Of a stretch of 64,000 nt of DNA, positions 1 through 64,000 are shown piece by piece (within the stretch, counting starts at the first letter, position 1; each line of letters starts with the position of its first letter). This DNA is from Deuterostichococcus epilithicus. Its lineage: Eukaryota; Chlorophyta; Trebouxiophyceae; Prasiolales; Stichococcaceae. The translations under genes were made by a program, and so were the position numbers. Location of the stretch: contig JAVTLE010000005.1 of NCBI GenBank assembly GCA_033439295.1, positions 496,001 to 560,000 of the forward strand. Direction: 5' to 3'. Below the pieces are notes generated by a model. The model was not told the DNA's origin. It searched no databases and saw only the letters and a list, made by a program, of their open reading frames with translations.

Positions 1-3000
1 GCGCCGCCAACCGATGGAACCGGCCTGCAGCGTGACACGACCTTGCGCCGCTCGCGCAGAGCATGCTTCATCTAGATCACCTGGACGTCCTTTGTCGCTC
101 TGTACAGGCTGCGCGTCAGCTCGCTGCTGCGCAGCCGCTGCAGCGTGCGGTCCCCGGTCGCCGGCCTCTCCGCTGCCGCCCGCTCCTGATGGAAATGCAC
201 ACAGGAAAGAGTTGGGCATCCGGGAAGGGTTCATGTCATCAGGGGATGGTCACAAGTTGTCCTCTTCAGAAGTGCCTGAGGGCCCCATCTGATCGACATC
301 CTGCAGCTTCAGGTCATGCCGGACGGCCAACAAGCGCCAGCGGGCAGGGCGCCACTGCCCTACAGGGTTCAAGGGCGCCACAGACCTTGTGCTCCAGGAC
401 CTCCCGCCTCGCCAGCGCCTACTGGAGCGCCGCCTGCACGGCGGCGGGCTCCCGCGCCACGTCCAGCCGCCGCAGCTGCAGCTGCCGCAGAGCCTGCTGC
501 AGTGGCTCCGTCGCCTCCGCCATGGAGCGCGGATTCACTGCTGCCTGCAGGTTTGCCAGTGGTCAATGCCAGGCACTGCAGGAATGTGAGGTCTCAGGCT
601 CTCCTGCCGCTGCCTCTGTAGCAGCCACGACGGCTGTGGGCGCTGCAGCTGCCGTCGCCTGGTTGGGCTGCCTCCTTGGTCGCGGTTGGCCCCGCTTTCC
701 CCCTCTTGCGGGACGTGTGCTGGGATGCGGTTTCGGGCAGGGTGTGCGGGGTATGGGGAAGCACACCACGACAGATCGAGCAGTCCGGGAGGCAGTGCCA
801 TGGCACATGCTGCCAGGAGCGCTCGCCTTGGTGTCCAGGTCGCTGTCGATGTCTGCTTCCAGCTGCCGCACGGCACCTCGGCCGCAGCCGCCTCCCGCCC
901 AGCGCGCCCCAGCGCCGCCTCACCTGCGGCCGTGTCGGCCTGCAGCTGCTCCGCCTGCCGCTCGAGCTGCTGCGACCACACATCCAGCATTCAATAGTGT
1001 TGGCTTGCGGAACTGGCATCGTCGTGTTGCAGCCGCCGTGTCGACCTGCAGCTGCCAGCCCGCCACTCGAGCTCCTGCGACATCCGACGTTCGCTCGAAC
1101 TGGACAGTGGGTGAGGAGTTTATAACGTGAAGGATTACCGTCTATGGCCTTCGCATACCAGGTGCTGCCGCGGGGGCCAAGCCAGATCAAGCATTCACAT
1201 CATGCACTAGCTGACATGTCGGCACCACTGGCAGCAGTTGACATCTGCGGCGGCGGCTCACCTTCAGCTCGTTCACGACGGCCGCTTGCCGCGCAGCGTG
1301 GCTGCCCTGCAGCGCCTCGGCCGCCACGAGCGCGTCCGCCAGCCTGCCGTCGGCTCGCACCAGCTCCCGCCGCTGTGCCGCCGTCTCCCGGTCCAGTCGC
1401 TGGATCTCTACCTCCTCTGCCTACAGCCTGCGTACGACAAGTGTGGGAGACGGATGTGCTTGTGTGCATGGGGTTCAGGCCTGGGAGAAGATTTGTCCAA
1501 AGACTCCGCTGGCTGGCACTACCACTCCGCCGTCGCTCCACATAGCATGTGCTCGTTGGACTCGGGCCCTGTCTTGCAAGCGCATGAGACAGCTGGCTGG
1601 TGGCAGCCGGTGCGGCGGCGGAACCCCCTCTGCCTCTGACATGCCTGGCGATGCCCATGCCGCATATCGGCAGCTGGATTGGAGGTGGGTGCAGCTAGAG
1701 TGCACCACTCAAAGTGGCACTGGAGTCAAGCTGCATAGCTGCACAAGGCATGCGGATCACGCATCCTTGCATGTCGAACGCACCCTTTGTCGAGTCGGGC
1801 GCGCTTGACGGTGAGGACCGTAGTCTGCCGCAGTCTCAGCGCCGCTGCCTCCTCCAATGCCCCCGCTTCGGCCTGCAATCGGAACAGACACCTGACGAGC
1901 GCCGCACGGCTGCACGCCAGCAATTGCTGAATGCATCAGACTGTAGCTCTGCTGCTAGGAGCCCATCGTCAACCACCGAGTGCAATGCGGACCCGCTGCA
2001 TTGGCGGGCCAGCGCCCGGCATGGCCGCCAATGCCCGACATGCATGCAGCTGTCCTCTCAGCAGCTGTCCAGAGGCTGGCCGCCATGCATCCCACATGCT
2101 GTCTGCAGAGTGTGTACACCTGCATCGCCGCTAGCGCCGCCTGGCGGGCGGCCCACACCCGCTGCAGGCGGCCAGAGTCTGCTCGTGTGTCCGCTAGCTG
2201 CGCGTTCGCCTCCAGAATGAGCGCCGTCAGCAGGCCTGCAGGTTTAATAGGTGGTGATCAGGCGCAATGAACTCTGTGCATCAACATCTGCCAGCTGCGC
2301 CTCCGCCTTTCCCTGCGAGCGCCTTTAATGGGCCTGCGCCGCCACGAGGGGCCGAACTGTGGTGGCGAGCAGATCGCATCTCTGGTGTCTGCTAGCTCAT
2401 CGTGAACAGGTTGCTTCGATGTCTGGACCTCGACACCACTGTTGAGGAATGCAGTCTCGGGCTCCGAAGGGGAGGGGCGGAGGAGGGGGGCTGGGGTGGC
2501 GGTCTGCAGACATGGCTACCGTGCGGCATGAAGCAAGGCGCACCGGTGTCTTCACCCTTGCCCAGGTCGGCCATCAGCTTTTCAAAGCGCCGATTCAGCG
2601 CATCCACCTGCGGAAGTTGGTTCGCAAATCCCATCACGGGGTGCACAGTCCTGCAGATCAATCGAACCCGAAGGCACGACGCTGCAGGATTCAATCAACT
2701 CCAGTAAACAGACAGCGCGCACCTGACAGCAACCCTAGTGCTTCCGCATTTTCGGGAAGGAACCGCCATCGTCGGACACATGCCATCCAGCTTATCACGG
2801 ATGCTCAAACTGGACTTGCGCCACCTGCCGCAGCGCGCGCTCGACGGCGGCGTTGGCGCACGCTACCTCGTTCGTCAGGCCCCGGACCTCCGCATCTGCT
2901 GACGCCAGCTGGCGATCCAGGTCTGCCCGCTCCTCCTCCAGGCGAGCGGCTTGCGCCTGCACATTGCATGGTAGTGATAGTCGAGCACAATCGTCAGGCT

Positions 3001-5190
3001 TTTGTGGTCATGCGTCAAACAGCTGAGGATCAGCCCAATAGATGCGGCGGCGTACAGCCTCAGGCAATTGCCCGCATTCCTGATGGCGTAGCCAGCAGCC
3101 CAGTTCCGCACACCTCTGTCTCGGCGGTCTCCTGCGCAATGCGCGCCAGCGAATCCCGTAGCGCCTCCAGCGCCGCCTCTCCTCCGCCTTGGAGGCCCGC
3201 GCCTGCGCCGCCGTGACGTCTGCGGCGGTGCGCGCCACGCCCTGCCGCGCCTGTGACGCCCCCACCAGCTGCTCCAGAAGACCCGCCTGCATTGCCTGCA
3301 AGAGGCGCAGCCTGCTTGTGAGAGGTTTGTCTTGGACTCGCAGACTCTGCCGGCTGGAATGCAATGTGTGAGCCTGCGTGCTGAGCCACAGGCACACGCA
3401 AGCAGCGGCCTGCCAATGATCTGAGTCGGGCCATAATGTGCAGAGTCTTCTGCAGGCGCCAAGGCTCTGCCTTGAGCGGTTGTCAAGCAGGGGCCACCGA
3501 GCCTGTCCTGCACCTTGACAGCTACTGCAAGCGCCGACAACCAGGACAGCGATCGGAAGGACTGCTCAGCGATTCACCTGAATCTCCTGGTCTACGGCGA
3601 CCTGTGCCGCCTCGAGAGCTGCCTGCTCCGCCGCCAGCGTCTTATCATCCACGGCAGCGCCCGCCAGCTGCATTTTGGCGTCCTCGAATTCCTGCCGCCG
3701 CTCCACTGCCCTCGCCTGATTCATTTCAGGCAGGTGAGATCTGACTGCATGTGACGACTCTCTTTCGCTCGTGCACAATTTGCTGACTGCACGACCAGCA
3801 GCCATTTTCAGCAGATTGTCGTGCTCCTTCTGGAGTCACTAGCGCTGTGCTCTACTGTCATCACGCGCCGTTGGAAGGACCTCGTGAGGAAAGTAGGGAA
3901 GGTGAGAACATGAGGCTATGATGCCCAATGCATCACACGCTGCGCGACATGAAAGTCGAGCCGCACGACCTTGTCCCTGCCAGCCTGCGTGGCCGCCAGC
4001 GCCTTCCCGCGCCCAGCGGCCCCGGCAGCGAGTCGCTGCTCGGCCTTGGCGCGGCCCTCGGCGGCCGCCGCCAGCGCCGCCTGCTGCGCCGCCGCGGTTG
4101 CGTGGGCCGCCGCCTGCCGGTGCTGCACCCCGTGCAGCTCTGAGCCAGTCGCCTCCCGCCGCCGTGCGGAATCCTGCCGCAGGCGTGAAACAACAGCGTC
4201 CCACGCATGGCCGACATTGACAGCCCGAAGACCCGCAAGAGCCGCCTCATGCATCATGTTGAGTCTCGGGTGCTCTGCACTGCTTGCATGCTGTCACCCA
4301 CCCACGTTCACTGGACCTGCGGCAGCGTATGCTGCATCTGGCTGGAAGCCCCCACCTTGACTGCCTTGCTCAGCTGGGCCAGCTCTCCTTTGAGGCGCAT
4401 TGCTGTCACCAGCTGCTGCTGCCGCAATGTCTCCTGCGCTGCCGCCAGCGCCTTTTGGTCCGATGGTGGCGCCAGTGCTCTGGTGGTCGGCTCCGACACA
4501 GACACTTCGGCTGCCGAATCCAGCGGCTGCTCCTGTGCCCGGCGCTGCAGGCTTTGCGCGCCGTCATCGTGTGCAGCAGAAACACCTGACGAAGCCTCGG
4601 AGGGCATCGCTCCAGTCGGCTGCCGAATTGAATCCGCCTCATCGCTGGGCGCCGCCTCCAGCACTTCATCAGGCAGCGGCCGCAGCTGCGCTGCGAGCAT
4701 GGCTTCTGGCGGCCGTTGCTGCGCTCCTAACAAGGCTTCATCGTCAACCGTTGTGCCGACACCTTGACAGGCCTCCGAAGCTGCTGTCGGCGGCTCTGGC
4801 GCACCGGCGCCTGCTGCGTCTTTGGCGTCCGGAGCGTCAGGCTCGCCGCTACAAAAAGACCCCTCGTCGACTGCATTTTCTGTGCAGCCGCCACCGGGTA
4901 CGCTGAAAGCATCCATCGTTCCAATTTTTGAACAATTGCTGAAGTCTCAAGCCCCCTCAAGGCTTGGCAAGTATGGTCTGCCCAACACAGCCGCAGCCTG
5001 TCGTCCGCCGCTGGCCCACCATATGTGTGGGATCAGCAAGTTCGGCTCCGGCCTCATCATAGCATCTGTCGTGAGCGTTCACCAGCAAGTCTTCTTGTCC
5101 GACAAGCTCAGCCAAGTCGTGCGCATTTATTCCAAAACTGACCTCCGCCAATGCCGCCTCGCCCGATGCGTCTTCGATGATGGCGTTCAT
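1..5190 (-). CDS. Large coiled-coil protein, partial, frames disturbed
   Basis: Not recognised as a named family. On the minus strand a chain of exon-like blocks encodes Ala/Glu/Gln/Arg-rich heptad-type helices: about 81-190, 395-560, 840-985, 1248-1412, 1800-1925, 2110-2240, 2560-2630, 2838-2962, 3130-3310, 3560-3740, 3960-4257 and 4310-4900. Typical stretches read RLEEERADLDRQLASADAEV and VEIQRLDRETAAQRRELVRA. The likely start is the Met codon at 5190, followed by an acidic, Pro/Ala-rich N-terminal part and then continuous coiled coil. The 3' end lies beyond base 1. The role could be cytoskeletal, centrosomal or tethering, but nothing in the sequence decides this. Three blocks need a frame change or carry an in-frame stop (near 880, near 3185 and near 424), so either the sequence has errors or the gene is decaying. 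Exon limits are approximate. Confidence 0.55.
928..1095 (-). repeat. Tandem copy of an exon start (coiled-coil gene)
   Basis: The exon start at about 928-990 and its acceptor side are repeated at about 1036-1095, roughly 108 bp away in the preceding intron. In sense orientation both copies share a TCGCAG acceptor followed by AGCTCGAG, a GGCAGG/GGCTGG block and GCAGCTGCAGG(C/T)CGACACGGC. The intronic copy has lost the open frame. Confidence 0.75.
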
Positions 5191-5731
5191 GCTGCTATGC
5201 TGATTTGATGATCTCGAGGACTGACGCGCCCATCCAAGCTGTCCTCAAATTCAGAAAGAAACGCCAACAGCTACGCTGGGTGCTGGACGATTTCAGTGCA
5301 GATGAACAATGCGCAGACCCTGACATTCGACCATCGACAGACATCGGCAGAGCAGCTGCAGCTGCTGAATTCTATTATCTATTTCCAGCTCCATCGCAAG
5401 CCTCGCAAGATATAACTCGCTTTTTCAACGTTGCTGTTGCACCAATCCCTGGGTGTTGGCCATTCGAAAATAGTGCGACGGATGAGGAGCTTTGTGTGAT
5501 ATAAATCTTTGATTCGTGAGTGACGCATGATGCTTCAACGCTCTGGAGTTTTTCTGGCGGAAGTGTTCATGCTCACAATTTCGGGCGCGCCTGACTCCGA
5601 AAGGGGATGGGATCAAAGACTATTTGAACTGTTTTGTCATTTTCTGTGTCCAAGAAAATCCACTTCTTGCCAATCCTTGATTTTCACATTCATATATGTT
5701 GTACGTGTCGCCCTGTGGCTGCTTTGAGCCT
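5191..5731. other. Divergent intergenic region
   Basis: Head-to-head spacer between the coiled-coil gene and the RING gene. It is noticeably more AT-rich than its surroundings, especially 5330-5720, and should hold both promoters. No individual element could be assigned. Confidence 0.5.
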
Positions 5732-7250
5732 ATGGCATCTCCTGCCGTAAGCCAGCCAGACGTGGCGGAATTCGAGTGCGCAATCTGCCTGAACCTGCTC
5801 CTTCGCCCCGTCGTTGGTGGGAGCGTCCTCACTCCAGTTGTCTGTCCCTCTCTCTAACTCCATGATTACACACTTACATTCAACTCTGCGCATTCTCGAT
5901 AGCAATGCGACTCTCGCTCCGTCCGACCCCTTGCACGTGCATCCCTCACACCCGACGTGCAATGCTGAGACCCTCATGTCTGCGCATGGCACAAATCATG
6001 CATTCAACAAGCATTTCTGAGGATGCTGGCTGGAGGTATGCAGCGCCGTGCGGCCACGACTTCTGCCTGGCGTGCTTCACGGCCTGCGTGAAGACAGAAC
6101 AGAAGCCCCGGTGCCCGCTCTGCCGGTGCAGGCTCGGCCATCGAGTTCCAGGTGAGATGCTGTGTTTGATCCTGAAGACGTCTTGGAACGACACAATCAG
6201 TGCACTGGGTTCTGGCGCCATGACATGCATGCCATGCCTTCCTTCAAGCATGACCTGCTCCTGTGCTACGCTGCAGGCGTCTGCAGGCGCCTGGAGGCTA
6301 CGGTAGCGCAGCTGTTTCCGACGGAGATCTGCGAGCGAGAGCGGGATTTTCTGTCAGCCGCGAGCGCCCCGCAGCCGGCAGAGCCGGCGCAGCAGCTGAA
6401 CCGACAGCCACAAGCGGCACATGGTGTCCTGCAACCGGCGGACCTGCTGCTGCAGCATCAAGCAACCCAATGGGTACAGCAGCAGCCGGCGCTCTCCGGT
6501 GCAGGCGCCGCTGCTGATTCGAGCACACTGGCAATGTCAGCAGCAGGCAGGACCGCCAGTATTGTCGCTGCAGCTTCCACAGATAGGCTGCCATATGGTG
6601 AGTGGACAGATTTGCCGTACTTTGCTTTGATCCAAGCCCGTGCCTGTTGCCTGTTGGTGCCCTGGCATTGACTTGCAAAGCCTGATGAAACACGCACCCG
6701 CCTGTGCAACAGAGCCGGTGGAAAGCAATAACATGCATGGCCCTCTGTGTGGGCCCAATATGACGATCATTCAAGGTTGCACAACGAGCATCGAAGAGCA
6801 TGTTCATGCAATGCAACAACCCCAGCGGCGCAAGCGCTTGCTTGCCTATTTTGAGTTGAGTTCGAGTCGAGAAGCGTCCTCCTGCCTGCAGGCGTGCGCC
6901 TGCATCTGGCAGCAACATCTTCGCCTCCGCCGTTCCTGCTGGCTCAGCAACAGCACCAGCAGACGCCGCCCGACAGCAGCGCCGGGCACCCGCTGTACCC
7001 CGGCAGCACTGCCGCTCAGCAGCACCAACGGCAGCAGCCGGGCTTGGGCGGCTCGTGGCAGAATGCACCGCCCATCAGCAACTGTGTGTTCACCATGGGA
7101 TGGAGCCCCGCCAGCGGCGGCGTCCGGCACGGCAGCGCCAGCGACCAGCGACCCAGCGCCGGCCGGAAGCGCGGCGCTGGCAGGCAGCGGCTGAGGCTGT
7201 CAGTGATGGGGCTTTGCAGCGCACGGGCCAGCGTGCAAGCGGCGGGGTGA
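5732..7250 (+). CDS. RING-finger protein (putative E3 ubiquitin ligase)
   Basis: Four exons join in phase: 5732-5816, 6044-6151, 6277-6597 and 6892-7250, giving about 290 residues. Residues 15-56 form a C3HC4 RING: CAIC, then CGHDFCLAC, then CPLC. This is the fold that recruits ubiquitin-charged E2 enzymes, so an E3 ligase role is inferred. A short helical extension after the RING (RLEATVAQLFPTEICERE) resembles the linker behind the RING in LONRF-type proteins. The rest is Gln/Ala/Pro/Ser-rich, with no second domain seen and a basic C-terminus. The ATG at 5732 was chosen because it opens the frame just before the first Cys pair and follows an AT-rich upstream region. The first intron splits the RING between its second and third ligand pairs. 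The substrate and localisation are unknown. Confidence 0.8.
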
Positions 7251-7811
7251 CGAAGAGCTTGGCAGCAGGCAGCGGTGGCAGCCGATGGTAAGGCAGCGCT
7301 GGAGCTCTTTGTCACTGTGGAGGTCCTTGCGGAGGAAGAGGAGTTTTTAGGAGCGTAGGTGTCGAGACAAAGCGGTTACCATTCCTACTGTGGATGTCTA
7401 GCGAGCGGGTGGACCTGTCATGGCGTGCTTAACGGTGTGCAACCTCCACAATGCAGCATTGGTGGGGGCTCCAACACGGCTGGGCTTCGAGCGCTTCGAG
7501 GACATTTCCGCCGAATTTCGCAGGGACAGGATGTGGCTGCTGAGGGAATGGGAGTTTGCCGTGCTGCAGCACATGATGGTGGTGTGCGGGCCAGTCTGAA
7601 TTTGCCTGGAATAGTGCACCTGGGGATGGTGCGTGATTGAGAGTCTGCCCACTGAACATCTTCACACTGAGGGTGAAAACCAGCAACCACTGGTCCATAG
7701 GCCGTCCATAGCCTTGTCAGGCGCATCGGAATGGTCTGATTGGCTTCTCCAGACTTCTCTCTTTTCCGTCATGGGACATGATCAGCACAGCGCTGCCAGC
7801 TGCGTGCGGCG
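7251..7811. other. Convergent intergenic region
   Basis: Spacer between the 3' ends of the RING gene and the anthranilate synthase beta gene. Short open frames exist on both strands but have no recognisable domain and no splice-consistent partner. No terminator or RNA was identified. Confidence 0.45.
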
Positions 7812-9474
7812 TCACAACGAGTCGATGAAATTCTGCACGATCGTCAGCCCGTTGCTGGTGATGATACTCTCCGGATGGAACTGCACGCCCTGCGATCATC
7901 ATGCGAGAGAATGGGTCATGCATGAGATCAGGAGCATGCATGCCCTCGAGCGGAGCCCATGGCCGTACACAAGTAGTGCTGCCGTCTTCAGTGCACGCTC
8001 CGCCTGCAAGGAGGTGGCCGCAGGGCGATGATAAGCAACAGGACATGCGAACAAACAGTGTGCCGGTCGGGGTACGGGAAAACGATTGCTTGTGAAAATC
8101 TAGTGACTTGCGCCTCGGACTGCGGCACTCAAGGCTTGGCTGACGTCAAGTCTTGCCCTGTCTAGCTAGTGAACACGGTTGTCCTCGTCAACAGCGCTTC
8201 TCTGTCTGTCTGATTGCAGTGTTCTCGTCTGCAGCATGGCACCCTTTCAGGCGGACCTGCGCAGCTCGCTGACAGGGCATGCAGGGCTTGCAGAGCGTCT
8301 GTCTCACAAGTTCTCACCTGGATGTGGGGTAGGCGGCGATGGCGGACGGCCATGATGGTGCCGTCTTCGGTACGCGCCGTGACCTCCAGCTCTGACTCCG
8401 GGAACCCGGCCTGGTCGATCACCAGGCTGTGGTACCTCGCCGCCTGAAAGGGACTCTCCAGCCCCTGCGCCGTCAAGGCGAATTTGTAGTCCGTCGCGTG
8501 TGCCACGCCTTGGGGTGCCGCCCCTTGGAAGCGAGCGCCAACCGCTCACCAACTCGCACAGCCTGCCAAGCTGCAAGTTCTCGGGCTAGCCGCGCGAGCG
8601 AACGGGCGGCTGCAGCTGTCGTGCCATCGCTACAGTGGAAACACAACGAGCGGCCGGAGCGAACCAAACAAAACCCTAAACCCTACCTGCAGCAGGCCGG
8701 TGCCGTCGTGGTAGACGAGGGACACCTTGCCGTGCATGACGCCGCAGGGCGCCCGCACCACGGTGCCGCCGAACACCTGCCCGATGCACTGGTGCCCCAT
8801 GCACACGCCCATCAGCGGCAGCTCTGGCCCCAGCTCCTGCGCCAGAATCAGTCAATGGCATTGTTTCAACAATCTGGTGCAGATGAGGCCAGCAGCCGCC
8901 ATGTGAAGCAGTGCGCAATCAACTGCAGCGCTCAGTGCCCGTGCAGAACGTTGGGCAAACATCGGCGAGTCAATCGCGTGATCTGGTCCGGCACCGCTGT
9001 GCATTGCTAAATTGGCGTACAGACATGCAGGATGGTGTAAGACCGCACCTGGATTATCTGCAACGAGATACCCGAATCCTCTGGCCGGCCTGCGGATGCA
9101 GATAGTTGATCCTGAGCAGGCTTGCTTCCCAGAACTCCTTGTAAACATATGGCGGCACACCAGTGGCGGCGGCATGCGTGCAGATTGTGTCTCGGCATGC
9201 ACCTGACACACGCACCTGGCCCGGGCGACACCAGAATGCCCCGCGGGTTCATCCTCCGGATCTCGTCCACTGTCTTTTCGTCGTTCTTAAGTACGACGTG
9301 CTCGCAGCCAAGGTCCCCCAAGTATTGAGACAGGTTGTAGGTGAAGCTGTCATAGTTGTCCACAACCACAACGGGGCCGTCCCTGCCGTTGGCGGCGGCG
9401 GCTGCTGCCGTGAACCGGCAGCGGGAGCGGCGGGCCTGCCAATGTCTGTGCCTCCTGCTGTGGCTCTGCCGCAT
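7812..9474 (-). CDS. ASB1: Anthranilate synthase beta subunit (glutamine amidotransferase)
   Basis: Five exons join in phase on the minus strand: 9474-9216, 9089-9049, 8836-8687, 8464-8318 and 7889-7812, giving about 224 residues. The protein releases ammonia from glutamine for the alpha subunit, which converts chorismate to anthranilate in tryptophan synthesis; in algae and plants this happens in the plastid. Class I amidotransferase marks are VVVVDNYDSFTYNL near the start, the oxyanion motif VSPGPG split by intron 1, the nucleophile Cys in GVCMGHQC, and the catalytic His-Glu pair in GVQFHPES. The roughly 30 basic, Ser/Arg/Ala-rich residues before the domain fit a transit peptide. The start is uncertain: an upstream in-frame Met at 9534 would add 20 residues. 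Intron 3 begins with a telomere-like GTAGGGTTTAGGG. Confidence 0.92.
8669..8687. repeat. Telomere-type motif inside an intron
   Basis: Two units of CCCTAAA at about 8672-8685 abut the donor of the third intron of the anthranilate synthase gene. TTTAGGG is the telomere repeat of plants and of Chlorella. A second short interstitial copy lies near 62572. Confidence 0.5.
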
Positions 9475-10323
9475 GCCGCCCAGCACTACGGCAATGTCGC
9501 CCAGGTCTGAGCACGTGCACAGGAGCAACAGCATGCATACGATGTTAAACTGTTCTCAAAAGGACTTCTGAGGATATCTGCATGTTGCATGCTCAGCGAG
9601 TGCAGCTGCCTGGTGTGTGCACCTGCGGATTGCCCCTCAGGGCCGCCTCTTTGCCCTGCGGAAGCCAGCAGCTCATGCTGGAAGCACGAGAGGCTGACAG
9701 GCTGCTGAACGCGACAAGTTCGCACGCTGGACTGTGCGCGCGGTGGCAGCAGCGCTGCGCCCGTCGGTGAGCCACACAGCATCCTTGCAATGCAGTGGAC
9801 CTCTAAGAAATTCGCAATCAAGAGATCGGGCACTTGCTGTGGGCAAACTGAAATGCGAACTGTCAGCAGGATCGCAAACCACTGCAAATGCTTGGTTGGG
9901 CCGGAGGAACGCTTGCAATTGGAGAAGAGCACACGATCAGGAACCCGGCCGCCGGCTGCCGCCAGATTCCGACATCGGGGAGGACTTTGCTTCATTGCGG
10001 TAGAGACCAGGGACGTGGGTCTGCTCCTCAGCGCGAGAACGGCGACATGCAGGTTTGCACCTCTGCATTGAGATGCGCGCGTGCAATGACACTGGTGCAG
10101 TCCCAATTCCGGTTCACATAACCTGATCTGTATCACCCCACGACATCACAATGCTGACAGCTGTCGATGAAACATTAACAACCCAGAGCCAGAGCTGCCC
10201 AGTCGTGTGCGACATGCCCGCCGCGGCGATCCAGCCCGCCGCCGCAGTAAACCACCCGCCGCCACCACCGCCGCCTGGCTGCCGCCGACACGCCGCCGCC
10301 AATAGAAATACGCACCCCAGCGC
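9475..10323. other. Spacer between two minus-strand genes
   Basis: Holds the 5' region of the anthranilate synthase gene and the 3' flank of the REI1-like gene. Several open frames overlap here but none continues a recognised protein. An additional 5' exon of the anthranilate synthase gene cannot be excluded. Confidence 0.4.
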
Positions 10324-13311
10324 CTACCGCTGGAACTGGCCGGGGCCCTGCGCCTGCCGTCGCGCACGGTTCTCTGTGTCCTTGACACGCGCTGTGTCAG
10401 TGGCTCGCTGCGCCTTGCGCACTGCGCGCTGCGCCCGCTTGACGGGCTCCGCCACCGCCGGCGTGTGCGTCGCGATGTTGAGGGCCCGGTAGCGCGCCAG
10501 CACCGCATTAACCGCCACGCTCTGGCGCACGTCCAGCGCCCTATGCCGCTGCCTGCGGGTGGGCACACTTGCGGGTGGGCACACCATTGGTGAGCGAGCA
10601 AACGCTTGTGCAGAGGGCTTGCACTTGGTGACTGTCCTTTCTGAACAACAGGAAGGAGGGTCTGGGTGATTCCCAGCAAGATGCAGGACAGTCAGCAGTC
10701 GTGGGTGCTGCGAACATGACTGCGGCACTCCAGAAATTGGCGTTGGCAGTTTGTGGCGGCAGCAGCGTTGTGCAGACTGCAGCACCTGTAGTACAGAGCA
10801 AAGCTGCGGTTGCCCAGCACGCGGCGGCCGCCGGCGCTGCCGCCAGGCGGTGCCGGCAGCGACAGCTCGAAGTTGCCGGTGCCCAGCTGGGCCCCCGCCT
10901 CCGAGGCATCGTCCGCCGTGACCATCTCCCGGCCTGCAGTTGGGTGTTCTCGCTGAGCCTCGCCGGGATCGCCAACACAGAGCATCAGTGTGACCGGCTG
11001 GGTGCTCTGGCTCAACACAAGCATCCGAAGTCGCCAGGCCACCTCTGGTGGCATCCAAGGCGGGCACAGAGCACCAGGCAGCTTCGAGAGAACCTCTGGC
11101 GACGCTACTCGAAGCCTGATCTACAAATGCACATGCGAGCGGACTCGTCCCAATGCAAACGCGCTCAGACGCCTGCAGACCACTCCGGTGTAACCACAAG
11201 CATAGAAGCCACGATGGGCGCCCCGATCCCACCTTCGGCGTCCTGCCCCTCGTCCAGGTCGGAGTAGTCGTAAAAGTCATCGTACTCCTCCTCATTGTCG
11301 TCATACACCATGCGGCAGGCGCAGCGGTCCACCATGTGCCGCTGCACCGCATGCAGGCTGGTAAACTGGCGGGAGGTCGCGTCGTCGCCGCGCGTGCCCA
11401 GCGGCACGTGCCCGTACTGCAGCTTGGCGCCCTGCGTCGCACTCGACTCGACGATCAAAACCACAGCCCAGTGTCTGTCCCAGAATCTGGACAGTGTTCT
11501 TGAGGTGTACGGCAGGCACCCTGGGCGGCACAGACTGTAGAAGCATGTGGCCGCGGAGCGTGCGACAGCTGCTGCAGGCGTCTGCGCGAGCAGGCGCCTT
11601 GCAGGGGCGTCTTTGGAGAAGTCTCCTGCAAACTGGAGCTGACTCATGAGGATGCGTCAGGGCCGCGCACCAGGTACTTGAGCAGGCCCTCCGGGTCGGA
11701 GAGGTACTCTGCGTCAGGAAAGTAGAACCCGAAGTTCTTGAACATGTAGTCCAGGTTGGCCTCGAAGTTGGCGGCGACATGGTTGTCAAACAGGCTTCGC
11801 CGCACGTCCCACTCCTCCCAGCTGCTGGCGTCGCCTTCCTCATCTTCCTCTGCTTCCCCGCCCGCAGCAGCGCCGGCAGACTGCGTGCTCATGTCCGACG
11901 CTGTAGGCTCCGCCGCCACTGCCGCCGTCGCTGCCGCCTGGGTGGCTGCCTCCTCATCGTCATCCGACGCCGACTCCCAGTCGGACTCGTCACCGGAGAC
12001 GTCCTCCGCCTGCTGCACCTGCAGCCGCGCATGACAACCATGAGAAGGTTGGCAGGAATTGGTTGCAGCCTCGGGGTAGCTCGTGGCAAGCCGATGAATG
12101 GCAGCAGAGACTAAGATGGGCGCAATCCACTGCAACTTGGGGGTGTCTGCTCTGTGCAATCCAGCACAAGTGCTCGCGGCACCCACAGAGAGTCACGACA
12201 CACATACTAAAGATGAGCTGGGGAAGCATATGCAATGCCACAAACGTCTCAGGCACGAGAGGAAAGGCCTCAGCACCTCGCGCACAGAGTCCGGCACGGT
12301 CGAGCGTCCCTCGTTCGCGAGGCTGAGCGGGTTTGGCGTCGCCACATACCCGCGGGAATCCGCCTTCTTCGCACTGCCTGCAGCCAGGCCTGAACATGAT
12401 TCCGAACGCCACGCTCACCCTCACTGTGTCAAATAGTGGGAGCGTCGTCGCCTGCACGGGTCTGACAAGATGGATGTGGCAGCGCCACTACAAAACATCA
12501 GCAACACACCAAGTAAAACCAACACATGATGTGGGCGACAAGACTCCGAGCCATGTGTAGAACAAGATCCACGAAAGCGCACCTGCGGCGGCGTTGCCTG
12601 CGGTGGTGCCCGCGGCGGGCGGCAACTTTTGCTTTGCTGCCCGCACAATGGGCGCAGGCGCCGGCTGCCCGCTCTTCCGCACCAGCTCCTTGTATTTGTT
12701 GGAGTTGACCGTGTTCAGGTACGCATTCTTGCTCATGAACTTGCGCCGCGTTAGCGGGTCGTAGTAATACACCTGTAGGATGTTGATTGCTTCACGTTGA
12801 GGCCGGGGTGGGATACAAAGCTGCTTCGCCTGCTGAGGGTCAACAACAACAAGGGGCGACAGGCTGCCATCAAGCATTCCTGCAATGCCTGGCTTGATTG
12901 TTAAAATGCCACAACAGATCAGCTTCGCTGTACGCATCACAGCAGTCGATCAGCGGTCTGCCAGCCAGAAGCAGTCAATGCAGCTGGCGCGGCCGGCGTT
13001 GCCCGGCGCCGCCCGCATCATGACGTCCACCGGTGCATGCAGCATGCGTGGTCGTGCATGGGCGAGTGCTACACCTGCTGCGCGTCAGTGCCGCCCCCGC
13101 CGAGGGTGAGCTGCTGCTTGCGCGCGTCGAACCACTCCTTGGTGACAGGCGGCAGCCCCGCGACCTTGCGCTTGAGGTTGTACCTGTGCAGGTCGGAGGC
13201 GTAGTGGTCCGCCAGCGACTGCTTGTCGGGAAAGTAAGTGCCCGACGTGGAGCTGTAGAAGCCCTCTGCCGGCGCGCCCTGCTGTTGGTCCATGGTCTTG
13301 CTTGCAGCCAA
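10324..13311 (-). CDS. REI1: REI1/ZNF622-like 60S biogenesis factor lacking zinc ligands
   Basis: Seven exons join in phase: 13311-13075, 12772-12583, 12377-12277, 12018-11671, 11431-11233, 10933-10786 and 10552-10324 (483 residues). REI1/Reh1/ZNF622 proteins act in the cytoplasm to mature the 60S subunit, probing the peptide exit tunnel and helping Arx1 release. Family signatures are HRYNLKRKVAGLPPVT in finger 1, FMSKNAYLNTVNS in finger 2, an acidic stretch (GDESDWESASDDDEEA), NLDYMFKNFGFYFPDAEYL then GLLKYL, SLHAVQRHMVD and EEEYDDFYDYS, and a C-terminal VLGNRSFALYYRQ element. Most Cys/His positions that bind zinc are replaced: finger 1 keeps its His but reads SSTS instead of CxxC, fingers 2 and 3 lose all four ligands, and finger 4 keeps one His. 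The rest of the fold is conserved, so the protein looks functional. It is divergent with the SMIM8-like gene. Confidence 0.88.
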
Positions 13312-13681
13312 TTCTGAGGGCAGCAGCTGCGACAGAGTGCACGCGTTCTCAGCTGGGTTCGTCTTGGCGGATGTGTGATGGCGTTCTATGCACTGTCAAA
13401 GTGTTTGCGCATGTTCAAAGCACGGAATGACGTCGTCTGGAGCTGCAGCTACCTTCAAGTGTGCAGTGCGGCGGCCTCACGGCGGCGATTCGCCACCTTG
13501 GATTCAGCACCGCTTGCAGGCCTTCAGATCTTACACTTGCTATCAATACTGTTCCAGTCTCTCAGACTCTGATTAGTTTGTGTGGGCTGCTACAAGTGTC
13601 GATCATAAGCAGTCCGACACCACATCTTTTGTCGCATCTCCCACGGGATCCTCGCGGATGGTTTAACTTTTGTGGCAAGCT
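13312..13681. other. Shared divergent promoter region
   Basis: 370 bp between the start codons of the REI1-like gene (minus) and the SMIM8-like gene (plus). It must carry both promoters. No specific element is recognised. Confidence 0.5.
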
Positions 13682-14040
13682 ATGGAGCCCCAGAAGAAAG
13701 GGCCCGATGCGCAGCCGAAGAAGCCGCTCATGGGGGAGCCATCCATCCGGGGTGACGGCACGCGGCTCTTCCGCATGATGAACTTCGAGCTCTTCGCGGT
13801 AAGGACAGAGTGGAGCTGTAGTCGCTGATGATGCATGCACATCCCTCTCTGAGGTACAACCCGTCAGCTGGTCGACACCCATGGAACTGCGGCCGCTGCC
13901 ATTTCCCGCAGGCGCCCACGCCCCGTATGCGGATGCTCTCAGTGGCAGGCAGTGGCCTATTTGTTGGCATCCTCGGCTACTTCACGTTCTTCGCCGACCG
14001 CCCCGAGCCGCAGCAGCCGCAGCGCAAGCAGTGGGACTGA
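13682..14040 (+). CDS. SMIM8: SMIM8-like small integral membrane protein
   Basis: Two exons, 13682-13798 and 13912-14040, encode 81 residues. The architecture matches the small eukaryotic SMIM8 family: a charged N-terminus, the element IRGDGTRLFRMMNFELF (family pattern: LRG, then T, LFR, then N-ELF), one transmembrane helix at about residues 46-66 (LSVAGSGLFVGILGYFTFF), and a short basic tail ending in WD, as in human SMIM8. The biochemical role of the family is unknown. Its pairing with a ribosome biogenesis gene is probably chance. Confidence 0.75.
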
Positions 14041-14274
14041 ACGGCGTGCCATAGAGCCGGGCAGTCGGTTTTAAAACGCCGACGCTTGCGGCACGGCGCG
14101 CAGTGGTTCCAGAGAGCCAGGCAGGCAGCATCAGCAGCACCAGTACGTTGTTTCGAGCCGCACAGCAGCGAGCATCGAGCAGTGGGGCACGAGGCATCGG
14201 CCGGAGACGCGGGACGCCCGGCTCACAGCCCTGGCATCGCCGCAGCCTCGGTGGCGCCGGCTGCCGCGTCCGCC

Positions 14275-16770
14275 ATGGCGCACCCTGTCCCCGCAGCGGC
14301 GGCCTTGGCCCCTGTTGCAGCATCGCCTGCAGCAACGGCTCCGACGTCCGCAGCTGACATGCTTGCGCTGGCGGATGGCGCCGCCGCAGATGTGCTCAGA
14401 GTGCGCGCCGCAGGCGAGCGCCTGGTGGAGACGCTGGCAGACTCTGCGTCGTCGACGCCTCTGCAATCGCACGCGCAGGTGAAGCTTGCAAATGAAAGCC
14501 AGACCATTGCAACAACCATCGGAGGGCGGTCTGCAGTCTGTCAGTCTCTGAGTGCAGGTGGGAATGACGGCACATGGGCCGCGCAGCAAGGCCGCGTTGG
14601 TCAGCATTCACGGGAGATTCAGATGCAAACTGAGTGCAAGCTCACTGCTTCAAGCTCGTGCTTGGCAACGGCTCGCAGGTGGCCGAGCTGCTGGGCAGCA
14701 CCGCGCCGGTGCTGGAACGGGCGCAGTCAGCCTGGGAGCGGCTGCAGCAGCACCTTTTGCAGGCCAGCACTCAGCAGGCATGTGCCCACAGGGCATTTTC
14801 GCACCCCTGGCTGCGCTGTCACTGGCGGCATCCAGCAAGCTGTCGGCCTAGCCCCTCTGGCGATGGAACGCCTTGGTCAGCTCGCAAAGCATGCTCTTCT
14901 TTGTTCATGCTTGGTGCAGGTGGTTGCATGTGCAAGTTTGGGCTCTGCTCCTCCAAAGTTGGTTGCTTCACATTTGCAGCACGCAGCGGCCGTTTGCAGC
15001 GCAGGCACCATCTCCATGGTGTAAACTGAGCTGACTTTTGCTGCGTCAAAATCTCAGGTGACTGCCGAGGTACAGGCGGCAAAGGAGGCAGGGCAGGTGT
15101 CGCGGGCGCTGGGAGAGCTGCAGCAGCAGGCGGCGCTGCTGGCTTCAGGCGGGGACGGGACACCGGCGGTCAGCAGACTCGACAGGTGTGCACCACGTGT
15201 GCAGATTTGACCAAGCGCATAATGATGTCGCCAAGCGCCGTTTTTGGCAGCTTGCAGATCATGTTGACTCGCAAATCATCGACCTGCGATACCATTGTCC
15301 CCCAGTTCCAGCCAGGCGGCAGCCCTGGAGCAACTGCGGGCGCGCGTGTCGGCCATCTGCGGCCACGAAGTGCGGCTGCTGCGGACCGCACTCACCGCCG
15401 CCGGGCTGCCGGGGAGGCTGGTGCCCTGCGCCGCCGCCGAGGCCACACAGGTACAGTCTCGCTTCTGATGCAATCAGTCGTTTGGAGAGCCTGCATGCGC
15501 AGGTACTTGCCCCACCCCCTTTGTGTGTGCGCAGGGACCCTCTGCAGCAAGGGCAGTGTCAACAAGGGCGACAGGCTGGGCAGCCCATCTCCTGTCCACA
15601 AAATATGCACATGCCCACATGCATCCGGCCTTCCTTCCTCTGGTCAGCCTCCAGGTGGCTGATCGGTCGGCGGAAGAAAAACAAAATTCAAATACAGAAA
15701 GCGCTGTGCCGTCCTGCAGGTGCACCTGGCGATGGGCGGCACCATGACAGCGTGCATAGCGCTCACGCAGCCGGGCAGTCTGGACGCTGTCCGACTTGCG
15801 GTGTGCTCGGCGGACGAGGGCGCCAGCCATGCTGCGGACGCCTGGGCGCAGTCGCAGCACGCCGTGTTCCAGTGCGTCGTGCATGCCGATCTCGTGACAC
15901 TGAGCCCCCGCGCCCAGGCAGCGGCAGCCATCGGGGAACCACAGTGGAGCATTACCTGCGGATCAAAGCAGTATACAGTTGAGAGACTTGCAGCCCGCGA
16001 CAGGCTCGAGTGTGGCCTTCGCGCACCAGACCATGTGCCGACAGGTAGCAGGTCACTGGCTCGTGCAGCCCAGCCGAGTTTGGCTCGACAACACATGCCA
16101 CTTGACATTCCTGGCCGTGTGCAGGCGGGTGTCGGTATGGGGCATGCAGGCGCTTGGGTACTTCCAGCGGCGGGCCATGTCGGCGGTCGCCGCCGGCCTC
16201 GCCCCGGCAGACCAGGCGCTGCTGGACATGGCCGCTGCCGGTGCGCCCTGCTGCTGCTGGGTGGTGGTTCAGAGTTCGGAGGCATGCGCTTGATGGGCCG
16301 CGGGGCACGGAGGATGGTTGTGCTCGCGGGCTCGTATCTTGAAGGCCGCCACAAGTGCGGCCCGCACAAGCGGCAAGCGGCCAGCGGACGGGCGCCATCA
16401 GCAGCTGCACATGCGGCCAATACGCTGAAGGGGACTTGCATCACCTCCTGGTGTGGTTTGTGGGCCGGCTGCCAGAGTCATGTGCAGAGGTCAACTGCCA
16501 AGGGATGTGTGCTGCGCAGGCGCGCCGCTGGAGGATGCGCTGCTGTGGCTGGCGAGCTATGAGGACCTGTTTAGCCGGCGGTGCACTGCGACAGGCACCC
16601 TGCTGGCTGCCGACGCCGCGCTGCAGCACTTGTTCCCACCGCTCGTGCGGCCGTTCGCCCTCAGCAGGGCGCAACTCGTGGAGGTGGCGCGGCGCGGCGG
16701 CGCTGCCAGCGCTGTGCGAGAGGCGTACCACCCCCATGCGGCACCGACGGCGGTGCTGCAGCCTGTGTGA
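14275..16770 (+). CDS. MED27: Mediator subunit 27 (MED27)
   Basis: Seven exons join in phase: 14275-14478, 14679-14777, 15058-15185, 15312-15450, 15720-15871, 16125-16240 and 16520-16770. Mediator bridges transcription factors and RNA polymerase II; MED27 sits in the tail/upper-tail module. The N-terminal half is helical and Ala-rich. The C-terminal half matches plant MED27: a strand-rich segment ending ALTQPGSLDAVRLAVCSADE, then VFQRVSVWGMQALGYF (plant VFRHISEHAA...LNYF), then LLWLASYEDLFSRRC, LLAAD, LFPPLVRPF and a final AYHP. The usual second Cys of the C-terminal CxxCG is replaced (CTATG). The ATG at 14275 has a GCCGCC-like context; an upstream in-frame Met at 14086 exists but precedes only low-complexity sequence. 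Intron 2 uses a GC donor (GCATGT). Confidence 0.8.
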
Positions 16771-17696
16771 AATATACCTGGTAGCACCCTGCGAACTGCC
16801 CCAACGTGTGGGGCTAGGCCTCCTACTAGGTAGTGGCAGGTTTAACATAGTTGTTGGATGGCGGACGCAGTCACGATGCAGGCAGTGTGCATCTTAAATC
16901 TTGACCATCCAGCGCCCCGTTCCATGCAATCATTCTACCCCAAGCTGCCAATATATTACTAACACCCCTGTGCGAGCTTTGTGCACCGTAGATGGAGAGC
17001 TGAAATCCTGGAGCTGGCAGACAGTTGTTGCGCCCCAACTTGCAACCTTTGATACTCCAGATACTGATTCGGACCCATCAGACGCCGGAGCGCGCCAGAC
17101 TCTGTTGCTGCACACCCGCTTCAGACACAAAGAGGAAGGTGCGCTCACAGGCTCGCCATCAGTCGTCCTATACACCTCTGCTCACCTGCACACGTACCGA
17201 TGAGCTTGGAGTTATGCCTTGGATATCTCGCGCGGGCTGCCGGCACCTGCGCTGGCGTTCAAAACTTGGTGTATGACTGCCAACTTGGCCACGCTTCAAA
17301 CCTGCTTGCCTGCTCTGCGTCCACCTCCCCTGCGGCTGTTGGCGCGAACAGCATGTCGTCTTCAGAGCAGCCTTACCGCGACATGCTGTCAACGCGGGAA
17401 GCTCAGCCTTCGTGTGAAGGCCGATAGCTTCCGAACCCTCCAGCCTTGGCCGCTGGCCTCGACACCGCGTTCGCCAGCAATTTTAAAGCCGCTTTTCCCT
17501 GCAGGCAACTGTTGGGCCTCCGAGGAGCAGCACTGCGAAGCTTCGTCGACACAGGTGAAAATACGTTCAGCTGCTGCAAGGATTGCAAAAAATTTGGCAG
17601 CCAAGGCGACTGTGCGTCCGCCTGCACGCATGCACAATTCGATCCTCTACCGAAGCCACATTTGCTGATCTGCTCTGCAGGCGACCAACCACCAAT
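16771..17696. other. Intergenic region before the desaturase gene
   Basis: Between the MED27 stop and the desaturase start. Open frames on the plus strand reach 150 codons but lack domains and are interrupted by splice-like GCAG motifs. It probably contains the MED27 3' end and the promoter and 5' leader of the desaturase. Confidence 0.4.
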
Positions 17697-20600
17697 ATGG
17701 CAAGCTGGGGCTCCGCCCTGCCCCAGCTGGGCGGCCGCGCGCAAGTGCTTGCAGCGCAGCGCGACTCACTCGCACACAGGCCAGCCCGTCACTGCGGCTC
17801 GCTGCCCGCCCGCCGACATGGCGCGCTGCGGGTGGTGGCTGTGGCCAGCCGGCCGCAGGCGCGGGTCGTCGCAGCGCCGCCCAGTAAGGAAACCCTGGAG
17901 CAGACGTCTCAGGCACCGCAGACGAAGCAGCCCGGCAAGGACGTCACGGGGCCCGTCATCCTCAACGGCCAGGTCCGCTTGCTGCAGTGCTGACAGGCTA
18001 ACAACTGCCGCAAGGGGATGCGGATGTTGCATAATTCTCCTGAGTATGCTGGCTCTCCGGTGGTGAAACCTCATCGCTGCTTCAAAGCTGAGCCAAGGGT
18101 TTCAGAGGTCCAAACCTTGGGAGCCGTGCCATGAACTTGGTCTTGCATGCCGAATATAAGCACACCGCTACCTCACAGTCGTAGGAGCCCGCGCCGGCTC
18201 TCCTAGTGCGTTATGTTGCGATCCTGCAGCCCTCACAACATTGCTGTTGGCTGTGTGACACTGCTGTGTGACAACACCGCAGACTCTACATCCCTGAACG
18301 CCAACCAGCTGGAGCTGATCAGCAACGTTGCGGCCCCTCAGCCCTTGCACCGCGGCATGACACTTCTGTCTGACACCTGCAGACGCTGCACTCGCTGAGC
18401 GCCAACCGGCTGGAGCTGATCAACAGCATCTCTGACTACGTGGAGGAGCGCGTGCTGCCGGTGCTCAAGCCCGTGTCAAAGTGCTGGCAGCCGTACGACA
18501 TGCTGCCCAAGCCCGAGGACCCCGACTTTGTCGACCAGGTGTGCTCCTCCCCCTCAACGCTTTCATACAGTCCACCGTGTGTGTAGGACCTGGGAGATGA
18601 TCCGCCTGCTCTGTCGGCATCCCGCGGTGGCGACTTGCACTAGGCTCCAGACATGCTGAGGTCCACTGGATCGGCGTCCGTGCGAGGACATATACGCATG
18701 CACGAACAAGCACATGCGGCCTGTGTGCAGCTCGTGGCGGTTCCTAGCATTTTGTGACCTTACGCCTCTTCCTCCTGTGCCCGCAGGTGCGGGCACTGCG
18801 GTCGTGGTTGGAGGGTCTTCCGGACGTTCTTCTGTTCACTGAATCTCGTCTGTTGTCCGCCTGCTGATAACCTGTCAGCTTTCAACACAGGTGCGGGCGC
18901 TGCGGGAGCGCACAAAGGAGCTGCCGGATGACTATTGGGTGGTCCTGGTGGGCGACCTCATCACGGAGGAGGCGCTGCCAACCTACATGGCCATGCTCAA
19001 CACCCTGGACGGCGTGCGCGACGAGACGGTGCGCTGCTTCCTGAGTCCGGCCATGCAGTCGCTGTCTCGCCTATGCATGCAATGTGCGGATCGTTTGGCA
19101 GTGGTGACTGCGCCACGCGCGGCTGACCACTAGCCAAGGGGCTCGGGACTGAGGATGGCAGGGCAGGGCTGTCCTGAGCGGCACCGGCGGCAGGGCATGT
19201 GAGCTGCACCAGTGGCTTGCGGCGCGCTTCTCTCATGGGGGTGTGCCTTCCTGCACGAGGCTGACTGTATGCTGCGCTCGTGTGCAGGGCGCCTCGCCTT
19301 CAGCGTGGGGCCGCTGGACGCGGCAGTGGACGGCTGAGGAGAATCGCCACGGCGACGCCATGAACAAGTACATGTACATGAGCGGCCGCGTCAACATGAA
19401 GGTGTATCCTAACTGCTTGCCGTCCCAACGACCGGCCGTCCTCGACATTCGTTGCTGTTCACCAGGCTGCCTCACAGATGACAGATCCACTCACCCGGGC
19501 GTGCGGCGGGTGGTGTCAAAGGGGCTGCATGGCACTAGGCCCTAGTCCAGCTGTAGCTTATTTTCTCTGTGAGCTCGGATGCTCAAATGCCTGAACGTCT
19601 CTTCCGCTCCACACAGGCGATCGAGGTGACCATCCAGAACCTGATCGGCAGCGGCATGGACCCCAAGACCGAGAACAACCCGTACCTGGGCTTCATCTAC
19701 ACCTCCTTCCAGGTGCAGCCCCAGTCGAGCTCTAAGGCAATCCAGGAGCAAGTGCCGCAGGCGCTGTTAGGCAGTGCCTAAAGGCAGCGGCTGGACCTTT
19801 GCTTGCATGGCTGCAGGCCTGCCAGCAGGACCGGCTGGCAATCGCACTCTGCAGCACGGAATGTGGACAGCTTCTTGGGACGCTTTTGGTCTGCATGACA
19901 AGCCTGAACTGGCGCCTCGTGCCCCTCGCCATAGGAGCGCGCCACCAAGATCAGCCACGGCAACACGGCGCGCCATGCCAAGGAGCTGGGCGACCCGATG
20001 CTGGCGACGCTGTGCGGTGCCGTTGCCTCGGACGAGGGCCGCCACGAGATCGCCTACCAGCGCATCGTGCAGAGGTTCTTCGAGCTGTGCGTCCCTCCCC
20101 ACATCAACCCCGCAATGAGCTTCCTATCAAGAGGCACTTGTGATGCAGCAGCTTGCAAGGTGCCCCGGGCACGAGCCGATGCGACCCCTAGCTCTGCATG
20201 CAGGCGCAGAGGTCAACCCCTTTTCAGCCACGCTCGACCCTGAGCTTGAGTGGCACCGCTGTCACACTGTCTTCCAATCTCTACAGGGACCCGAGCGGCA
20301 CGATGATGGCGTTTGAGGAGATGATGCGCAAGCAGATCGTCATGCCGGCGCACCTCATGGACGACGAGGAGCACAAGGCCAAGACCGGCCGCAACCTGTT
20401 TGCCGACTTCTCCGCCGTTGCCCAGGTGCGGCAGGATGTGCTGGATAACTGGAGCTGCCGGTATTGCGTCCTCTCTGCTTAGCGCCAGCAGTTCGGGGTG
20501 CCGGCAGATGATCTTGCTGTTGATCGTGAGGGTGACATCGGCTTGGCGCCAGCAGTTCGGGGCGCCGGCAGATGATCTTGCTGATGATCGTGAGGGTGAC

Positions 20601-21223
20601 ATCAGCGCAGCATCTCGATCATCCTGACATCATGCTTCCTCATCAAGCTCTGCTTCAAAGTGACAGCATGTGACGGCGGCGGCCAGCCATTTGCTATGGC
20701 AGTCGGGCTACAGGACTTGCATGTGGCACAGTCTTGCATTCTTCCTTGGCTGAGTTCGTGTCTGTGTGTTTGTCTCCAGTCAACAAAGACGTACACTGCA
20801 CATGACTACGCTGACATCATGGACCACCTGATCAAGACCTGGAACATCAAGAGCATGACCGGTACGCGACCTTGTCCTGCACGGCTGCACTTACATGCGG
20901 ACGCTGGCTCAGCATCACCTCGACCTCCTTGCAGCCTGGCGCCTTCCTGTGCAATGTCGTGTCACAAAGCTGGCCATGCAGCTGCATCTGCAGATATCGC
21001 TTCAGGGGCTCGGATGGCTGCTACCAACGCTGGACTGTACAACATTGCTGTTCCTGCCCGTGCAGGCCTGAGCGATGAGGGGCAGAAGGCGCAGGACTAT
21101 GTCGCCGGCCTGCCGTCGCGTGTCCGCAGGCTCGCGGAGCGCGCCGACAAGAAGGCCAAGGCGACGCCGCAGCCGACGCCCTTCTCCTGGATCTTCGACC
21201 GCCCAGTGGACCTCATCGCGTGA
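17697..21223 (+). CDS. FAB2: Plastid stearoyl-ACP 9-desaturase
   Basis: Nine exons join in phase: 17697-17972, 18383-18538, 18891-19028, 19288-19401, 19617-19712, 19935-20086, 20287-20425, 20780-20861 and 21066-21223 (436 residues). The soluble di-iron enzyme inserts the delta-9 double bond into stearoyl-ACP in the plastid stroma, using ferredoxin and O2. The first exon encodes an Arg/Ala/Ser-rich transit peptide. Di-iron ligands sit in [21 protein letters not shown] and VASDEGRHE, all intact. The C-terminus ([13 protein letters not shown]) is like plant enzymes. Introns 1, 2 and 7 hold tandem-duplicated exon edges or direct repeats. A TGTAA, the usual chlorophyte poly(A) signal, occurs at about 21810. 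Confidence 0.95.
18231..18430 (+). repeat. Tandem copy of desaturase exon 2 start
   Basis: The acceptor and first ~45 bp of exon 2 (from 18381) are preceded by a degenerate copy starting at 18281, exactly one ~100-bp unit upstream. Both carry GCAGAC(G/T)CT, CGCCAACC(G/A)G and CTGGAGCTGATCA. The pre-acceptor flanks also match (TGACACT, CTGT, TGACA). The intronic copy has a stop in the exon frame after four codons. Confidence 0.85.
18784..18915 (+). repeat. Tandem copy of desaturase exon 3 start
   Basis: CAGGTGCGGGC(A/G)CTGCGG occurs at 18785 in intron 2 and again at the true exon 3 acceptor, 18888, about 104 bp later. After 18 diverged bases both copies resume with CCGGA. Only the second copy continues the desaturase frame. 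Confidence 0.75.
20482..20606 (+). repeat. Two-copy 64-bp direct repeat in desaturase intron 7
   Basis: Units at 20482-20539 and 20546-20603 both start GCGCCAGCAGTTCGGGG and end GAGGGTGACATC. They differ at only two positions over 58 bp, so this is a recent tandem duplication. No coding match to a neighbouring exon was noticed. Confidence 0.9.
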
Positions 21224-22210
21224 GGCGGACGGCTAGCCTGTCTGCCGGCCGACTAGAAGAAGTGATGCAGGTCGGGTTGCATCCCCTCTAGCCGCGAGGC
21301 CCACCACCCCTGCCGGCACTCGTCCGTCCATAGCGCTTGCATGCGGGAACTGTCGAATGAGACTGGTGTCCAGCTTGGCCGGCCCCTCGGCCAGCGCGGC
21401 GTGACTGACGCGGGATGCTGCATGGGGCGCAGGGAGAGGTGAGGACGGGACGCCGAGGATGTGACGACATGGCACCACACCCTGAACACCTACCTCCACA
21501 CGCGGGACGGCACAACCAACACTGCTGAGAAGGGACCCAATGCGCTTGGCACTACTACAAGTTGAGGGCTGCGAGGAGTGTTCAGCATGAGGGCGTAGAG
21601 ACACTGCATATGACGTGTTGTACATTATTGAGGACGGCTTTGCCGTCGCGGCTTTGCTGTGGCATCCTTCGGCATCAGAGTGTGGGTTTCAGGGGGGACA
21701 ACAGCTTCGTTGCGACATTTGTGCTCGGAGGGTAATGTAGGACTGGTGGGCCTACTGAATGAGGGTTGAACCTGCACGAGCGGAGGGGTTCTCACGGTTG
21801 TGGCACCTTTGTAATCATCCTGTTGTATGTCTTCTCAAGCGCTGTCGAGCGGGCTAGCGCTGCTGTTGCTCGTTCTGCCTTCATCTGGTGCGTTCATGCC
21901 CTCGGCCATGCTGTAATTTACTGTGTTATCGTGCTGAACATGTGCATGAACATGTGCAGTACCAAGTACAATTTCTGAGCCTCTCGTCATAGTGGCCACC
22001 TCATCCCTCACGCAGCTGCCCTCAGCTGACTGTCATTGCGAGCCGACCTGCTACACAGTCTGGCGGCCCAACGTTTCACATGTGCTACTATTTGAAGATG
22101 GGAGATTAAGAGCATCCCACCACTCGAGCCTTTCTGACGGTTACCTCTAAGTTGCTTTGCAGGCCAGCAGCGGCAGCAAAGCCGTTTGATCGCGCAGCTG
22201 CTTGGTAAGC
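21224..22210. other. Intergenic region, desaturase 3' flank and EF-hand promoter
   Basis: No gene is recognised. It contains the desaturase 3' untranslated region, with TGTAA near 21810 and 21912, and the upstream region of the penta-EF-hand gene. Confidence 0.45.
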
Positions 22211-24025
22211 ATGCCGTTGTTTGGCAAGAAATTGGCACCACAGGCAATGCCCAGGGGTCCGCCCGTGAACGCCGACCACCAGCAGCTCCAACAGGTCAGT
22301 CGGTGCCACCCATCGCAGTATTGCTTTTACATGTGCAAAGCACAATTGGCCCCAATCGAACCAGCTTTTGGTTCTCAGATGTGTCTGCCACTCAGATTGT
22401 GGTCAGATGTGGCGCACCTGCAGCTCCCTGCTGCCGCTTTTTGGTCCTGCCCATGGCCGGCTGCGGGTCTGAAGCCCAGTCGTGTGGCAGCCGCTTCCCA
22501 CCCACTTGCGGCACGGCCTCTAGTAAACTCCTGCATGCTGTTCCCCGCAGTGGTTCAAAGCCATCGACAGGGACAACAATGGCACATTGGACTCTTCGGA
22601 GCTGCAACGTGCGCTGGCGCTCGGGAATCTGCATTTCTCGCTGCAGGCAGTGGCGCATATGATCAGGTGGGGTAACTGCAGCACTTTCTTTCTCTCTTGG
22701 GTCCCAACTGCATGAGGGCGACTCCAGTCGGGGGCGCGGATCGCTCAGCGCTTCCTGCCGCTGCGGCGTACAGCATTCGCCCGCATTGGGCTTGCTCCCC
22801 TCATTCGCCTGATGTCTCCGCGCACAGGATGCACGACACCAAAAGGGATGGCACAGTAAACTTCATGGAATTCGAAAAGCTTCACAATTTCCTCATATCT
22901 ATGCAGGTGCGCTGCCCCACTGTCGACCGAAACGACTCGAACCATTTCCGTTCGAATGTTCGATTTGAATCCTACTGCTGGCAGATGGTTGACACTTCGT
23001 TTTTTGATGTGCAGACGTCCTTTGTACACTATGACCAGGACAAGTCGGGCGAGCTCGACATGAGCGAGGTGCAGTCGGCGCTGTCGTTTGCAGGTGGGTC
23101 CGCCTCTTGGCTTGAGGGCTCGCTTTGACATCCACAACTCGAGGACCAAGACTCTCCGCCTGGCCGGTTCGCCGGGTGCGTGCTGCACGAGCTGGATGTC
23201 AGGCTTGCGGGACGGGTGCGCCGCGCCGCCAAGCGGTATGCCGCAAGCTGCGGGTTGCATCGAGCTGGCACCGCTGGCACGACGCATTGTGCGGCATGAC
23301 TGTGCTTGCCGACGTCAGCAGGGCACCGGCGCCATCATGCCAGCAGCTAGTTTGACAGCTGAGCAGAGGATGCATTGCGTGCAGACTTGCGGTTGGACGA
23401 GCCGGCCTTCATGGCACAGACAGAACCACTGACTTAATTGTAAATGCGCAATGCAGGGTTCAGGCTGGACCAGCCGGCTTTCGAACAGCTCTACAAGGTC
23501 AGAATGCGTCCTTCGCAGCCGAATGCGCATTCCTGTGTTCCTGCGCTGACGGCAGAAATTCGAAACAAGAGAACTCAGAGCAGACGGCTGGTTTCACTGC
23601 CCATTCACACATTGAGCCGCCGTCGCCTGTCGTGCAGGCGTTTGATCCTGACAGGTCGAACAGCCTGTGCCTGCCGGAGTACATCGGGCTCACGCTCTTC
23701 CTGCAGTCGGCTACCGCCACTTTTACCGCCTTTGATACATCACGCACCGGGCGCATCACTCTGGACTTCAACCAGTGGTGGGTTTCAAAAACGAAAAATC
23801 AAGTATTGAAAACCACAAAAACACAGAAAACAAACTTTTATAATTATTTAAATTAATTTTTTAAATTCCAAACTTTCATTTCCATCATACCGAGAGAAAA
23901 ACAAAATTTCTATGCAGCTTAGTGAGCGCATGTCAGCTGCTGGCAGCACAGCAACACGACAGGAGGCTGATGCGTCTGCTCCTCAACGACCTTGCAGGAT
24001 CTATGCGGCGGCCAACGTGTTGTAG
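22211..24025 (+). CDS. Penta-EF-hand calcium-binding protein (ALG-2/PDCD6-like)
   Basis: Seven exons join in phase: 22211-22294, 22551-22666, 22828-22906, 23015-23093, 23457-23497, 23638-23777 and 23998-24025 (188 residues). Five EF-hand loops are visible: DRDNNGTLDSSE, DTKRDGTVNFME, DQDKSGELDMSE, DPDRSNSLCLPE and the degenerate DTSRTGRITLDF. The order and the C-terminal FNQWIYAAAN element match plant PEF proteins. In this family EF5 mediates dimerisation, and the proteins act as Ca-dependent adaptors at membranes and in cell-death or repair responses; the partner here is unknown. The N-terminal extension is short compared with animal and plant relatives. Intron 4 contains an exon-5-like copy and intron 6 is strikingly AT-rich. 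Confidence 0.9.
23372..23497 (+). repeat. Tandem copy of EF-hand gene exon 5
   Basis: At 23375-23410 a copy (TTGCGGTTGGACGAGCCGG, then CCTTC, CACAG) precedes the true exon 5 (AGGCTGGACCAGCCGGCTTTC) by about 83 bp. The copy stays open and would read LRLDEPAFMAQ against FRLDQPAFEQLYK, so it could in principle serve as an alternative exon. Confidence 0.75.
23778..23997 (+). other. AT-rich intron island
   Basis: Intron 6 of the EF-hand gene, especially 23786-23915, is dominated by A and T, with runs such as TTATAATTATTTAAATTAATTTTTTAAATT. Other introns in the window are GC-rich. It may be an insertion, for example of organelle DNA or a degraded element; no coding or terminal repeats were seen. 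Confidence 0.6.
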
Positions 24026-24790
24026 CCGCTGCGCGGGAGCCACATTGCGATACGCTTGCAGCGTCTACAGTGGCAGAAAAGCGAACAGTGGCGAAGTCGC
24101 AGCGAAGGAATAAGCGAGCGAGCTCGCATTGATGGAGGAAAGCCATTCAGGTCGCGGAGCCACCCAAAGATGCGGTAGATGGTTGCCATGGGATCCGGAC
24201 GCTGCGATCAGTACATACGCCGCCTGTTCGGATCGATTTCCTTGATTCTGATTTCGTTATGATTTCGTGCAGCAAGTTATTGATGTTGCGAAGGGCCAGT
24301 GATGATAGCTATAGCTGTTTTAGCAGGCATTACGGTGGGTGATTGCAAACTGTGCGGATTTCAGAAGGTATGGTGAACAAACTACGCACGTGCGTTACCG
24401 AATTTTGAGCTGTGCAGCGATCAAATCAGACAGCACCCTGCCTGTGGGTAAAAATCCCAAGTACAAGCTACCTATTGTTGGTTTCAAATTCTCTAGATGC
24501 CCCTCTCTTAACAGAGATGTGCGCATCTCCAGTTTTGTGCTTGTTCCAGATCCAGCCTCCTAGTGGCAACATGCGAGATCAAATCCTTGTTCAGTCCATC
24601 CTCGGCGCGCAAATGTAAATGCAAATGTTCACAGGGCACATCCCTAGGGTTCCGCGTCCTCCAGTCTCTAATCTGGCCGTGCCTAGGGGGTCAGGGGCAG
24701 CCGCCCACAGGAACGGCATAGCCGCTTCTTGAGGATTGGCAGCAGTGGCGACCCTGCCCGTCTGCCGCTCGCAGTGTGGCCTGCTAGCGA
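24026..24790. other. Convergent intergenic region
   Basis: Between the 3' ends of the EF-hand and B3 genes. It has lower GC than the genes. TGTAA motifs lie near 24613 (plus). No gene is recognised. Confidence 0.4.
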
Positions 24791-27084
24791 TCAGGTGAAG
24801 TGCGTCTGCAGCGCTCTGCCGTCCACGACCTGTGCAGGCGGGGCGACACAGGCTAGGTCAGCAGACTGAGGATCTCGAGTGGCATCGCCAGCCAACCTGC
24901 ACCTGTGGCTGTCCTGTAGTTCCCATTCGCATGCAGGCGCAGCGCCAAGCGACCAAACGGGAACAGGCGATGCACACAGGCCGACAGAGTCGTCCACACG
25001 GGTTGTGACTGCAATCGATGGTTTGAAGATCTCACAGAAGGTAACGAAGGTTGACAGAAAAGCAAGGCAGGCGCGCACCAGGCGGCCGTCAACTGACTGG
25101 TGAGGGCGAGGGTTCTCGCTTGTGAAACTGCCGCCGAGTGTTGGGATTCATAAGACACAGGGATGCGCACCAGGCGGCCGTCGTCAGACTGGTAGAGGGC
25201 GAGGGTGGAGACGCCGGCAGCAAGGCCCGCCTCCGCCACGAAGCCGCCAGTTGCCTCCAGCACATACATGCGCTGGACGAGCACACACACAAGTTGACTC
25301 AGTGTTGACCCAGCGTTGGCGCGCCCGTCACAATTCGGACTTCGAGTTTTTCAACAGGCAGTGCCCAATCCTTCAGATGACGGGCTGTTCCCTGATGATG
25401 CACCAGCACATAGACGGCCAGCCGCCTGGAGGCTGGTCCTGCTCAGATGCGTCACAGCTCTGCTGCATGCCAAGTTGGTTCCACTGAAGCTGCGCACCGT
25501 GGCGTGGTTGGGCCAGCAATTGTAGTGGAACGTCCAGGCGCGGCCTGCGGCGCACACCAAGCGCCAGGTCAGGCCTGAGTAGGAGGTTGAACCAGGCAGA
25601 CTGCATGGTCAGAAAGCACTCGCAGCAGCAGCCTCCCCTTTCCTTGCCATTTGGGCCTTGAGCGCTAAGGTAGCATATATGGCAGACCTCACACCGCCTG
25701 CTAGCCAACCCAGTGCAAGACACAGACACAGGGAGCCAGCGCAAGTCTATACCGCCGTTTGGCAACTATGCATTCGGCACCGCTGCCGGCATCCAGGGAG
25801 GGCAGGGCAGCGCCGTCGCCGCCGCAGGCGCCGCCGACATAAACCCTAGCAGCACAACAACGCAGGAATCCCCTTATTTGTCCGCACCTGTGGCGGCGTC
25901 CAGAAACGAAAGGTCGGTGCCCCCGCCGCCGTGGGAGCCGCCTCGGTGCGGCAGCTGTGGCAGGAAGGCCTCCGCAGCCGCGCGCGGCAGCACCACCCGA
26001 CCCAGGGGACCCACATCGCTCGCTGACAGCCGCTTCTGGAACAGGAACCTGATGAGTTGGCACATAGGTAGCGGCCTCGGCAACGCATTCGCCATCCATG
26101 TACGTGGCAGTCCCAACACCCGCACTCGCTGGCGTGTTGCAGGATGCCTCGCGATGAACATGAGGGCTGCTTGGTGCAAGGGAATGGGTGAGAGTGTTCT
26201 ACGGTGCTTACGCTGGCGAGGACAGGATGATGAAGCGGCATGCGGGAGCGGTCAGTGGTTCAGGGGTTGCGCTGAGCAACAACGCTCACCGGCAGCGGGC
26301 GGCGGCGCGGCCGCTGCCCTGCGGCCTGGGCAGCTGGAAACGCACATACGCCGGCGAATCCGTCAGCTCACCTGCTTAAGCAGCGCACCACAGTCGACGT
26401 CGGCCTCGGACGTGAGAAGGATCTCATCCTGATTCGTCGGTCGCAGGAGCAGAGGCATTGCGTCTCGGACATGGCACGCAGTTGAGAGAATTCGAGCCAA
26501 GGTTGGGCTCTGCACTTCGAGGGGGCCACATGCCGGCAGCCTGGGGCTGCTGGTCTGAGTTTGAATACGTTTGCAGTGCTCTGCAGAACAGAGGATTGCT
26601 GAACAGAAAGAGATCTATCTAAAGGCATGGCGCTCCACCGGTGCCAATGGCCTTCATGGTGAACGGCAGACCCGGCGCCTGCGGCAGCGGCTTGGCGGCG
26701 CGCTTGCCGGACAGGACGCCCGACGTCACAGCCGCCCCTGTCGACAGCCAGAGTCAGCGTCTCGTCCAGTCACTTGCGGCTGGCAAACCATACAGCCATG
26801 CGTATTGGCCACGCTGATGCACGAGATATTACTGGACATTCGGTGACGCGGCGCTCTTCACTCTGACTACGTACTGCCAAAGCCGAATTTTGTGCGCCAA
26901 TCGAGTGTTGTAACTGCAGCTGCTTTACGATGCCAAAACCGTGGAACGTTCATGATGATTATAGGCAGCAAAGCTCTGGCTGTATTCGACATGCAAGTAA
27001 ATATAGGATGTACCTTGTTCAGCCTGGGAGCGCTCGCGGATGCTGCTCGCCGCCTGCGACGCCACCACAGACTGCCGTCCCGCC

Positions 27085-27116
<32 letters not shown>

Positions 27117-30100
27117 GCCGAACTGCCTGGCGTTCTGCTTCCGCAGCGAGAGCGGCTGCGGTGACGCGGAGCGCAGCGCGGCGACGGGGCCCGTGGCTGG
27201 CATTGCGGCGGCACGGCCGCCCGTGTTAGACTGCAGCAGTGGGCCCAGCAAGCAGGCTCAGTCCGTAGTGTGCGATGCCGGGTTTTGGGCACAACCTCCA
27301 GCTCGAATGACACTGAAGACATCCGGCAGCGGTCATGCTGCTGTCGGCAAGACTGCCGTGCTGGCAGGAGCCCCAGGGCATGACGCTGATAGTCTCAGAC
27401 AGGAGCCAGCCCCTTTCAGGCTCGGTCCACCCCCAGCTGCACAGCCCAACTCACTGTCCTAGCAGACCGACAACACGGCAGAACCAAGACATGAGAGGTG
27501 AAGGGGTTGTGGTACCAGGAACTCACCTGGTCCTTGAGCAGGGCATCCAGCTCGCGGGAGCGGCGCAGCTTCTTTGCGGCAGGCCGCCACGCCGCCGCCG
27601 CCTCGCTGCCGGCACCGCCTGTGCCGCCAGCGTGGGGCACCCCGTCGCCGGTTGTCCAGTCGCCTGCTGCGCCCGGCAGACCATTGGGGCCGCCGCCAGC
27701 CGCGCCAGCATCGCCGTCAGCGGCATCAGCGGCGGGCGCCCGCAGCAGCCGCTTTTTGTCGCCGCTGTCAGCTCCCTCGAAGCCNGCGAGCGCTGGCGGC
27801 AGGGCGGCCACAGCCGCTCTGCCGGCTGACTCCGTGCGCAGCGCAGGCGGCGGCGCGGCCGGCGTCGGGTGCAGGGCCGGTGGCTGACCGAATGCATATC
27901 CCGTTGCCGACAGGGCTGCCAGCGTTAGGGCGGCCGTCGTCGCCGGTGGTGCGGCGGGTGCCGGAGGTGCCCCAGCAGCCGTAGCGGCAGCGGCAGCCGA
28001 CTCCTTTTCGGCCGCAGCGCCGGGCACGCCACACCGCCTCTTGGTGGCCGAGGCGGCAGCGCGGCCTCCAGCACTGCCGCCTGCTGGCCCGCCCTGCATT
28101 TCGTGGAGGCAAGCGACTGATTGAGAGCAATCATCTCTGTGGCAACACAGGGGTCAGATCTATCCCACCTCTGTTGGCAGCATACAGCAAGGGAAGCAAG
28201 GGAAGCATGATGTCAGCAAGGGAAACTGGTCTCTGCATGCTGCATCCGAAGCGCACTGCTCAAGAGTACAATCATTCACCACTACGATTTGTACTTTTCA
28301 GGAAATCTACATGGCAGAACCCCGCACCTGTGGGCCGGCACCAGCACCCTGGACCCTGCCACGCTTGGCGGGGCGGCCGCCGCGGCGGCGGCATGCGTCT
28401 GCCGCCTCTGCAGCCGCGCGCCGTGGCGGCGGTGCCGCCAGCGTGCAGTCATCACTGCTGGCACCAGCCTGAGCGACGCCATGCACGTCGGCGCCCTGCT
28501 CAGCGGCTGCAGCCTGTGCGTCCGCCGCGCCAGCGTGAGCGCGCCGGCGGCCGCCGCTGGCCGCCGCGAGCCGCTGCCGCTGGCGGCAGTGCCTGTGCAG
28601 TGCCGTCGGGTGGCTGCCGCTGCCGCGGTGGTGGCATCTGTGCAGCTGCGCCCACGCCGTTAGCTGACGTGCCTGCGCCCGATGGCACCGCTGCCGGCGT
28701 GGCCGGAGCCACACCTACATATTCGTCACACGCATTGTGCATTACGGTAACGATTGTTCGTGAGTCTACTCGTGCTGCATGCTGCACCCCATCACATGCC
28801 TACAGAGCAGCTGCTGTGCAGCAGTCAATGTGTCCATGCTCACGACCCGCAGGCGAACCCGCATCGTTTGGGAAAGCCGTCTGTCACCTGCAACGACACA
28901 CAGAAAGGACGCTGGCTTATGCCAGCTCAACAGTACAACAGCGCTGACGATGCAGACATCTACCTGAGTAGGGCCGCCCAGTCGGACCCATGAACGGCGG
29001 TACGGGGAGCCCCACTGGCCAGCCCCACACCACACCGCCACCGCCGCCGTCGCTGCCATCTGCACAACCGCCAACGTCGGCTTGCAGGAGGCCCGCGGCA
29101 GCGTAAGGGGCCAAGGCCGCTGGAAGAGGCGGTGCCATGCCTGCGTTATGCCACAGCTCAGGCATTCGGCAGCTGACCTTGGCCTTAGGCATCTCACAGC
29201 GCATGAGCAGAACAAATCGTAGGTGGACAACAGGCGAGGTAGGAGAGGCAGCATGCTCGACAGCAATGTACCTGGTGCCGAAGAGGGAAAGCAGTGGGTC
29301 CAGGCGGCAGGCGAAGCAAAGTGCGGCAGCCCGACTGCTGCCTGCTGATGTGCCGCTGCAAGCGCTGCAGCGGCGGCCGGCCATGGCGCCGCTGCTGCGG
29401 GCTGATGCTGCTGCTGCTGCTGCTGCTGCTGCGTGTCCGCTGACATACTCACCTGGCCTGTCTGCTGGAAGGCTGCGCCGGCATGAGGCTGCTGGCCCGC
29501 CGCTGCCGCAGCTGCAGGATACTGCTGGAATGCTGACGGCTGCAGGAAGGCAGAAGGCAGGCTGACAGCGGCGGCAGCGAAGTGCGGGCTCTGGAAGCCG
29601 TAGGCAGACAGCTGCTGCCAGAATGGGGATGCCCCGCCGGCCGCCAGCTGTGCAACATACTGCGATCCCTGTGGTAAAACAAGGATGACGCAGCCAGAAG
29701 GCAACGTTTCTAATGTTCGAATACTTCACTTGAAGTTTGGCTTTCCAGAGCTGGCTGAACGTGGCTAAAGAGAGCAGAGGCACCTGAAACATCAGCCTTG
29801 AAGTATCAGCACCTGCCCGTAGGAAGCGGGAGGCACTCCAGGCGCGGTCGCCGCCGGCCGTGTCGGACCCTGGACGGCAGCAGCGCCCGGCAAGGGGGGG
29901 CCGCGAGATGCCGCCAGGCCCTGGTGGTCGGGTAGGGTTACAGGTTCGTGTGGCGCGATGCCCTCCCTTGGCACCTGTGCCACGCCAGGCAGCGTCCAGA
30001 CATTCGATCAGCAGCATGCAAACAAGGGGCGCCAGCAGCTGCAGGCTGCAGAGACGCAGAGGGGCGAGAGGCTGTCCACACCAAGCTGAGAGTTTGAACG

Positions 30101-32678
30101 CAGGTGAATTGCACAACAGCATGCAGCCGAGTCAGTCGAACATGTATGATGACACCTCTGTCTAGGTCTGCTGCCCTGCCTGCGTCTGCCCCGCTGGGCG
30201 AGCCCTGCGGCTAGTCACTGGCAGCGCCCCGCTTTCGGTGCTGACCGCAGGCTCCACCTCGCTCACCGGCATGATGGCTGCCGGCTCGCTCGCCGCCGCC
30301 GCCGCATCATCACCCTCTGCCGGCGCCTCGCACGCCGACGCTGAGGCTGCCGGCCCGTCTGCCGGTGCCGCATTGTTGTCCTCTGCCGGCGCGCCGTCAT
30401 ACTCTGCGCCTGAAGCCGCTGACGCGCTCGCGTGAGCGTCGGCCGCTGCGTGTAGCGGCGCGAGGCTGGGCGACGGCAGCTGGGAGGCTCCTTCGCCAGC
30501 TAACCCCATGCCGGACTCTGTGCGCCGCTGCCCAGCCGCTGATGACGGCGCTGTCGCCACACGCTGGCCGCTAGACGCGGCCGGCAGCGAAGGCTCGACA
30601 GGAGGCCCGGCAGGTACCAGCGATGTGTGCTCTTGCTGCTGCAGCGCCTCCTGGGGGGCAAGCGCTGCGGCTAGCGACTTTGACGGCGCCCGCTCAACAG
30701 CCTGGGCAGCGTGGACCTGCATGCTGCCAGCGGCGCCGTCTGCTGCTTGCTCTGGGAATGCGCAGGAATGTTCATGCCGTGCCTGCTGCTGCTCAGTGGG
30801 TGCGGGCAGCACCGACAGTGCAATCGACAGAGACCGCTGTGCCGGCGCTGACTGCTGCTGTGCCGCACCTCCGCCTAGGCAGCCGCCATGGCGACGAGTC
30901 ACGGGTGACTGGTCGCCCCTGCCGGAGCCGCTGGCACACATCATCGGGCTGCTGCCAGCGGCTGCGGCTGCGGCTGCCGCCGCCCTGCTGCGTCTTGGTG
31001 AGTGCATCTGGCCGGCAAAGCCCTGTAGGCCGGCAGCTGCTGCTGAGCCGACCTACGCAAGTAAGTGCGCCACGGATTGTGACTGCAGTCCTGAAAAGAT
31101 TGCGAGTGCTCCACTGTCCGCATAGAGCTGCTTGCAACCCAGTGTCAAGGGCAAACGTCAAGAAGCCAACCATAATATAGATGGCGGGAATGCACCTGAG
31201 GATGCAACCTGCCACAAACCCAATGCAGAAGACTGCGCTACCTGCTGCGCTGAAGCGCTGGGGCTGCCTGGTGCCGTGTGCTGGGACCCGTCCCTGCTCG
31301 CTGTTCGGTCCACCTTCCAGCCTTGCTGCGCTGCGCCAGGCGAAGCTGGCGGCTGGCTCGTCGGCGCCGCCATGCTGCTGCCAACTGCAGCGTCCGCTGC
31401 CAAGCCTACCGCTGCAGGCGGCGATGTTGGGGGTTGCCCTTCTACTGTGCTGGGCCCTGCGGCGGGACCTGCTGACACTAAGCTCGCCGCCACGAGCCTG
31501 TCTCCCCCCGCTGTCCCTTCTGGCAGCCCTGCTGCAGCTGCCGCCATCCCCGTCGTTGCTGGTCCGACGGGCTCGGGCAGCTCGTCTTCCGGAGGCAGCG
31601 TTGCTTCTGCAGTGGGCTGCGCATTGATGCCGGCGTGCGGCGCCTGCAGAACTGCATGCTCCCACTGCGGCTGTGGCTGTGGCAGCTGTGGTTGTGGCTG
31701 TGCCTGCGGCTGCAGCTGCGGCTGCGGCTGCGGCTGCGGCTGCGGCTGCGGCTGTGGGCTATGCTGCTGCTGCACCTGCTGCACCTGCTGCACCTGCTGC
31801 TGCGCCGCCTCGGCTGCCGAGGTGTCCGGCAGCTGCAGGGACAGCAGTGCGCTTACCGCCGTGGGCGCCGGGGCCACTGGGGGGAAGGCCTGCTGCACAT
31901 CAACATTGCGGTGTGTGTGATACTGGATCGATTGCTGGATTGACACTGAAGCATGTAGTGCCTATCGAACGCAGTAGAGGGCCAGGTATGCATAACGAGT
32001 GACGATCCACCAGCCATGCAGAAGGTCGCTGGCCAACTTGAAGGCACAGCATTCAGGTTTCAAGTCCGCCACTGACGTCGACACTTCAACAGGTGCTGCG
32101 GCAGCGCCTTATTGTGTTGCGCCGCACACCTGGAAGATGCGGCGCCCCTGGCTGATGGGCGACTGGAAGTGGGACGACGTGTGGATCAGAGCGCCAGGCG
32201 ACAGCAAGTCTTCTACGGCCGCGTCGGGTGGCGGCCGGCTGCTGACCGGCGTGCTTGGGGCCCACGATTGACCTGCAGACGGTGCAACAGCACGGCTCAC
32301 GTGCATGGACGTCAGGCAAAGGAAACGTGCTGCAGCCACAATGACCAGCCAGAGTCACAGAAGAAGTGCTTTCAGACAGTCTGCCACGCATGCCATCCGC
32401 ACATGCACTGCTGCATGTGCAACCTTGAGCTGATGACCGTGATGTGTTATCTTCATAGCTGCCCACACGTACGGACAGCAGTTGGCGAGCTGCTGGCCTT
32501 GCCACTGACCTGCTGCCGACTGGCGATGTGGGTGCGGCAGTGGTGACAGGGGGATGCTGCTGCCGTCCATGACATGACTGCCGAGGTTATACTGTGGCAG
32601 TGGCGCCTGCGGCACTTGCCGACCTGCGCCAGCCCACTCCGTCACAACCGTCCCAAATGAAAGCTGGTTGTCGCCACC
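24791..32678 (-). CDS. B3-domain transcription factor (ABI3/VAL-like B3)
   Basis: The C-terminal B3 DNA-binding domain spans four exons: 26035-25888 (KRLSASDVGPLGRVVLPRAA), 25544-25498 (AWTFHYNCWPNHAT), 25272-25159 (RMYVLEATGGFVAEAGL) and the last exon 24829-24791. The order and motifs match plant ABI3/FUS3/VAL-type B3 domains, which bind RY-like DNA. Upstream exons that join in phase are 32678-32510, 32272-32130, 31892-31242, 31007-30219, 29974-29813, 29668-29453, 28714-28328, 28093-27527 and 27230-27014. Likely further exons lie at 26737-26639 and about 26428-26372, with uncertain joins. These upstream exons are Ala/Gln/Pro-rich, including a Pro-Gln repeat, with an AT-hook-like GGRPAKRGR. 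The true start was not found and may lie as far up as 33.6 kb. A (CTG)8 tract at 29408-29431 could encode polyGln, although a good donor precedes it. One base (27785) is N. A nuclear regulator; targets unknown. Confidence 0.72.
25077..25215 (-). repeat. Tandem copy of a B3 exon end
   Basis: The 3' part of the third B3-domain exon (plus-strand CACCAGGCGGCCGTC at 25168, then GACTGGTAGAGGGCGAGGGT) is repeated 91 bp away at 25077-25118 in the following intron as CACCAGGCGGCCGTC, then GACTGGTGAGGGCGAGGGT. Only the first copy is coding. Confidence 0.85.
27087..27116. repeat. GCC trinucleotide tract
   Basis: About ten GCC units inside a B3-gene exon, read as polyalanine on the minus strand. Confidence 0.85.
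31671..31800. repeat. CTG/CGG hexanucleotide-type tract
   Basis: Runs of GGCTGC/GGCTGT on the plus strand encode a Pro-Gln dipeptide repeat followed by QQVQQVQQVQQQ on the minus strand in the B3 gene. Confidence 0.8.
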
Positions 32679-34005
32679 CTGCGCAGGCGACACAGATATC
32701 CAGATGGGCAAGGATGAGTGATCCGCCTGACAGCTACAACACTGATGCATTGCCTGCCGCCGCCAGTAGTAGCGCCTGTTTGGACTGGCTCCTGCAACAA
32801 CAGCAATAACAAGGAGTCGCATAATTTGCAACTCAGCACGACAGACATGCATGATGCGCCCCGGACTGTGTTCGTGTATGGTCTCATCCCACGAATAGGC
32901 TTGCACAGCTGTCCTTGGGGCCTGTCGTGAGATGATATGTGAAACGAGTGCTTGACCGCCACAAACATCAGTAAGGAAGGCACAGCACGGGTAGCAGTGT
33001 CAACACCCTGGGACCTTAACCAGGCAGCAACGAACCAGTCTGGCCCTCTCAACCAGACAAGGCGCGGTGGCGTCTGTGCCTCGTGCTGATTGTAGCCGAA
33101 ATATAGGTACCCAGATTGCTGCGGTTTATTGGACGGGCTTCGAGGAGCGCTGCAAGTTTAGTGAATCTCACCGCGGGTGATGCTGGCGTCGGTGCAACAC
33201 CTCCTGCGCCTGCTGAGGCGGTCACAGCATGGCGCTTGCGCATGCCTGCCGCGCCTTGCGCCGTCCTTGCAGCGGCGAGCGAGGTTCAAGCGTCGCAGCA
33301 CACGAAAAGGTGGCGGCTTCCGCTGCAATGCTGGCGGGCGACCTACCTGCAGCAGTCCTGCAAGGCAAGGCAAGGCCCTTTGCCGGCGACGCGTCAGAGA
33401 TTGGGGGCTGTGCAATGAGTCTTTGCTTTGAAATGTTGCACTCGGTGGGGAATTGGCTCGCATGCTGTGCTGGGGACGCAGAGGTTTCCCGCCAGACAAA
33501 AGGCAGGCGGTGCCAGCGGGTGCAGTCTTTGAGCGAGTGCTGACACAGGCTGCAGAGACTGGTAGAAGATGCACAAACGAGCATCTCTGGCATAAGCATC
33601 CTTACGCTAAAGCATGATCCATGTAAACGTGGTCCAACATCGCCTAATCACTGCTACCTATCTGATGAGAGCGCCGCTCAAACCCCCAAAAACACTATTG
33701 CATACCACGCGCAGACTATACAGCTATCCCCGAAACTGTCCTGCTATCATCCTGGCGGATAGACCCGCAGGAGATGCAACGACTGGTTTTACTCATTGAC
33801 TTAACGACCAAACCTGCAGAGGAGCCCACTGCCAACAAGGTTTGCGGCAACAGAAGGTGGGCTGCTACTCGTGAACAGAATCATACAGCTGTACAGAGGA
33901 ATGCGCTTCACAGGCAAGTAGGAGCAGCATGAAGCGCATCAGATGAACTTGAGTGCGAGCACTAAGCGCTGCGGGCTTGGGCGTCAGCGCTGGCGGCAAT
34001 CTGTA
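32679..34005. other. Region upstream of the B3 exons, downstream of SKIP16-like
   Basis: Probably contains undetected 5' exons or the promoter of the B3 gene and the 3' flank of the SKIP16-like gene. A minus-strand frame at 33222-33599 is open but has no domain. Confidence 0.35.
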
Positions 34006-37000
34006 CTACACTACCTCCGCCTTGTCGCCTTCGACAGACTCGAACATGACAGCCGCAAGGAAAACCCCGCAGGGCGAAGCAAACCCTGCCAGAGGCGAGG
34101 AGGCGCTCAGTAGATGTACGTTGGCAGCCGCAGCACGACCGTGGGTATCTGCACGAAAGGGCGAGGGCTCTTCAGACAACAACTGCAGAAGCACAGGGAG
34201 TTGAGAAGGCACTGTTCGCTCAGCAACCAGGCAGGGTTGAAAGGTGCCCCGAAACTGTGCTGCACTGCACATGTGATCATTCAGAGTTCCCCACACTCTT
34301 GATGCGGTTTCAGGGTTCAGGGTGTGCGCTCACTCTGGCGGTGAAGCGCTGCGGGTCTGGGTCCGACAGGGAGCCCTTGACAAAGGTGAACTCGCCGTGC
34401 AGCACTGCCGGCAGCCGCTGCTGTGGCATGCAGCTCTGGTACGAAAACGCCTCACCGCCTGCAGGAAACAACACCCGAGGCACAATTTGGCATCGGACAC
34501 TCTCCTGCTGCTGCTCCTGCCGCAGCCTTCTGGCCATCGTGCACACTGGCGCAGCAACCTGCGGTGCCATGCATGGCTTGCAGGCTCTCTCTGCACCAAG
34601 TTAAGTCAAGCGGAGTTTGGTCATACCGTTCAGATCACCGGGCTGCAATGCCGCTGAGACATCATGGTGCAAGCTCAGGTCAACATTTGGTAGCGCTCAC
34701 CGGCGTGCAGCACCGGGTGCTCGCCGATGACGCCCTCGCCTAGGATCTCGTTGATCTGCGCGCCGGCGGCATTGCGGATGATCCAGTGCCGCGACTTGAG
34801 CTGCACGCTCTTCAACGGCTTGGCCACACCGCACTCCCGCTGCTCCTTCTCCGACAGCAACGCCAGCATCGTGCTGCAGCCGCGCACCACGGATTACAGC
34901 CTCGGCGTGAGTGGTTGCAGGCACGCGGCGGCTCAGGTGCTGTTCGGATCGCGGCGCTCAGCAAGCAGAAGCAAACCTGCTGTGCGTAATGAAAGCTAGG
35001 GCCATGATCACTGCAGATGCGAACATGACGTGCAGCAGCGCAGACACAGATGGATTACACAGAAGATATGCCCTGCTTGTCGATGCCACAGCTATCCGGG
35101 CCCGAAATTGTACTGACGGACTATCCGCGCAGGACCGCGTAGGACCCCTACCAACGAATCTTTTTGAACAGTGCGGCACCTGTAGGCGAAAAAGAAGCGT
35201 GGCGGGCTGGTGCTTCCGTCCGCGGCGACCCCTTTGCCGCGCGTGTTCTCCGGCACAAATGTCGTCGTCACTTGCACGTGCACTCCGCGCGTGATTGCCC
35301 ACGTCCACGTCTGCAAAGCGGCAAGCACGAGATGGTGGGTGTCAAGAGGCATGTGGCGCGCTTGCCAAGGCAGGACAGGCAGGGCTCTCCCTCTGAATGC
35401 GGATTGTCATCATGGCACATGGGGTGCGAACAGCACCAAGCATCACACCAGGCCGGATGGCGCATCATCCACGGTGAGCAGTGCAAGTATGCGGCAGCCG
35501 GGGCAGCCAGGCAGCAAGGGGGGCCGCACACACCGGCGGCTTCAGGGGGAACAGGCAGATGGCGGGGGTGCGCAGCACGCCCAGCTCGATGCGCGTCTGC
35601 GGCTGCACCGCGACCTGGTAGGCGCCCTCCTGCAGCCGCTTGGCGAACTCCTCGAACCAGCGCAGCATGCCGTCGCAGGCACCTGGGGACAAGACCGCAT
35701 GACCTTGGTGGTGTGGATTTCTGATCACCTCCTTGAACAGCCTGACCAGCGACATGCCCGACGTCCGACTCGCTCCTCATCCCCCAGACCGTATCCAAGT
35801 GGCGCAGCGGTGAACCACAAGGCGGTGTACCACACGGCAGCGCCGGGAGCAGCGCACTGCCCGCACCTGGCTCATCGTCAGGCGGCACGGCATCACACGC
35901 CTTGCGCTTGTCCGCCAGGCACGCCTTGACAATGCCGCTGCCGCAGTCCACTACCATCAGCTTCTTGAGGTTGAAGGAGCCTGCGCATGTGCAGGGCGTG
36001 ACGGCATCACGGCTGAGCTCCAGAATATCAGCCGGCTTGATGCAGGGCGGTAATCTGCATGCTGTGCAGCAGCTCCCGAGCAGAAGCCGACCCACCGGCT
36101 GCAGACAGCAGTATTGCATGCCCGAGGGCCGGGGGTGTTCTGTGGGGCGACGTCAATTTCTGTACATCCGCCCCCGATGAGGCGTACAGAGCGAGTTCCT
36201 GCTCCGTAAGAGGCTACGGGTACATGCCTGCAAACACGATGCGGGGGTCGACATCGTCGGACTTGAAGACTTGGGCCCGCAGTCGCCGTGTCCACAGCAC
36301 CAACCGCCGCAGCGGCAGCATCCGCAGCGACACCAGCTGGTCGAAGTACGAGTACCTACAAGCACAGCACGGCGCAGCGGCTTCACTGTTTACACTTGTG
36401 CAGCGACATCTGGAGAGGAGGCTGTCTAGCGTGAAAGCACAGATGCTGCGCCGCTGCATCCGCCAAGCAGGCTGTGCAGTGCGTAATGGAATGCAGCTCA
36501 TGCACAGACACACCCGCCAAAGAGGCCGTGCAGCGTGGAGGCCGCATCGAGCTGACATTCCCCAGTCGTGTCCGCTGCCGCGTCTGCCGGCAGCTCCTGG
36601 CCGTCGTGGATGCGGTACAGCGCCCGCAGCGCCGCCGGCAGCCGCACCCCCAGCGCCGCCTCGGCGTCTGCCAGCTGCGCCTCTGACGCCCCCGGCCTGC
36701 GACCAGGAAATGGCATCGGCGATTGCTGTGTGTGGGATTCTCCCCGTCAACAGGTTTTACGCCTGGCCTGCAGCCGTATGTCCGCGGCCTCCACGTCTGC
36801 CAGCTGTGCCTGCATGGCGCGGGCCGCGGACCAGAATTTTTTCGCTGCTGTGTGGGAGTCCTGTGTGTGTGGGATGCTTTGGCCGGCAGCCGCACCCCCA
36901 GCGCCGCCTTCGCATCCGGCAGCTGTGCCTCACGCCAGGCCTGCAGCAACGAGCGAACGTGTTCGCACTCATGGTGTGTGGGGCCCTCTGTGTCGGGTTT

Positions 37001-38402
37001 CCTGGCTTCGTCTTGTCAAGACATTTACGCATGGCGCACAGGTGCACGCCCGGTGCTCCCTCCGCATCCGACATGCCGCCTTACTCGCGCCGGGCCTGCA
37101 GTGTTGACTTCGTTGTTTTGTGCCCTCATTGGTCTGTCCCTGTCCCGAGGTCTGGGCCTGCAAAGCGATGCAGGTGCGAGAAGATGCAGCCAGACTCTGC
37201 ATGCCGAATGGGCTCGTCAAGTGCAATCCTGTAAACCATTCCTGGCATACAAACTCGAGGCACTTCAGGCACAGGGGGTTGGGTGTCGCTGATGCAGCAC
37301 ACCTGAGGGTGGCTCGGACCGCGGGTAGGTGCTGATCTGTCCACAACTCGACGACCCACCAGGCAATTTTTGCTCGCACCGCCAACCTGCCATAGCGGAC
37401 GTAGTGCCGCTGCCACGAGATGTAGCTGTTCCTGCGCAAAGGGTCATGGCGAAACATGTTTGGGGCATCGGGACGTGAAGCTTTGCAGTAAATAATAGTT
37501 GCAGCCACGCGCTAGCGTTTGAGTCGATACAGCCAGTGTGCGAGGGAAGTCTGCGCACGACTGACAGTCGTGAACGTGCAGCTTGCGACAGCATCAACTC
37601 TTCCTCTGCAGATAAAATGGATAGTTGCCAGTGACCTAGTCAGGTGGGCGCTCGCCCGGTGTGGCGAGTGCCCTGGCCATCTGCTGCTCTGGCAGGATTC
37701 CTATCTGTTCAGAATTGCAAGCATGCCGAGCAGCATGACTCGCCTGCACTGTGAGCCGATCTAAGCGACGTGCATCACACGACCACATGGATGACGCCCA
37801 AACGGCTTTTGTAAAGCGCATGGCACCTGTAGGATGCAGGTTGCAAGTTGGCGTCGCGCGGCTGGAACAGGCCCCAGTCTTGGCGGCACATGACCTCCCA
37901 CAGCCGCTCCTCGTCCGCCAGGCGACGCCACCGCTTGCACACACAAGACGCCGCGCCAAGGTCTGGCCCCTCCAGCTTGCTGCGGCACATGCTACGCAGT
38001 CAGCATCATCGCTAGCGTGCTTGACAGCCGTTTGACAGTCGTTTCAAGACGCAGAAGCAGGCGCTGAACCTTTTCACAGGCTGGCAGGTGCCATTCTGAA
38101 CAGTCGGACGTGTGCTGGCAGGATCACCTGAAGATCAGCACCATGCAGGCGTCGTTCACGCTGAACAGGCTGAGCGCCAAAAGAGCCTCCGAGGGGTCCA
38201 CACTGCGCTTCTTCAGGTCCGGCGGTCCCGCCATCAGCGGCACGCCTGCTGACTTACGCTTGAGGTTGGGCGGGGCGGGAGGCAGGCTGCCTACTACGCC
38301 CGATTCCTCGGTGTCAACGTCCCTATGCAGGGACGGCGACGAACCGAAGGACATATCCACATCCCGGCGCCACAGGGGCGGCCTGTTGCGGAAGGGCGGC
38401 AT
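34006..38402 (-). CDS. SKIP16: F-box / SUKH / ApaG protein (SKIP16-like)
   Basis: Eleven exons: 38402-38128, 37991-37827, 37431-37303, 36696-36514, 36355-36228, 35980-35867, 35682-35534, 35310-35180, 34873-34701, about 34527-34350 and about 34090-34006. Domains run in plant SKIP16 order: an F-box (DPSEALLALSLFSVNDACMV, then GAASCVCKRWRRLADEERLW), a SMI1/KNR4 (SUKH) domain (PGASEAQLADAEAALGVRLP, then LRALYRIHDGQEL) through FNLKKLMVVDCGSG, and a C-terminal ApaG/DUF525 domain (SRHWIIRNAAGAQINEILGE, GVIGEHPVLHAGE, LHGEFTFVKGSLSDPDP). SKIP16 binds SKP1 in SCF ubiquitin ligases; the client here is unknown. Intron 5 uses a GC donor (GCATGT). The last exon is the least certain. Intron 3 contains three decayed copies of the exon 4 start. 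The Met at 38402 sits ahead of a Pro/Arg/Ser-rich leader. Confidence 0.88.
36620..37100 (-). repeat. Four-copy array of a SKIP16 exon start
   Basis: The start of SUKH exon 4 (about 36620-36700) is repeated at about 36755-36832, 36875-36950 and 37030-37100 in the preceding intron, spaced 120-155 bp. Shared sense blocks are GCAGGC, then GCACAGCTG(G/C)C, GA(C/T)G, GAGGC/AAGGCGGCGCTGGGGGTGCG and GCTGCCGGC. TGTGTGTGGG-type flanks also recur. The array decays with distance, and the outermost copy retains least. Confidence 0.8.
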
Positions 38403-39007
38403 GGCGGTGAAGCGCACGTTAAGGCTCAACACACGGGATACAGGATTGTTGTCTTGAGTACGATCCAGCGGCCAGCCGCCCAGTCGGCGGACCGGGCTTC
38501 TGGCGTCTGCCCAGCGACGAGCGACGTGCAAAATTGCAAAAGTGCTGGCGTTGGGGCGCCGTCCGAGGCTTGCACCTCGGCACCTTAGTCGTGTGTCGCA
38601 ATGCTACAGGGTGCCTACTTTTGTGGCGGTGCATGCGGCGGAGCGGCGCTGCGGGTTCTCAAGCCCAACACAACTTGCGAAAACAGCGCTGCGCTTGACA
38701 GCTAGACATGCTGACAAGCGTTCCGACCGTTGCCCATACGGGGCTGGCCGTGCCGGGTTGGTGAACGCGTGCTTTCTGCAGATGTGCCCCCGAGAAGCTG
38801 CATTGTTGCGCAATAATGGGGGAGGTTCAACTAAGGGTACACCAGACCACAAGAAGGTGTAATGCCTCTGGGACAGTGTCGAACCATGAGCATGGTGGCA
38901 AGCTACAAAACCAGACACCGAGCAGATCAGCTGAGACGGTGATCGACTTGCTTTGCAGAGTACGTCTTTTATCCGCATGGGTTTAGGCACGCGCTCCCCA
39001 CAAATAA
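38403..39007. other. Spacer between SKIP16-like and NFU1
   Basis: Promoter side of the SKIP16-like gene and 3' flank of NFU1. No gene is recognised. Confidence 0.45.
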
Positions 39008-41020
39008 TCAGTTGGACAGCTGCGCCTCCATCTTGGCGAACTCGGACTCCCCGACCTTGTCGCTCTCGGCCTGCACCTCGACCACCTCTTGCACCTGCGT
39101 CCCGCACGCCGGAGATTGGCAGGCTTTGCAGCGTCGGCATGCAACAGCTGCTGACACGCGCTCTAAAGACCTCGGCATCATGTGGTCCAGCTACAAAAGC
39201 TGTCCTCCGCATCTCTGCCTGCAGCTCCTTCGTGTGCCGCTGCCGCACATCAAGAGTGCGCTGCAGCTGTGAAACGCCCACCTCGGGGATGTAGTGCTTG
39301 AGCATGCCCTCGATGCCGCTCTTCAGCGTGACCTGCCAGCAGAGGTGAGCGGCGCCGTCAGCAGATGTGCTGACGACATGATGCTGCAGGACAAGCTTGC
39401 GCAAATGCCAGCACGCCTGGCCGTCAAATGCTGCAACTGCATGTCCTTCGAGTTTATAAGACTCTCAGCCAGGACGCAATAGCAGCACCACTCGACCAGG
39501 TTCTGAGCCAAGTGTAGGGGATGCAGCGGCAACAGCAAAGCCGAATCAGATACCGCTGAGGAGGGGCAGCCGGAGCAGGCGCCGCGCATCTCTAGCAGCA
39601 CCCGTCCGGACGCCTCCTCAAAGCCCTGGTAGACGATGTCGCCGCCATCCTCCTGTTGCACGTCAATAGAGTAGCAAGTTGCGAGATTTGAATTTTCTGC
39701 CGCTTTGCTTGATTTACTGAGGGGAAAAGCAGTCCTGGCATGTGTTGCCTTGTGAGCGTGCGCCATTGCAAGCAAGCAAAAGCGTGCTGACCTGCACGGC
39801 CGGGCGAATGCGTGTCTCCAGCAGCTCCTTGATCATCGCGACGATCTGCAGCCCAGCAGTACGAATGTGTCTTAGATATGTGCTATTTCCAACATTTGTC
39901 AGGGACCCCGTCATGGTGCGTCGGCACATAGGTGGCAGCAGTTGTACCGCATACCAGGCGACTGGCTGTCACCTGGGTGTAAAGGTACAACAAGCGGCGA
40001 CAAGCGACGAAGAGTGCCACACTGCTTGCGGCATGCGTCTGCCAAGGTGCCCCAGGGCGCCAGGAAGCTCACCTCGCTGTCATCGTCGTTGATGGCTGTG
40101 TCTGAGGCCTGGCTGGAGGCATCGAGAAAGAGCGGGTCACCTGCATGAAGTGAGGCCTCCGACTCAGTGTGCCAGAAACTACAGCAGCACGCTGTCTCGA
40201 GCTGCGGCGGAAACGCACTGCGCCTGTGGGACTAGCATGGATCCGTTTTCACAGGGTTCCTGTTGATGCAGTGCTTGTTGTGGACGGCTGTTGCCATCTG
40301 CACGATGGATTCGCATGCTGCAGAAATGATCCTGGCAGGAATCGGCGGCATTCCTCAATGGTGTACCTGATGTGTAGTGGTCCATGATGGCCGCAAAAAT
40401 GTCCGGCTTGAGCACCGACCAGGGGTACTCGTCTGATTTTGTGACCGTCACAAAGTCGCCACCGAAAAACACTGACGACACGCCATCAATGCCGAAGAGC
40501 CGCTTCGCCAGCGGCGACGCCATCGCCTCTCGTGCGCTCTTGAATTCTGTGCTGCCGGACTGCGATTTGATAGGCGAGGGCCTTTCAGCGCAGCCACTTG
40601 GACATGCGAAGGTGTGCACACAGCCCAACATACACGGTCCGAGGCCTCCTGCCAACCCAGCAGGGCTCACCTCCATGACCCCTTGCCCCGGCATGAACAT
40701 GAGGCTCGTCGGGTTAGGCGTCGGCTGCGTCTGTATGAACATGCCCCGCTGCTGCTGCCCCGCCGCCATGGCCGGACCTGCGCGCAGGTCGCCCGAAACT
40801 TGGTCCCACGCAGTCGAGCAGATTCCGGTCATGTTTTCAGGGCTGGGACACATATGTTGTCCCGGATCATGTACGGCATCCAAATCCGTTTCGGTTCAGC
40901 ACTCTTACCTCGAAGGGCTGTGCGTGGGAGGCTGTTGGCCAGCGATCCCCATTGCAGCTCAGCCGCTAGTGCAGTGGCAGTCCTGCCGGAAAAGCCAGCG
41001 ACTGCCGCAGGCTCAGCCAT
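39008..41020 (-). CDS. NFU1: NFU1-type mitochondrial Fe-S cluster scaffold
   Basis: Eight exons join in phase: 41020-40909, 40777-40671, 40559-40367, 40140-40073, 39845-39792, 39652-39554, 39332-39282 and 39094-39008 (256 residues). NFU1 delivers 4Fe-4S clusters to late targets such as lipoate synthase and complexes I/II. The N-terminal presequence ([20 protein letters not shown]) is uncharged to weakly basic and helical. The Nfu N domain follows ([20 protein letters not shown], then [39 protein letters not shown]), then the NifU-like C-terminal domain ([20 protein letters not shown]) with the cluster-binding CSGC in [12 protein letters not shown]. The domain order and length match human and plant mitochondrial NFU. 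Intron 1 has a strong donor (GTAAGA), and its phase supports the first exon chosen. Confidence 0.94.
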
Positions 41021-42786
41021 CTGCAAACACATGCACAATGTAGGGACAGGAAGACGGTAGCGCGGCAGAAAGGAGCACATTGGAAGGAGGGGACAGTAGC
41101 GGGGCATGGCCTCAGCTCGTGAGCAGCTATGGCACTGCCGCAAGCACAAGCGCGCTTCGCAGACAAATATTACATGCTGTTGGCCCGCACACAGATTGAG
41201 CTGAAGACAGATTGCATGTTGTTTATTTCAAAGACGGACACACTCACCGTGCGCAGGCAGCGGGCACACCCAGCGCATGCTGGCGTCGCGCCTGCTTGGC
41301 GTGCAAGGCCTGTCAGTGCACGCACAGACGTCCGAAGCATCTTCTGGCGCCCTCTGATTCAATCTCAAAAAGTCACGATCGTAACTCTTTGAAGCACACG
41401 AGCCCGCTTGTGCACCAATGCGAAGTGTCGTAAAGATGGAGCAGCGATGCTTCCGGAACAAGGCGCACTGTCGCGTGTGGACTCGGCAGCTGAGCACCGG
41501 AAATTTCTCCTTGGCAAACTCTTGCAGAATGTACTTTGACAAGGTTGGACGAGTGAAGTGATTGAAGGTGACTTCAGCAATGCAGGGGAGGGGCAGGTTT
41601 CTGTGCTTCTGTCCCTTGACGGGGAACTCAGCAAATTCACGGGAAGGGGATTCGAGATGTCAGCACGGGACCCTCAGAGCCTGGTTCCAGTCGAGGTGCA
41701 GGCACTCTGCGGCGTATGTTTGCCTGCCAAATCACCCCAATCGATTTTCCGAGCGCCTGATCCGCCAGTTCGTGACCCACCGCCACGCATCTTGGCTGCC
41801 CTGGGCGCGACTGCCCATCTCACGAACGAGTTTACGTGACCAGAAGCTCGGTCGCGGTGAAGCTGCGCGGAGGACGGCAGCCATTAGCAGCCGCACCCGT
41901 TGCGCGAGACGAAGGGCTGTTTCTGGCGCTGAGGCTTGAATTTGAGCAGACAGCACGGCCTCGACTGACTTTTCTTGGGATGACACGGCTCGGATGCAGC
42001 CTCGAAGGCTTGGTGCAGCATTCAACCAGGGGCCCGCGGTGGCTGGGGAGCTGAGCTTTATCTCAACAGCTGAATGGCGGCGGAGCAGCAGCAGCCGGTG
42101 CTACCTTTCGGCACGACTCTCCACCATTTAGGCGAGTGGTGCAAAACCGCGGTACAGGCCACAGTCCGGCCGAGATGCGCGCAGGCCTGTGCTCGTCAGT
42201 CGTCATGTCTCTTCATTGCTTGGAATGTTGTGAGTGAGCCAGCGGACGAGGCCCAGGCGGCCACACAGCTCGTACTCAGCAGCTTGGTCTGACTGGACCA
42301 CCTCGGTTGGTCATCACACACCCCCCATTCTGCCAATTTTGGCGTTTCGGACAGATCACTAGAACGTCAGTCATTCGACTGTGTGAAGGCGAGAACCGCA
42401 GCCGGCCTTCTATGGCATCATGCCATATGCACATGTCAGATACGGCATGTGCAGCATGCTGCCCAGGGGGCGCGGGAGCAGGAACCCCAGAACTTTGACA
42501 CCTGTGGGCATCTGGCCAGATCCCATCCATGAGTCACATTCGCTCTGATGTTTTCTTGATGCATCGTGATCTTTGGGATCTGATTACCAGATTTCCTCGA
42601 CCGGATGACCCCTGACATGACGTTTGTGCCCAACATCGTGCGTCGAACATCAGGATCCAGTTCAGGCATTGCGACGATCTCGCGTCATTCTCGTCATACC
42701 GGCTCTAATCTCCATGTGTTGGATGCGGAACAGCACAGCGCCAGGCCGCTCTCCAGGTCGAAATTGCGCCAGAGGCTCTCAGCCAT
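41021..42786. other. Unassigned 1.8-kb region
   Basis: Divergent spacer between NFU1 and the glycosyltransferase gene. A minus-strand frame at 41732-42025 is basic and Ala/Arg-rich, and a plus-strand frame occupies 41558-41839. Neither shows a recognised domain or splice-consistent partner. A short lineage-specific gene is possible. Confidence 0.3.
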
Positions 42787-45700
42787 GATATCAGCGCAGA
42801 CACGGCAGGCGTTGGCGTCACAGCCGGCGCTGCAGCTGGCGTCGGCTGCAGCCTCGGCGCTGCGGCAGGTGTTTGCCATCTGCTGCCACACAGTGGGTCC
42901 CTCCATCTGGGCTGCTGCTGATCGCGCTCGCGCCCGGCTGCGCCGCAGGCTGCGGGTGCCCGGCGGGATGGGAGCTGGGGATGCGGGGCCCGACGCCTGG
43001 GGAACCGCAGTATCGGCCCGCCGACCTGGTGGACTTCCTAGTGCACCGCAGCTTCCGCAGCTTCCAGCAGGTGCGTGCCCTCACTGTACATCTAGACTGC
43101 CCGTTGAGACTGCCGGCCACCAGCATGAGCATGCCGACTGGGGAAACTAGCGGGTGTGCAGACGCGGCGCCTCTTCGCAGGCTTTGAGGACACACCCACG
43201 CGTCTCCTGGTTGTGCCCTGGCAGGGCCTCTGGGGTTGCAGTCGATTCTCGATGTCGATTTTCGATTGTTGTCGAGGCTGTGTCAAGTTTGCAGTGAGCA
43301 AAACGGTGCGCCGCGCCACAGCATGGACCGCCTGCTGCAGGAAGCAACTGGGCTGGGTTCGTGCAGCAGACACGATGCAGCTGCCCATCGTGCTGGCTGC
43401 AGGGGGGGCTGACGCCGACGCGCAAGCTGCGGGTGGCCTACATGCTGCCGCACCACAACATCACGGGCGGCATGAAGTGCCTCGTGGAACACATCCGCCT
43501 GCTTCGCAGCCGCGGCCACACCACCATCGCCGTGCACAGGTGCTCGCGCCTCTGGACCTCGCCCCGGAACCCACTCCTTGCCCGAGCAGCTGGCAGGGCC
43601 GAGGGTTGTGCTGGCAGGCTTGTGCGGAGCTTCGCTTGCCTGAAGCCAGGGACAGCATCGAAGTTCCGCAGGTCAGCACGCCGGCGACGCCAGGGCGAAA
43701 ACTCTTGCCCCGAAAACGAGCCGTCCTGTGGGAGCCTCACAAAATCCAGGCTGCAGAGCGGGCAGCAGGGGGCCAGCAAGGTCCACAGTCCATTCCCCGG
43801 TATCGTTCCTGACACCAGACCGCCCAGTTGCGGCAGCCTCGAGCCGGCATCGCCACAGGCGGCCACGCTGCACTGCAGGTCGGACACCGCGGCGCGGGCC
43901 ATGCCGCCGTGGACCAACGAGGAGGCGGACGTGGACGTCGTGTGCCGCCTGCACCAGCGGCTGGCGGACGTGTACCCCGCCGCCGAGATTGACGTGTGCG
44001 TCGTCGGCATCTTCCACCAGGTGTGCTGCGCCGCGTTTGTGCCGCAGCGTCGCATCCCTGGCCTTGCACCTGCGTCGCAGCCGTCGCCGGATCTGTGTGC
44101 GTCGGTCGCGCCTGCACCTCCTCGGGTCACTCGCCTGAACTTTCCAGCTGTGTCCAGGTCCGTCTGGCATGTGCAGGCTCCAGCACTTGGTGCGCACACT
44201 GGACCCCCCAGCGCACTTCAAGCTCGCATATCCCCATTCGGTCCTGTTGCAAAGCGCAGGTGGCTGAGCTGCTCATGGGTGTCCCGGCGCCGGTCGTATA
44301 CTGGGAGCAGGGCCACGAGTGGGTGTTTGGCGACCCCATACGCTTCCAGGTGCCCGCCTCCCTTCTGATGCAGGAGTGCTCACAGTGTCGCGAGCAGCAG
44401 GTGACAGCAGCGTCAATTTCGCTGTGCATCGAGTTGGGAGCTGCCACGGCTGCCAGCAGCACAAACACGGCTTTGCAACAGTCGTGCGTCTGGTGGTGAA
44501 AGTCGCCGCATCGTTACGCGCTGGCACCAGCAAAGTGCAAGCTAGAGCTTCGGGATCTGCTGCAAAGACCCTGCAGTGGCAGTGCTCCTGTCTCACAATT
44601 GCAGGCCTGCCCCGCTCTCGTGCTGAACCGCTTTTCAGTCAACGGCGGGCTAAACCCTGACTCACTGGTCTGACATGCAATTGCAGGAGGCGCACAACTA
44701 CAAGAAGCAGGATCAGTTGTTCCACATGGTCATGCACCTGCCCTGCGCGCTTGCCGCCGTCAGCGAGGCCGTCCAGGTGAGCCGACAACCCTTGCTGGTC
44801 CGTCTGCAACAAGCGGCTTAGCGCCGTTCCAAGCAGCTGCTTATGTGAGCTTGTGACCGAGCCTGTGAAGGAATTGCACCCGCCCTGTGCGCTGGCCGTC
44901 GTCAGCGAGGCCTGCCTGGTGGTTACGACTGCTTGTCAGTCTGTAATAAAGCGTATGAACTTGAGCAAGGACTGTCACGCAAGCTGCGGAGATGGTCGAC
45001 CGGTGCAACAACTTCGCAGCCTCTTCAGGCTTCGGGAGCACAGAACTGTGGCATATATGCTGCAGTGATGCAACAGAGCGATGACACCAAGCTCTCTGGA
45101 ATGCAGACGATACTGGGGACAGAGTTTGGGCGGCAGCCGCTGATCATCCCCAATGGCATCGACTGCCACCGCTTCACGCCGGGGCCGCGGTCACATATTC
45201 CCCCCACCGCAACCATGCTGTGTGTGCCTGGCGGCCAGGTGCAGCGATTCGTTCTTCGGCAAGCCTCACTCTCTTGCACGTTCGGTTCCAGAACAGCCGG
45301 CCAGGACCAGGCAGGGCCTGCGTTCTGTGAAGGCTGCGTTGCCACTGCGCGCCCGTCGCACCGCCCAAGGCTGCAGCCACAGCCAAATACCATTGTCGTA
45401 CATGACCTGTCACACCCGCCGAACTGGGACGGCGACAAGTCGGTGCTGCTGGTCCGCGTTCGGACGTTTTCATGTTTGCCTCAGCTGACAGTGAAGATTC
45501 ATTCACCTAAGGTGTTTGCACAGGGCTTGCCGCCGCCGCCGAAGCGGGAGGGCGAGAAGTCGGTGCTGCTGGTGGGCAACCCGGCGCTGCCTCTCAAGGG
45601 CTTTGATGTGGCGCTGGCCGCGCTGGCCGCCGTGCACCGCGTGCTGCCCATTCGGGTGGGACAATCTGTTCCACACTGTGTAGCAGGCACAGTGCTCCTG

Positions 45701-47363
45701 CACCGTCCTTGTGGAACTGGCACTAGGCTGGCGTTTCACATTTGAATGGTGTTTGGATGAAGGCTGTTGCCTGGCTCGTCCATGGCACCTTCCCCACTTG
45801 CCCCTGTCTGGCTGCACTCTCAAACATTGTATCGTGAGCGTATCCTGAGCCGGATGACAGGTCGTCACTGTGCTGCGTAGGTGACCTGGGTGTGCCAGTC
45901 AGTGCCGTCGGCGGCGCATCTGCCTGTTCTGCCTGCCTGCGGCCTCACCCTGGACCTGCATGTCAGCCCTCCACAGGTGGGTCCTCGACCGGGGTGTGTC
46001 TCGACGCTTCTCCTGCACCAGGTTCAGAGGAGCCATGAGCCATGCATTTGCTGTCTCTTCCGCCCGAAACATTCTTCAGGGTGGTGACCTGGCGCGTGCA
46101 GTCCCCGCCTGTCTCGTCCCAGCTCACGTCCAGCCCATCTCTCCTGCTTGTTGTCATGGCATTTGCTCTGTGGGCGCTTGGTGCACAAACACTTTGGTTT
46201 CTGAGGTGTGCAGGACGACCTTGCAGCATTGTACCGCGGCCACGACGCGATGCTGTTCACCAGCCGCTATGAGGCTTGGGGCATGCCGGGTGAGTCGTGC
46301 TCGAGCCGCACTCGTGTCCTCAGCGGCTGCCGAAAGCTGCGAGCTTGCGGCGGGGAGCTACCTGGGACTCCAAAGAACTGCCGTGCAGCGCATGTCCGCT
46401 CCTTACACCAAGGTTGTGGTCGCCTGTCCCTTTCCACGCTTAGTCGAACACGTTGAACTCCCAGGCCACGAGGAACATGAAGCCATACATACATACCAAA
46501 CATCCGTGCTGGTTGCCGTGCCTGCAGTCATGGAGGCGATGGCCTCCGGGCTGGCGGTCGTCGCCACACGCTGCCTGGGCGTCGCCACCTTTGCGCAGCA
46601 CGCCCAAAATTGCTTGCTGGCCGACACACAGGCGCATTCCGCCCTTCGGCCGCAGTGCTAGCGATGGTCGCATCATTGCATCCTCGGCATATGTGAGCAT
46701 GCCCACGCATCAGTGACACTCAAAGGCGCTTGCTGGTCAAGCGGCGGAGGGCGACCCCAGCAGTGAGCCAGGCTCTGTCCAGCCACAGCACGCCGGCCTC
46801 ACTCTGCGCCAGCCCCTTATGTGAACAGCACGTGTGAACGACTGCTGCGCCGGCCCACCCCGCAGGACGTGCTGGGGCTGGCGCAGGCGCTGCTGCGGGT
46901 GCTGACGGACGAGAAGCTGCGGGCGCGGCTGGCGCTGGCGGCGCGGCACACCGCGCTGCGCTTCACGCCCGAGGCCATCACTGACAGGTGTGTGTGCATG
47001 CATGTGCGAGGAGGCCCGCCGGCGCACCTCCCCTGTGTAACCCAGAGTCTGTACCCGTCATCTGTACCCGTCCGCTGATGCCATTGCGTGGCGGTGCTCG
47101 GCGCCTGTGTGATGCGTCTGGTCCGTCCGAGTTGTGTCCGAACTGGTAGCGGCAGCGCACAGCCTGTGCTCTGGACATGAGTCGCTCCTACGGGCGCATC
47201 ACGGGCGCAGGCTGGAGGCGGTGCTGTACAGCCTGACGGCGGTGTCGTCGGAGGTGCTGGCGCTTCGCCACCCGGCGCTGGGGCCGCTGCAGCTGGCTGC
47301 GTCCTGGGCCTCCACCGCCTGCGCCAAGCCGCCACCGCAGCCTGGACAGCAGCCTGGGCAAGC

Positions 47364-47419
<56 letters not shown>

Positions 47420-47924
47420 GACAGCAGCCGGGAGGGCAGGTGCAACAACATGAGGAGGAGGAGCAGCGGCAACGGCATCAGCGGTCGGGGCAGCAGCAGG
47501 CTGGACAGCAGCTGTCGGCGCAGGATCGGGAGGCAGGACAGCAGGCGGGCGGTCAGCAGCAGGCAGGCCACCAGCAGGCAGGCTCCCGGCAACAGGCGCA
47601 GCAACTGGTCGCCGAGGTGCGCGCTGGCGACCGTGCGTGTTCTGTTGCTCACCGCGCGAACAGCCATTTTCCACTGCTGCAGCATCCGATGCCTGATGCG
47701 CCCTGAAAGTGCTCTGGTTTAAGTGTGGTGATGCGCCATGTCTCTTGAGAACCATGTCTGCCATGTTCCAGGAACGAAAAGGCGCCTCCTCAAGGGGAGC
47801 GGCAGCTGCTGAGCAGGCAGCGGCTGGGCAACATCATCCTGCCAGCCGACAGGTCGTTGCCGGCACAGACGTTGGTACTGTGCAGCAACAAGTGCGGCAG
47901 CAATCGCCAGCCATTGCAATCTGA
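42787..47924 (+). CDS. GT4-family glycosyltransferase with Gln-rich tail
   Basis: Fourteen exons: 42787-~42870, 42895-~43070, 43403-43539, 43879-44020, 44260-44349, 44687-44776, 45107-45238, 45524-45655, 45881-45976, 46214-46289, 46528-46631, 46866-46987, 47211-47616 and about 47771-47924. A Rossmann-type GT-B start (KLRVAYMLPHHNITGGMKCL, RGHTTIAVHR), the linker LIIPNGIDCHRFTPG, the second domain (EKSVLLVGNPALPLKGFDVA) and the EX7E donor motif (YEAWGMPVMEAMASG) define a GT4 retaining glycosyltransferase. Donor and acceptor sugars cannot be read. A hydrophobic patch in exon 2 (PSGLLLIALAPG) may be an anchor. After the catalytic core comes a roughly 140-residue Gln-rich extension with 18 uninterrupted CAG codons. 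Intron 11 appears to use a GC donor. Introns 6 and 7 hold decayed exon copies. Confidence 0.85.
44732..44915 (+). repeat. Tandem copy of glycosyltransferase exon 6 end
   Basis: The exon end at 44733-44769 (TGCACCTGCCCTG, GCGCT, CGTCAGCGAGGCC) recurs 142 bp downstream at 44875-44911 with few changes. The copy is not preceded by an acceptor in the right frame and lies in intron 6. Confidence 0.85.
45405..45585 (+). repeat. Tandem copy of glycosyltransferase exon 8 start
   Basis: CCGCCGAACTGGGACGGCGA followed by CAAGTCGGTGCTGCTGGT at 45417-45454 is a copy of CCGCCGAAGCGGGAGGGCGA followed by GAAGTCGGTGCTGCTGGT in exon 8 (45537-45574), about 120 bp upstream of the real one. Confidence 0.9.
47365..47418 (+). 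repeat. (CAG)18 microsatellite encoding polyglutamine
   Basis: Eighteen perfect CAG units inside exon 13 of the glycosyltransferase gene, in frame for glutamine and flanked by further Gln/Gly-rich codons. The tract is likely to vary in length between strains. Confidence 0.95.
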
Positions 47925-48600
47925 CCCAGCGCCACTTCCTGGTCGACGTGCTGCTGCTTATCTGAGACGCACGGAACCGGGATAAGGGCTGGATGGCAGG
48001 TGTAGAACGTATGCCTCGCGGCTGCTGATGGCCTCATAATCAGCTTCTGATAACACCGCAAGCTGAATTTGTTTGTCAAGTGAATGGTCTTGTGCTTATT
48101 GACATGTGTTTGTGCCGCTAGTCTCTGCATGCTTTCGATTTGGGGTGCCACCTCGCTGTTGACATTCTTCTGCTCATGTGCGCAAGGTAACAAGTCAGGT
48201 TTGACATCAGCAACGAACACCAGTGAAACAAGCAGCTCCAGCCATGCAGAGGTCTGCATGTGGTTCGCCGCCATTCGAATATCGTTGCTCCAGGTAGCTC
48301 TGATCCTGAGCACAAGAGCACCTCTTCGGCCCAACGTTCACGTAAAAAGCCACGTGGTGCATAATGTACACGTGCACTGTGCAGTTTCTCAGTCCATCAG
48401 CCTGCTGCTGCTGAGCCTGTATAAACGGCAATGCTGTGCGCTGCCGCGGCCGCTGCCCGCCTTGACGTCCACCAACAATCGCCTTCAATCCCACCCGACC
48501 CGATCAGTCGCTTGTGCTGGCGTGTCGCCGCACCGCACAGCACACTTGTGCAGAACAGCAATTTTCTCCCCCGCATTCAGCAGCCGCCGCTGCTGCCGCC
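47925..48600. other. Convergent intergenic region
   Basis: Between the glycosyltransferase stop and the MPO1-like gene. No gene is recognised. At about 48205-48245 there is a weak resemblance to the start of the MPO1-like last exon (AACGAACA, AGCAGCTCCAGCCA). Confidence 0.4.
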
Positions 48601-48770
48601 AGGACGGCCCCAGAGTCTGCCTAGCTGTTGGCCGCCGCAGCCGCGTCGTCCAGGGTAGCCCCAGGCTTCGCCTCGGCTGTTGGCGCTGCTGCTGTGGGGC
48701 CGGTGAGCCACCCCAGACTCTGTCTAGCCGTCGGCAGCCGCCGCCGCGTCCGGTACGCCGCCGTCGCGCT
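48600..48770 (-). repeat. Tandem copy of the MPO1-like gene's coding end
   Basis: The last codons and stop of the MPO1-like gene (plus-strand CCCAGACTCTGTCTAGCCGTCGGC, then GCCGCGTCCGGTA, at 48711-48755) recur at about 48608-48655 as CCCAGAGTCTGCCTAGCTGTTGGC, then GCGTCGTCCAGGGTA. The offset is about 103 bp. The stop-spanning CTAG is kept in both. Confidence 0.85.
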
Positions 48771-50111
48771 CGTCCGGCGCCAGCAGCGCCTCCTTTGCCG
48801 ACGCCGTCCGCTGCCCGTCGCGGTGCGCAGCGATGTTGGCCTCAATGCGCGACTTGAGCTGCGCCTGGAGCTCTCGTCGGTAGCCGCCAACGAACAGCAG
48901 CTCCAGCCACACAAACAGCGGCGCCAGCACCAGACTCTGTGCCAGAACAGGGTGATAACAGGGGGATAAGGGATTGCGTCGATAATCGAAGGTTTGTTGC
49001 TGCTGCAGGCTGTGCTGCACTGGCTGTTAGGCCGCCCCAGCATATCAGCACCCATGCGGCACCAGTTCAAGGAGCGCGCCATGCCACAGCTCCCTATGCC
49101 AGCTACGCGCTGAACTGGCGAACAACATCAGAAGGAACGCAGAATGTGCACACCTGGAAGAAGCTGTCCAGCAGCGCCGGCTTGCGCTTCTCCAGCACCA
49201 TGTGGCCGGGGTGGATCTGGACATACCACGACAGCACAAAGGCGCCCAGCGCCCATGCCCATGCGTGGGGTACGTGCTGCAGGCGGAAGAGAGCCAGGTC
49301 TCGGGTGGGACTCGAGGCGCACACAAGCTGAAGTCTTCCAGCAGATAGCATGCAGTGCTGGCGCAACAGGTTCGCTTCGCGCTCTCACTGACGTGATTCA
49401 TGATTCCCACCGAACAGCCAGCCCTCACCTGGTGAAAAATGTTGGCGGTGAGGTACAGGGGCAGCGCAACAAACAAACTCCAGGTCAGCCCCGCGAACCA
49501 CTCCAGCACGATGTAGTAGGCGCCATAGGCTACCACCAGTACCGCCGCCAGGTTCGGCACACAGTACCTGCAATGTATTAACAGGTTGCGGCTGGGTGTG
49601 CATGACCGCACGGCTCATCTGTGCACGCGAGCTTACGATTGCGATCAGAGGTTGCGAGTTGCGGAGGAGCTGCAGCAGCAGCAGCCTGCAGGGCAGCTTG
49701 CAGGAGCTGAGGGGAACAGCAGCGCATGAAAGAAGCGCGTCAAATACTCAGCATGTGAACGCTGGGTCGATGCCTGTGCAGAAGGCGGCACTGCTCACCT
49801 GCTGATGATGTGCGGAATGTGCAGTTCGGGTTGGAAGGGCAGCTTGGGCGTGTAGGGCCCCGAGGGCAGGGGCCCGGTGTAGCATGCCCACACCGCGACG
49901 GACCACAGGATGAGCGGCACGAAGAAGAAGTGCAGGAGCTGGTTCCAACGGTTATGGTGGTAGCTGCAAGACAGTAAGGCATGTGTCACCACAGACTGTT
50001 TTCATTGCTTCAGGAGATACACCATCGCCTCCACACGCCCAGCCACAAGCCGTACCTGCCATAAAATGTCAACTGGTCGGTCAAGTCAAAGTTGAAGCCC
50101 AGCATGCCCAT
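48724..50111 (-). CDS. MPO1: MPO1-like (DUF962) 2-hydroxy fatty acid dioxygenase
   Basis: Five exons join in phase: 50111-50056, 49963-49799, 49567-49429, 49276-49154 and 48936-48724 (about 234 residues). Yeast Mpo1 is an ER, Fe(II)-dependent dioxygenase that shortens 2-hydroxy fatty acids from phytosphingosine breakdown. Family marks are YHHNRWNQLLHFFFVPLILW near the start, HIPHII, then LSWYVQIHPGHMVLEKRKPALLDS, followed by SLVLAPLFVWLELLF. The His-rich motifs are in the expected places. Four to five hydrophobic segments fit an ER membrane protein. The first Met at 50111 (MGMLGFNFDL) is chosen; a second Met two codons later is equally possible. The C-terminus is charged and non-conserved. 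A decayed copy of the stop region follows. Confidence 0.85.
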
Positions 50112-51786
50112 TTGAGCAGAGCACGCGGCTCTGCGATTGGCTCTGTGCTGACTGCTGAACGGCTGCTTCGCTGGAACTGGCTGGAGTACGAGGAACGATC
50201 CCGACAGATATTTCTGGAACCCTGCGGCTTGCCGAGCTGCTGGAGCGGCTGTGACCCTCTTCTGAAGCCGCTTCAGATGTTGAGGCGCCGCGTGCTGCCG
50301 GAAAAGTGCCCAAGGCTTGCCGGGCGCACCTGCACATTGCGTTACCTTGTGAGAGTCTCCCATCGATATAAATTAGGGTCCCGACAGGCGCCGCGACGCA
50401 AAGACAACCGTTCGCAGCAAACCGCGTATAAACAATGCTGATTTCAGCTCTTGCAGCATCTGTTGCACTCACCTGCGCGTTCCGCGTGCTGCGACGCAGC
50501 GGCTGCATGCTGCCCGTAAGTGCAAGTGGGTGCAGTGACATCCCGCCAGCTGACCTGCCGTTCAGGAGCGTCAAAAATGAAATAATTGTGATCGATTTAA
50601 TCCGGGTGGATCAGCGTGCGGCTGTTAGAGTTTTCTTCTTTTGGGACGGACCAATTCGCTGCAAGCATGGCAGATACAACGTTGCAAATTAACCGCTGGA
50701 GCGCGACATTTTAGCGCATCATCTTGGCTCCCGAATTCAGCATTTAGCGTTTTTCGCATGTCAGAGTGGCGCTGTGTGGATGGGTTTTAACAACATCGGA
50801 GTTGTTGAATTCGGGACGGGACGGTCGTGTGTCGGATAGAATGGGATTGACTGCACATGCTTGTGCGTGTGCAGGTGCCAGAAAAGCTACAATACGCCGT
50901 TCGCATCGCCGTCTCTGATCCTATCTCAAGCCTTGGGATCGTGGCAGGGTCTGCACGTGACAGCCAATCTGTACAGCATTTGCTTTTTGCTGCGGGCTGT
51001 CAGAAAACATCTGTGTCACAACCGGATTAGCATCTTTGCCTATCTCACATCAACCGGATATTGATTGAACGAGCATATGCGACTTACCGGCGTAGCGCAG
51101 ACTTTGGGCCCCAGGCCTCAACCTCATGTACTGCCGCTCCAGAATGCGCTGCGGCATGCATCCCACAAAATCGACAGGCGATGCCGCCGCCTCCAAGTTG
51201 CTGCGGGAATCACTCGTTTCTCCGAGCAGGTGGCAAGACTCTGTCCGCGTCCAATATGTTCGCGATAGTTTGTGATTCCCGGTGGATGTCCCAGTGGCCG
51301 TCTTGACCTGCAGGAGGTTAAAGTTGAATCGAGCCTGGGATCTGTCGGCTTCCTAGATGTTGTGAGGTACGTGCTGATACCAGCATGGAGGTGCACCCGT
51401 CCTCACAGGCTTCTCACCAATGCTGCACCCGGCAATGCATCTGCGGAGGTGACCACCACATGCACACGGAGGCCTCTGCAATAAAGTTTGCTGCGACTGC
51501 GAGCAGCGCCCGGTCGTCCGCTGGCAGCCTGCCCCAGGTTCCGGGGCTAGACACCGGTCCGCCGCAGCTGGAGGCGGCACAGGAGGCAGTGGATGGCGGC
51601 GTGCAGGCGAGACTGTACACAGGGTGATCGCTTGTCCTGCTGCATTTGTGTCTGCGTCTGTGTCGGCAATGATATTGCAACTTCTGGCTGCTGTGCGTTG
51701 ATATGAAGCACTTACAGGTGCGGCACTTGTGCATAACTGCGATGCCAGGCCGTGCTTGCATTGCACCTAGTTTCTGTTGCGTTGCC
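50112..51786. other. Divergent region with possible 5' exon of the kinase-like gene
   Basis: Head-to-head spacer. A plus-strand open segment at about 51480-51625 ([15 protein letters not shown]) precedes a donor-like site and may encode the transit-peptide exon of the kinase-like gene. The interval 50560-51060 is AT-richer and empty. Confidence 0.35.
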
Positions 51787-54230
51787 ATGGCTGATGCTCA
51801 AGATGCTGAGCCCAGGCGGCTGGTTCGGGGCGACCTCATGGGCACTCGCATTGTGCTAAAGGTGCGCTGGCTCATGTGGCACCGCCTGTGTTACGTTCAT
51901 GTGTCTCCTCTCCATGTCAGCATGTGGTCCTGACATTCCTGCTGTTGCTCAGCAAAGCGCTCGCTCACAGGCAGCTGCAGCCACTCCAGCGCGCAGGGGC
52001 AGCATCGCAGACTCACTCAGAGGGCTGCCATTGCATCGCATCAATGCAGTCGGGGGCCTTGCGCCGCCAGCCATGCACCAGACTCTCCATTATGATACCT
52101 GAAATTCTGGAAAGCCACCGCCGCAGGCATACAGCGTGGGCGATTCAGAGTGGGTCCAGACGCTGGCAGCCAACGAGATCGCAGCGCATTCCGCACTGCA
52201 GCCACCGGCGGCGCCCACAGAATGCGATGCCCTGGCCAAGCTCATGGGCAGCTTCAGCCCCCGCGCGGGCCCCGCCGCCGGTGAGCAGGTGGGCAGTCCT
52301 GCAAAGCAGCTGCGCTGGCGGCAGGCCTGCGGTCACCTCTTCCATCCAGCTGTTACACCAAGAAAATCACGAGCAGTCGGTTCGCAGCTACAACAGGGGT
52401 TGCGACGCTGCGTCAACTGTGGGCACAGCTGGTGCTGAGATGCATCACGAGGCCAGGACTGGACCTTGCCGTGGCAAGTTACAGCTGCACATGTTTGCCG
52501 ACCGCAGTGGCTAGTGTTCCGGAATGATGGGCTGACGACGGCGGCAGCGTATGCGGCGGCGGCAGCGGAAGCAGGGAGCCGAGGCCGCGGGCTCGGCGGC
52601 GACGAGCTCCTCGATCGCTTCAGCCCGGCCAAGCCGCTGGCGCGGCGGCGGGCATTTGTGCTGCGCATGCTGCGGCAGGCGGTGGAGGGCCTGGCTTACA
52701 TGCACCGGCGCTGTCGCCTCCACCAGAGCCTGGGCCCTTCATCAGTCGTCCTGAACAGCACCGACGAGAGGTGGGCTCAGGGAGATCGCCGGCCAAAGTC
52801 CCCTGAGATGCCGTCTCCGAGAGCTTCAGCACTGCCCCCACGACCCGGGGCCCACTGCGCTCCTGCTTGCATCGGCTCCTGTCACGGCTCCATCACAGCA
52901 CTACGCGGGCAATGTGCCGTGGACCCAGGCACGACTGCGACGCTGGGCTGCAGCCGCCACCAGCCCCTGTGTCGACGACGGTCCTGCGCTCTTGGGGCCT
53001 CACTGTGGGGCATTGATGGACACCTGCTTTGCCTGGCTGCCATGGCGCGCAGGGCGCCGCGGCGGCTGCAGGCGCGGCTGCAGGACCTGGCGCTCGCAGT
53101 CGACTGTTCTGATGAGGCATTGTTCGGGGGTGCGACCCTCGCGGAACTGTGGGACCGTCAAGCCATCTACGCCTCGGATCCACTGTGGGTCCCACGCTCC
53201 AGTGCATTGCTCCTCCGCCCCGGGTCTTCCTAGGGTCTAGGCTCTGTGTCCTGAGAGCACATGGGCTGCCGTGTTGGCGAAGTCTCCTCAGATCTCCAGC
53301 GCACGGTCTCATGAAAGCGTAAGGCACACAGAGCCTTGCCCCATCCCTCATGGAACCTCTTCATCAATGTCAGGAAGAAGATGGCGGACGGACTGTGGAT
53401 GCGGGCACGACAGGCGGGCGCCTGGACGGAGCTGGAGCGGCGCAGCTTCGGCATCGCCGATGACGTCTACTCGGCGGGGCTGCTGGTGGCATACTTGGCC
53501 TTTGTCCCTTTCTGCGAGCCCGGCAGCGTCGACGGGCCCACAATACAGGTGCACAGCCTCTTAAATTTGAGCTGAACGGGCTGCCGGGCAGGGCGGAGCA
53601 GCCCCTGACCTTGTTTTGCGGCTTCCACCTCCCGCCTCCCGCCTCCCGGGCAGCTGCTCCTGCTGTGGTCTACAGATCACAGACAAAACTCACAGAGCCC
53701 TTGAACCTAGGGATGCACGAGCTTCGTTTCCTGCCGGCACAGCGGCTGCTGGAGGGCACGTTCAGGCTGGACATGGAGGCCGCGCGCGAGTTCTGCGCAG
53801 CCGACGACCGTTGGGCGCCCGCGGTGGAGTTCCTGGACGCCGGCAGCGGCGCTGGCTGGGACCTCATCAAGGTGGCTTCCTCACAAACTGTTTCTAGACC
53901 CTACCAGGATGCGTCCTGGGCCGGAGAAAAGATGCTCCTGCTCCCTACGCCAGTGCGAAAGAGTGCAAGCAGCCAGGGTGGGGCTCTGACCTGGGTCAAA
54001 ACCTCGACCAGAGGCGACGACCGTGCTCCTTGCCCGGCGAGCTCGAATCCGTGGACCTGGCAAATTCCCTAGGACGTCAGTTTGAAGGAAGTTCCTTGCC
54101 ATGCGAACAGGCAATGCTCAACCCGGAGTGGCGGCTGCGGCCGACGGCGGAGTCGGTGCTGCGGCACCCTTGGCTGAACGGAGCGTCGCTGGACACGCTG
54201 CTGGAGCCGCCAGACGTCATTGCGGAGTGA
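51787..54230 (+). CDS. Plant-type kinase-like protein (probable pseudokinase)
   Basis: Exons recognised: 51787-51861, 52127-52288, 52508-52770, 53053-~53129, ~53375-53548, 53743-53871 and 54111-54230. The translated blocks follow a conserved plant protein-kinase-superfamily protein: IVLKAYSVGDSEW, EQWLVFRNDGL, AVEGLAYMHRRCRLHQSLGP then SSVVLN, RLQDLALAVDCSDEALF, RRSFGIADDVYSAGLLVAYL, RLLEGTFRLDMEAAREFCAA and AMLNPEWRLRPTAESVLRHP. The catalytic-loop HRD is replaced by HQSLGPSSVVLN, and the DFG position reads DLA, so kinase activity is doubtful. A plastid location is known for similar plant proteins but is only inferred here. The ATG at 51787 may be internal, with an upstream exon near 51.5 kb. 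The join between the fourth and fifth exons could not be made in phase with a canonical donor. Confidence 0.75.
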
Positions 54231-55059
54231 ATGGGTTGCCAGGATGGGTGCACATTTAGCAGGACGGGAGGCGCTGCAGCTCTTTGCAATAGTATTGACA
54301 GCATTGCACAGTAAAAGGTCCGATTGCGCTACCTAAGGCCACATTGCCAGTATTGCGACGTCCTCCTGTCATTGCAATGTGGTACTTCCGAACCTCCCCT
54401 AGAGGTGCAAAGGCCAGCGGCATCGGCCTTTTGAACCAAAACCTCGGCCTCGCCAAGCTTCTCGGATGGCTTTCTGAACTCGATCCTTTGCCTCTGCGTT
54501 CCGGGGCGAGCGGCAGGGTCTTTTGCCAAGCGTGCGCTGCCGCCTCAGCTCATCGCGGGTAAAAGTGTACACAACTACAAGGTTTCTTGCCCCACCCGCC
54601 CACATCTGAAACCAGTGCCGCCAGTGCTAGACACACGCCTAATAGGGCGCAATCGCTGCTGTCTGCTGCCAGCTGTCGCTACTGCAGCCATTCGATGTGC
54701 GTTTGCGAGTGACTGTTCCGCTGCGCCTTGGTTCATTGGCAAATTTGCTCATCGTCGGCTTCAGTGGCATGTTGCTCGTGCTCAGTCGGCAGTCAATCTG
54801 GCCACCACGGCCACGTCAAACTGCGGGTGCTGCTGCGGCACTGTTGCAGCATCACCACCGCTACTGCTGACGTGCGTCCTGTGGCTGCAGCCCCGCCGCT
54901 GTCGCGGTCACCGCTGGCGCAGGCGGGCACAGCCTGTGAGCCGTGCCACAGCAACAGCAGCTCCCATGCGACTGACCGCCGCGGCGTGCCACTGCCTGCC
55001 GCTCTGCCCGCGTGTGCCACGGCCGCCGCCGTCCTGTCCGCCGCTCCGCTGCTGCATGT
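54231..55059. other. Convergent intergenic region
   Basis: Between the 3' ends of the kinase-like gene and TRAPPC4. No gene is recognised. 54640-55050 is Ala/Cys-codon-rich in several frames, with no domain. Confidence 0.45.
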
Positions 55060-56067
55060 TCACTGCGTGGCGACGCCCCACCGCCGGTGCAGCATGGCCA
55101 CGGTGGCGGCCAGGTTCGTGTCGAACAGCTCGCACCGCACCGGCATCTCTACCTCGTAGAAGGGGTTTTTGAGCACATAGTTGTTGTACAGCTCGTACAC
55201 CCTGCGGCAGAGGGGCCGTGATGTCAGGGTTTCAGATCGAGCATCCAGAATGTACGCCCCTTGGAGGTGAGGCAGCAGGGCGCGCCAGGGCGCATGCACC
55301 CTGCGCCAAGGCCAACCCGGCTCATGCAGCCTGTGCAGACTGGCGACGAACTACTGCAGCATGGGTCTTGTGCTGGCAAACTTGGAAGGCGATGTCAGGA
55401 CAGAATCGAGGTGGTACGGACGCGGGGCAGGGCTCACAGGGTGCGCAGGATGTCGTCGATGTCGGGTGTGCCGGGCTCTACTACCATCAAGAACTTCGTG
55501 CCCGTGAGCGTCTGCAGGGTAGCAACGAACCATGACACTCAAGACTTTCAGTTGCGCATTGGTCCCAGACGACTTCCGGCACTGTAGCAGGTTTCGTCGT
55601 GGTCACTGACCTGGAAGCAGTGCAGCGTGAAGGTGTCTGCGTGCAGCGTGTCAATGCCGGTGCACCCAGGAGCCGGCGCCAGCTGCGCGGCGATAGCGTG
55701 CAGCGAATGCCTGTGCGCGGCACGCGAATGGCTCAGCCTTCCGGCTAGGCAATTTGGGCGATGCCTGCTCGTCGAGGAGTTTCCAACCCGGGGTGCAGCT
55801 TGCTCGGCAGGGATGCAACAGGTGCTGCGGCAGGGTCGGAACAGCACCACCCCGCACCAAATGCTCGCCAGGCGTAATGTGTCATTCAAGTTGAGGCCGC
55901 TGATGGACAGAAACTCCTGCGCAGCGGACGGACTATATGAGAGAGAACATGCGCACTTCATGTCAGCAGTGAATGCACATGCCGATGACGAGACAGGCTA
56001 CACTCGCCTTGTTGTAGATCAGGCCTCCCGACTTGTTGATCACAAGCATAGAGAATATGCCCGGCAT
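55060..56067 (-). CDS. TRAPPC4: TRAPP complex subunit 4 (TRAPPC4/Trs23)
   Basis: Five exons join in phase: 56067-56008, 55916-55858, 55710-55611, 55511-55438 and 55201-55060 (144 residues, the length of plant TRAPPC4, which lacks the animal PDZ-like insert). TRAPPC4 is a core subunit of the TRAPP tethering and Rab1/Ypt1 exchange complex at the Golgi. Matches include MPGIFSMLVINKSGGLIYNK, LNLNDTLRLASIWHSLHAIA, GIDTLHADTFTLHCFQ, TGTKFLMVVEPGTPDIDDIL and VLKNPFYEVEMPVRCELFD, all in family order. Intron 1 uses a GC donor (GCGAGT), which alone keeps the frame. The gene is convergent with the kinase-like gene. Confidence 0.95.
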
Positions 56068-58159
56068 CTTGCAGGGCTGCTTCTGAACATGGAGTGGAAG
56101 GTTGGCGACGCAGATCAATCAAATTGGTCGAAGTCGCACTGGTGGTTGAGCAAGCGTCAGCTGTGGACAGCCGCGGACGCAAGGTAATCACGGCAAATGC
56201 TGCGCTTCACTGAATGAATGAATGGGGTTTGCTGATCGAGAACGCAGAAGAGGAAGCGCAATTTCACGGTGAAGTTCCAGTTCCGACATGGGGAACAGCG
56301 ACAAATGCTGAACGCAACGCCCTGCATAAAACAGCTGATGCTACGTCTGCTGGGGTGCACATGGAGCGCTGTTCAGTCTGCAAGAGGTGCAGCACACGAG
56401 GCAGGCAGTGCAGGGGTTGGCTGCAGGGTATGGCATGGCCGGCATGGCGTCTCGTCGCCGCTCCAACAAAAGCCTAGCTGAATCGCCCTGCTTCTGGAAC
56501 AGGAGCGGTGCAGCACAATGGTATGAACGTGCGGCAGTCTGATCTGTAGCAGTTTCATAAGTCTGTGAGCTGGTGTTGATGCCGATGTCTTTCAACGACT
56601 GCAATGCAAGCATCCTCAAAGCTTCCAGGCGCGCCGCAAGGATATCCACCGCAAGCTCTGTCGTAGGTCTGCCCGCGTCTGCTCCCATCACAGTGCTCGC
56701 ATTTGCAAATGTGCCTCGTCTGCGACAAACCAATACCGGCCGTCTCAGTACTGAGGCTGAACCAGTACGCGGCATGTATGGTCAGCGGCGACAGCCAAGT
56801 TGAACTGTGGCAAAAGACAGTCCCACGGCGTGCCTCGGCGCTCACTTTGCGTTGTCCTGGCGTGTCACAGGAACTTGGCCGAGGCTGAGATAGGAATTTG
56901 CTCAACGGGCACGAGCGCGAACCGCCCAACTTGAGAGGTAGGGCCCCCTGTGCGCAAGCACATGCGTGCTCAGTTGCTGCAGCTCTTTGAGCAGGTGTGC
57001 TGTGTCTGCTGTTGTTACAGTGGGAATGTCATGTAGCAGCCCTGTGAAACTGCGAGGCCATTGTGTGGCCGCGCTGTGCGAAAGGCTGTCTTCATTCTGG
57101 GCTGAATGCCATTTGACCACACGGATATTCAGATTCATCCGGCAATTGGTAAAGACAGCCACGGCATTATCCGCTGGATATCACACGGTAAAATTTTTGC
57201 ATGTTAGTGCTCGAGACCGGACCGCACCTCCGTCAGCCAGTGTGGCAGCACCGCAGCAGTCATCTGCCACGCTGCCGATGAGGCACACAGCATTCGGCGA
57301 GCAGGTTGTTCCTGCGTCCGTTGAGGCAGGAGCAGGCTCCTGCCACCGTCAACCGCCTCCTGCAATCGGCTGAGAAGTGCGCTGGCAGCCGCCGGCTGCA
57401 GGGCTTGTTGCCATTGCGCAAGGACTGAGTGCCTGGACGTCCGAGACAGGACGGAAGAGTATTGGCGACATGGAAGTGTGTGCAGATAGAACCGGCCGAC
57501 GCCGCTGGTGTCAGAGGTGGGCTTGGTCAGGCGTTGTCAGGCGATTCAACCACGATTGCGCCATAGTCTGCGCGCGGCGGACCGCGCTGCGCCAGCGTCA
57601 CTTAGGTTCGAGCATGTTTGAGCATCTTTCTCAGGATCCAATGCCGGCAACCGCGGCAGGAGAAGAGGACGGCCGTGCGCTTCGTGGCCTCATATGATAG
57701 ACTTACCGACCCTGCAAGGCCAGGGGGCGCAAGGCAAGCCTGACGACAAGACGACGACACTGAGATATCCGTCTCAGGTCTCACGTCAGCAGTTGCACGT
57801 GTCGACATGCTTTGTGCTGGCACAGCTGCTCGCGCAAGTTACTTCGCGACGTTTGCAAGAGCTCCAGGGCTCAATTACCAGCCTGCTGATTGCTTACTGT
57901 GCCGCTGGTCGGCCGAACGTGGTTCGAGGCCGTGTTGGAGGAGATTCATCCGCTTTTGTGTCCTCCAGTGTGCGCTGTGTGAAGCCGGAAACGGAACCAG
58001 GAAGCCCGGCTGCGTATCGAGTGGTGCGGGTGACGCTCGCGGCACACGCATCGTCCTGCACGAAACCCTCAGGAGCCCGCGAGCTTCTGCGGAGCTTCGA
58101 GTATGGAAGATACGCTCTCATGTTTCTGGCTGTTCTGCACCCGCAGGTGACGTGCAGCC
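56068..58159. other. Unassigned 2.1-kb divergent region
   Basis: Between TRAPPC4 and the papain-type protease. Minus-strand segments near 56560-56690 (TELAVDILAARLEALRMLAL) and 56915-57050 (TADTAHLLKELQQLSTHVLA) look helical and possibly coding, and plus-strand sequence at 57694-58140 is open. No family is recognised and no splice chain could be built. One small lineage-specific gene is possible. Confidence 0.3.
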
Positions 58160-61100
58160 ATGCGAGTCCGAATTGCCTGCCTGGTGTTGCTGGTCGCTGC
58201 GGCGTCATGTGCCACTCTGCCTGAGAACCTGCACCTCACCGCCGAGGCGCCCCTTTTGGAGGTGGCCGCTGCACAGGTTGGTGCATGTCTTTTCGGGTGC
58301 TTCTTGCGAGCCCATGCATCTCAGTGGCAATCGTATGTTTTGCAGATGTATAGCATACAAGTGACTTCGCACACTGCAGGCCAACCCTGCGGAGGCCTTC
58401 ATGTTATGGACGGCAAAGCACGACAAGTCATACAAGACGGTGAGTCTTACTTACTTGCTTTTCGATACTTCTGCTGCTATGCTTGTCTCCTTGTGGGCTC
58501 TTGTGCTGTGCTATAGCCTGCCGCCGAGTGCGAAGTCCAGCTGCATCGTTGCAAGTATGAGCATTTCTGGGTGTCGATGAACAGGTGGAGGAGGGCGCGC
58601 ACCGCCAGCGCGTCTTCAGCAGCAACGTCGACATGATTGCGGCGCACAACGCTGGCCCGTCCAGCTTCAAGGCAGGCCTTCAGCATTTGCCAGATGCCAG
58701 CTGATTACGCTTGCTTGCGGGGCCACACATCGCCACCACTCCACGTGCAACATGAACACGGAGTCAGACACATGCACGCATGCAGGAGCTGTCAGACTGA
58801 TTGGGTGAACATATCTGATGCAACGTGCAGATGGCGCTGAACGAATTTGCGGACCTCACACGGGAGGAGTTTGCCGCGACGCACTTGGGCATGAACCCCG
58901 CCAAGCCCGGCACCCTGCGCGAGCGGTCCGCAGGTCCGTTCCTGCTGGTAGATCTGATCCTGTAGGATCCGACAAACTGAAAGAAACACCCTGTCAACCA
59001 GTGGGCATTCCTGCTCCATACGCGATTGCGGGAGCTTCGGACCACACGGCGCCACACTTGCATGTCACTGTGCACATCCAGCCGGTCCTCCCATGGCACA
59101 CAAGCGATGCGACTGCAGTGGACGGTGTTGACGTTGCAGGCGCGACCTTCAGCCATGCCAACATCACGCATACCCCTGACCACATTGACTGGGTCAAGGA
59201 CGGCGCCGTCACCCCCGTCAAAAACCAGGCCATGTGCGGCTCCTGCTGGGCCTTCAGCACCACTGGTGCGCGCTCGGAAAACGGGTTTTCCCAGGCGACT
59301 TATTACATCCTGCCACCTCTCGTCATATGCGCAGGACCTCCCGCACCTTCCTGAGCTTTGGAACAGCGAATGGAACACGCGGCCATGCTCTGTCACACAG
59401 CTTCAACCGTGCAGGCGCACCAATCTGAGACGCAGCAGCTCACCCTGGCGGCCTTGGTCACCACTCAGCACGATGCTGTTTTTGACATTCCACCCCTTCT
59501 GTTCACGGCACAGGCTCCATTGAGGGCATCAACGCTATCAAGACGGGCAAGCTGGTGTCTCTCAGCGAGCAGGAGCTGGTGGACTGCGACACATCCAAGG
59601 ACCAGGTGTGCCGCGGCAGATTGTAGGGTTTTGCCTGCAGGGGAGTATTGGTGGACCGCGCCCGTGACTAAACCTCGTTGCAAACCTTGCCAAATCAACA
59701 GCCAGTGTCGTGCGACACGCTGCCTTTGAGAAACACTTTTAACCTTGCCTGAAACCGCTCGATGACTTGCATTGGCGCACGGCTGCACCACCTGTCTCAT
59801 GGACTTTGCATTTCAGCCTGTGGTGGACATCGGCTGAGTCCCTCACGGCATTGTTTGTCCGTGTCGCAGGGCTGCTCAGGCGGGCTGATGGACTTTGCCT
59901 TCCAGTTCGTGGTGGACATCGGTGGCCTGGACACCGAGCGTGACTATGCCTACTGGGGCGTCGACGGCACCTGCGACGAGCTGAAGGAGAAGAGGTGCCC
60001 AGTTCACTTCGTGCAGCTCGTGACTCTGCCCAGGCGGCCTGGAGGACAGGGGGATGCAGTGGTGACCGGGTGTCTCTAGCAAGTACGCAATTGACGCTGC
60101 ACCTGCTGCAGAGGCCTTCCTCGTTGTGAGGGCTGCGCTCACAGCTGCAGCTGGAGCCTTCCCAGAGGTGCATTTGCCCTGGCTCGCCTTTCAAGAGCTC
60201 TTCACAGTCTGGCAGCGGCCCAGACGCGCGGCTTGGCATGGTTGCAGGAAGACGGTGTCGATCGACGGCTTCGAGGACGTGCCGAAGAGCGACGAGGGCG
60301 CGCTGCGCAAGGCGGTCAGCCAGCAGCCGGTGTCCGTCGCCATCTGCGCCTCGCAGCTGCAATTTTACTTCAACGGTCAGTGCCTTTTTGCGACTTAATG
60401 TCCCTAGCCCACCTCGCATTCAGTCATCTGACACAAGACAGAGTGCTGCCAACCTGGTCGCGCCTGTGCTGCCATGGCAGAAGCCTTGCACTTTCCACGA
60501 TGCAGGCATCGTGGATTCGTGCTGTAAGGAGCTGGACCATGGCGTGCTGGCGGTCGGCTACGGCTCCGAAGGCGGCAACCCATACTGGCTCGTCAAGAAC
60601 TCCTGGGGCAGTGCCTGGGGCGAGCAGGTGGGTTCTCCATTGAATATGCACATGAAACCCTCAAGCCCCCTCGTGTTGTGCATGGCTGTTCCTCGTCTCA
60701 GCGCTTTCAGTGGCACATCTGCACAGTCCTCTTTGTACTCGACCACCAGCTGCCTGCACCTGCACCTGACCCCCTCAACCGGCTGAGTTTGCTGCGCAGG
60801 GCTACTTCCGCCTGAGCCGGGATGTCGCGGACCCGGACGGCACATGCGCGATCGCCACCACGGCCAGCTACCCCATCAAGACGTCGCCCAACCCGCCGCC
60901 GCCGCCACCCGTGCCGCAGACCTGCGACTGGTGCGCGCTTGTCATCATCCGGCTGCGGCATCGAATCTTGCATCCTTCTTGTCGTCGAGGCATGGACCAT
61001 AGAAGGCTGCAGCCTCTTGCCGCACACAGTCTATCTGCTGGGCTGTCGTGTCGTGGGGCAGATCAACGCTTCTGTACGCCGCACAGGTTCGGCCTGAAGG

Positions 61101-61207
61101 TCTGCCCGGTCAACACCGAGTGCTACTGCTCCTTCGAGTTCCCGGTCCCCTTCCTCAACTTCTGCCTCCTGTGGGACTGCGCTCCCTCGTCGGAGCCTGA
61201 GTTGTAG
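58160..61207 (+). CDS. Papain-type cysteine protease (C1A) with partial granulin domain
   Basis: Eleven exons join in phase: 58160-58276, 58380-58439, 58585-58671, 58831-58933, 59140-59265, 59514-59605, 59870-59994, 60248-60375, 60506-60627, 60800-60930 and 61087-61207. A signal peptide ([18 protein letters not shown]) is followed by an I29 inhibitor prodomain (ending [13 protein letters not shown]), then mature protease with the Gln-Cys active site [33 protein letters not shown], the catalytic His in [11 protein letters not shown] and Asn in [13 protein letters not shown] polyproline linker leads to [20 protein letters not shown] and a short Cys-containing tail: about half of the granulin domain seen in RD21-type plant proteases. 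Such enzymes act in lytic vacuoles. Intron 3 uses a GC donor. A decayed copy of exon 7 lies in intron 6. Confidence 0.94.
59765..59935 (+). repeat. Tandem copy of protease exon 7 start
   Basis: ATGGACTTTGCATTTCAG, then TGTGGTGGACATCGGC at 59799-59834, is a copy of ATGGACTTTGCCTTCCAG, then CGTGGTGGACATCGGT in exon 7 (59887-59922), about 88-100 bp upstream. The intronic copy ends in TGA in the exon frame. Confidence 0.9.
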
Positions 61208-61887
61208 AAGCAGCATTGCAATTGTTTCGCACAGCAGCCTCGAGGGCATTGAAACGAAGCGATAGCGCTGGTCATGTGCCGCGCAGCCCCAGCGGTTGTA
61301 GCCCTGAAGGGTGCCTGGATGCGGGTCTTGAGAACGCAGATCGCCAGGCATGTGGTAGTAGTTAGACACTGTGCGCATGTATCCGTGACGACACACCTTA
61401 CTCCATTTGAAGCAGCGCATGCTTTTGAAGCGGCATCCATGCTGACGTCAATGCTGGTGAGTTGCTGCCATGCATATGCGTCAGAGCCTTGCTGCAACAC
61501 CACCTCGAAATCGGGAATAGCTGCGCTGTCCCGAGCACCTCCAACACACAAACGAGCACGCAGCCTCCAAACAAACTTCCACCTCATGCCCTGGCAAATT
61601 TGGGTGTGGCGGCGGTAAACATGCAGCTTAATTCTCTGCCATATAACATCTTCGCGCTTCGACCTATCGCCACTGGTCTGATAGCTTCGCACAATTCAGC
61701 TTCTGCAGGGTCGCTCTCGCCAAGACCGTACGTTGACCTTGACGTTGTCGGCAGGATTGGCAACCAAACCCCGTGCTTGCATGGGCGAAGCCATCCGACC
61801 TCAGTACAGCGATAGTGTCCCGCAAGACCGTCAGAACAGGCATCACGTTGTTTTTAATCAGGTTCGCCTCTGCTGAAGGCCCTCACG
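61208..61887. other. Intergenic region
   Basis: Protease 3' flank and promoter side of the HAD hydrolase gene. No gene is recognised. Confidence 0.45.
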
Positions 61888-64000
61888 ATGTTGAAACGGG
61901 TGCGTTTGCGGTGCTGCCTGAGGCGCTTGCAAGTCTTTGAGGCCATTTAAGAACACCGTGCTGCCTTCGCAAGCTACCTACAGGGATAGCGAAGAATCGA
62001 TGGGACCACACGACGCAGGCCACTCGGCAGCTGTGTGCGGCCGCGGCTGGTGCGCTGGCGGCGGATGCCCGCACGGCTGTACTGTTGCAGGGGCGACGCT
62101 GCCTCAACAGTGCGGCGGCCAATCCAGAGGGGCCGCCGGCGTTTGTATTCGACATCGACGGCGTGCTGATCCGCGGCGGCACAGTGCTGCCCGCCGCTCG
62201 GCGTGCGCTTGCAAAACTTTACACGCCTGGCGGTGAGCAATGCTCGCTGCAACATTCTATCAGCCTTTCCTGATTCACCTTCCATAAGGTTTCAGCTGTT
62301 GGGTCGATAATATAACAAGGGTTTGTTCAGCACATTGTGAGTGGAGAATGATGAGCATGTGTTGAAGGTCGGATAGTTTGAGCACTCACACACACTACAC
62401 GCAGGCGAGTCACCGCGTTTGCCGGTGTGCTTCCTCACGAACGGCGGCGGCGTCACGGAGGCGGCCAAGGCAGAGGAGCTGAGCAGTTGGCTGGACGTGC
62501 AGGTGCACGAGAATCAGGTGGGAGGCTTTGACAGCACACGCCGCATCGAAGCGGACAGAGTTGACGGTCCTTGGGTTTAGGGTTTACGTTTAAAGCCTTG
62601 GCGGAAACATCCTCATGCTCGGCACGAAGCGCGGCATCGGCAGCACAGTCTGATTGCATCCTATGGCATTACACCTCCCTGCCTTTCTCTGCGACTCGAG
62701 GCTCGTGCGGCTGTGAGCACATGTCGCAGATCGGCAGGCTTCGCATGGTGCCAGCCGGTCGCTCCGCAGCGCGACCGCATGGTTCTGGAATCCTGCACAC
62801 CGCACACGAGCGGCGTCCAAGATCAAAGCTTGTGCCCACACTGCACAGGTGGTGCTGGCGCACACGCCCCTGCGGCGGCTGGCCACGGGTACGCTCCTGC
62901 GCGACAAGCCGGTGCTGGTGGCGGGGGTGGGGCAGCCGGCGGACGTTGCGGCGCACTACGGCTTCCGCCAGGTGCTGACGCTGCCGCAGCTGCACGCGGC
63001 GCAGCCGCACTCCGCGCCCTTCGCGGCACACACAGGTGCGGGCGGTGTCTGGACCCTGTGTCGATCATCTCACGAGCTACCATGAGACTCGTTGCACATG
63101 CAGCTAGCTGAACGCGGCGCAGCCGCACTCGGTGCCCTTTTACGCCACCTGTAGGTGAAGTGACTATCCAGCATTCGTATCAACAACGCTGCATAAGACT
63201 CCACACCTGCCAGCCAGCTGCCAGCAGCGCAGTTGCACTCGGCCCTTTTGCGGCATACACAGCTGTGTGCTCTCCTTGGGTGTCCGAGCAATGAAGATCT
63301 GCCATGAGACCCTCTACACAATGCACCCACCTGCATGCCGCACAGCCGTACTCCGTGCTTCTCGCGGCGCACACAATTGATCCGTGTGTGTGTTGCCCGT
63401 GGTTCAGCGCTCTGCCACCAGCGTCGTTGGCCCTGCGCAGCAATCTGCTGCGTTTGCAGTGTCAAAGTGCGGATGCGAGTGCAAATGCAAATACAAATTC
63501 AAAATGCACATGCACATGCACTTGCACGGACATGCCCAGTGCTGGAGGCGCTGCAGCGTGGCAGGCCACTGCTGGGCAGGCGCCACCCTGCAGCGCCAAC
63601 GCAATTTCCGACCACATCGCGTTTCATCCTCCCTTGCTTCGTCCAAGTCAAGTCACTGCTTTTGCATCCGATCACCGTCCATTTCAACGTGCAGATGCCG
63701 CGGAGCCAGCGGCAGGCGGCATGGGCAGCGAGGGCAACCCCATAGCGGCCGTGCTGGTGTTTAAGGACCCGCCAGACTGGTACAGAGACCTCCAGCTCGT
63801 CCTGGACGTGCTGACCTCAGGTAGATACATGCCCGGGTGTTCTTGCGGCCCACTGAGCAGCCGTTGTTGCCGGTTAGGAGACGCCAAGAGTCACTGGTGG
63901 CATGCCACGCAGGTGGCGTGCCGGGGCGGGTTCCGCCAGACGGCGCGCCGCCTGTATCCTTGTTCATCTCGAACCCGGACATGCTCTGGGCGAACGAGTA
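61888..64000 (+). CDS. HDHD5: HDHD5/CECR5-like HAD hydrolase, 3' end outside the window
   Basis: Exons: a possible leader at 61888-61932, ~61990-62232, 62405-62517, 62849-63035, 63695-63820 and 63913 onward, open to base 64000. The HAD nucleophile motif is FVFDIDGVLIRGG. Motif II is CFLTNGGGVTEAAKA. The next exon (VVLAHTPLRRL, PVLVAGVG) and NPIAAVLVFKDPPDWYRDLQ, then SLFISNPDMLWANE, match the CECR5/HDHD5 class IIA HAD family, which is mitochondrial in animals. The substrate is unknown. The segment before the HAD motif (AAAAGALAADARTAVLLQGR) is helical and Ala/Arg-rich and could be an organelle presequence. The exact start and first splice are unresolved. Intron 3 contains a multi-copy array of the exon 3 end, and intron 2 a telomere-type motif. 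Confidence 0.85.
62568..62586. repeat. Telomere-type motif inside an intron
   Basis: GGGTTTAGGGTTTA, two TTTAGGG-phase units, lies in intron 2 of the HDHD5-like gene. Confidence 0.45.
62985..63375 (+). repeat. Four-copy array of HDHD5 exon 3 end
   Basis: The exon 3 end (GCAGCCGCACTC, GCCC, CGCGGCACACACAG at about 62988-63035) recurs at about 63100-63150, 63211-63263 and 63322-63375, a period of about 110 bp. Intervening sequence also matches between units (GGTGTC, then CCATGAGAC, then GCACATGCA / CACAATGCA). Only the first copy is followed by a splice donor in frame. Confidence 0.85.

What the first reader, a model, noticed from the sequence alone, without database searches (positions are those of the whole stretch)
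928..63375. Widespread junction-straddling tandem duplications (exon-edge echoes)
At least eleven places in this 64-kb window carry a degenerate copy of an exon edge together with its splice site and intron flank, almost always 65-145 bp from the real edge and in the same orientation. Copies lie upstream of acceptors (coiled-coil gene, desaturase exons 2 and 3, EF-hand exon 5, SKIP16 exon 4, glycosyltransferase exon 8, protease exon 7) or downstream of donors or stops (B3 exon, glycosyltransferase exon 6, MPO1 end, HDHD5 exon 3). They differ in sequence from gene to gene, so they are not one transposon family. The common theme is local tandem duplication of ~100-bp segments that span a splice junction, after which the outer copy decays. 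This would lengthen introns without damaging the message, and the related tandem-duplication model can create introns at AGGT sites. Such a frequency in one window is unexpected to me.
Basis: partly seen in the sequence, partly recalled or inferred. Interest (0 to 1): 0.85.

Follow-up and report, generated by a model that had tools for sequence, protein, structure and literature searches.

The report
Decayed exon-edge copies inside introns
In the sampled parts of this intron-rich genome about one intron in ten holds a worn copy of the edge of the neighbouring exon, splice site included, about 115 bases from the real edge, which points to a recurring local copying process that lengthens introns without harming the protein.

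Summary
All eleven places hold the stated copy, and the window is not special. In 314 kb (window plus 25 ten-kb stretches from 16 contigs), 44 of 422 introns carry a same-strand copy of an adjacent exon edge: 49 of 844 edges, against about 2.3 expected from swapped introns and 3 inverted. Offsets cluster at 80-150 bp (37 of 49). Echo-bearing introns are longer by about one unit. Copies decay near-neutrally.

Eight of 34 clean pairs share 25 bp or more of intron flank. In 24 of 34 homology stops within 13 bp of the splice site, and none takes in more than 68 bp of exon. Simulated full-unit duplication at 20% divergence predicts 15%, and 41% with over 70 bp. Purely intronic pairs are too few (4 against 13.8). 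Intron gain at AGGT, a transposon family, exon duplication and inverted templating are not supported. Best reading: short-range, break-repair-type duplication, kept only where splicing hides it, with an unexplained focus on exon ends. Exon edges rest on my own gene models.

The parts
926..1081 (-). coiled-coil gene: acceptor edge 926-976 and its upstream copy 1032-1081 (offset 106)
   Evidence: exon part 86% over 43 bp; 7 bp of intron matched; no Pfam family for the protein
18256..18425 (+). acyl-ACP desaturase exon 2 acceptor edge 18358-18425 and copy 18256-18324 (offset 101)
   Evidence: exon part 86%, 25 bp of intron also matched; PF03405 and 1AFR
18784..18928 (+). desaturase exon 3 acceptor edge 18888-18928 and copy 18784-18824 (offset 104)
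   Evidence: both begin CAG|GTGCGGGC; 68% over 38 bp of exon; intron side not alike
23380..23482 (+). EF-hand gene acceptor edge 23452-23482 and copy 23380-23410 (offset 72); weakest case
   Evidence: EF-hand Pfam hits
25073..25206 (-). B3 gene, exon edge 25165-25206 and copy 25073-25113 (offset 92)
   Evidence: 93% over 41 bp
25774..25942 (-). B3 gene donor edge 25881-25942 and copy 25774-25835 (offset 107)
   Evidence: B3 PF02362
36634..36993 (-). F-box/ApaG (SKIP16-like) gene: three-copy array around intron 36675-36895 (spacings 129, 119)
   Evidence: F-box and DUF525
44733..44949 (+). glycosyltransferase donor edge 44733-44812 and copy 44875-44949 (offset 142)
   Evidence: exon part 84%; intron side also alike (z 3.4)
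45400..45573 (+). glycosyltransferase acceptor edge 45520-45573 and copy 45400-45453 (offset 120)
   Evidence: 80% over 50 bp of exon; intron side not alike; copy lacks AG
   Evidence: no Pfam hit for the 46-aa piece; counted as a plus-strand acceptor echo with 13 bp of exon
59773..59922 (+). papain-family protease acceptor edge 59862-59922 and copy 59773-59833 (offset 89)
   Evidence: PF00112; spliced protein aligns to 1s4v
62982..63358 (+). HAD-family (HDHD5-like) exon donor edge and three downstream copies (spacings 118, 110, 113)
   Evidence: Hydrolase_6

Best explanation
A recurrent, short-range, same-strand DNA duplication process adds blocks of about 90-146 bp to introns. Each visible block carries a copy of the last or first 13-68 bp of the neighbouring exon with its splice site. 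Only duplications that splicing can hide survive (the inner site keeps being used), and the outer copy then mutates freely. SHOWN: local source, same strand, offset band, excess over controls, about equal numbers at donors and acceptors, longer introns, near-neutral decay, intron flank shared in a minority. INFERRED: that the events are break-repair tandem duplications (fill-in of staggered breaks, then joining, sometimes with filler), and that the filter is selection through splicing. NOT EXPLAINED by this alone: why the copied part so often ends at the splice site and is capped near 68 bp of exon. Selection against blocks that carry more of the exon's splicing signals, or breakage specific to exon ends, are the two ways I can see.
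For: Offset peak, direct only. 25 donor and 24 acceptor edges of 422 each, against 0.5 and 1.8 swapped and 1 and 2 inverted. Echo introns longer by about one offset. Pairs with shared intron flank: L022:9140-9469 (d 133, 87% over 197 bp), L024:3772-4030 (d 101, 150 bp aligned), and arrays with similar spacing. Intron positions +6 to +20 still match at 0.373 against 0.265 baseline. Exon part and spacer lengths are negatively correlated (r -0.43, p 0.011, 34 pairs pre-selected for offset 75-160). Differences by codon position 16/22/23% in 27 pairs; nonsynonymous 131 against 137 expected; splice dinucleotide kept in 21 of 33, about the 0.8 x 0.8 of chance; offset modulo 3 is 16/12/10 for residues 1/2/0. 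Donors with an echo are stronger (median 6.45 vs 5.46, p 0.015); acceptors are not (4.95 vs 5.74, p 0.46).
Against: Simulated full-unit duplication at 20% divergence predicts 15% stopping within 13 bp of the junction and 41% with more than 70 bp of exon; observed 24 of 34 and 0 of 34. Intron-side similarity z 1.34 where 4.40 is expected, mixture fit 27%; far half of the spacer z 0.42. Intron-intron pairs 4 against 13.8. Few pairs above 92% identity. Stops in the copies 0 against 3.85 and synonymous changes 48 against 35, a weak hint of coding constraint, though real-exon drift also adds synonymous changes.
Confidence: 0.55

Rival explanations
1. Exon-end-specific copying: a process copies only the terminal exon stretch plus about 5 bp past the splice site and inserts it, with unrelated filler, about 115 bp away. 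Breaks at exon borders (for example at the edge of an exon-bound nucleosome or of an RNA-DNA hybrid in the intron) repaired with templated filler could do this.
For: Windows that yield echoes start almost only at -60 to -12 of the exon at both ends; from -72 outwards none at donors and one intron at acceptors. Pairs at 84-91% exon identity without detectable intron homology: L025 d116, L015 d125, L021 d126, L003 d105, L014 d124. In most pairs that keep intron homology it decays about as expected from drift on both sides, so introns are not simply faster.
Against: 8 of 34 pairs share 25 bp or more of intron, and a few intron windows do yield hits (0-2 introns per bin). Part of the step at +6/-6 is expected under any model, because the real splice consensus is constrained and the intron beyond it is not. 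Exon part and spacer are negatively correlated. No excess of inverted copies. No mechanism demonstrated.
Confidence: 0.25
2. The copies are kept by selection as decoy or alternative splice sites with enhancer-like exon sequence, and the duplications are much older than they look.
For: The kept stretch (up to 68 bp of exon end plus the splice consensus) matches the zone of exonic splice control: PMC4476162 treats the terminal 69 bp as the exon end (passages seen). 0 stops against 3.85 expected.
Against: Splice dinucleotides kept in 21 of 33 copies, no better than drift; the copy's site scores as high as the real one in only 1 of 15 donors and 5 of 18 acceptors. Codon positions 2 and 3 differ alike. 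Offset modulo 3 is not biased.
Confidence: 0.1
3. Intron gain by tandem duplication of an AGGT-bearing exon segment.
For: Some pairs carry AG|GT in both copies (18784 / 18888).
Against: Donor and acceptor regions of the same intron should then be alike at offset = intron length: 1 of 426 introns at score 10 or more against 0.4 permuted, 5 against 1.8 at 8 or more. Offsets are shorter than the introns in nearly all of 35 pairs.
Confidence: 0.02
4. A transposon or introner family, or an assembly or composition artefact.
For: High G+C and simple repeats produce some self-matches.
Against: Simple repeats were masked in the offset scans; swapped, inverted and distant-offset controls are near zero. 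Three echo-bearing stretches show no second copy of the echo elsewhere in the genome (best candidates only). Spacers are no more alike than controls. Copies 10-30% diverged are not assembly duplication; collapse of young identical copies could hide recent ones.
Confidence: 0.03

Closest known systems
Small tandem duplications from fill-in and joining of staggered double-strand breaks
   Same: Local, same-strand, short. PMC8355091 calls them the commonest short (under 100 bp) insertions in the human genome and links them to breaks from nearby nicks (abstract and introduction read; a term search in it found nothing).
   Different: Here the visible copies sit at exon ends, mostly stop at the splice site, have offsets mostly of 80-150 bp and are rarely above 92% identical; purely intronic ones are scarce.
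Intron gain by tandem genomic duplication (AGGT model)
   Same: A tandem duplication involving exon sequence and splice-like sites is hidden by splicing (PMC3443670: passages read; PMC4974935: search listing only).
   Different: No new intron is made; existing introns are longer; donor and acceptor are not copies of each other.
Tandem exon duplication with alternative splicing
   Same: A second copy of exon sequence lies in the neighbouring intron (family features recalled).
   Different: Only one exon end (at most 68 bp in 34 pairs) is copied, codon positions 2 and 3 differ alike, and the offset is not biased to multiples of three.
Decoy intronic splice sites
   Same: An intronic stretch with a splice-site-like end; PMC2082412 (start of abstract in listing) reports a 100-nt intronic element with a decoy 3' splice site.
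   Different: No sign that the copies' splice sites are conserved.

Membership tests
Small tandem duplication | direct orientation, close by | tested here: met
   direct only
Small tandem duplication | whole unit of length equal to the offset is homologous | tested here: inconclusive
   25 bp or more of intron shared in 8 of 34; 24 of 34 stop within 13 bp of the junction
Small tandem duplication | also found where no exon is involved, in proportion | tested here: not met
   intron-intron 4 observed against 13.8 expected among 51 pairs at offset 80-150; partly a matter of lower detection
AGGT intron gain | donor and acceptor regions are copies at offset = intron length | tested here: not met
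   1 of 426 against 0.4 permuted
Introner or transposon family | sequence shared between introns | tested here: not met
   three stretches searched genome-wide; spacers compared with each other
Tandem exon duplication | whole exon copied, reading frame under constraint | tested here: not met
   0 stops against 3.85 is the one hint the other way
Decoy splice site | splice site conserved | tested here: not met
   21 of 33 dinucleotides kept
Decoy splice site | splice site bound or used | not testable with these tools
   needs RNA data
Polymerase-theta-type templated insertion | copies in both orientations (recalled) | tested here: not met
   inverted 3 of 844 edges, the chance level

The most novel reading that the evidence does not exclude
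This genome has, or had, a copying process aimed at exon borders. It repeatedly pasted the terminal 20-68 bp of an exon, with its splice site, about 115 bp into the adjacent intron, equally at donors and acceptors. About a tenth of introns still show it, and older, unreadable rounds may account for much of intron length. The caps (about half a nucleosome of exon, at most about one nucleosome of offset) would point to exon-bound nucleosomes or RNA-DNA hybrids as what sets the breakpoints.
Probability: 0.25. Interest if true: 0.87.

Novelty: new variant of a known kind. Interest (0 to 1): 0.64.

Why it matters
How introns grow in compact genomes without transposons is an open question. Here is a countable trace: roughly one intron in ten in the sample is longer by one block that carries the neighbour's exon edge. 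If the focus on exon ends survives RNA-supported annotation, it would tie intron growth to breakage or chromatin at exon borders. If it does not, it becomes a clean example of survivorship: the duplications left to see are those that splicing hides and whose source the protein preserves. Either way it supplies a test that can be run on any intron-rich genome.

Tried and rejected
Simple repeats and composition as cause (masked; few matches at other offsets). Inverted copies (chance level). Intron gain at AGGT. Shared spacer motif or family. Coding or alternative-exon constraint. Biased substitution: changes are spread over bases, transitions 125, transversions 109, G+C 0.70 to 0.69. Full-unit homology of the intron side as a general rule. 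Dating by paralogues: the desaturase matched only itself and the protease had distant matches on C5, C11, C12 and C14, but their surroundings could not be fetched. The first gene-finder run merged everything and was discarded; the second was used. One search timed out and was repeated more efficiently.

Rows dropped: one search used 367 of 410 introns (90-450 bp); one search used 422 of 426 (60-1200 bp). One search kept 38 pairs with offset 75-160. One search dropped 4 of these, whose alignments ran into themselves or past the exon (they showed 98, 110, 131 and 141 bp of 'exon part'; one is L024:3772-4030, which I read as a true tandem unit with about 54 bp of exon); over all 38, 26 stop within 13 bp of the junction and 9 run 25 bp or more into the intron. 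One search has its own 34, after requiring offset 80-150, 12 aligned exon bases and a 20-bp spacer. rest on 27 pairs. Searches used 304 kb, before the last 10 kb was fetched.
Full report
What was checked. The window is C5:496001-560000 of a 46.8-Mb genome in 21 contigs, G+C about 61%. I fetched 250 kb more as 25 stretches from 16 contigs, C5 among them and, lacking annotation, trained a small gene finder (first run discarded; second used). Its window proteins are credible. The desaturase gives Pfam FA_desaturase_2 at 7.7e-132 and aligns to 1AFR over residues 1-290 of 292 with one 5-residue gap; the protease gives Peptidase_C1 at 2e-76 and aligns to 1s4v. HAD hydrolase, group 1 glycosyltransferase, EF-hand, F-box/ApaG and B3 domains are also found; the coiled-coil protein and a 46-aa MPO1-like piece hit no family. 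These two aligned proteins are complete without the outer copies. Median exon about 119 bp, median intron about 227 bp.

Is the pattern real? Yes. In 304 kb, with simple repeats masked, same-strand self-matches of score 17 or more number 50 at offsets 90-149 and 22 over the thousand offsets 500-1499; inverted matches at 90-149 number 2. That is 44 of 422 introns, and 37 of 49 offsets lie in 80-150, with 8 below and 4 above. The window (14 of 182 edges) is like the rest (35 of 662).

What the copies look like. In 34 clean pairs (of 38, see dropped rows) the exon part is 13-68 bp (mean 46), the spacer 36 bp or more (mean 70), the offset 116 +/- 18. A position map over the introns shows that 24-bp windows yielding echoes start almost only between -60 and -12 of the exon end, at donors and acceptors alike. 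From -72 outwards there are none at donors and one intron at acceptors; intron windows give 0-2 introns per bin, more at acceptors than at donors. In 27 pairs the exon part of the copy differs from the exon by about 20%, codon positions 16/22/23%. Nonsynonymous changes are 131 against 137 expected, synonymous 48 against 35, stops 0 against 3.85; in the two other frames stops are 3 and 2 against about 4 each. The copy's GT or AG survives in 21 of 33. So the copies look like drifting sequence, not maintained splice sites; the missing stops and the synonymous surplus are weak hints of coding constraint, the latter also expected from drift in the real exon. Several genes have arrays of three or four copies at similar spacing.

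They go with added length. Echo introns (offset 80-150) have median 358 bp against 224 without echo; subtracting the offset gives 248, not different from the rest (p 0.12), whereas unsubtracted they exceed echo-free introns of 150 bp or more (median 237) with p 3e-9. Part of this may be that longer introns offer more room. Genome-wide searches with three echo-bearing stretches found each itself and, for two, the adjacent exon edge; the third had one short hit elsewhere, outside its copies; the tool scores best candidates only. Spacers are no more alike than controls.

Is it plain tandem duplication plus decay? For some pairs, yes. L022:9140-9469, window 18256-18425, 44733-44949, the 36.6-kb acceptor pair, L006 d130 and L024 d106 show intron-side homology by the z test, as does the unverified 48564-48750 pair. 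L024:3772-4030, L013:3218-3471 and the HDHD5-like array show it in the gapped alignments, although the last two fail the z test on the 30 bp next to the splice site. For most, no. At 20% divergence the donor-side simulation gives 15% of pairs ending within 13 bp of the junction and 41% reaching beyond 70 bp of exon; at 30% it gives 44% and 35%. The data give 24 of 34 and none of 34. Similarity next to the splice site is z 1.34 where 4.40 is expected, and a mixture fit puts about 27% in the fully homologous class; mean identity at +6 to +20 is 0.373 against a baseline of 0.265, while equal-rate decay at 20% would give about 0.5. Random placement of the 51 pairs at offset 80-150 would give 15.3 exon-intron and 13.8 intron-intron pairs; 35 and 4 were seen, with 6 intergenic against 11.5. 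Some of the intron-intron shortage is lower detection: at 20% divergence such a pair is found with probability 0.71 against 0.93 for a junction pair, at 25% with 0.29 against 0.78. Part of the step at the splice site is expected under any model, because the real splice consensus is constrained and the intron beyond it is not, but this does not reach the observed size.

How it probably works. The safest statement is a local duplication process acting at DNA level, of the kind described for staggered breaks that are filled in and joined (PMC8355091, abstract and introduction read), filtered by selection so that only splicing-compatible products persist, and read by us mostly through the part whose source the protein keeps unchanged. 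What this does not give is the cap near 68 bp of exon and the frequent stop at the splice site. Either blocks with more exon carry too many splicing signals and are purged (exon ends of 69 bp are the unit used in PMC4476162, passages seen), or breakage and copying are aimed at exon borders. The second is the bold reading. I give it about one in four.

What it is not. It is not intron gain at AGGT: donor-acceptor similarity at offset = intron length is 1 of 426 against 0.4. There is no sign of an introner or transposon family, of whole-exon duplication, or of templated insertion in both orientations.

Print. Eight full-text searches listed no paper that by its title or abstract start describes exon-edge copies at a fixed distance in introns. 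Several lists were capped (for example 12 of 7,963 and 10 of 1,159) and the library holds open-licence papers only, so this is weak evidence of novelty.

Limits. Gene models are ab initio; the sample is 0.7% of the genome; no relatives or RNA data could be used; young identical copies may have been collapsed in assembly; paralogue dating failed for lack of fetched sequence.

Noticed in passing
window 20474-20606: A young tandem duplication (unit 64 bp, 93-95% identical) lying wholly inside a desaturase intron, shorter than the 80-150 bp class.
   Followed up: partly
window 47361-47418 and 31665-31803: CAG/CTG-type repeats that, on the frames my gene finder chose, would encode glutamine-rich runs.
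   Followed up: no
window 63458-63526: A 69-bp stretch of the HDHD5-like intron has an 81% match on contig C7 (457321-457386), the only other genomic hit reported for that stretch.
   Followed up: no
whole 304 kb sample: Inverted matches of score 17 or more at distances 37-199 number 3, direct ones 73.
   Followed up: partly
window about 9216-9435, minus strand: A glutamine-amidotransferase-like exon (VVDNYDSFTYNL) resembling anthranilate synthase component II; name recalled, not searched.
   Followed up: no
echo-bearing donors, 314 kb sample: Real donors that have an echo score higher than other donors (median 6.45 vs 5.46, p 0.015); acceptors do not.
   Followed up: partly
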